A stretch of DNA of 64,000 nucleotides, from positions 9,931,857 to 9,995,856 of the forward strand of contig NC_089863.1 of the NCBI RefSeq assembly GCF_036373705.1. The letters are read 5' to 3'. Under the pieces are notes generated by a model. The model was not told the DNA's origin, made no database searches, and saw only the letters and a list, made by a program, of their open reading frames with translations. This document shows positions 1 through 64,000 of this stretch, piece after piece; positions within the stretch are counted from its first letter, which is position 1, and each line of letters begins with the position of its first letter. Source of the stretch: Amia ocellicauda. Taxonomy: Eukaryota; Chordata; Actinopteri; Amiiformes; Amiidae. Position numbers and translations under genes: made by a program.

Positions 1-887
1 GGGGATGGGCAAAATACTGTTTCAGAGCATTTTCTGCTATGGTTTATCTCCTGTTGAATTTGCTCAGGAATGCCCACATAATGTCTTAACACTACAGTTG
101 CAGTTTTACAGATGCTTGTTCTCTGTAGGTACCACATTTATGCTTGCAATCCACATAGTTCAGGTTTTGTTTTTAGTTTTTTGGGGGGGTATGTTATTTA
201 GGCATATATTTAGGAATTATCCATAAGGCAGCAGAGGGTTACCCTCATTCATAAGAATTGGTAATACATTATTTAATCTGAAACATGGATCATTGGTCAT
301 TTCGTCATTAAAACTAACTACAATACCATATATTTAAAAATAAATCACCAATTGTGTAGTTATTTATAATAAAGCATCATAAAACTCTAATGACAAACAG
401 CTTTTGTTAACATTAGGAACCAAAAATGTGGAAACTAGAATCTGCACAATTGTAGTATAGAGCAGCAGACACTTATAGTTAGTACATTTCATAACACATA
501 TTGTTCAGTAAGTTATATCATTCTGATTTCTATGTTAGGGGCCAGGTAGGTTCTTTTTTTTTTTTCTTTTTTCAAAATTCTGGCAACGCCCCTGGACACA
601 CACACACTACTGTAGATATATATTGGCTACACACACACACTACAGTACAGATACACACACACACTACAATACAGAGATACACACACAAAAAAACTAGAGA
701 GAGAGAGAGAATCAAGGTCTTATATGCCCAAAGTGGAGACAAACCGACCCCAAAAACGACCAGGGGACGTCTGTCAGAGCAGTAACCTGGGACGGTGTTC
801 TGCAGTCTCATCCACACCTGGATACTGGCCTCTCTAACCGAGCACCGGATTCCTTACCAATACTGCTATCACCCCCCTCTCTCTCTC

Positions 888-920
<33 letters not shown>

Positions 921-2046
921 GCTAGATCTAGGAAAATAAACAAACAGCATTGTCCCGTCACTCTTTAAAGTGTCCATCCGACACCAGGACTGCAGGGAAC
1001 CGGACAACGGTAAATATTGCGGAAAGCACTTTGCATTGTGTGTATCAGTGGTACACGCCGTTAATAATAGTGTGAAGAGGAAATCGGAGATGATGAAGAG
1101 TATAGCATACTACCTAGCCTATATTTGTATTGTATTTTTGGCAGACGAAATGGGTGAAGTGAAATGGGAAGTCAGTTTCTTGTCGTTGTTGATGTTTTTG
1201 CGGCGGCTCCCAGCCTTTACAATTTAAAATGACGATTCCTGTACATTATTATGATTGTTATTATTCCAGTAGCAGTAATGTGAAGTGGAATAACCCAGTT
1301 ACAGCAGGAGGTGTTAAGGATCAGGGTTGCCAGATTGGGGGGAATCAAAGCCATGGAGAGGAAAGGATATCAGGCAGGGTGCTGAAGTAAAAAGTGAAGT
1401 TTTAAATATGAAGTCTGTGTTTGAACAGTAATGCCGGGCTGCATATAGTATAAAATAAATATATATACCAAAGTGGATAGTAGAAAAAAACATTAATATA
1501 CCAAAGTGGATATCATATAGCAGAAAAAAAAAATCATACACCAAAATGTATATATCATATGGCACAAAAATATAAATCACATACCAAAGTGCATATGTCA
1601 TATACCAAAGTGGATATTTCACATAGCAGAGGAAAAAATCATATACAACGTTTACATCGGCTTGTTGAATCAATCTTCTGCTTTCTAGAAAAATGACATA
1701 ACAAATCCTTTTTTACAGTTACCTTATTTCATATTGTGTATTATTTTATCAAGTTAATATGAATTAATGTGGCATTTAAGGCCCATTTACAATAGTACAG
1801 CAATACTGTATGCAACTTGATCTCTAATTAGAGTATTGTGCAAAGGGTGGGAAAGGGGGGAAATTGTCTCTCCCACTAGGGGGATTTTTGGAGTAGCATC
1901 TGGCAACCCTGGGCATGGTAGGAGTACAGTCTGTGTGTGGTGTGTGTAGAGAGGGACTTTGCGCGTGTCTCTCTTATCTCCTCAGAGTTTTGTTCCCACG
2001 TCTCCTGGCCCGAGCTGACCTGAGGTCCACGGCAGGTCAAGAGATC
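1..2046. other. 5' flank without a recognisable gene
   Basis: No open reading frame here resembles a known protein. The stretch is AT-rich and contains simple repeats: a poly-T run near 552-571, CA-rich tracts at about 597-690, and CT tracts at about 878-920. Bases 1450-1650 hold an irregular short tandem repeat built on the phrase ATACCAAAGTGGATAT with A-rich spacers. The 5' UTR or promoter of the GIMAP-like gene may lie in the last few hundred bases, but no clear core promoter is visible. Confidence 0.6.
1450..1650. repeat. Irregular short tandem repeat (ATACCAAAGTGGATAT-type)
   Basis: The phrase ACCAAAGTGGATA or close variants recurs at least five times about 30-45 bp apart, with poly-A and CATATGTCATA-type spacers. 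An open frame on the minus strand across it is only a by-product of the repeat. Confidence 0.6.
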
Positions 2047-2186
2047 ATGGAGTTCACAGGTGAAGTTTCATCTCACTGCTTTATTTCTATCATTATGATT
2101 ATTGTGATGATGGTTATCCCACCAGTGAGCTGATGTGCCTGTACAGAGGGGCCACTGTCTTTCACTGGATTATTATTATTGCTGTT

Positions 2187-2219
<33 letters not shown>

Positions 2220-2352
2220 TGAATCTTCCTCTCCAGTCCTATATTAACCTGTGTGTCTCTTCTCCTTGTAGATGCCATCTCCCAGTATGTCTGTAAGTAT
2301 CTCGTCTTGTGTGTTGTTTCAGTGTTGAACACGCTGCGGTCCGGATCCCACT

Positions 2353-2386
<34 letters not shown>

Positions 2387-2716
2387 TGAGTGGGGTTTAT
2401 TGCGTGCTGTTATGTGTCTGTGTATATGTGCGTGAGTGAGTTCCCTTTACTGTCTATTTCTGCATGTGTTGGTCTGCATCTTTGTGTCTCTATCAATTAA
2501 GTTCAATGCAATTAACACATGGCATTAAACTGGGATGACTAATTGACATCAGGGTTGCCAAAGCATTGACAGAGAGATCCAGTGCTCAGAAACAGGGTGA
2601 TGGGGAACAATAAATTGAGAAAATATACATCATACTATGTGTGTATGTCTTTCTGTATCTCTTCCTCTCTGTTTTTCACTGAATGACTCACTGCTTCCAT
2701 CTCTCTACCTCCCGCT

Positions 2717-2771
<55 letters not shown>

Positions 2772-5700
2772 GTTCCTCTCTAGCCTATGGTCCATCTGAT
2801 CCCCCCCTACTGGAGAAGGAGAGCATAGAGGAGATGGAGTTGAAAAAGGACTGTCCGGAGGATGAGGGACTGGTGAGGTGTACGAGCCGGGATGTGGGTA
2901 TAAACTGTGAGTCAGGACCGTATATTAAATTCATTAGTGAGTGTGTGCTGGTTTGTGAGTGTGTGTAAATATACAGACGGGTGACAGATTAAAGGAACAA
3001 CCTGAATAAATGCTAGTGTTTCAATAGGAACAGTGACTCAAGTTACATCTGCATTTAGATCTATGGGAAAGACATCAGTAAATAGGGTTGGAAATTGTGG
3101 TAGAAAGCGCACATTCGATGACCATGATGCTCGTGCGTTACTGTGATATGTAAGGACAAACAGAAGAGCAACTCTTTCCCAGGTGACTGAGAATGTCAAT
3201 GCAGGACGTGATCAGACTGTGTCAGCAAGAACAGTCTGTCAAGAACTACACAGAGAGATATTATAGTAGGGCTGCAGTGCATAAACCCCTCATTACAAAG
3301 ACAAATGCACATCTGAGAGTTCAGTAGGTGCAAAAACCATAGACACTGGTCTACAGAGATGTGGAAAAAAGTGATCTGTTCAGATGAGTCATCCTTCACC
3401 ATATTCTGGACAAGTGGGCGAGTGCATGTGTGGGACACCAAGAGAACAGTACAGGCCTGACTGCTGGACCCCTACAGTGAGGGGGTCCGGAGGCTCTGTT
3501 ATGCTGTGGGGGGCATTTTGCTGGCATGGTTAGGGTCCACTTGTCCCCTTAGAGGGAAGGGTCACTGTAAATCATGACAGAGTTATTCTGAGTGATCACC
3601 TTTATCCTATGGTGACACATTTCTCTCCTGATGGGAGTGGTCTCTTCCAGGATGACAATGTCCTCATCCACAGGGCACGAGGGGCACTGAATAGTTTGAT
3701 GGGTATGAAAATGATGTGAATCATATGCTATGGCCTTCACAGTCACCAGATCTCAACCCAGTTGAACACCTATGGGAGATTTTGGACCGACATGTTAGAC
3801 AGCGCTCTCCACCACCACCATCAAAACACCAAATGAGGGAATATCTTTTGGAAGAATGATATTCATCCATCCAGTAGAGTCCAGACACTCGTACAATCTG
3901 TGCCAAGAGCATTGAAGCTGTTCTGGTGGCTCGTGTAGCTCAACACCTCACTGAGACACTTTATGTTGGTTTTTCCCTTTACTTTGTCCCCCGTCTGTAT
4001 ATACAGCTTTGCTAAAGTATTCAGAACCTTCTTTGGTGTCCCATTTTATTATGTTACAAAATGATGCATATTTGTTTGTAGCTTGGAATATTTTAATTGA
4101 AGACTTTTAAGGGTATAACAAGTTCAACAACATAAAAAAATGAAATGTGTTGATTGAAAAAGTATTCAGACCCATCCATGGGCACCTACATTTATTTGAA
4201 AGTGGGGCAGAATCCAAACTTGAGCAGGCAGTGTGCAAATTTGATTCCAATGTATTTGCTATATGCATTACTAGCCTTCACTTTAAAGAATCAAATGCAC
4301 TGCTATCAATTGAGTGTTCATGCATATATGGTATCAACCAAATAAACACGCTGTCTGAGACATCATGAGGTTTTGTTTATTCACACATAGCAATACTAGA
4401 TGATCATTAAAAAAAATCCTGGTTTCCTCTCAGTATCGAACAACCTGTTTTTAATGCAGCCAAGGACAGCAGTTATCAATTCTTTTCAATCACTTCTCCA
4501 ACTGACTCGACTCTCTATACCTTATTTTGAATGGGAAAACAGGAAACAGTAATGTTTTTACATGAATGAAGTTAACTTAAATATGCATCTTTACTTTACA
4601 ATGTCCCCAAAGTATTAGCCCCGCCTGTAAAGCAGCAAGAGAAATCCGTTTTTCTCCCAAGGCTGCTCTGACTAGCTGTGTTTATCATTTTACTGACCAC
4701 TATGTGTTTGTGGTGACCAGTAATTAAATAAAGCAGTATATGTGTATTTTATTTTTATACTTTATAAATGTTATAATTACGGATCGACAGATATATCGGA
4801 GCACTGGCTTTTACAGAAATATCTGTATCGGCACATATTCCACTGATAATGCACTGATATATTTTGCTCTCGATTCCCCGCAATCCTCTTCAGGATAAGC
4901 TGTTTCCAAAATGGATGGATGGATGGATGGATGGAGATTACCGTATACTATGTCATAGATTAAACTTTAATTAAATCGCTTTTCAAATTTCACAATAGTA
5001 ATTAAAATAAAGAAAAACACTAAATGTTCACTGAAGATGTTGACTGGATATGAGCAAACAAAAACTGTTTCCAAATGACAAGCAAGCTCAGACCACAGTA
5101 ATACATCTAAACAAAATGAGTGAAAAACGCACCTCTCAGACAATGTTGGATAAAACTGAAACTATACATATATAAAATCCTATAAAATCCTATAAAATTC
5201 AAATCCTACATCGTGTTTTGCCTGTGATTCATATTCCAATATGTTTAACATATGTTTTAAATAAGTTACACTTGTGTGGTCCGATCCAACAGATGAGCTA
5301 CTGTAGCTCAAATTGCTGAAAAAGTGAATGCTGGTTCTGATAGAAAGGTGTCAGAACACACAGTGCATCGCAGTTTGTTGCGTATGGGGCTGCGTAGCCA
5401 CAGACCAGTCAGGGTGCCCATGCTGACCCCTGTCCACTGCCAAAAGCGCCTACAATGGGCACGTGAGCATCAGAACTGGACCACAGAGCAATGGAAGAAG
5501 GTGGCCTGGTCTGATGAATGACGAGTTCAAGGTGTTGACTTGGCCTCCAAATTCCCCAGATCTCAATCCAATCGAGCATCTGTGGGATGTGCTGGACAAA
5601 CAAGTCCGATCCATGGAGGCCCCGCCTCGCAACTTACAGGACTTAAAGTCTGCTAACGTCTTGTTAGATTATGGGAAATTAAATCTCTAAGTAAGAGTCA

Positions 5701-7394
5701 TTCTCTAAAAAGCAACTTATCTGGTCATACCATTGCTATTGATAGCAGGGGAGAGAATCATATATCACATGCTTACATTCGTTTTTGTATAATCATTATC
5801 TAATTTACAAATGTACATTCATAGTTAACAGTGACAAAAAATGTGTGGGGTCACAGAGATAGTTTTGCCTCTACTGCATTAAAAGTGTGTGTTGGGGGCA
5901 ATTGTCCCTTCTGCCTGCGGTGTACACCTACCAACACGTCAACTTGATATTTGATGGATGCACCTTTGGCAGGAATTACATAAGCAAAGTGTTTTTGGGT
6001 GAGTCTCTACAGACATTGCACACTGGCTTGGTTGTTTTTGTTGGATTTGCTCAAGCTCCTTGTCAAGTCTTTACACAGATTCTCCATAGGATTCCAATCA
6101 AGACTTTACCTGATCAAGGACATTCACTTTCTTATTTTTAATTTATGGAATGTGTGGAGTAGGTTGCATGTATAGCATGTATTAATTCCAACTTCAATAT
6201 GTCATGACATGTGAGAACTGTGAGAGGGTATTGTATGTGGTCAGTGTCAGGGCATGCAAGTCATATGATTTGAGAATTATAAAGGGGCCATAATATATAG
6301 TATAAAATGTCCAAATAGAAATTGGTGGCCTCTGATATCCTCTCATCCCCAGTGACAGAAACCCAGTGTTTATTCAGCAGATAGTGTAAAGCAGGGTGGG
6401 GGGGGGGGGGGGGGGGGGACTGGCCTGCTGTGTGAATATAGTTTGATCTCAGTGTCCCTGTGTGTGTCCAGTCTCCCTGCAGGACGGCAAAGGCGGGGGA
6501 GAGCTGAGAGTGGTGCTGATAGGAGCCAGTGGGGCCGGGAAGAGTTCTTCGGGCAACACAGTCCTGGGGAGGGTGGCCTTCGCAGCGGGCAGGACGACGA
6601 CGTGCCAGAAGTATGGGCAAGAGGTGGCAGGGAGACGACTATCCCTGCTGGACACCCCAGACTTTTCCACGTTGTCCCCAGAGCAGGCACAGCATGAGCG
6701 GGAGCGGCTGCCGGGGCCCCATGCCATCCTGGCAGTGGTGGCTTTGGACGGGGTGGGGGGACATGGGGGTGCGGAGGCCAGCATGTGCCATCTGATGAAG
6801 ACGCTGGAGGAGCTCTTCGGGACAGAGGTCTACAGATACAGCATTGTCCTGTTCACACACAGTGAGCAGGAGCGGGGAAGCTCGGCGAGGCTCAGAGAGG
6901 AGCACTGCACAGGAGCAGCAGCAGGAGACGTGTGGCACACATTGACGGGCACGGGGGCGGGGGGCAGGAGCCGGCTGCTGCAGAGCTGCGGGAACAGGGC
7001 CTGCATCCTGAACAACGGGGACCCCGGCGCGCGGGGGCAAGTGGTGGACCTGCTGGACAGGGTGGTGGCCATGGTGAGAGGAAACACCGGCGCCCACCTC
7101 ACCTCCACGGAGTACCAGTGCACCGAGGAGAGGATCCGGGAGCGAGAGCAGGCGCTGAGGGATGCCCTGCAGCAGGAGCGCCAGAGGAGACTGGCGGAGG
7201 TGGAGGAGTGGCGGCGCAGAGAGGCCCAGCAGCTGGAAGAGACCCTGATGAAGCAGCTAAAGGATGGGAAGGCCTGGCTGAAGGAGCGTGCGGAGAGGGA
7301 GGAGGTGGAGCTGCGACGCTTCTACACCGCCAAGCTGAGTGCAGTGAGGGAGGAGGCGGAGGGGCTGGTCCAGGAGACGCTGGCAGTGCCATGA
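2047..7394 (+). CDS. GIMAP/AIG1-family GTPase, four coding exons
   Basis: Coding exons are 2047-2059, 2272-2292, 2784-2906 and 6472-7394. They sum to 1080 nt (359 aa), and all phases agree (phase 1 at each junction). The first three exons give a short acidic N-terminal leader. The last carries the AIG1 GTPase domain. It has a P-loop GASGAGKS at about residues 70-77, a Thr-rich G2 segment (TTTCQK), G3 as LDTPD, a weak G4 (FTHSEQE) and a G5-like NN in ILNNGD. A long Glu/Arg-rich coiled coil follows to the C-terminus. GIMAPs are vertebrate septin-related GTPases, mostly of lymphocytes, acting at intracellular membranes and amplified in fishes. No C-terminal membrane anchor is visible. The leader exons are less certain than the GTPase exon, because they rest on splice signals (GTAAGTAT, GTGAGTC donors) and phase only. 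The exact GIMAP orthologue cannot be named. Confidence 0.82.
2182..2220. repeat. (GAT)n microsatellite in GIMAP-like intron 1
   Basis: About ten perfect ATG/TGA triplet units lie between the first and second coding exons. Further simple repeats in this gene are (CA)n at about 2355-2383 and (CT)n at about 2720-2769. The CT tract serves as the polypyrimidine tract before exon 3. Confidence 0.85.
2969..4002. mobile_element. Decayed Tc1/mariner-like element in GIMAP-like intron 3
   Basis: The left end (ATATACAGACGGGTGACAG, from 2969) is matched in inverted orientation by the right end (CCGTCTGTATAT, ending about 4002). The boundaries are flanked by TA-rich sequence. The interior keeps transposase remnants, for example the [11 protein letters not shown]-type motif near 3740-3775. 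It is broken by stops and frameshifts, so it is a dead copy of about 1.03 kb. It is unrelated at its ends to the intact element at 8.04 kb. Confidence 0.78.
4003..4345. mobile_element. Possible second decayed transposon end
   Basis: The phrase AAAGTATTCAGA occurs at about 4014 and again at about 4160, as found near the ends of some fish Tc1-like elements. No transposase remnant is visible. The call is tentative. Confidence 0.3.
4780..4940. repeat. Interspersed repeat tail ending in (GATG)n
   Basis: The stretch ends with CAGGATAAGCTGTTTCCAAA followed by repeated ATGGATGG units. This resembles the 3' tails of fish non-LTR retrotransposons with GATG repeats. No coding part is visible. Confidence 0.4.
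5284..5690 (+). pseudogene. Truncated Tc1-like transposase fragment
   Basis: A plus-strand frame from about 5324 reads as the middle of a Tc1 transposase, up to the first catalytic aspartate motif (AWSDE, about 5505-5520). It then jumps, after an internal deletion and frame change, to the C-terminal motif [12 protein letters not shown] (about 5557-5595). The segment holding the second catalytic aspartate is missing. It is a dead internally deleted copy from a different Tc1 lineage than the 8.04 kb element. Confidence 0.82.
5880..6141. mobile_element. Relic interspersed repeat, likely Tc1-associated
   Basis: The stretch around GATGCACCTTTGGCAGGAAT through AGGACATTCACTTTCT resembles, from memory, a transposase region of another widespread Tc1-type repeat read on the opposite strand. 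No intact reading frame remains. Confidence 0.4.
6395..6418. repeat. Poly-G tract just before the GIMAP-like GTPase exon
   Basis: A run of more than 20 G residues ends about 50 bp upstream of the acceptor of the last GIMAP-like exon. Its length may be unreliable in the assembly. Confidence 0.8.
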
Positions 7395-7565
7395 CCTGCG
7401 CCAGAGCTGCAGGGGTGACCGCACAGCCCCCCCACGGCACACAGCACAGGAGTAGGGATCTTATGAGAGTATACGTCTTTATTATGAGAGGCCGTCTGTG
7501 AGGGAGAAACATTTGCGATCTCCTCGATTAAATAATGCCTCGTTTCCTACAGATTGGGGTATTCA

Positions 7566-7571
7566 AATAAA
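7566..7571 (+). terminator. Poly(A) signal AATAAA of the GIMAP-like gene
   Basis: A canonical AATAAA lies about 170 bp after the GIMAP-like stop codon on the same strand, a plausible 3' end for that transcript. Confidence 0.55.
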
Positions 7572-8040
7572 ATGGCGGCTGCAGGAGTTTATAAATTATA
7601 TAAATTGTGAAATGTACAGCTGGGAAATGTCTCACTTTAGCGGGGGTGTTATATTATGGGGGTTTTATGAATGAATATCCACAACAGAAAATTAACTGTT
7701 ACTGTTTACAGTTACTGTTTATATCTTGTCAAAAAAAACAAACCATTTATACTATCCATTTGATATTTGATCGTTAATATGAATGCAGTAAAATATTCAA
7801 ATAAAAGAGGATAAACTTGAGGTTGAACAGAATTCTCACAGTACAGGGAGTGACCAGTAGTTCATCTTTTCTGTTTCCACTGAGATGAGCTCACTTCTAT
7901 AGGGGAATACAATGAATTATAAAGAAAGATTGCCTTGTGTGATTATGACTTCTGAATATGTCAAGTTATTTCTGTATTTCTGAGATTGTTTCATATGATT
8001 GATATTATATTTATTGTGGGCATATTCTATGGAATATATA

Positions 8041-9265
8041 TACACTCACCTAAAGGATTATTAGGAACACCTGTTCAATTTCTCATTAATGCAATTATCT
8101 AACCAACCAATCACATGGCAGTTGCTTCAATGTATTTAGGGGTGTGGTCCTGGTCAAGACAATCTCCTGAACTCCAAACTGAATGTCTGAATGGGAAAGA
8201 AAGGTGATTTAAGCAATTTTGAGCGTGGCATGGTTGTTGGTGCCAGACGGGCCGGTCTGAGTATTTCACAATCTGCTCAGTTACTGGGATTTTCACGCAC
8301 AACCATTTCTAGGGTTTACAAAGAATGGTGTGAAAAGGGAAAAACATCCAGTATGCGGCAGTCCTGTGGGAGAAAATGCCTTGTTGATGCTAGAGGTCAG
8401 AGGAGAATGGGCCGACTGATTCAAGCTGATAGAAGAGCAACTTTGACTGAAATAACCACTCGTTACAACCGAGGTATGCAGCAAAGCATTTGTGAAGCCA
8501 CAACACGTACAACCTTGAGGCGGATGGGCTACAACAGCAGAAGACCCCACTGGGTACCACTCATCTCCACTACAAATAGGAAAAAGAGGCTACAATTTGC
8601 ACAAGCTCACCAAAATTGGACAGTTGAAGACTGGAAAAATGTTGCCTGGTCTGATGAGTCTCGATTTCTGTTGAGACATTCAGATGGTAGAGTCAGAATT
8701 TGGCGTAAACAGAATGAGAACATGGATCCATCATGCCTTGTTACCACTGTGCAGGCTGGTAGTGGTGGTGTAATGGTGTGGGGGATGTTTTCTTGGCACA
8801 CTTTAGGCCCCTTAGTGCCAATTGGGCATCGTTTAAATGCCACGGCCTACCTGAGCATTGTTTCTGACCATGTCCATCCCTTTATGACCACCATGTACCC
8901 ATCCTCTGATGGCTACTTCCAGCAGGATAATGCACCATGTCACAAAGGTCGAATCATTTCAAATTGGTTTCTTGAACATGACAATGAGTTCACTGTACTA
9001 AACTGGCCCCCACAGTCACCAGATCTCAACCCAATAGAGCATCTTTGGGATGTGGTGGAACGGGAGCTTCGTGCCCTGGATGTGCATCCCACAAATCTCC
9101 ATCAACTGCAAGATGCTATCCTATCAATATGGGCCAACATTTGTAAAGAATGCTTTCAGCACCTTGTTGAATCAATGCCACGTAGAATTAAGGCAGTTCT
9201 GAAGGCGAAAGGGGGTCAAACACAGTATTAGTATGGTGTTCCTAATAATCCTTTAGGTGAGTGTA
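8041..9265 (+). mobile_element. Intact Tc1/mariner (DD36E-type) transposon
   Basis: Perfect 31-bp terminal inverted repeats lie at 8041-8071 and 9235-9265, reading TACACTCACCTAAAGGATTA and on. They are flanked by TA-rich target sequence, as expected for TA insertion. The 1,225-bp element encloses one uninterrupted 346-codon transposase frame. Identical ends plus an intact frame suggest a recent insertion. Published work I recall describes fish and lamprey Tc1 elements with very similar ends and horizontal transfer between those hosts; that link is from memory and untested here. Confidence 0.95.
8191..9231 (+). CDS. Tc1/mariner transposase, 346 aa, DD36E spacing
   Basis: The protein has an N-terminal helix-turn-helix DNA-binding region (about residues 1-115, including the GFSRTTISRVYKEW recognition-helix region). 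A DDE catalytic domain follows: D155 in WSDESRF, D246 in YFQQDNAPCH and E283 in [12 protein letters not shown]. There are 36 residues between the second Asp and the Glu. This differs from classical Tc1 (DD34E) and agrees with the DD36E 'Incomer' group described in animals. It would bind the 31-bp ends and cut and paste the element into TA sites. No stops or frameshifts are present, so the enzyme could be active. The start ATG lies 119 bp inside the left inverted repeat. Confidence 0.95.
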   Translation: MGKKGDLSNFERGMVVGARRAGLSISQSAQLLGFSRTTISRVYKEWCEKGKTSSMRQSCGRKCLVDARGQRRMGRLIQADRRATLTEITTRYNRGMQQSICEATTRTTLRRMGYNSRRPHWVPLISTTNRKKRLQFAQAHQNWTVEDWKNVAWSDESRFLLRHSDGRVRIWRKQNENMDPSCLVTTVQAGSGGVMVWGMFSWHTLGPLVPIGHRLNATAYLSIVSDHVHPFMTTMYPSSDGYFQQDNAPCHKGRIISNWFLEHDNEFTVLNWPPQSPDLNPIEHLWDVVERELRALDVHPTNLHQLQDAILSIWANICKECFQHLVESMPRRIKAVLKAKGGQTQY

Positions 9266-10064
9266 TATATATATGTATGTATAGAGCCACTTCCTTTAAT
9301 GAATGGTTTAGCTGGGGGGGGGGTTATAGACTATAGACCTCACCTAGTTGGCATCTGTGTTGAAGAGAGGTAGTGAGAGATCCCTCTGAGTGTGTTGCAT
9401 GATTTGCTAATTGCACCAGCTATACATTTATTTGATCGAAGTTAGTGATGGGAGAAAGGAAGCATTCCCAAGCACTGAACCATTTGAAGCTATTGTACCT
9501 GGAAACAGTTTCACTGCTTCGAAGCGCTCGATACATGCTCCCCATAGTGACCTGTGCTGGTCAATACATGGTTCTGCGACTGTATCGAGTGAGTCGGCGA
9601 GTTCAAAACTAATCAGACATTGACTGGTCAGAAGCTGGTGGGTTATGTTCCTTGTTTTTAAATAAAATGTTGATATTTTGTTATAAAATATTAGTTGTAT
9701 GTTTCACTGTCTGACTACAGCAACAAAGACAACCCACACACCACCATGATAGTTATTATTTATTTGTAAGGGACGCAGAGCGGGCAGGTGTCTGTGGAAG
9801 ACGCTAACCGTGCGCACACACCTTAACTGTGTCTGTCGTGATGCATCTCCCATTTTTTAAGGGGGACAGTGATGATGTGGAGCCTCCAGAATCGGCCAGG
9901 TCCAGGTGGATACTCTGACATGGTCAACACGGGCACGTTTACTATATACGCGTTACAAATATATGAGAAATGAGGCTAGAATTATTGAAAATGTTCATTT
10001 TTCCTATAGGATAAAGGGTCGGTCTCAGGTCTGATATCACTCTCAGGTCTAAGGGCAGTCTTAG
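9266..10064. other. Noncoding stretch, possible hAT-like fragment
   Basis: No gene is recognised. Bases 9440-9620 (phrases CAAGCACTGAACCATTTGAA and GTTTCACTGCTTCGAAGCGC) resemble, from memory, a short nonautonomous DNA-transposon relic common in fishes. I could not define its ends. Confidence 0.35.
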
Positions 10065-12125
10065 GTGTGCTGTGTGTGTGTTAATGTCACCTGGGTTCAG
10101 GAAGAATATGCAGGGAAGATTTTTGCATCTTTTATTTTCCACATTACACAATCAGCCGCAGCATCACAGGAACAACAGAGCACTGCTGTCATCAACACTC
10201 GGCTGATACTTCGCAAAAGAGAAGCTTCTTTGTGTGTGTTTGTATGTCAGTTGTGTGCTATTGTGTGTGTGTTTGTGTTTAACTGCGCGTTTACATTTTG
10301 TTTCTTGTTACTCCAGATCCCCCCCTCCCCCAACCACTGCCACCACACCTCCCCAAAACGAATCTGTTTTAAGACACATCAACTCTTTCTCCTTCTCTCC
10401 CTCCCTCTATATCTCTATCTGTCTCTCTCCCTCCCCCCCTCTACCTCTATGTCTCCCCCACTCTCTCTCTCTCTCCCCTGACACACTTCATCAGCAGGCT
10501 AATCAGATTACTGTGGGACTCACTAAGACCGAGACAGGGAAGGGGGGGTTAATCCGGTCGCACTGACTGACTGGACTCTAGCAGGGCACCAGCACCGCAC
10601 AGAGAGACACAAGGGACTGACTGGACACTACAGGACCTGTAACACTGCCCTGGGGGAGGGGGAGATGGAGAGAGAGAGACATTAATGCAGACACACTTAT
10701 TGTCTCACCGAACATCAAATGATTTAAATGCTGTAAGAGTGAAAGAGAGGACATTGGGACAAACAGGATACAGTGATTGTGTATGTGTGTGTCCTGCTCC
10801 CTGGGCTGCTGGACACAGGTAGGTGATTGTTCTTGTTATTAACTTTAACCTGCTCTGTGAGGGACACCTGACCGCTAATGAAAAGCTCTGAAAATATACG
10901 TATTATTTGTAAGAATGCAATTTTAGTATCATCAGAATGATTATTATGGGATTTTAATTGTAGTTGTAGGAGAACAGAGGATATATGGAAAATGGGAGAC
11001 ACTAAAATACTGCTACTTAATAACACACACACACACTGTTACTAACTCTGCTGCCACATCCCACCATGTCATCACACACAAGTGAAAGGAAAGGCACGTA
11101 TGGGACCAACAAGTATCACACTGGAGGAAAAAATTGTCAAAATGTATCCGTCATTGCAGAGTTAGTTGCCGTAAGATTACATCGCACCGCCTAGGCTAGT
11201 CCTAATGTGGTGCACTTTACCTGTGCTGTACTGTACCGTAATATATACTACATTACACTGTACAATATTATTATTTATGCATTTTCTGCACCAATATTAA
11301 GCCCACATGACGGGATGTTTCATATTAGAGTCAGCCGACATTTACAATATCTACATTATCAATATATTTCGCTGTGTGTGTGTGGTTATGAGTCTCTCTC
11401 TCTCAATGTACTACTCTTGCTCTAAAGGGATGGCGCCCCTGCTGTACTGCATTGACAGGGAACTTTTTTATTTATGTATTTAGTCTTTCCTCAAATCACC
11501 AGGGGAAGGTGGGCCTACAGCCCATGACCCTGAGATCTAGAGTTTGCTACTTTACAGTGTCAACTTACATTGTAGCATAGACACTAATCTAACTGCTGTT
11601 ATAACACCACTGCACTATCAAACAGTCTCACTGATGAGATACATGTGTGTATCGTGTATCATGGTATGCTCACATATAGTAAAGTGTAGTGTGATGTAGC
11701 ATATGGTGTAGGATACATACATCCTCCACATCCCTCTGTCAGTCAAGGCCTGTGACTTATGACTTTCAGAAGCATTGAGAATATTTTCAGAATAAATACA
11801 AATCCCACCAAGTAACAAAAACAAAGGTGTCGAACTTGACTCATGGCTTTAGGGAATAGATGACACTATTTACATACAGTACATACTGTATATCAGATGT
11901 CTTTTTTAAAGCGACAGTTAAAATCAGAATATTACTTTTTAACTTGGATACATTTATTTTATGTCACTCCAGTACTCCTCTCATCTCTTTGTCTGCCACC
12001 AATACCACGGCTCCAAGAAAAAAACACCATTCAGTTTGATGGCTGGTGATGTCCTCGTGGCCAGTACACCCAGCCCCTAATCGCTGTGAGTGTTGTTGAT
12101 TGGCTGGCTGGTGCGAGGTGCTGTG
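10065..12125. other. Upstream flank of RPGRIP1, no gene recognised
   Basis: The stretch between the transposon flank and the RPGRIP1 start codon holds low-complexity CT tracts (10380-10490), poly-A/T patches and no protein-like frame. A diverged copy of the acceptor-type repeat lies at about 10605-10710. The RPGRIP1 promoter and any noncoding first exon probably lie near its 3' end, but I see no diagnostic motif. Confidence 0.5.
10605..10710 (+). repeat. Single diverged copy of the acceptor-type repeat
   Basis: GACTGACTGGACACTACAGG, then a GGAGAGAGAGAGACATTAAT stretch and GCAGACACACT, follow the same order as the unit of the 13.6 and 58 kb arrays. It sits outside any assigned exon, on the same DNA strand as the arrays. 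Confidence 0.6.
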
Positions 12126-15100
12126 ATGTCATTGGCTGTGGACGAGACAGCGGGGGACCTGCCAGTGAGAGACGTGGGACTGAAGTGTGGGCTGATCTCT
12201 GCAGTGCAGGGTGAGAGAGAGATTACTGACTGACTGACTGATTGACACACTGCCTGACTGACTGACTGACACACTGCCTGACTGACTGACTGACTGACTG
12301 ACACACTGACTGACTGACTGACTGACTGACTGACACACTGACTGACTGACTGACACACTGACTGACTGACACACTGACACACTGACACACTGACTGACTG
12401 ACTGACATACTGACACACTGACACACTGACTGACTGACTGACTGACTGACACACTGACTGACACACTGACTGACTGACTGACATACTGACACACTGACAC
12501 ACTGACTGACTGACTGACTGACTGACTGACACACTGACTGACACACTGACTGACTGACTGACTGACTGACTGACTGACTGACACACTGACTGACTGACTG
12601 ACTGACACACTGACTGACTGACTGACACACTGACTGACTGACTGACTGACTGTTTGTGTTTAATTTCCCAGACGCAGTCAGGGAGAGACAATGGAGGAAA
12701 CCCCAGATTCTGAAGATTAAAGGTGAGAAAGAGAGAGAGCATGGGAGCGAGAGGAATATAACCCAATGTATTATTTCAGTAGTTTTCCTGCCACTTTTTA
12801 GGCCCAAACAGCAGGCAGCAGCCCAGCCCCAGCCAGCACCACAGTGTCCCACTCAGTTACCCCCGTATAGACACTCAACCCCGACCTCAACGACAGTCTG
12901 AGTTCACCAGGGACTCATACCATGACCAGCCTGTCACCCTCATTTCACCACTTAAACTCAATTTAGTGCAAAATGTAGCTGAAATGTTAAAAATAAGGTG
13001 ATTACATCAACCCAACTGTGACTGTAACCTTTGCCTTGCATTGGATATTCCATTAGTTTACCTCTCTCTCTCTTTACCTATCTCTCCCTCTCCCTCTCTC
13101 TCTTTCCTTCTGTCCCTCCCTCTCTCAGATCGCCAGCGCGTGTCTCGTGTGTCCAGGGAGCAGCTGGAGGATCAGTGCCTGAGGCTCCAGGAGGAGAAAC
13201 AGCTACTGGGACAGCACTGCAGAGCACTGGAGCGCAGGACACACAGGTAGAGCAAAGAGCTCACAGGTACAGCACAAAGAGTAAATATTAAATGCATAAC
13301 CCCTGTATTTAATGATTTCTCTCTCTCTCTATCTCTCTCAGATTGTCCACCAAGCTGCAGCGTCTGACTGCAAGCCGGGGGGGCAGCGGGGGCGGTGTGG
13401 GGGCGGCGGGGGGGCGGGAAGCGGAGCTGCAGCTGACCGTGCAGGAGCTGCGCAGTCGCGTGGCGTCCCTGGAGAACCAGCGGGAGGCGCTGAGGAGTAG
13501 ACTGAGCTTGGCCACAAAGCACTGCCTCAGCCTGGGGGTGCGCGGCCCTGGGGGGACATCCGGGCATGTCAGACAGCACCCCAAGAGTGCCCGAGGTAAA
13601 TACAGTGCAGGAGAGAGAGGATTAATACAGACACACTGACTGACTGAACACTACAGCACATTAACACTGCACTGAGAGAGAGGGTTAATACAGACACACT
13701 GACTGAACACTACAGCACATTAACACTGCACTGAGAGAGAGAGGGTTAATACAGACACACTGACTGAACACTACAGCACATTAACACTGCACTGAGAGAG
13801 AGAGGGTTAATACAGACACACTGAACACTACAGCACATTAACACTGCACTGAGAGAGAGAGGGTTAATACAGACACACTGAACACTACAGCACATTAACA
13901 CTGCACTGAGAGAGAGGGTTAATACAGACACACTGACTGACTGAACACTACAGCACATTAACACTGCACTGAGAGAGAGAGGGTTAATACAGACACACTG
14001 ACTGACTGAACACTACAGCACATTAACACTGCACTGAGAGAGAGAGGGTTAATACAGACACACTGACTGACTGAACACTACAGCACATTAACACTGCACT
14101 GAGAGAGAGAGGGTTAATACAGACACACTGACTGAACACTACAGCACATTAACACTGCACTGAGAGAGAGAGGGTTAATACAGACACACTGAACACTACA
14201 GCACATTAACACTGCACTGAGAGAGAGGGTTAATACAGACACACTGACTGAACACTACAGCACATTAACACTGCACTGAGAGAGAGAGGGTTAATACAGA
14301 CACACTGACTGAACACTACAGCACATTAACACTGCACTGAGAGAGAGAGGGTTAATACAGACACACTGACTGAACACTACAGCACATTAACACTGCACTG
14401 AGAGAGAGAGGGTTAATACAGACACACTGACTGAACACTACAGCACATTAACACTGCACTGAGAGAGAGAGGGTTAATACAGACACACTGACTGGACACT
14501 ACAGCACATTAACACTGCACTGAGAGAGAGAGGGTTAATACAGACACACTGACTGAACACTACAGCACATTAACACTGCACTGAGAGAGAGAGGGTTAAT
14601 ACAGACACACTGAACACTACAGCACATTAACACTGCACTGAGAGAGAGAGGGTTAATACAGACACACTGACTGAACACTACAGCACATTAACACTGCACT
14701 GAGAGAGAGAGGGTTAATACAGACACACTGAACACTACAGCACATTAACACTGCACTGAGAGAGAGAGGGTTAATACAGACACACTGGACACTACAGCAC
14801 ATTAACACTGCACTGAGAGAGAGAGGGTTAATACAGACACACTGAACACTACAGCACATTAACACTGCACTGAGAGAGAGAGGGTTAATACAGACACACT
14901 GACTGAACGCTACAGCACATTAACACTGCACTGAGAGAGAGAGGGTTGTACAATGTTATACAATCTTTTTCAAGGGGTCAGAGGTCAGGACAGTGACCTT
15001 GCGGTCAGGAGGTCAGCCCACACTGCTCCCCCGAGATTTGAACTGACCTCCCTGCAGGAGACAAGAGGAGAGATGGAGAGACTGTGAGTGACACAGAGAG

Positions 15101-16104
15101 AGAGAGAGGGAGAGAGAGAAAATAAGTGAGAAAATGAGAATGAATGATTGATAGTGTGATAGAGTGAATGAGTGAGAGGGAGTAAGAGTGAACAAGAGAG
15201 TGAGAGAGAGATTCAGAGATTGTTTTGTGAATCATCCTACTTATGTTCCTCCCATCCATTCCTCCTCTCCTCCTCTCTCTTCTCTCTGTGTCCAGTTACA
15301 CCCTGCTCAGGTCAGTGCCTTGTGTTGTGTTGTGTAGCATTTTTAATCCTCCTATCCTGGCCTCAGAAGCACTGTGCGACAGCTTCTATCTTCGCCCCGC
15401 AGCACTGCCTGCCTGCCTCGTGCTCCTGTTAGAGCCCAGTCACTGCTGTGCATCTGGGTAACCAACTGACTAACTATATTTAAAGTGAAACATGCCCAGG
15501 TACACACGAGTGCAAGATATTTAGTTAGAGAGGCACTACAGTAGATAGTTAGTTATCTGCAGATTCAGCTTATTCTTTCACTTCATCTATTGCAGATAGA
15601 CTGAATAATTACTGTGTGGGCATCTCTCTGCATGTCTGTCTCTGTGTCTCCCTTTTGTCTGTGTGTGTGTGTGTGTCATCAGGGCGGGGGTACAGGAAAG
15701 CCAGCGCTCTCGGGTACTGGAGCTGGAAGAGGCGGCGGAGCTCCTGAGAGAGTCGCTGAGGAGCAAAGAGCAGGAGATACAGCACAAACTGAGAGAACTG
15801 CACAAACAGCAGGCTGAGGAGCACAGGTACACACTCACACACACACACACACATATATATATAATACATGAATACGTTAAATAAGCAATTTACTCTCTCA
15901 CCATCCTTTCCCCCACGCAGAACGGTAATCAGGGAGAGTGTGGATGTGATCCGGGTGCAGAGGCAGCTGTCGGAGAAGAGCGCCGCCCTGCTGGCCCTGC
16001 AGGAGAAGTTCAAAGCCCTGCAGCAGGTCAGGGGCAGACGCACTCTTTTTCTGTCTGTCTCTTTTTAATTTATTTCTGTTACACTGTAGATGTACTCTTG
16101 ACCC

Positions 16105-16150
<46 letters not shown>

Positions 16151-19100
16151 TTTCCAGGCATACGAGAGTCAGATGGAGGAGGTAGGACTGACTGAATGAC
16201 TGACTGATTGGCTGATTTACAAAGAGTTAAACAATTTAACTCTTTAACCTCTGACCTCTGACCCTCCCCTCCCCCAGAGCGAAAGGTCCCTGAGAGAGAG
16301 TCACTCAGCCCTGCTGGAGCGAGTGGAGGAGCTGACAGAGGAGCTGAAGCAAGAGAGGCAGAGAGCGCTGGCTCTGGAGAGCGAGCTCAACACTGCCACC
16401 CTGTCGCAGTGTGGCCTGGAGGAGGTACTGCAGCCACCTCCACCATTGCACTCTGTGTTCAGGAGAGAAATGGGTCGGAATCAATGAGAACGATGACATC
16501 ACTATGTCCGTATTAACGTCTTCCCTCCCTTTCTCTCTCTCTTTCTCTCAGATGCAGGAGCGAGTCACAGCCCTAGAAGGGGAGAGAGATCTTCTGAAGG
16601 AGAGCTATGACTCTCTGCTGGAGAGGTGAAGGGAGTCAGGGGGCTCAATGACTTCATCATCCTTTATACCTCCCTCCCCCCCTCTCTCACCACAATGTCT
16701 CCCTCTCTCTTTCTCTCTCGCTCTCAGCTCTCTGGGTGTGCAGTCGCAGCAGGGTGGTGGAGTTAGGGAGCAGAAGGAGGATGGGAGAGAGGAGGAGTGG
16801 AGGCGAGGGGAGGTGTGCAGGCTGGAGGCGCGGCTGCAGGAAGAGAGGGAGGACAGAGAGAGGATGGAACAGCAGAGAGACAGGGAGAGAGGTCAGGGGT
16901 CAGTCACTTTGTGTGTCTGCGTGCATTTGTGTGAGTGTGTGTGTCTCTCTCCCTCCCACCCTGTCTCCATCTCTGTTCTGTCTCTCTCTGTAGACAAGAG
17001 TGAGTCACTAAGGGAGAAAAATGCTGCCCTGGAACAGGAAATACTGCAGAAACGTGAAGAAGTGACATCACTGCAGGAGAAACTAGACTCTATTACAAAG
17101 GTCAGAGTTCAGGTTCTGAGTAATTGACTGATATACTGACTGACTGATACACTGACTGATTGACTCTCTCTCTCTCTCTCAGGAGTTTAACATGAGTGTC
17201 GAGGAGCTCAGTGAGACTCTTCTACAGATCAAGGTAAACCCTCCTTCCTCTCACTCACTCTCTCTCTTTCTATATTCCCCTTTGATGTCAAATCTTTCCC
17301 TCTCTCAGTATGATCAGTAAATGTAGCCTCCTCCCTTTCTTACCTCCTCTCTCTCTCTCTCTCTCACCTCCTCCTCCTCTTTCTCTCTCTCTCAGTTGTT
17401 TCGGCTCCAGAGAGAGGGAGAGGAGCAACTGGATTTTCTGGAGAGGCAGGCCCCAAGGCATGCTGGGACCCTGGGGGAGCATGGGCGGAGCCATTGGGAG
17501 GCAGAGGCGGGGCATGCGGAGGCCCTGCTGGAGCTGAACAAGACCAGAGAGCTGCTGAGCCTCCAGCACCGACTCAACACTCACTGCCAGGTACTGAACA
17601 GCCCCCAACACACACTGACTCCACAGACACAGTGTGAGCACAATCTTAACACTGGGCCACTGGGTTGGAGACACAGAAAACAATAACAACACTGTATTAA
17701 CACCTCTCCCTCTCTCTCTGCCTCTTTCTCTCAGGCAGAGCTGCAGACCTTGATGGAGAGAGCGCAGAAGGAGAAGGAGGAGAGTGAGAAGAGGCTGAAG
17801 GAGAAGGACAGGCTGCTGGAGAGAAGAGCGGAGCGCATCAACACACTGCAGAGTGAGCGAGAAGGGGAGACAGGGAGAGAGACAGACAGAGAGAGAGAGA
17901 GAGAGAGAGGGATAGATGGGGCAGGATATAGTTAGAGGTGGAGAGTCTTCCTTACACTAACACCTCCCTGCCTCTCTCCCTCCCTCCCTCTCCAGCTCAG
18001 CTCAGAGAGATGGCCTACAGTCACAGGAGCTCCAGACGGGCCGTACCACCTGTCCTGGGCCCGGCGGGGGGAGGTGTGGATGGTGCCATCACCCTAGACA
18101 CCGGGGAGGAAGAAGCCATGCAGTGGCTGCTGCGGGGGGGGCAGGACTCACTGTTGGAGCTGCACCTGGGGGGGGCCACCTTCACCCCCGCCAGCCTGCG
18201 CCTGATGATGTCCGAGGTGGGGGGTCAGGGGTCGGAGGTCGTGACCTTCTGCACCTACTCCTTCCTAGACTTCGAGACCCACGCCACTCCCCTGGTGAGG
18301 GGGGGGTGTCCGGTCTACGGCTACACCTCCCGCTACCCTGTTGCCCCCAGAGACCTGCGCCTGGGGGAGGATGAGGGCGCGGGGGTGCGGGTGGAGCTGC
18401 ACCAGTCTCTGGGGGGGGTGAGGTTCTTGACCCGGGGGGCCGGCCTGATTCCGTTGAGGGAGGCGCAGCAGAGGGAGGGCGAGAGGGTGAGCGGAACAGC
18501 CAGCATCACAGGTCAGACACAGTGCAGGGGTGTGCTGTGAGTGCGCAGGGGAGTGAGTGTGTCTGTAGTGCATTAATTGTGGGGTGCAGTGATAGTGGGG
18601 TCCAGTAACAGTGGGGTGTCTGTGTTGCTCAGGATCAGACAGGGAGATCCTGGGGGTCCTGGATTACTGGGTGCGGCTGTGGCCCCCCCTGGAGCCGACA
18701 GATGAGCCAACAGACGGACTGATGGATAGACACACTGGGCCAGGGTATCTGCCCTCCTATACCCTGGGCTGGGGCGACCCCACACACCAGGTACGAGGTG
18801 GGGTAACAGGGAGAGGGACTGGGAAAACAGTGGGTAGACATTAAGTGAGTCAGTCAGTTAGTCATCTATCTCTCTCTCTCTCTCAGGGCCTATTTGACTT
18901 CTCTGGTGGAGGGGTTGCGAATGAGTTGGAGGTGCTGCTGCAGAGCTGCTGCGACCTGAGCGCCTGCCCCGGGCGGCCGGGACTCCTTCCCTGCGCCTAC
19001 GCCGCATACCGGCTGTACGACCTGCCCCCCCGAGCCACACCTGCCGCCCCGCCTTCTGCCAACCCCGCCCTGCGTGACCGCGCCCGCTACCCACTGGCAG

Positions 19101-21706
19101 TGACCCCTGACCTGCTGGCGTATCTGCGGGGGGCATGTCTGTGGGTGTACGTGTTCGATGCCTCCGCCTCCCAGTTGCCACCCCCTGCCTATCTGGGCAA
19201 GACCCCCGTGCCCCTGCGCCCCCTCGCCATGGGACGTCCGGTCACAGGTACTGAGGTGGGGGGGACTGACACAGTGATTGACAGAGTGACAGACTGACTG
19301 TCTGACTGACTGAGATACTATCTTTTTTTGCGTGTCGTGTGCTTGTCATGTGCGTGTCAGGCGAGTTCGTGCTGCGTGACGCGGTTGGGCAGCCACGTGG
19401 GACGGTTCGGCTTGCTCTGCACTGGCGCTTTCCCTTCCAGCCACAGGGGGCACCACCGAGCACAAGGCAGGAGCGCCGGGAGAGGGAGACGGAGAGAGAG
19501 AGAGCAGGAGCTGGGCAGAGACCAGTTGCCAAGCCCCGGGTAAGAGACTCAGACACATATTATTATTATTTATTAATTGGAATTAATGCCCGTGGATGAC
19601 GGATGATGTTTTCCCATTCTCTCTCTTTATCTCTCTCTCTCTCTCTCCCAGTCGAAGCTGAGCAGTGTGATTCCAGCCCAGACACACACACAGGTCTGTA
19701 CACACACACTGAAACACACACAGGTCTGTACATACACACACTCATGCATCACAACAAGAGGATACTTACAGGACTGATTTGTCTGTTTGACCTTTGACCT
19801 CCAGCCCCAGCCCCAGCCTCCTCCTTTCAGGCACAAGAGACTGAGGCGTGCCACGCCCTCCAGGTCACATGACACAGTCACACAGCCATACCCTCCTGAC
19901 ACAGTGCATGCTGGGAGAGGAGACGCTGTGACAACGGTGAGAAAGAGAGGGGAAAGAGATAGAAGAAGACAGGGAAGGAAAGGCACTGAAATAGGAATGG
20001 AATGAGAGGGGGAACGAAGGAGAATGAAGCAGGATTGGAAGCACTGAAGCAGAGAGGAGGAAGGAGGGAGTAGAAAGAGTGGGGAGGGGGGGAGACAGAC
20101 AAAGGGAGACAAAACAGGAGAGGGAGGGAAAGACTAGAGCAAGATAAAATGTGGGATAAAGACTAAATAAATGTCAACAAAGCAGTTAAAGGAGTCCTTT
20201 CTAAACCCCCACTGAGCACAGGAAGTGGTGGAGGAAGTAGCCACTGAGGAGGAGGAGGCACCACAGGAAGAGGAAGCAGAAGTCGAAGCGGAAGCCGAGC
20301 ATGCTGGGAGTAACGAGGAGGCAGAAAGTGAAAGGGGTGAGAGTGGTAAGTTGTGCGAGTGTGAGTGCATCAGTACATGTCCGTGTGTGCGTGTCAGTGC
20401 GTGCGTGTCACTGGGACTGAAATCGAGAGTATTAACTTCCTGACGTCTACCTTTAAAGCTCAATTAGACGATGACGTAATTGGCGAGTCGGGCGAATCAC
20501 GGGCCTCCACCGACAGTGATGTCATCATTGTCCCCCACCTATCAAGACCAGCTGAAAAGGTGAGAAGTCGGGAGAGAGAGATAGGCCAGATAGTGTCCAG
20601 TCAGTGTCTATTAACACCTCACTTCTCTCTATCTCTGAAGGTGGACAAGTTGAGGGTGGAGATCCTGTCCCTCAGTTTTGACCCCACCTCCCGCATCGCT
20701 CTGGACCAATCAGTGCAGCGCATCTATGTGGAGTACCGCCTCTTGGGCATTCCCATGGAGACCACAGAGACCCCGATGTCGCTACGAAAACCCACTGCTG
20801 GCGAGGAGATACACTACAACTTCACCAGAGGTCCCCGCCCCCTCTCTCTCTCTGCATGCCTATTTCAGGACTGTTTAGTTTACCACCTGTGTTCAGTAGA
20901 GAAACAGGTTGAGTCAATGCATCTGTATCAACCCCCCACACCTCTCTCTCCCTCTAATAATGTACTGTAGAATCGTGAGTAAGATACTGACAATGTATTG
21001 ACTCCCTCCCTCTCTCAGTGATCTCTGTGGACCGGGCACAGGACGTGGCACTCAGGCAGTACCTGTACACCATGCTGGAGGGAGCAGACCCCAACCAGGG
21101 CCGGTACGCAGGGAGGGGAATGGACAGAGACAGAGAAAAATAGTTATCATTGTCAATAACCTAACTCCCTCTCCTTCTCTCTGTTCTGTGCTGTGAATGG
21201 CATGTGTCTGTGCCCCCGACCCCCTCAGGTTAAAGTTCACGGTGGTCAGCGAGCCAATGGACGAGCAGGAGGAGGAGTGTGTGGATGTCGGCCACGCCCA
21301 CCTAGACCTCCAGGAAGTGCTGCTGACCGGAAGTGACATCGTGGAGCGACAGATTGACAGTGAGGGGAGACTCTCTATCACTACACCTACCTGACCCCCC
21401 CACCGCTCTCTCTCAGTGCAATGATAATGTGCTGCAGTGTCCATTCAGTGTATCTGTATTAAGCCTCTCTCTCTCTCTTTCTTTCTCTTAGTTGTCAGTG
21501 TGGAGGAGGAGGGAGAGGTGGTGGGAAAGCTGAAGGTGTCGCTGGAAGCCGCCCAGACACTGACTGGGATATACTGGGAGTACAGGAGCCGAAGAGAGGA
21601 AGGGGGAGAGGGGGAGGAGAGAGAGAGGGAAGGGGAGGAAGAGGAGGGGGAAGAGGAAGAAGAAGCCAAACAGGCTTCACACCAGGAAGATGACGATGAC
21701 TTTTAA
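12126..21706 (+). CDS. rpgrip1: RPGRIP1, RPGR-interacting ciliary scaffold protein
   Basis: Exons: 12126-12210, 12672-12722, 13129-13246, 13342-13595, 14975-15083, 15296-15310, 15683-15826, 15921-16026, 16158-16181, 16278-16424, 16552-16625, 16728-16891, 16994-17100, 17183-17233, 17396-17590, 17735-17852, 17996-18511, 18633-18790, 18887-19247, 19361-19539, 19652-19693, 19805-19936, 20222-20345, 20459-20559, 20641-20830, 21019-21103, 21229-21359, 21492-21706. They sum to 3996 nt (1331 aa), all in frame. The N-terminus (DETAGDLPVRD) matches the RPGRIP1/RPGRIP1L start. Coiled coils fill residues 30-590. A C2 domain follows at about 590-810, a second at 815-990, an acidic linker, then the RPGR-interacting C2-like domain at 1125-1300 (SLRKPTAGEEIHYNF, LKFTVVSEPMDEQ). 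The family anchors RPGR at the photoreceptor connecting cilium and transition zone. RPGRIP1 is preferred over RPGRIP1L from the adjacent SUPT16H and the SDVIIVP segment. Confidence 0.92.
12228..12652. repeat. (TGAC)n/CACAC compound satellite in RPGRIP1 intron 1
   Basis: About 425 bp are made of ACTG tetranucleotides interrupted by ACACACTG and a few ACATACTG. It fills almost all of intron 1. The same CACACTGACTGACTG motif is a part of the 56-64 bp unit arrayed at 13.6 and 58 kb. Long Ser/Val/Gln minus-strand frames across it are artefacts of the repeat. Confidence 0.95.
12800..12960 (+). repeat. Dispersed repeat, copy 1 (RPGRIP1 intron 2)
   Basis: The stretch from CAGCCCAGCCCCAGCCAGCA to CTGTCACCCTCATTTCACCA is closely matched, in the same orientation, at about 21820-21990 beyond the end of the same gene. 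Shared landmarks are CCCACTCAGTTACCC, ACCTCAA..ACAGT and the terminal GTCACCCTCATTTCACCACT. Confidence 0.75.
13605..14947 (+). repeat. Minisatellite array, about 23 copies, acceptor-type unit in antisense
   Basis: Units of roughly 55-65 bp read GAGAGAGAGGGTTAATACAG, then ACACACTGACTGAACACTAC, then AGCACATTAACACTGCACT. They repeat about 23 times with small length differences in the ACTG part. The array begins just after the donor of RPGRIP1 exon 4 (13596) and nearly fills the intron. Read on the opposite strand, each unit has TATTAAC, a CT tract and CAG. In this gene the array is therefore antisense and offers no decoy acceptors. Confidence 0.97.
15296..15310 (+). other. rpgrip1: Candidate 15-nt microexon of RPGRIP1
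   Basis: A TCCAG acceptor and a CAG/GTCAGT donor bracket 15 nt that keep the frame (adding Tyr-Thr-Leu-Leu and completing an Arg codon). Splicing around it is also in frame, so it could be optional. It is supported only by splice signals. Confidence 0.5.
16108..16144. repeat. (CT)n polypyrimidine tract, RPGRIP1 intron 8
   Basis: A perfect CT dinucleotide run lies just before the acceptor of the 24-nt exon at 16158. Comparable CT runs precede most RPGRIP1 exons. Confidence 0.85.
20585..20640 (+). repeat. Diverged acceptor-type repeat copy at an RPGRIP1 3' splice site
   Basis: AGTGTCCAGTCAGTGTCTAT and then TAACACC, a CT-rich run and GAAG lead directly into exon 20641. The order matches the minus-strand reading of the array unit (TGTAGTGTTCAGTCAGTGTG, then TCTGTATTAACCC, CT tract, CAG). 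Confidence 0.7.
21425..21491 (+). repeat. Acceptor-type repeat copy forming the last RPGRIP1 3' splice site
   Basis: AATGTGCTGCAGTGTCCATT, then CAGTGTATCTGTATTAAGCC and a CT tract ending TTAG, run straight into the last exon at 21492. This matches the array unit in its non-CT half as well as its CT half, in the sense direction. Confidence 0.8.
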
Positions 21707-21819
21707 TACCACTCAAACACTCTCTCTCCCTGACCCTCAGAAAGACACCCATCATTCTCACAATTTCACCAAAAACATGTAGATTCTCTCTGTATTACAT
21801 CAGTGGGGAACCTGCCCAA

Positions 21820-21990
21820 ACTGCAGCCTGAAGCCCAACCCCAGCCAGAGCCAGCGCCAGTGTCCAGTCAGGCCCCTACAGAGCCAAATCCCACTCAGTT
21901 ACCCAGTAGAGATGCAGCCCTGACCTCAATTACAGTTCACTGGACCCTGACCCAGCCCAGAAAACTGTCACCCTCATTTCACCACTAAAA
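21820..21990 (+). repeat. Dispersed repeat, copy 2 (RPGRIP1 3' UTR)
   Basis: This is the partner of the 12.80-12.96 kb copy, with the same order of landmarks. It lies between the RPGRIP1 stop codon and its AATAAA, so it is probably transcribed in the 3' UTR. Confidence 0.75.
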
Positions 21991-22073
21991 TATAGATTCA
22001 TTACAGACAATCCTACTCTGTAAACAACCTAAATGTGACCGTTAGACCAGTCCTACGTTCATCTGTGTCCCTA

Positions 22074-22079
22074 AATAAA
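22074..22079 (+). terminator. rpgrip1: Poly(A) signal AATAAA of RPGRIP1
   Basis: A canonical AATAAA lies 368 bp after the RPGRIP1 stop codon. The next gene on this side (SUPT16H) runs towards it on the other strand. Confidence 0.65.
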
Positions 22080-23538
22080 ACTGACCATTGGAGAATTGTA
22101 TTTCTTTATTATCCCCCCTCCTCCCCCTGACCTTAAACATCCAAATCTTCAGTTCAATCATAACAATGAGCCCAACACCTATTCACAATCTTTATTATCT
22201 TTATTCTGAACTCCCACACAGTATACATAAAGTGCACACACACTCAACACTGTCAGTCCAGACAGACACACAATAACACAGACTGCACACTGACACACAA
22301 CTGCAGTGATTACAATACGAGCACACGCTGAACAACACACACACGTCATTCAGTCAATAATAGTTAAGCTAGTTAAGTGTTAGTCCCATTTCTCCCAGGA
22401 TATTTCTTTCTGGTTTTCCACTGAACTTGGCCTCACCAACTGCACCACCTCAAGACAGCCACAGTGAGGCACCATCAGAAAACCTGACTTCACCCCACAA
22501 CCCTGACAGTATAAGAGCCCAGACTGGAGAAAGAAAGGAGAGTCTCGGTGTACATTTTAAATTTTTTTTTTTTTTATTACAAAAAAAAAACAAAAACATA
22601 GAACAAAACAATCTCAGAATCAACAACAAGTCTAACAGCCCTGGGGTAGAGACACCAGAGAGGGGGGTTAGCAAGTGTGTGTGTTTGTGTGTGTGGGCTG
22701 TCCCAGGTGGGCAGTGATTCTCTGGGTTGACCCTTTCGGTTTGTCTGTCATCAGTGCTCCTTCAAGAGACCCCCCATTGGCACAGTCGACACAAACCTGT
22801 ATTCCAGTGTCGTCACCACCATAACACAAAGTAGACGGAGGGAGGGAACGAGAGAGAGAGAGAGAAACACTGTAGCACAAACATGGGCCTGACCTTTCCA
22901 AACCACTCCTTCTCCCTCTGAGCTGCCCCCCCCAACCCACCCCATCCCAGACGGGGATGCGCTCACCCACCCCCAACTCCAGAACACAATTTTGAAGCAT
23001 GACAGGAGGGGGGGGGAAGGAAGTAAAGGGGAAGAGCGACTATTTTAAACGCTAAAATAATGATTTTTGTTTCATTTTCTTTAAAAATGCAACAGATTTC
23101 ACGAAATCAAATAAAAACACAAGAGCTCCCGACAGCCCCCCCATCCCAGTCCAGGATTCACTGCCATCAACATCTGCAATCCTCTCATAACCCCCCTCCC
23201 TCCCTCCCGCCCTCCCTCCCTCTTTTCCCCCCCTCTCCATCTCTCTCTCCACAAGCATTGGGAGTGAAAAAAAAAAAAAGGAAGGAATGAATTCAGAGAG
23301 AGATGGAATGGGACCTCAGTGTCAGTGCGTGTATGTATCAGTGTGTGTGCGCATGAGTCTATTGTACAGAAATTGCCGGTCTGTCCGTCTGTCTATACTA
23401 GACATCTGTCCGAGTGCGTCGACACAGTGTGTGTAAAACTCTAATCTCTGCATCGGTCGGTCAGTGTGTCAGTCGATTTGTCTCTGTGTGTGTGTCAGTG
23501 TGCGCGCGCGTCTATATACAGGGTGCATCTCTCTCACT
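22080..23538. other. Convergent RPGRIP1/SUPT16H intergenic and 3' UTR region
   Basis: No coding exon is seen. On the minus strand, TTTATT at 22573-22578 (AATAAA on the minus strand, beside an A-rich run) is a candidate SUPT16H poly(A) signal, giving a 3' UTR of about 0.96 kb. Another lies at 22105-22110. Poly-T/A runs occur at 22561-22590 and 23267-23279. Confidence 0.5.
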
Positions 23539-31406
<7,868 letters not shown>

Positions 31407-31700
31407 AGCGCCGCCGCCGCGTCTCTCACTCCAGCCCCCGGCTCAGCTACCGGCCGGCCTACCGCAGCAAACACGCACTTCCCCCCCGCACGCAATATAT
31501 ACACTATTAGCAATCGTTGGTAATTATGGATTTTTTTTTTGTTTTAAACCAAAAAAAAAAAAAAAAATTTAAAAAAAGGAGTGTTTTTGGTTTGGCTATG
31601 GAGTGTCGTGCTAGGATGTTGTGGACTGTAATCCAGCGGCTGCGTGTCACAGATGACGCTCATTTGGAAGGAGCCTCTGCGCTACAATGTCACAGATTTA
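31407..31700 (-). promoter_or_regulatory. supt16h: Probable SUPT16H promoter/5' UTR
   Basis: The sequence just upstream of the SUPT16H start codon is GC- and CpG-rich (31407-31490), then passes into A/T runs. This fits a TATA-less housekeeping promoter. No transcription start can be fixed from sequence alone. Confidence 0.4.
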
Positions 31701-33560
31701 CATAAATAGCGAGCCGACCGCTTACACACACACAGAGGGACACACACGGGCCCGCATATCTTTATTAAAATTACACCCTCCTCTCTTTCCCTCCCCCTCT
31801 CCCTCCTCCCCTCCGTCGACAACAGCCCAGCGCCATCTATTAGTCATGTATGTATGTATGCAGGCGTGTTTTTTGGTCCTGAATCGCACTGATTAGACGT
31901 GAATATGGATTATTGCTGTTGTATCGGATGCACTCCTAGATACGCAAGGCTCTCGGTGTTTGTGCATCCCTCTCTCTCTCTCTCTCTTCCTCCCTCTGCA
32001 CTGCATGAACGTCAGGGAGACCAAATTTGTATGAATGTGTCTCTGTACGTGAAAAAGTGAAGGTTTCTTTCTTTCTTTCTTTCTTTCTTCCTTTCTTTCT
32101 CCACCCCCCCCCGCAGCGCCCCCTGCCGCCCACACCCGGAAGCAGCCGGCGCGAGACCCTGGCCGCGCGCACTTTTTTTCTTTCTTTTTTTTTTCCTCCT
32201 CTCTTTCTTTCCGTTTTCATTCCGTCTTGTTTTCCCGCCCTGTGACTGAGAGTGGGAGGCCGACGTGCAGGCAGAGACGCACAGAGCCAATCATTTATTT
32301 ATCTTGGGAGAGATTTCAAAGTTCTCTTTCTCTTTTAATGGCACCCCCCCATACTTAAAAGACCCCCCTCGTCGGCCGTTGAGATCCCGGGACGAAATAG
32401 TGGGACGATCTTCCAGCCTCTGTTGGAGATGCCCCCTCTGTCTTAGCCTTTCAATCACAGTTGAAGACTCATCTCAATGAGGCACAACCCACCCCAGAGG
32501 CACCCCGGCACGGTCACCCACACCCCTAGGTCTGACGAGCCATGGCCACCCAAGGGCTGTTGATGGTCCAACCCCCCCACCCCTCATGGCCGGCAAGAGA
32601 CCCCCACCAGAGGGAAGAGCACAGCCAGCAGCACCGATCAAGAGCTTCCTGATCTCCTTGCTGCTGTAGTAACTGTAATGGCTGGAGGGGGGGTGACCAG
32701 GCCTAGGCCTAGATATTTATTTTCTCGTACATGCCTTCCATAGGAGTTTTAGTTTTTCTCTCCTCTGTGCCTAATGGTTTATATAATGTTGGTTTATGTT
32801 ATTTTAACTGTTACAGGTCTATTTTTATTAATTTTTATTTTGCTGTATGCTTACCAGTCTGTAAAGCGCTCTGCAGCTACCCTACACAAATAAAAACTGA
32901 TTTGTATCAATCCTTTCACACTCACACGGAGAAAGAGAGGGGAAAGGGGGGCGGGCACATTTGAGACACGGGAAATAAAGGTTTTTGAATTGCATTGAAC
33001 AGAGGAGTGTGTGAATACTTCCCTTTGGCACACTGATACAACACACCCCTGCATTTTTGGATGCATCTTTTCTATGCAGTGGATTTATGCTACTGTGGCA
33101 CTGCATACTCTATTATGAATAGTCACCCTGGTTAATGGTATGTGTTCATAAAAAATGTGTAGCGTTGTACTGTGGTTTAGGCACGGGGTACTTTGGTAAA
33201 AGTAGCACTCGCTTTCACACACACAAAAACATCTCTCGATCTCACTCTCAGTTTCAGTAGACAAGCTCTGACTGAGACAAGACCCCACTGAGCCACGGCT
33301 TCCCTTGAATGAACGATATTCCTCAGACCAAAACAAGTGACTCTATATCCTTTTTTAAAATGAACGTGTGTATGTACAACTACAAATGCATTATTTCTTC
33401 CTATTAATATTAGCTGGATTTCTAGGGGCAGTATACCAGCACCACACAACCTCACTCGAGTGCTGCTGCTGTAAGGAAACGTAGGACGGCACCCCTTCAG
33501 AACACAACCCCAGAAAACAAAACACAGACAGGCAGGCAGGCAGACAGGCGTTTGGAGATA
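31701..33560. other. Intergenic region between SUPT16H and TOX4
   Basis: There is no gene here. It holds a (CTTT)n tract at about 32065-32100, a LINE-like tail at about 32370-32990 and AT-rich sequence. Human has CHD8 and RAB2B between SUPT16H and TOX4; I find no exon of either here. Confidence 0.6.
32340..32990 (+). mobile_element. 3' fragment of a LINE (L2/CR1-like tail)
   Basis: Around 32425-32490 the plus strand encodes a short phrase (LAFQSQLKTHLNEA) like the end of the reverse-transcriptase frame of L2-type LINEs. At about 32856-32900 it has TCTGTAAAGCGCTCTGCAGC followed by an AATAAA-containing tail typical of these elements. It is 5'-truncated and lacks an intact frame. Confidence 0.5.
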
Positions 33561-33566
33561 TTTATT
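33561..33566 (-). terminator. tox4: Poly(A) signal of TOX4 (AATAAA on the minus strand)
   Basis: TTTATT on the plus strand lies about 870 bp past the TOX4 stop codon in the direction of transcription. It is the likely 3' end, making 33.57-34.44 kb the 3' UTR. Confidence 0.5.
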
Positions 33567-34437
33567 AGGATTTCAGTAAATTCCATTCGAACCCATAATT
33601 TACAAGTTATCTGGCCTCTCTCTCTCCCCCGACCGCAGCAGAAAGTTCATCTCATTATACATTGGTTTTTTTTTTTTACAGCTCATGATTTGCGCTCTAC
33701 TGTTCCTTTGTGTTAAGCTACAGTATAACTACACAAAATTAAAAAAAATCATTAAATATATTTAAAAAAAGAAAAGGCAAACAAGCGATGATAAAGAGCC
33801 GCTCTTTGCCTCTCGGAGACCCCCCACTGCTCTGAAGCGTGACTCTGGGAGGGGGCCGGCGTCAGACTGAACCCAGCACTCCTGATTTAATTACTTTGTC
33901 CATTATTATCATGATTATGGAACTGATTGTAGTGTCACCCGTTTCAGTATCAGTTATTGTAACAGGCGCTCGTTCACTCACTCGCAGTCATCCTCCTGCA
34001 GGGGATTACAGATTCTGTTAACCTCTCTCTCTCTCCAACACTGTCCTTTCCCATTACGAACATATAGCAGATTTTGTTGGCAGATGTCTCCGTGTCATGT
34101 CCACACGTGTGCGTATTCCTCTGTAACACGGTCTACTGTCACCCCCCCATCACGGTCTCCGACACTGTGCTCTCCGGACAAGAGACCAAGAGCGTCTGTC
34201 TACTGAACCCCCCCGACGGCTTCCTTCAGACGGGGAGATGAAACCACTAAAATAAAACTCAGAAATTCATCAGTCCTACATAATGAAATGAAATGTAAAA
34301 AAAAATACAAATTCTTGCAGGGTGGAGAGACGCTGCTTCTCCTCTCCCTGGCCTCCTCTCCTTCCTTCCCCACTTCCTGTCTTCTACCCCTTTCTCCTCC
34401 TCCTCTCCCATCCCATCCTCCCTCCTGGCTGCAGGGT

Positions 34438-36971
34438 TTAGGTGACGGTGGTGGTCGAGCCCTGTCCTCGCAGGGAGCACCAGGCCATGAAGATATCCCT
34501 GAAAAACACAACCGAGAGGAACCGTGAGACACACAACTCGGTGAGCGAGTGTCGGTGGGTGTGGTGCGTCAGTTCTGTGTCTGTCAGTACACACCAGCAG
34601 TGTGTCTGCCATTTGTTAGTGTGCATGTGTGGTGTGTGTCAGTACTCACCAGCCGTGCGTGTGTTGTGTCAGTACATACCGGCAGGGCGTGTGTCAGTGT
34701 GTGCGGGTCAATGTGTGCGTCAGTATTTGTGTGTTGTGTGTCACTATGTGTACGTATCAGCGTGTGGTGTGCATCAGTTCTCACCGGCAGTGCGTGGCGA
34801 CACACTCGTTGCTGCAGTATTCGCGGTCCCAGTCCTTGCTGTCCACGGGGGGGTTGGTGCAGCCAGCACGCACACAGCGGCTGGGGGGCGGTGAGGGGGC
34901 CTCCTCCTGTGGGGGGGACACGCTCAGCTCCACCTCCATCTGAAGGAGGGACAGAGTCGATACACCGTTTGACCGACTGGACACCACAGCACACGGATAC
35001 ACACCGTCACAGACTCACACGTTCAGACTAACACACACACACACACCCCTCCCGACCCCCGTACCGCTCCAGCCGTGAACTCTTCCGCCTCCTGGGCCTC
35101 CTCGGCGGCTGAGGGGGAACAGGCGGACTGCGCCACCTCCACGGCCATGGCGGGGGGAGAGGCGACGGAGGAGGCAGGGCCTGCCGCCTGAACGACGGTG
35201 ACGGGGGCGGTCCCGGCCGACGAGGTCACGATGATGGGCGCGGCTAGCTCCGCCTGCAGGGGGGCGGGGACGATCTTGATCTGCAGGGGCGGGGGCGGGG
35301 CCGTCGTCACCGAGACCGCCATCCCGGCTCCGCCCCGGGGCTTGGCCTGCAGAGGGGGCGGGGCCTGGGAGTGCACCATCTGCTGGAGGCGGGGGGGAGG
35401 GGGCTGCTGCATCTGCTGCAGCGGGGGCGGCTGGCTCAGCATGGGTGGCCGGCTGGGCCCGGTCACCACCGTGGAGGCGCCGGCGGCGGACAGGGCCGGG
35501 TTCTGCTGCAGGATTCGGGTGGCCGGGATCACCGTGACCACGGAGGTGGGGATCTGGTGGCCCGAGCCGGCCAGCATCTGTTTGGAGATGATGATCTTGG
35601 TGACGGTGGGGGGGTGGGCGGCCGCGGCGCTGACGGAGGGCTGCAGGGGGGGCGCGGAGGACTGCAGGGAGGCGGCGCCGGGGCTCTTGCCGGCAGTGAG
35701 GCTGGGGTGCGCCCCGGTGCGGGAGCGCGTGATGACCTGGGGGTGGTCCAGGATAATGTTGGAGGTGCAGATGTTGGTGATGGTGTTCTGGTTGGGGGCG
35801 TTGTGCGGGATGCGGGGGGAGCGCAGGGGCGCTGGGGGCGGGGCAGCCTGGGGGATCGGCACTGGGGGGGGAGGGGAAGGTTCGGTGTCCATGACTTCGA
35901 TCGTGGTCTGGGGAGAGAGAGGGAGAGAATTTGAGAGAATTATTTCTAAACAATGGCTATTTTATGCCCCTTTTCCAAGCTGAGCTGGCCTGGCATGGAT
36001 CGGGTGTGTACGCTGTGAATGCTGAGTCACGCTGAAAGATAGTCGGGTTTTTCAGATGACAACAATGCAGTTGCTTGAGTGTGTGGTTGTCCTCATAATT
36101 GTCTTATTATTTTTTACTATATGGGAATGAAAACCAACTGGCCCAGCAACCAAACTGTAACAGTGAACCTGCAAGCATTAACATACATTAAAACTTTCTC
36201 AAATACGACAAACAACATTTGAAAGACTGTAACGACACTTTAATTTCTATGTTAAGCTATAGTATCGTTTAGTCATTGAACCCTGATAATATGGAGTATT
36301 TCAGCATGCACTGGAACAGTGTCTATATAAAAATTATGGATAAATATATCAATCTATATATAACATTGTAAAAATAATATTAGCCTTTAACAGAAGAGTC
36401 TAAAACGCTTAATGTAGAAATCGTAGAAATGTGGCTTACTGCACATAAAATGTAACCATTATATCCAAACTTCTCAAATTACAAGACTGACACCATCCAG
36501 GCTGATAAATCAAAGACTTATGTTTAAAGTGATATAAAAAGCATAAGTATCTTGTGTAGCGCTTAAGGTTGAACGCACTTGGTTTGCTTTATTGTTTAAC
36601 ATTGATATTGAATGTTAAGTCAAATTGGTTATTGACAATAATAATTATCTTATCTTAAACTGTCTCCATATTTTATTGGTAACATTAGGATTACAAACTT
36701 TGGATTACAAAAGTAATGGTTATGTTTAAGCACATGAAGGTACGTTACACGATACATAAGCGAGTGTCTAAAATGCTTTTGATGTTGTAAAATAACATTC
36801 AGGTCGAATGTCATTAAAACTAAATATCAATTGTCAATACTAACGTGTACTCTTTCGATATAATGACATTTGAGTACAATTAAATATCCTTCCCTTGTAG
36901 ATTTGACCTGTATTATTTGTTTACTTGTACGAATAACTGCTTGAAGAATCCATTAAAAACTTGTCTAACCA

Positions 36972-37007
<36 letters not shown>

Positions 37008-39942
37008 TTGTGAGAAATCGACTCGGGGGGGGGGGGGGAAGGGAAGGCTATACATTTTCTAAGCTTTGTTATTTCAAAAGCTGTGCTGCAACACACAAAT
37101 GTTATGTAATTAGTAATTAAAAAGCTATCAGTGTTTACTGTTATAAATAAACAAACATATACATCATGAGACGCCAGAGAACCAGTTTAAAATAAATAAA
37201 TAAATAAATAAATAAATAAATCGGATGTTGGAGATTAAAGACCTAACTTTACAGATGAAGAAGGGCAATCGCTCGAAGCGATAACTGATTAATTTAAACT
37301 CGTTGTGTAGATCAATCCTACAATTCTTTTTACCAGTATATAGATAGCAGTAGTAGATTGTTAAGTATTTGTGGTGTATTTTATTAATCTATTAAGTATT
37401 TGTAATGCATTTAGACCTAGTAATCGGGCAGGCTGACGCTAGTGAAGATGAGTTCAGTTAACTCCTCCCCCGGCATGGCTCAGCCCTAGGTAAGGAGCAG
37501 GGCTGAAAATCCACAGCCTGGTTCTGGGTCAGATCGTCAAAATTGCCAGTGGGTAACGTGCCAAGCCGAGCCGCGCCGGCCTGGTTACGGCACAGATATA
37601 TACCGGTGGAAAAGGGGGTATTAGACACACTCCAATCAGTAATATCCCATTTCCACTAGCCACGAACAGGTGCAACTAACATTTGCTTGCAGGCTTTCCA
37701 CTCACATTGTCGTGAGGTAAAGCCGGCCTGGGATGTGAATTACACGAAAGGTCAAAACGCATCCTGGGACCCTCTGCATTCTGGGATTTAGTGTTTAAAA
37801 CTGTAGGCTGAAATACCTTTAACATTAAAGTGCAATACACTTTGGACTGAAAACGTTTTTACAATATCTAACAGATATTCAAAAGAAGAAACCGGGACAA
37901 ACGTATTTATATAACAAATGACATCACTTAAAAACATGATAGTATTTGTCCAAACATTTAGTGTTAATGTTGACGTATCTGCTCCCGTTTCATCTAGTTT
38001 ATTTTATAAAAGAGCTGATAAAAATAAACGAGTATTACTTCTCCCTGTATCATGATCCGATTTACATTGACAATATAGCTTAACTTAAGTATCCGATATA
38101 GTTTCCTTATTATTAATCTGCCGGATAATTAACTGCTGTGCATTATTAAATACAGTACCTGTGTGTTAAATCTGTCCCATGTAGCCACTTAGCATCATGA
38201 AATATACAGTCACAGCCTATATATGTAGTTTCTTAAGAACAACTCAGACATGTATATAAAAATACAGCTACAACACTCTGGGATCCATAACTTACTTTTC
38301 ACAAATTCGGTATTAGCTTTATTACCCTGTATAATCTACATAAGCTTAATCAATGTCGCTAAATAAATGAATCGCATCAATAACATGCGCGGCATCAACT
38401 TTTATTTTGTCTGGGATTCATTTACAGAAGACCCTGTACTGACACGGTAATTAATGGATTATGCACTGGTTTTATTAATCACTGCTGTCAAGGTAGTGAT
38501 GTATTTCTACAGTCGGTAAAGCGTCTATACTAGGATTACCATTATGCTAGTAGTAGTATACATATAGTTCGCGATAATGAGGGTTTACAAATTAAAATAT
38601 TCGCTTCTTCATGCAATTGATCACATAAAACATGCAGGCTTTTATTTTTAATTTTTTACAATTAAAAAAAAAAACTTTTAAAAGAGTGTCAACAGGGGAA
38701 AGCTAAAAACTTGGGACATTTAAACTATTTTGAGATAATTTACAAGATATCGCGACATTTAATTTAAGGCCAGGACATATGGTCATCATAGTCTTTCATG
38801 TTTGCGTGTATTTATAAAAATAAAAGTGAATATTTTGTCCCGGCACACTGTATTGCAGTCCTCTATCCAGCAGGATTTTCGTGATCTTTTCAAACACTTC
38901 TCAATGTCTCACTGCTCCAAGCAATTGATCCTGTGTGGCACTTTCCATCTACATTTCAGTGGCTAGTGGAAATGGGGCATTAGTCCAGTAGTCTCTTAAA
39001 TAAAGGTCAGGGTTCAATTCCACTGGGGACTCTGACCTGACCCTGACCTTCATTTAAAACACAAATAATGTTTCATAGTGGAAATGGAAGTTAAATTAGT
39101 CCAATCGACTCATAAGCAAAGATTTATCAGTCGAGTAAACTTATACCTATATGTACTGCAAGTCTGGCTGCCCCCCAGAGCGCAGGATTGGCTGACGCCT
39201 CTCACCTGAGACAGCTGATTGGCTCGGTAGGCTGCGAGTGCTTTCAGATACTCCTTCTTAGCAGCTTCTGTCTTTCGCTTGTACACCTGAGAAAGAGAGA
39301 GAGAGAGCAAAGGGACAGTGAGAGTTTAATACAGATACACTAAATGGGCACCGAACAGACCGAGGGACAGAGAGTGAGAGAGAGAGACAGACATATCCCC
39401 AGCCTCTCTACCTGTTTCTGCTCCTCTCCCAGGCTGTCCCACATGGAGGCCACGATCTTGGACACCTCCCCGAAGGTGGCGTTGGGGTTCTGGCCCTTGA
39501 TGGCCGCCTGCGTGTCCCTGAAGAACAGCGCGTAGGCCGAGACGGGCTTCTGCGGCTCGTTGGGGTCTTTCTTCTTCTTCCCCTTCTTCCCCCCGCCGCC
39601 GCCTCCCCCGGCCCCTCCCGCTCCTCCTCTGCGCAGGCCGCCGGCCGTGAGGGAGGGAGGCGGGGGGTGGACGTGGCCGGCGGAGGAGGAGGGGACGGAG
39701 GACGAGGACAGGGAGAGGGCGGAGGTAGCAGCGACGGCGTCCCCCACAGGGCTGAGAGAGATGACAGCCGGGGAGACGGACACTGGGGACTCCACCAGCA
39801 CCCGCTTCTCACACTGTGGAGAGAGAGAGAGGGGTTAGTAAAGATATGGTGACTGGACACTACAGTACATTGACACTGAGAGAGACTGACAGATAGACAC
39901 AGTAAAGAGAGAGAGAAGGACAGCGAAACAGGGAGACGGTAA

Positions 39943-39975
<33 letters not shown>

Positions 39976-42014
39976 CAGAGAGAGGAGGACACAGCGAAAC
40001 AGAGTGACAGTGAGAGAGTCAGAGACAGAGTCAGACCCAGGCTGTCATACCTGTCTGTAGTCATCTGCGTCGTCGTCCTGCAGCGACCCTGCCGGGGAGG
40101 GCGTGGCAGACAGTCGGTCATCGGGAGACTGAGGGCGGGGCAGGATGGTCCCGCCCCCCAGACTCAGCCCCAGCTGCGCGCTCAGCTCCGACTGGTCGAT
40201 GGTGGTCAGCTGGCCGTGCCCCAGTAGGCCGTGGTTAATGTCACTCAGTGGCACGTCGATGGTCATTGGGGAGGAGCTGCTGAACTGGGAGCCAATCGAG
40301 TGGCCCAGGTCCTGGATGGGGGAGGGAAAAAAGGGACCCACACAATCAAATATGACCTCCCTACTATCTCCTCTCTCCCTCTCCTCCGTCCACTCTCCCT
40401 CCCTCTCACCATGCTCAGTGTGGAGCTCAGCATCGCCCCCCCGGGCTGGGTGATGACTCCCATGCTCAGATGCTCCAGGCCCTGCGAGGGAGGGGTGAAG
40501 GGCGAGGAGAAAGAGGGGTCCCCTCCCCCGCCGGCCCTGCCCACCATCCCCACGCCGCCTCCTGCGCCTCCACCGCCACCGCCGCCCCCAACGGAGCCGC
40601 CGCCCCCCGCACCACTGCCCTGCAGATCCGCGAAGTGGCCGACCACGTCCGACACGGCCAGCGTCGAGTCGGGGTCCAGGGAGATGGGCGGGATCTCGAA
40701 CTCCTCATCACCCAGGGAGGGGGTGTGAAACGTCTGCAGAGAGAGAGGGTACAGTGTGTGTATTACAAGTATACAGCAGAGTATGTGGATATATAATATA
40801 CAGTGTGTACTATCAGGGTATGTAATGTACAGTGTGTATAAAATATGGAGTGTGTGCAATACTAAGTGGCTTTGTGGTTTTCTTTAGTATATTAAACATA
40901 TTGAGCATATTATTTTATTCTCTAAAATACAATATACCTATAGAGAATTAAGTCACATGATTTATACTGTGATGTACTGGTTACTGTGTTTTCGTCCTTA
41001 CAGTTATCATACTGTTGAAAGTGTTTACCATAGCATCCCTGGCATACATATACTGTAAAGGGTATAGATTTGTACAGTGTGTGCGCAGTTTGTATACTGT
41101 GTGTTCGGTCTGTATACAGCGAGTGCAGTGTGTCAGTACCTCAGAGGAGGAGAGGAAGGGGTGTCCAGCCCCAGAGATGGTCAGATAGTTGTCACTGCCT
41201 CCAGGGAACTGCAACACAACAACACACAGTTACTGCGTCATCATCACAACACAACACACACATACACTGTATCACCATCACAACACAGGTCTGCGAAGAC
41301 ATAAATAACAGCCCACACACCCCTTCCCTGTATCAAACATCAAAACAAAAGTGCCAAAACATGTGGCTTGCAGGGAACAGTAACAGCACAACACAGACAG
41401 TTGTTATATCACCATCACAACAAGACACTCAGTTTAAACACACTCCCTACACAGTGACACTTGTTATTCTGCACACCACTGTGTAAAATGACCGAAATAC
41501 AGTGCACTGAACTTTTCTTTGCATCCAGTAACCCTTTCCTGGTAGATGGCGTGTGTTTACAGATCCAGGTCTGAAGATCTTGTGGTTTAAAAAGGCCGCA
41601 ACGATCATAATTATGACTACAAAATGCCGGATCAAAATACTGCGGTGAAAACAGAATGGCAGAGAGAGAGGGGGATAATGGGGATACAGACACAGTAACA
41701 GAGAGGGGAGACACAAAGATACAATGGTCGCCTCACTGCAGCACCGATTTCTACACGTATGCACAGACCTGCACCTTTCAACCAATCCTATCACAGACCT
41801 GTGCAGACGACAGCACGACCAGTGAACCGAGCGAGAAGAGACGCGGGGACAGAGGGACAGAGACGGCTACGGCGAGAGACAGGGACACACAGAGCGCACC
41901 GGTCACCTTATTGACAGCGTCGTATCCGTTGTACGGCTGCGACGCGTCCAGAAAGTCCTGCTCGCCGTGCTGGCCCGGGCCGTCCGCCAGCCCGGTGTAA
42001 AAATGGAGATCCAT
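34438..42014 (-). CDS. tox4: TOX4, HMG-box nuclear protein (proximal-start form)
   Basis: Exons on the minus strand: 41907-42014, 41140-41208, 40410-40733, 40051-40311, 39412-39813, 39206-39286, 35065-35907, 34785-34939, 34438-34498. They sum to 2304 nt (767 aa), all in frame. The N-terminal half holds the acidic TOX region ([39 protein letters not shown]) and a poly-Gly stretch. A basic [15 protein letters not shown] leads into one HMG box (about residues 325-395), which binds distorted DNA. A Pro/Gln-rich segment follows. The C-terminus has a Cys-rich motif ([10 protein letters not shown], then [10 protein letters not shown]) found in TOX4. TOX4 works with the PNUTS-PP1 phosphatase complex on chromatin. 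The protein is longer than human TOX4 (about 621 aa), mainly through Gly/Pro-rich expansions. A second, distal first exon is annotated separately. Confidence 0.95.
35908..39205. other. Large AT-rich TOX4 intron 6
   Basis: This 3.3-kb intron has no coding signal. It holds a (GA)n tract at 36977-37005, a poly-G run at 37025-37038 and (AATA)n at about 37190-37220. An exact 18-bp inverted pair, CCCATTTCCACTAGCCAC, lies at 37646-37663 and 38959-38976, hinting at a DNA element of about 1.3 kb. Confidence 0.55.
37646..38976. mobile_element. Possible DNA transposon bounded by 18-bp inverted repeats
   Basis: The two 18-bp ends are exact inverted copies with their outer sides facing out. The interior is AT-rich and noncoding. 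I could not find a clean target-site duplication. A CCGAGCCGCGCCGG stretch just outside the left end resembles other fish MITE-like repeats. Tentative. Confidence 0.35.
39287..39350 (-). repeat. Acceptor-type repeat copy at the 3' splice site of TOX4 exon 39206-39286
   Basis: CTGAGAAAGAGAGAGAGAGC, then AGTGAGAGTTTAATACAGAT and ACACTAAATGG, abuts the exon. It is a diverged unit in the sense direction. Confidence 0.65.
39814..39890 (-). repeat. Acceptor-type repeat copy in TOX4 intron 4
   Basis: GAGAGAGAGAGGGGTTAGTA, then GACTGGACACTACAGTACAT and TGACACTGAGAGAG, follow the full unit order and end at the acceptor of the exon starting at 39813. On the minus strand the branch-point-like core is ACTAACC. 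Confidence 0.8.
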
Positions 42015-43162
42015 GGCCAGCGCTGTCCACACGCCGGTGTCTATCGTGGTCGCGGGGTGTTTCTGTATTTCTTTACGTATTTTTCTTTTCCCTGCGCTAC
42101 AGTGTGTCGTTATCCGAGCGGCGCCTTTCTACAACGAAGAGTTCATCCCCAAACAGACGACGATAATCCGGCCCCGTGTGCGCGGTGTGCAGCGCAGAAA
42201 TCCGATCAGACGGCCGCGGACACCAGCGTCCCTCCCCGGGCAGACCTCAGCACGCAAATGCCCGGAGCGTATTATCCACAACGCGTTTATGTCGGTTTTC
42301 CGGAGAGCGGCTGCACCGGCGCAGACAGCGGGCTGAATGGCACCCGACTCCCGTCTGGCTCTGGAGACGGAGACCGAGGAGGAGGAGGCACACCGACCGC
42401 AAATGGATTCGCCTCTTGTGGTCCACCGTGCAAATCACAGCCAGCGCTTTTCCCCGGGGGTTTTCACATGTTTGTGAGCGCTACGGGTGTCGACGGTGTG
42501 TGTGTCCCGCCGCTCGGCTGCACTCGGCCGTTGCTCTCCTGCCTTTCCGAGCGGGGACCGACGGGCGGAGCGGGCGTGGGCGAGTCCAACTGATCCAAAC
42601 GCACACGGGGGGGGGTAGTTCACGTTAGGGAAAACGATTACGTTTTTATATCGCACAGATTCCGAAACGCTGTGAAAAGGGAGCGAGTTTACAGCCACAG
42701 CTACACGACTCCGCTCAACGAAGATATAGGAGCGCCTGGTGTTTATATCCCGCTCCACCAGCAATCCCCTTTCCCCCTCTGCATCCCACGACAATGTAGC
42801 AATGGTTCGTCCCAGATGGATTTAATGTGGCGGAGAGAAGGCTTAACCATTTGTGTGCCGATGGGAGTGAGTGAGAGAGACGGGGGGAAAGAAAGGGAAA
42901 GAGTTGGACTGGCGACCTCCTCCTCCTCCTCCTCCTCCTCCTCCTCCGATTGGCATGGATCTTATGGAGGTGTTTGGTTTTATTCCCTCTCTTCTAGTGT
43001 GTGTGGGTATGACAGTGTGACTATCAAACACTGCACTGAGAGAGATGGATGGATGGATGGATGGATGGATGGATAGACTTTGGAAGGGAGGATGAACTCC
43101 AGTTTCAATTCTGCTGCACTTCCACAGCATGCCAAAATGTCATGTATTATTATTTAATGATT

Positions 43163-43393
43163 CTATACCCTTACTATCCAAGGGAGTGCGTTTGAGTTTG
43201 ACTCTCTCCCTCCCTCCCTCCCTCCATCATCCCCAGAAAAAAGGACAGAAAAGCGAGGAGAGTTGGCGTCTCTGATGCTCGCAGGGACCCACCCAGGGAG
43301 CTCATCTGCCTCTACAGAGTCAAAGTGATCACCATCATCGCTTCCCAACGCTATGGCTTGGTTTCGAGACCAGCTTTTATTCGGGGACATCAT
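43163..43393 (-). other. Unidentified 76-codon open frame
   Basis: A minus-strand frame between the two TOX4 first exons has an acidic, non-repetitive composition (with SDDGDHFDSVEADELPGW). I do not recognise it. It could be an exon of an unannotated transcript, an old gene fragment or chance. Confidence 0.2.
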
Positions 43394-43502
43394 AAAGTAA
43401 AATAAAAAAAAGGAATGGATCGATTTAGAAGCATCAGCGACACTTCACTGTATCCGGCTGCTGGGTACAGATCCACGTTTATTACGAACTTTCGAGAGGG
43501 GG

Positions 43503-43558
43503 GCTCGGCTCGGCTCGGCTCGGCTCGGCTCGGTTCGGGTCCGGTTCGGTTCGGGTGC
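43503..43558. repeat. (GGCTC)n pentanucleotide repeat near the distal TOX4 exon
   Basis: Tandem GGCTC units pass into GGTTC variants. They lie inside the distal TOX4 first intron, about 40 bp past the donor. Confidence 0.85.
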
Positions 43559-43599
43559 TGGGTGGGCGAGTCGGGGATCGCGACCGGTTCCTCCCTTAC

Positions 43600-43605
43600 C
43601 TCCAT
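43600..43605 (-). other. tox4: Distal alternative first coding exon of TOX4 (Met-Glu)
   Basis: On the minus strand ATGGAG is followed at once by a canonical donor, GTAAGG. Splicing in phase 0 to the exon at 41208 gives Met-Glu-Phe-Pro-Gly-Gly, which matches the start of mammalian TOX4. The resulting protein would be 733 aa. It lies inside a CpG-rich promoter-like block. The six-base coding exon is supported by splice signal, phase and similarity to the mammalian start. Confidence 0.7.
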
Positions 43606-43679
43606 CGCCGCTCTCAGTCCAGTCGCTGTGCCCGGTCCGCTTCCTCGATCACAACATTACAGAACATGGCACCGGCTTC

Positions 43680-43740
43680 CGGGTTTCCCCGCCGATTCCG
43701 GGAAGTGACGTCACTGGGAGCCTTCTTCCACTTCCTGTGC
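43680..43740 (-). promoter_or_regulatory. CpG-rich promoter with CRE and ETS-like motifs
   Basis: A perfect palindromic CRE, TGACGTCA, lies at 43706-43713, directly after GGGAAG (an ETS-like core) and near TTCCGGGTTTCC. It sits about 100 bp upstream of the distal TOX4 Met-Glu exon, the usual layout of a housekeeping promoter. Confidence 0.6.
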
Positions 43741-43833
43741 TTCTGCCCTCCCCCGACGCATCATCATCGTCAACAGCGCATGTGCAGAACGAAAGCGTGT
43801 TACAGTGTATGTGTGTATGGAGGGCCAGGTTAA

Positions 43834-55004
<11,171 letters not shown>

Positions 55005-57560
55005 GGCTCTAGTCGTTGTCTTGCTTGGTCCTTGGTGGTTGAGACTGTTTTATTCCCTCCTTTCGATGTATTTTTCAATGAAAAATAACGTATTTCTTCC
55101 CTCTCTCCTCGTCTGTGACTCTTTTTGTTTCAGTTTCTTGGTTGTTTTTTCCTTCTGACCTTTAAGTTTCCCTTCTGCTTTTTCTCGCCTCTCGACGTTT
55201 TCTTGTTTTCCCTTTTGTCATATATTAACTTCTCTCTCTCTCTCTCTCCCCTCTTTTGTCAGTGTTCTGTATTAATATTCGGCTGTGCCCGTGCAGCCCT
55301 CTGTGTCTGTGTGAATTGGACGGTATGTCTCATACTTGTTTTGATATTATCTTAAGAGAGAAAAATGTCTCACTTGTGAAACGCGTTGTTTTGATATGTA
55401 TGTTGCCTGAATACCCCAAAAGCTCCCCGTTTGCACAACAATGCAGTCAAACCGCAGGGCAGGATGCGTGTGCCTCGTGATTGGGAGTAGGCCCCAAAGT
55501 TATCGCCGGCTGCTGTTCATATTGTTCCTCCGAGATATTATCTCCAACAACAGACACCAGGAAGTGGGTTGATTTTGGGTTTGAAATGTGGAATTTGATC
55601 CAATTTCAGAGTTTAAAATAGAGTTCAATATTTAGGCGTACATACATGCTCCTTCAAAATAGTACTGCACTGTACTAAGTAGGCTAATGTCCATTACATA
55701 GAGAAATAATCCAAGTCTGCAAAGTCACATGATCACAAACATCATAATACTGAAGGTCTGCTTGGCTTTCATAATAATACGACTGGACACGCTTCATTTC
55801 AATAAGTTATTATATTAATAATAATAAATAATAAACTTAAAAATAACCTTCAAGGCAAACAAACGTATGTTATTGCAGTATTGAATGTTGGCCCTCGAAT
55901 CCCACTAACGGAATGTACTGTTTTGTAAAGTTATAATGTTAAGAAATAATACAGCGCAAAACAATACCCACGGGTGTATTAGTATGCATCTATACTAATG
56001 CAGTATATATCTCCGAATCACCATTACTTCACGTACAGAAAGAACAGGCGATTAATATTAAATCCCTTTTTAGGCGCAGGAGACACGCATACACACATAC
56101 TTTAGGTGCACGTATTATTAATATTATACTGCTGCTGTTGTATTGGCAATGTCATTTTTGGCATGTTCTGGACCCTAGGAGATGGTGCGGTTTAACCCGG
56201 GTAGATGTTTAAATACTGACCGTGCCTGCAGCTCTCTCCCTCTCTCTCTCTCTCTCTCGGTGCAATAATTACCCAAGAGCGGTTCGGGCCAGTTTGGTGT
56301 TGTTGTGAGGTGCGGAGGCGTGAGGCAGGATTTTCAGCAGCTACGTCGCGTATAAAAGGAGAGACGGACAACACGTCTAGAGAGCTAGGTAGACAGACAG
56401 CTATTCTGGCTAATTCATTGCAAGGTGCGTAAAGACAGGCTGATGCAGGACAGGTAGCTCGGCATGCACAAAGTGCAGAAAGAGAGAGGGAGCGACAGAC
56501 AGGTAGAGATGCACGACGCAGACTCTCGATGGAGAGGCGGTGTATTTCTAGAAGCTGTCCTAAGCCGTATTAGTCGGCCGTGTCTTGCAGTGGAGTCACG
56601 GATGCTTATCCCCGGTGTGTGTCCCACCCCACCTAACTCCCTGTCCTATCCGGTCCCGGTGGCCGATCAGGACCGCAGAGCCCCGCACCGCCCGAGCCCA
56701 GCACACGTGTGCGGGAGTCGCGCGCCCAGGGGTCGGGAAGCGCACCGCACGCACAGACACGCAAACACGCACAGCAGCCCCCGTCCCGTCCCGTCCCGTC
56801 CCAACCCCACCACCAACAAAAGGTTATCCTGTGGTAGCAGTGGTGTCACGCACGTCTACCGGTCTAGCTACACCAACACAGCGAGGAGAAAGGACATAGC
56901 TACTACCCCCCACCCGTGAATCCCGTCCTGGGCTGCGGGTGTCTGTGCGTCAGTTCTCCGTGTGGAGTAAGGTCTCCTCCCGGGTCCCCTTATAATAGAT
57001 GTCCGAGCCCCGGTCAGCGCTTCCCCGCTCCGCTGTGCGTGCGACACCGCTGGCCCCGCCTCGGTTCTCCTCTCGCTTGCGCCTCTGCGTGGCGCGCATG
57101 CGTTGAAGGGGAAAGAGACGGGTGCATCATGGGAGATGGAGTTTTGTTCCAGAGCGTACCCCGCATCGTTACACATCAAACACAGGAACACCTGAATAGA
57201 AGTCCACACCTTCAACACGCCTCTCTGCCGATACATGTGCATCAGCCAGCTCGGAGGCGAAGATATATACAGATACGTTGCGCACACAACACAGACAACA
57301 GGAGTTCGAGGACAATGTGTGATGTCCGTGGACCCCCACTAGAAACCTGCTGCTCCGGCACCCGCTCACCACACACCAAGAACGAAACAGGAGGCGGGGA
57401 GAGGAGCATGCTGGGAAATGGACAGGACACACTCACCTTTGTTGTCATGTTCCATGTGTGCATCTCGTTCAGCATGAGCCTGCGTGTTTGTACACGTGTG
57501 TGTGTGGATATGAGACGGAGAGAGAGACTGAGACTCAACCCGACAGAGCCAGGGGGACAC
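55005..57560. promoter_or_regulatory. SLC12A6 upstream region with a CpG-rich block
   Basis: The 55.0-56.2 kb part is AT-rich and empty. At 56.6-57.1 kb the sequence becomes CpG-rich, with an NRF1-like GCGCGCATGCG at about 57092-57102. This could be an upstream promoter of SLC12A6 or the distal flank of NOP10. A plus-strand TATAAAAG lies at about 56351. No protein-like frame is recognised. Confidence 0.4.
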
Positions 57561-57589
57561 AGAGATCAAGGCCAAGTTCCAGAAACACA

Positions 57590-57595
57590 TTTATT
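57590..57595 (-). terminator. nop10: Poly(A) signal of NOP10 (AATAAA on the minus strand)
   Basis: TTTATT on the plus strand lies about 290 bp past the NOP10 stop codon in the direction of transcription, a fitting 3' end for a short housekeeping mRNA. Confidence 0.7.
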
Positions 57596-57887
57596 GCTGC
57601 AGATCCACAGGTGACAATGACACAGGAATCTGTACAATGCAAACAGTACAACAACTCAAAAAATTAAAAATAAACAGAGACTGTACACAAAATGGCAGCA
57701 GTGTGATCCCACTGAACACAGCTAGTACACCGACTGCTGTGTGTGTGTTATTGGTGTAGCTGGGTGACACAAAGTTGAGGTTGCCATTTTACAGTAAGTC
57801 CGTGTTGGTGTCAGAACTGGGCCGGAATGGGCTGTGAGTCCAGGAGACAGTGCGGATGATTTCAGGTCGGGTCAGAGCCAGGCCATG

Positions 57888-60279
57888 CTACAGGACGGGC
57901 CGGGGCTGCTGGGTGAGCAGGAGTCCGAAGCGCTTCTTGACGGTGACCCGGTGCCGGGAGAACTTATCATCCGGGGAGAACCGGGCCGGGTGGGCCGAGC
58001 TGGTGGGCTGACCTGTCAGGTCCAGCTTCTGAGATAGAGAGTGAGAGAGAGAGAGAGGGTTAATACAGACACACTGACTGACTGAACACTACAGCACATT
58101 AACACTGCACTGAGAGAGAGGGTTAATACAGACACACTGACTGAACACTACAGCACATTAACACTGCACTGAGAGAGAGAGGGTTAATACAGACACACTG
58201 ACTGACTGAACACTACAGCACATTAACACTGCACTGAGAGAGAGAGGGTTAATACAGACACACTGACTGAACACTACAGCACATTAACACTGCACTGAGA
58301 GAGAGAGGGTTAATACAGACACACTGACTGAACACTACAGCACATTAACACTGCACTGAGAGAGAGAGGGTTAATACAGACACACTGACTGACTGAACAC
58401 TACAGCACATTAACACTGCACTGAGAGTGAGGGTTAATACAGACACAGTGACTGAACACTACAGCACATTAACACTGCACTGAGAGAGAGGGTTAATACA
58501 GACACACTGAACACTACAGCACATTAACACTGCACTGAGAGAGGGTTAATACAGACACACTGAACACTACAGCACATTAACACTGCACTGAGAGAGAGAG
58601 GGTTAATACAGACACACTGACTGACTGAACACTACAGCACATTAACACTGCACTGAGAGAGAGAGGGTTAATACAGACACACTGACTGAACACTACAGCA
58701 CATTAACACTGCACTGAGAGAGAGAGGGTTAATACAGACACACTGACTGAACACTACAGCACATTAACACTGCACTGAGAGAGAGGGTTAATACAGACAC
58801 ACTGAACACTACAGCACATTAACACTGCACTGAGAGAGAGAGGGTTAATACAGACACACTGACTGACTGAACACTACAGCACATTAACACTGCAGAGAGA
58901 GAGAGGGTTAATACAGACACAGACTGGACACTACAGCACATTAACACTGCACTGAGAGAGAGAGGGTTAATACAGACACACTGACTGAACACTACAGCAC
59001 ATTAACACTGCACTGAGAGAGAGGGTTAATACAGACACACTGAACACTACAGCACATTAACACTGCACTGAGAGAGAGAGGGTTAATACAGACACTGACT
59101 GAACACTACAGCACATTAACACTGCACTGAGAGAGAGAGGGTTAATACAGACACACTGACTGACTGAACACTACAGCACATTAACACTGCACTGAGAGAG
59201 AGAGGGTTAATACAGACACACTGACTGAACACTACAGCACATTAACACTGCACTGAGAGAGGGTTAATACAGACACACTGAACACTACAGCACATTAACA
59301 CTGCACTGAGAGAGAGAGGGTTAATACAGACACACTGAACACTACAGCACATTAACACTGCACTGAGAGAGAGAGGGTTAATACAGACACTGACTGAACA
59401 CTACAGCACATTAACACTGCACTGAGAGAGAGAGGGTTAATACAGACACACTGAACACTACAGCACATTAACACTGCACTGAGAGAGAGAGGGTTAATAC
59501 AGACACACTGACTGAACACTACAGCACATTAACACTGCACTGAGAGAGAGGGTTAATACAGACACACTGAACACTACAGCACATTAACACTGCACTGAGA
59601 GAGAGAGGGTTAATACAGACACACTGAACACTACAGCACATTAACACTGCACTGAGAGAGAGAGGGTTAATACAGACACTGACTGAACACTACAGCACAT
59701 TAACACTGCACTGAGAGAGAGAGGGTTAATACAGACACACTGAACACTACAGCACATTAACACTGCACTGAGAGAGAGAGGGTTAATACAGACACACTGA
59801 CTGAACACTACAGCACATTAACACTGCACTGAGAGAGAGGGTTAATACAGACACACTGAACACTACAGCACATTAACACTGCACTGAGAGAGAGAGGGTT
59901 AATACAGACACACTGACTTTTTTGCTACATTGTTGCTACTTTTACCACACTAATACCACTACTACTAATAGCCGTATGTTTTTAGTGTCGGTCTTAACTT
60001 TTGCTTGACTTGTAGCGCTCTGGGTATGAGAACAGTGCGTTATAAATACAATGTAACATTACTACTATTGAAGCTCTAAGACTGCTGCTACTACAAGGAT
60101 AACGGTAATTGCTACTACAACCACAACTCAAAATAAAGTTACTACTACTACATATTCTCCCTCTTACACCACACTAATATTAATAATAGCATCAGTGAGA
60201 TGAGATCTGATTGCAGAGGCCTTACCTTCAGCGTGTAAACTCTGTCCCCATTCTCGTTCAGGTAAAACTGCAAAAACAT
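57888..60279 (-). CDS. nop10: NOP10, H/ACA ribonucleoprotein subunit 3
   Basis: Two minus-strand exons, 60226-60279 (18 codons) and 57888-58028 (46 codons plus stop), give a 64-aa protein, the same length as human NOP10. Recognisable landmarks are [18 protein letters not shown] at the start, the linker [17 protein letters not shown], and [16 protein letters not shown] at the end. NOP10 binds dyskerin with NHP2 and GAR1 in H/ACA snoRNPs, which pseudouridylate RNA, and in telomerase RNP. As in other eukaryotic NOP10 proteins, no zinc-binding cysteines are present. The single intron (58029-60225) is mostly a minisatellite whose last unit forms the 3' splice site. Position upstream of SLC12A6 on the same strand matches human 15q14. 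Confidence 0.97.
58045..59920 (-). repeat. Minisatellite array, about 32 copies, acceptor-type unit in sense, NOP10 intron
   Basis: The unit is the same as in the 13.6 kb array, repeated about 32 times with 53-64 bp periods. Relative to NOP10 it runs in sense, so each copy presents TATTAAC, a CT tract and CAG. The last copy (58029-58062) is the actual acceptor of exon 2. The copy-to-copy differences are mainly how many ACTG blocks and GA pairs each has. Confidence 0.97.
59925..60140. mobile_element. Possible LINE 3' tail beside the NOP10 array
   Basis: TGTAGCGCTCTGGGTATGAG then GTGCGTTATAAATACAATGT resembles the 3' end of L2-like fish LINEs. Only the tail is present. Confidence 0.4.
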
Positions 60280-61690
60280 GGCGGCGCTTCCCTCGAGTCC
60301 AAACACAAGCAGAAATAAGACTTTTAACAATATGTTTAATGTGAAGCAGTTCGGCGTCGATGTCTCTCCGTCTCTTTTCCCAATTGCAAAGCGAGGAGCT
60401 GGACGCAAGGCGACAGAGCAGAGCCACGTGTTTTGAGATTGCTGTCCTCTTCCTGTCTCTAACGTGTAACACAAGACGCACTTCCGCTCTCCAGCATGTG
60501 TTCACGAACAGCATGCCGGGATGTGTAGTTTTCCCTTGTCATGTGTTTGTAGTCTTCCCAAAACCTCTTGTTACTGTAAGGTACATACATAAATAAGTTT
60601 AACTAATTATTATAATATAAAATCAAATATTCACTCTCTGATAAACAAACTGTAGAACCACCAAAACTATGTGTACTTGTATTTCCCTTGTTCATGGTAA
60701 ATACATTAATATACCTCAGTTCTGTCTATGATGTAATTATACATTTTCATTATGGTTCACAGAAGCGTGTATTTATTTATCTGTTCTGTAAGAGAACATA
60801 CAGGTATAGTCATGAGTTACTGTGATCGGGTAAACTAAACTAATATCAAGCTCCAGAACAAATATTGGGTGTGGTGCAGATAACCCAATAAAAAAGCATC
60901 AAAAAGGACTTAAATTAGCAGGGACCTTCCTACAATTACACAATGTGTCCCAGAGAACTGTCGCATATGGCGAGTCGAGGGGGTGTGAACATTTTGATTT
61001 AGTCTAGCCTTTTTTCAGTTTTGTCCTTATTAGTTCACAAGCGTGTATTATAACATGTGGGGTAAGTAAAAATACAAAAGAAATGTGTGCATATCTATAC
61101 AATTATACACTTGATTTCCTACTTATGTATTGATCCTAGTTAATAAGTAATTACAACTTTTTATTCGTGCACATCAATTATTTATTAATAGTATTGGATA
61201 TTTTTATTAGAATGAGTACACAGTTTACAAGTCCTACTGCATAAAATATTGATGTCATTGACTAATGATCCACTACACAACTACACACAGGCAGTGCAGT
61301 ATTAGGCGGCTGTTTGAAACTCTGGAATATTGTGAATTAGGGTGCTAAATTAGTTTAATTTATTTCTGTACACTAATTAGTAAAACAATGACTTATTTTT
61401 CCCCATATGTACACCGGTCAGTTATTGTACAGAATCAGTTTAAGCTGAAGATGAAAGTCAGTGGAGATATTCTCACATCCTGAGCTTGAACAATCAGGAT
61501 AAAGACACTCCTTCCCCATTTCTCCGGGCAGGACACGCTGGACTGTGCAGACTCTTCTTCTCTTCTTCATCGCTGGTTAATCTCATGTATTGCAGTCTTT
61601 GGGGTAGGGGAATAGATTCATGGAAAATACAGAGATCTTTGTGATGGTTTATAGAGGAGAGAGTTGGATTCATGCATGTTACTTTCACGG
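60280..61690. other. NOP10 upstream flank, mostly empty
   Basis: A CG-containing stretch up to about 60500 probably holds the NOP10 promoter. The remainder is AT-rich with no gene or repeat that I can name. Confidence 0.5.
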
Positions 61691-61769
61691 GCACTTTTAA
61701 TCCTTGCAAAGCTCACAAATGACTATTTTCTCAATAAGATGCTTTTCTTTTTTATACACTCGTAACTGG

Positions 61770-61961
61770 TTAGTCTTGAGAAAGGTGGAAGAGGAAAAGG
61801 TAACACGCCTTCTGTGTTTCAGATGCAGTAGCGCCCATGGCCAAGTAGAAGAAGAGATCCAGGAGAAAGCGAACCCAGCGTTTCTTCTCCCGGATGGGCT
61901 CGGCTTTGGCCAAGCTGCGCAGCTGTGTGAGGGACGTGAATGAGACACAGACTGCATGCAC
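61770..61961 (-). other. Unidentified exon-like open frame
   Basis: The minus strand reads a good acceptor (CCCTCACACAG) followed by an open frame with a basic run (AEPIREKKRWVRF) and a hydrophobic segment (LLDLFFYLAMGA). It looks protein-like, but I cannot place it in a family and no partner exon is visible. Confidence 0.3.
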
Positions 61962-61984
61962 CCTTCCCAGTTCGACTCACCCTC

Positions 61985-62125
61985 ACTTTATTATTTTAGT
62001 TCATTTTAACATTTTTGTATGGATTATTTGTGTGCTTGTTTATTTGTTTTGTTGTGTGTATATCAATGTGTAAAGCGCTCTGGGGCTGCACTGCGAATAA
62101 AAATGCATTGATCGTTTGTGCCAGC
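61985..62125 (+). mobile_element. LINE 3' tail fragment
   Basis: GTGTAAAGCGCTCTGGGGCT then GCGAATAAAAATGCATTGAT matches the terminal motif seen at 32.86 kb. It is tail only. Confidence 0.45.
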
Positions 62126-62489
62126 CACAGCATAAACACATCGATAACCAACTTGCAATGACAGGTTTCTTCTCAAATCATAGAGAGCTGGTTGCAGAAA
62201 AGTGTTTGAGAGTCAGGAAGTCAAACAAACATATCATTCAAAAGCAAGGGCAGTTTTCCGGTATTCCTGAGCATTAGGAAACACTGGTGCTGTAAGAGAC
62301 CCTGGTACAGATTGGCATCCCAACTGTCTTTCTAACGATAAGATACTAGTCGAAGACACTGGTCAGATCCTCTGATTGGGAGAGTGCAGGGTGCGCTGTG
62401 ATGGGTAGAGTCACAGGAGCTGACAGAGAGAAAGGATTAAAAATCAACCCTGAGAGATTCTTACTTGTCTAGTGTCATATGCTGTAATG

Positions 62490-62659
62490 CAGGGGTTTTC
62501 AAACCGGTCCTGGAGTTCCCCCTGCCCTGCTGGTTTTTGTTCCAGCTGAGGTCTTAACTTATTAATTGAACCCTTAATTGAGCTGACAAAGCAAATTACC
62601 ATTCAATAACAACAACCAGCAGGGCAGGGGGTACTGCAGGACCGGTTTGAAAACCCCTG
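62490..62659. mobile_element. hAT-type MITE, 170 bp, with 8-bp target duplication
   Basis: The ends CAGGGGTTTTCAAACCGGTC and its inverted copy bound a nearly palindromic 170-bp element. The 8-bp direct repeat CTGTAATG flanks it at 62482-62489 and 62660-62667. CAGGGGT-type ends with 8-bp duplications are diagnostic of the hAT superfamily (Charlie-like). There is no coding capacity, so it moved with a transposase supplied in trans. Confidence 0.88.
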
Positions 62660-62667
62660 CTGTAATG

Positions 62668-63215
62668 ATTGAAGAACTAAAAAGACCTTTGCTGTAAATT
62701 TCAATATGTGACTATATATATTATATTATATATAATTTATAACACATTCTTGGGACTGACATTTCACATTCCACTGAGAAAGTCTGGCATACTGGTCTTA
62801 TTTAGACATGTTTGAAAACAGCTTTATTTATTGTACGAAAGTTAACTCTCAATTACGGATACATATTATATGAAATTATGTTGCATATGAAATTAAGTGT
62901 TTCATGACACATGGCATGCATACATTATGTCTATATACCTGAGTTTGATTCTTCCACACTTCTGTGATTGAGTACACTCACTGACTGACTGGCACACTGT
63001 AGTCCCATATGGCATTTGTTTGGTCTGGCATTAGTTGATCATGCCAAGACTGATGTGTCCAGGCAGTGATCTTACCACGCAGAATGAGACCCTTTCAATC
63101 ACATATGCACAGAGGGCTGTGGTTGCGGTTACTGTTGTTAATGTGTGTCCGTCCAGACGCGCTGGAGCAGGACGTGCGTGGTGCGCGTTTGAATTTGAAA
63201 AATAATCACAAACCG
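62668..63215. other. AT-rich stretch without features
   Basis: I see no gene, splice-like exon or repeat family in this stretch apart from a short (TA)n at about 62717-62745. Confidence 0.5.
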
Positions 63216-64000
63216 ACACAACAGCACGGAGAGACGGACACACAGGGAGAGACAGACAGACACACACGGAGAGACGGACACACAGGGAGAGACGGACAGA
63301 CACACATACAGAGAGACGGACACACAGGGAGAGACAGACAGACAGACACACAGGGAGAGACGGACAGACAGGGAGAGACAGACAGACAGACACACACACG
63401 GAGAGACGGACAGACACACATACAGAGAGACGGACACACAGGGAGAGACGGACACACAGGGAGAGACGGACGGACAGACACACATACAGAGAGACGGACA
63501 CACAGGGAGAGACGGACAGACACACACGGAGAGACGGACAGACACACATACAGAGAGACGGACACACAGGGAGAGACAGACAGACAGACACACACGGAGA
63601 GACGGACAGACACACATACAGAGAGACGGACACACAGGGAGAGACAGACAGACAGACACACACGGAGAGACGGACAGACACACATACAGAGAGACGGACA
63701 CACAGGGAGAGACAGACAGACACACACGGAGAGACGGACACAGGGAGAGACGGACACACAGGGAGAGACGGACACAGGGAGAGACGGACACAGGGAGAGA
63801 CGGACAGACACACATACGGAGAAACGGACACACAGGGAGAGACAGACGGACAGACACACATACAGAGAGACGGACACACAGGGAGAGACAGACAGACACA
63901 CACGGAGAGACGGACACAGGGAGAGACGGACACACAGGGAGAGACGGACACAGGGAGAGACGGACAGACACACATACGGAGAAACGGACACACAGGGAGA
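63216..64000. repeat. GAGACGGACACACAGGGA-type minisatellite reaching the window end
   Basis: Short modules GAGACGGACACACAGG, GAGACAGACAGACAC and CACATACAGAGAGACGG are shuffled and repeated for at least 785 bp and continue past the window. A higher-order period of about 90-130 bp is visible. Long minus-strand Cys/Leu/Ser/Val frames through it are artefacts. Confidence 0.95.

Follow-up and report, generated by a model that had tools for sequence, protein, structure and literature searches.

An acceptor-carrying minisatellite of Amia ocellicauda that has probably invaded the 3' ends of old introns in unrelated genes

The general view is that branch points and acceptors evolve where they stand, and intronic minisatellites and satellites form tandem arrays that vary in repeat number and are homogenised locally. 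The nearest precedent for the Amia repeat family described here is provided by the "mirages" of the amphioxus Adh3 and globin genes. The excerpted text of the mirage paper presents them as minisatellites that derive from intron/exon boundaries, contain splice signals in many of their units, are homogenised by cluster and are duplications of the gene's own boundary, exon sequence included (PMC3087553). Introners, as an excerpted survey describes them, create introns, some families bringing only the 3' splice site, and the excerpt states that vertebrates show no pattern of introner gain (PMC9860276). Besides the mirage paper, none of the papers listed by literature searches describes, in its title or abstract opening, a family of the present kind, which does not prove its absence.

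The window analysed here is a 64-kb stretch (64,000 nucleotides) of A. ocellicauda DNA located on the chromosome designated C20. It contains a repeat unit of 53-65 bp that consists of a core, a TATTAAC motif, a CT tract and CAG, and that forms two arrays (13611-14947 and 58050-59918), as the original prediction had described. With about 22 and 31 copies, respectively, of a unit of that length, the repeat is a minisatellite by the usual definition (tandem arrays of 10-100 bp units in variable number). The first array (13611..14947, minus strand) lies in RPGRIP1 intron 2, where it begins about 15 nt past the donor, and its CT strand is the minus strand, i.e., it is antisense to the plus-strand RPGRIP1 gene. 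The second array (minus strand, 58029..59918 when followed to its end at 58028) is in sense in an intron of the gene that we take to be NOP10, and its final unit supplies the TATTAAC motif, the CT tract and the CAG of the NOP10 acceptor. An Rfam scan of the 64-kb window returned no family at the gathering score, and the exact unit pattern had no match in bacterial, archaeal or viral contigs.

Gene models of SUPT16H, TOX4, SLC12A6, NOP10 and RPGRIP1 have 81 GT-AG introns and are free of internal stops; the SLC12A6 and SUPT16H models match PDB chains of these proteins, and the SLC12A6 model leaves out a region of micro or alternative exons (about 46300-46960). The 3' splice-site-like part of the unit (TATTAAC, CT tract, CAG) is placed at predicted acceptors of these models. 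On the plus strand, RPGRIP1 intron 25 has a single full copy that ends at its acceptor (21414..21491; 56 bits, and 26.5 for the core alone), a single copy occurs at the intron 22 acceptor (20591..20640), and intron 23 carries two diverged tandem units (20892..21018; 16.5 and 8.3 bits), the second of which ends at the acceptor. On the minus strand, single copies occupy the acceptors of SUPT16H intron 20 (24803..24886), TOX4 introns 7 (34940..34993) and 4 (39814..39878; 35 bits, core 25.9), and SLC12A6 introns 9 (50920..51008) and 5 (52747..52841), with a shortened copy at SLC12A6 intron 1 (53787..53831). Also on the minus strand are partial copies at the acceptors of SUPT16H introns 7 (28090..28123; model positions 35-61 of 61, 27 nt at the branch-point/CT end) and 4 (29104..29129; positions 39-61 of 61) and of TOX4 intron 5 (39287..39351; positions 24-56 of 61), as well as, in SLC12A6 intron 13, a short run of diverged tandem units that extends to the acceptor (49625..49865).

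The copies at 20641, 21492, 24802, 39813, 50919, 52746 and 53786 are visible without the branch-point motif and the CT tract; those at 28089, 29103 and 39286 retain mainly the branch-point/CT end. All 13 coordinates originally listed as copies at exons are acceptors in our gene models. Two of them, 16552 and 17735, were not counted as copies: they have nothing beyond a TATTAAC motif and a CT tract, features possible at any acceptor. Three sites were added to the list: TOX4 intron 7 (34940), RPGRIP1 intron 23 and SLC12A6 intron 13. The upstream part (first half) of SUPT16H intron 22 contains a weak diverged unit in permuted register, in sense and away from the acceptor (24320..24372, minus strand), and three diverged unit pieces occur in no annotated intron (10542..10703, minus strand). 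This cluster and the antisense array at 13611 are the exceptions to the rule that the repeat lies in sense at acceptors.

The association with same-strand acceptors holds when the splice signals themselves are removed. First, the 40-nt core, deprived of motif, CT tract and CAG, had sense matches of at least 10 bits in 8 of 79 introns (the two array introns being left out) and no antisense match, the dinucleotide-shuffle expectations being 0.125 and 0.05, respectively; all eight matches end 22-63 nt from the 3' splice site. At lower cut-offs, antisense matches numbered one at 8 bits and five at 5 bits (shuffles, 0.28 and 1.4), several of the low-threshold ones falling in ACTG repeats. Second, among 12 core matches of at least 9 bits in the window outside the arrays, eight lie at an acceptor on their own strand, against 5.4% under the null (p = 3e-8). 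Third, a model-free comparison of masked intron ends gave the same outcome, with a shuffle that preserves base composition only. Fourth, the core was found upstream of 7 of the 46 CT tracts at acceptors versus 0 of the 170 tracts elsewhere (p = 1.4e-5). Chance and CT-tract convergence are ruled out by these core-only and masked tests. Spread of CT repeats followed by selection at acceptors, the alternative raised at the outset, is by itself insufficient: the similarity remains after the branch-point motif and the CT tract, whose masking was then named as a refuting check, are removed, and the core is missing from the 170 CT tracts elsewhere.

The host introns that could be compared appear to be old. 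The position of SLC12A6 intron 5 is common to three KCC paralogues, that of TOX4 intron 5 to TOX paralogues, and those of RPGRIP1 introns 23 and 25 to an RPGRIP1-like gene on C9; these comparisons involve paralogues on other chromosomes and rest on match ends that are accurate to a few residues. These introns predate the repeat, which thus seems to have captured splice signals that were already there. Furthermore, pairwise comparison of 11 unit-bearing introns showed similarity at the 3' end only: 17 of 55 pairs score at least 13 between 3' ends, and none reaches 11 between 5' parts, a weak comparison for the 6 of 11 parts that are shorter than 30 nt; the sequence after the acceptors is unrelated between host genes (1 of 55 pairs at 11 or above). 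An intron-creating mobile element that supplies the 3' splice site would account for a splice-site-like unit common, in sense, to unrelated genes. It would place new introns at new positions, whereas the four introns tested occupy paralogue-shared ones; neither 5' intron parts nor exons were found to be similar, and the most alike copies cluster in domains of about 1 Mb. We thus regard an introner as exceedingly improbable, and the part of the original prediction that called the repeat introner-like, in the sense of intron-making, is not supported, given these four introns and the confinement of similarity to the intron 3' end. We read the repeat instead as a minisatellite that carries an acceptor and invaded the ends of old introns. 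Like the introners of the excerpted survey, it is a family that occurs in many genes and carries a splice site; unlike them, it affects nothing but the 3' ends of its host introns, and those tested are old (PMC9860276).

Outside the window, 10 of 17 resolved array 3' ends on C20 lie within about 60 nt of a same-strand exon-like frame, i.e., 11 of 19 with both window arrays; L036 and L052, where the fetched stretches end within the array, were left out of these counts, and the ambiguous ends of L027 and L029 were scored as not at an acceptor. Five of the 11 exon-like open frames have database matches (TINF2_N, CBM_21, adh_short, RIPK3 and an NZF finger). The other 8 of the 19 ends, the antisense array included, are away from a recognised acceptor. 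Further single copies were found in the neighbouring RNF31-like gene (two) and in L024 (one). All 62 exact matches fall on C20 at 9.02-10.09 Mb or on the unplaced C333, and one array, among the matches listed, is located at 2.65 Mb of C20, outside this domain of about 1 Mb; unit-model scans on C20 at 9.30 and 10.50 Mb (8 kb each) gave best E values of 0.18 and 0.34.

Array units on C20 are about 99% identical between unrelated genes, and the difference per core of about 38 nt among C20 and C333 array units is 0.36 between loci and 0.18 within loci (equal-length pairs only), figures from a unit parser that passed over some units. Independent birth, in which acceptors were duplicated in place and resemble each other only through the CT tract and branch-point consensus, is illustrated by an RNF31-like intron that holds a self-derived acceptor array of the mirage type. 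For the family as a whole, it is already contradicted by this identity and by the 40-nt core that different genes share after masking, and we consider it virtually untenable. RNA-mediated transfer, i.e., reverse transcription or reverse splicing of excised intron or acceptor RNA into other genes, should yield the sense orientation and a preference for transcribed introns. It is very improbable in view of the antisense array and of the clustering of array subfamilies in chromosomal domains of about 1 Mb, which suggests DNA-level exchange in cis.

The family is not purely regional: using a diverged copy as the query, relatives were found, among the matches listed, on C1, C18 and C21, and others on C7, which rules out a restriction to C20 and C333. 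The C18 and C1 copies are clustered among these matches. Three of the five copies examined on other chromosomes lead into an exon-like frame, two of them with a protein-family match: the C21 copy precedes a Choline_transpo exon and the C1 copy a WD40 exon. The C18 copy precedes an open frame with an ATG and without a family match, its exon being less certain, and the other two copies are away from a recognised acceptor. Unit-model scans gave a best E of 0.52 in 14 random 10-kb stretches (140 kb on 14 other contigs) and of 0.29 in 10 stretches near myosin exons (eight off C20). The absence of any match below E 0.29 in about 163 kb of control sequence from other chromosomes indicates a low density there; a broader copy model gave no match with an E of 1 or less in the control stretches, its three matches all falling in L047, in the C20 domain. 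This genome-wide evidence comes from sampled loci and from the best-scoring candidates only. The predicted acceptor-exchange repeat in a vertebrate is supported: sense copies lie at acceptors in the window, at other C20 loci and, at one examined site each, on C21, C1 and (with the less certain exon) C18.

From the position and strand of the copies, their spread over unrelated genes and several chromosomes, the four paralogue-shared intron positions and the near identity of the C20 units, we propose, with a probability of about 0.55, the following scenario. This is an old repeat family whose unit of about 60 bp is a portable, predicted 3' splice site that was copied in sense into the pre-existing intron ends of many genes, replacing or extending the native branch-point/pyrimidine region, with entry at the pyrimidine tract and subsequent array expansion. 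Every acceptor has a pyrimidine tract, and the unit would enter there by ectopic recombination or template switching; this may fix both the position and the strand of entry. Local expansion by unequal exchange could then generate arrays that are homogenised within domains of about 1 Mb. None of the 170 other CT tracts has the core, so something besides CT homology must contribute.

The main rival, which we judge unlikely, is a non-targeted spread in both orientations, after which sense copies near acceptors were kept as working splice signals and the rest decayed. It would accommodate the antisense array, the 10542-10703 cluster outside annotated introns, and the array ends on C20 (8/19) and copies on other chromosomes (2/5) that are away from recognised acceptors. 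It fits poorly with a core that persists at acceptors yet at no other CT tract, and with the lack of any match below E 0.5 in the 140 kb sampled at random from 14 other contigs. To our knowledge, moreover, the core upstream of the branch-point motif matches no known splice signal.

Compared with ordinary intronic minisatellites, the Amia arrays stand out in that they tend strongly to terminate in sense at acceptors, where the last unit occupies the acceptor position. Like the mirages, so far as the excerpt describes them, they belong to a chordate and have tandem units that contain a splice boundary; unlike them, the Amia family recurs in many genes that are unrelated to one another, and a match to its unit was found in none of the flanking exons (PMC3087553). 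No founder gene was found; the unit may have originated as a mirage in one gene. Tentatively, the acceptor-colonising copies may represent a novel type of parasite or passenger in the genome, which spreads by replacing the 3' splice-site regions of existing introns, such that the splice signals of unrelated genes share recent ancestry and are exchangeable within a chromosomal domain. If one family supplies acceptors to many old introns, splice signals are transferable between genes, and this would open a route to boundary shifts, alternative acceptors and concerted splicing changes in gene clusters. The single copy, the tandem and the 31-unit array make a natural series for the choice by the spliceosome of one AG among dozens of nearly identical ones.

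Regarding this choice, the TATTAAC-to-AG distance is 10-14 nt in internal array units versus a median of 27 in the copies at acceptors. The latter list includes weak family members (SUPT16H introns 3 and 15, RPGRIP1 introns 8 and 13) and omits the TOX4 intron 7 and SLC12A6 intron 5 copies, which have no recognisable motif; the AG assigned to the first copy in L047 is uncertain. With a spacing shorter than that of most acceptor copies, the internal units may be poor acceptors, and splicing may use the last unit, which would owe its greater length to a remnant of the native CT tract. Two copies that are at acceptors, in SUPT16H intron 4 and in L023, show the short spacing of the internal type.

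In the window (C20:9931857-9995856, in a 988 Mb genome of 385 contigs), the original prediction of a repeat that carries a 3' splice site withstood masking: the likeness between introns persists without the CT tract and the branch-point motif. Using a 40-nt core model (the unit model with TATTAAC, the CT tract and CAG excised) on 79 introns, the two array introns being excluded, we found sense matches of at least 10 bits in eight introns, the match end lying 22-63 nt short of the 3' splice site in every case, and antisense matches of this strength in none of the 79 (dinucleotide shuffles: 0.125 sense, 0.05 antisense). At 5 bits the numbers were 10 introns sense and five antisense (shuffles: 1.6 and 1.4), several of the antisense matches being ACTG repeats. 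A model-free comparison of the masked ends of 80 introns yielded, at score 13, 30 sense, eight antisense and 0.4 shuffled pairs of 3160. The likeness among the 11 unit-bearing introns is located at the intron 3' end: their 3' ends scored at least 13 in 17/55 pairs, their 5' parts, several of which are very short, reached 11 in 0/55 pairs, and the downstream exon stretches did so in 1/55. As also predicted, most copies in the window lie at acceptors on the gene's strand: 8 of the 12 core matches of at least 9 bits outside the arrays are no more than 75 nt away from an acceptor on the same strand (null 5.4%, p = 3e-8). Of the remainder, two belong to a single cluster at 10542-10703 and two are matches to ACTG repeats.

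These tests used gene models derived from the sequence for SUPT16H (25 exons), TOX4 (9), SLC12A6 (24), NOP10 (2) and RPGRIP1 (26, its 5' end left out), which combine 81 GT-AG introns (median 132 nt) and no internal stops. SUPT16H and SLC12A6 (KCC3) were named by PDB comparison; NOP10, TOX4 and RPGRIP1 are presumed names, in line with the earlier sequence-only reading.

The unit may enter at a pyrimidine tract, from which its position and strand would follow. CT homology is not the whole cause, however, because among 216 CT tracts of at least 12 nt the core stands just upstream in 7/46 at acceptors and in 0/170 elsewhere. Either acceptors might attract the unit otherwise (through the shared branch-point motif and AG, transcription or open chromatin), or copies away from acceptors might be lost. 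The motif-to-AG distance has a median of 27 nt (range 14-70) in 29 copies at acceptors, four weak members included, whereas 28 units from the interior of the NOP10 array have 10-14 nt; the CT tracts of acceptor copies are longer and more mixed than those of internal units. The data show the unit's position and strand, its sharing between genes and the age of four host introns; how it enters, its amplification and its use in splicing are inferred.

The commonest array unit, in the CT direction, is CAGTGCAGTGTTAATGTGCTGTAGTGTTCAGTCAGTGTGTCTGTATTAACCCTCTCTCTCT, and unit length (53-65 bp) varies with the CAGT and CT numbers. The array at 13611-14947 lies inside RPGRIP1 intron 2, antisense to the gene, and that at 58050-59918 takes up the 3' portion of the NOP10 intron, its last unit being positioned as acceptor. 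BLAST and pattern searches, one pattern search being complete, gave at least the following further arrays: on both strands of C20 at 9.02-10.09 Mb, one at C20 2.65 Mb and one on the unplaced contig C333. Including the window arrays, 11/19 resolved array 3' ends are within about 60 nt of a same-strand exon-like open frame, and 8/19 are not, two of these being ambiguous. Five of the 11 frames have database matches (adh_short, TINF2_N, CBM_21, RIPK3 and an RNF31-like NZF finger), five are recognised as open frames alone (including that of the stretch L034, read by eye), and one we take to be NOP10; DHRS4, PPP1R3, RNF31 and LIM protein are likewise labels that we presume for C20 frames. Against the window null of 5.4%, 11/19 corresponds to p = 6e-10, a value softened by the five frames without match. 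Additional single copies precede exons, two in the neighbouring RNF31-like 10 kb (L047) and one in another C20 stretch (L024). L047 also holds a 1.1 kb TGTGTCAGTCTGTCAG-type minisatellite (L047:8201-9344; C20:9188801-9189944), which resembles the CAGT stretch of the unit; the exon downstream is presumably IRF9-like.

The unit is shared beyond this region. A search with the diverged copy of RPGRIP1 intron 25 hit four places besides itself, each read in part. At C21:1.384 Mb, the copy is followed by a CT tract, CAG and a Choline_transpo exon (2e-11); at C1:63.58 Mb, the matched stretch leads directly to a CT tract and CAG, then a WD40 exon. No recognisable exon is present in the parts read at C18:24.79 Mb or at C1:60.70 Mb, where two diverged units lie. 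With the C21 copy as query, the matches listed included the C20 arrays and clusters on both strands at C18:19.05-20.08 Mb and C1:61.47-62.70 Mb, those on C1 being mostly core only, about 31-35 bp apart, and those on C18 longer. The best C18 match listed (20.077 Mb) is followed by a CT tract and CAG and then by an ATG-containing open frame, for which there was no family match. Other diverged copies found relatives on C7. Copies are rare outside these domains, because the best E values were 0.52 in random sequence (140 kb, 14 contigs) and 0.29 in 10 myosin-gene stretches (two on C20).

In 12 arrays on C20 and C333, comparison of units of equal length, after the CAGT number had been collapsed, gave 0.36 differences per ~38-nt core between loci and 0.18 within a locus; the low divergence between loci therefore indicates that units were copied or homogenised between genes recently. 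The single copies have diverged further, the dispersed ones matching that of RPGRIP1 intron 25 at 78-92%. The proposal that the repeat newly made its introns did not hold for four of them, which are old, judged from paralogues. First, matches to three KCC paralogues begin within 1.3-2.3 aa of SLC12A6 intron 5. Second, a gene on C9 that resembles RPGRIP1 gives matches interrupted at introns 23, 24 and 25. Third, TOX paralogues (C2, C4 and C9) give matches interrupted at TOX4 intron 5. Match ends place introns to within a few residues, and the four unit-bearing introns concerned are SLC12A6 intron 5, RPGRIP1 introns 23 and 25 and TOX4 intron 5; RPGRIP1 intron 23 and TOX4 intron 5 carry weaker members of the family.

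Introners create introns (PMC9860276), and acceptor-only transfer is not among the intron-gain mechanisms described in the consulted parts of PMC12124190 and PMC3443670; its apparent novelty is judged from literature search. Amphioxus mirages are boundary minisatellites inside single genes (PMC3087553). The RNF31-like intron at L047:715-1350 (C20:9181315-9181950) resembles them as an own-boundary minisatellite: its acceptor, together with some 10 bases from the start of the following exon, is repeated in tandem in 19 listed copies, a vertebrate example of a classical 'mirage'.

Within the window, SLC12A6 intron 23 contains near its acceptor a distinct short tandem (45409-45551; CT tract plus CATCAGTTATTC; read by eye) that could be a further minisatellite derived from an acceptor, and intron 6 a ~54-bp pyrimidine-rich minisatellite (52106-52536) whose gene strand is CT. 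Upstream of RPGRIP1 lies an AIG1/GIMAP-type GTPase frame (6462-7391; PF04548, 1.9e-27), and 8191-9231 is an uninterrupted 346-aa Tc1/Tc3-type transposase frame (HTH_Tnp_Tc3_2, DDE_3), with inverted ends, read by eye, on either side near 8041 and 9265.
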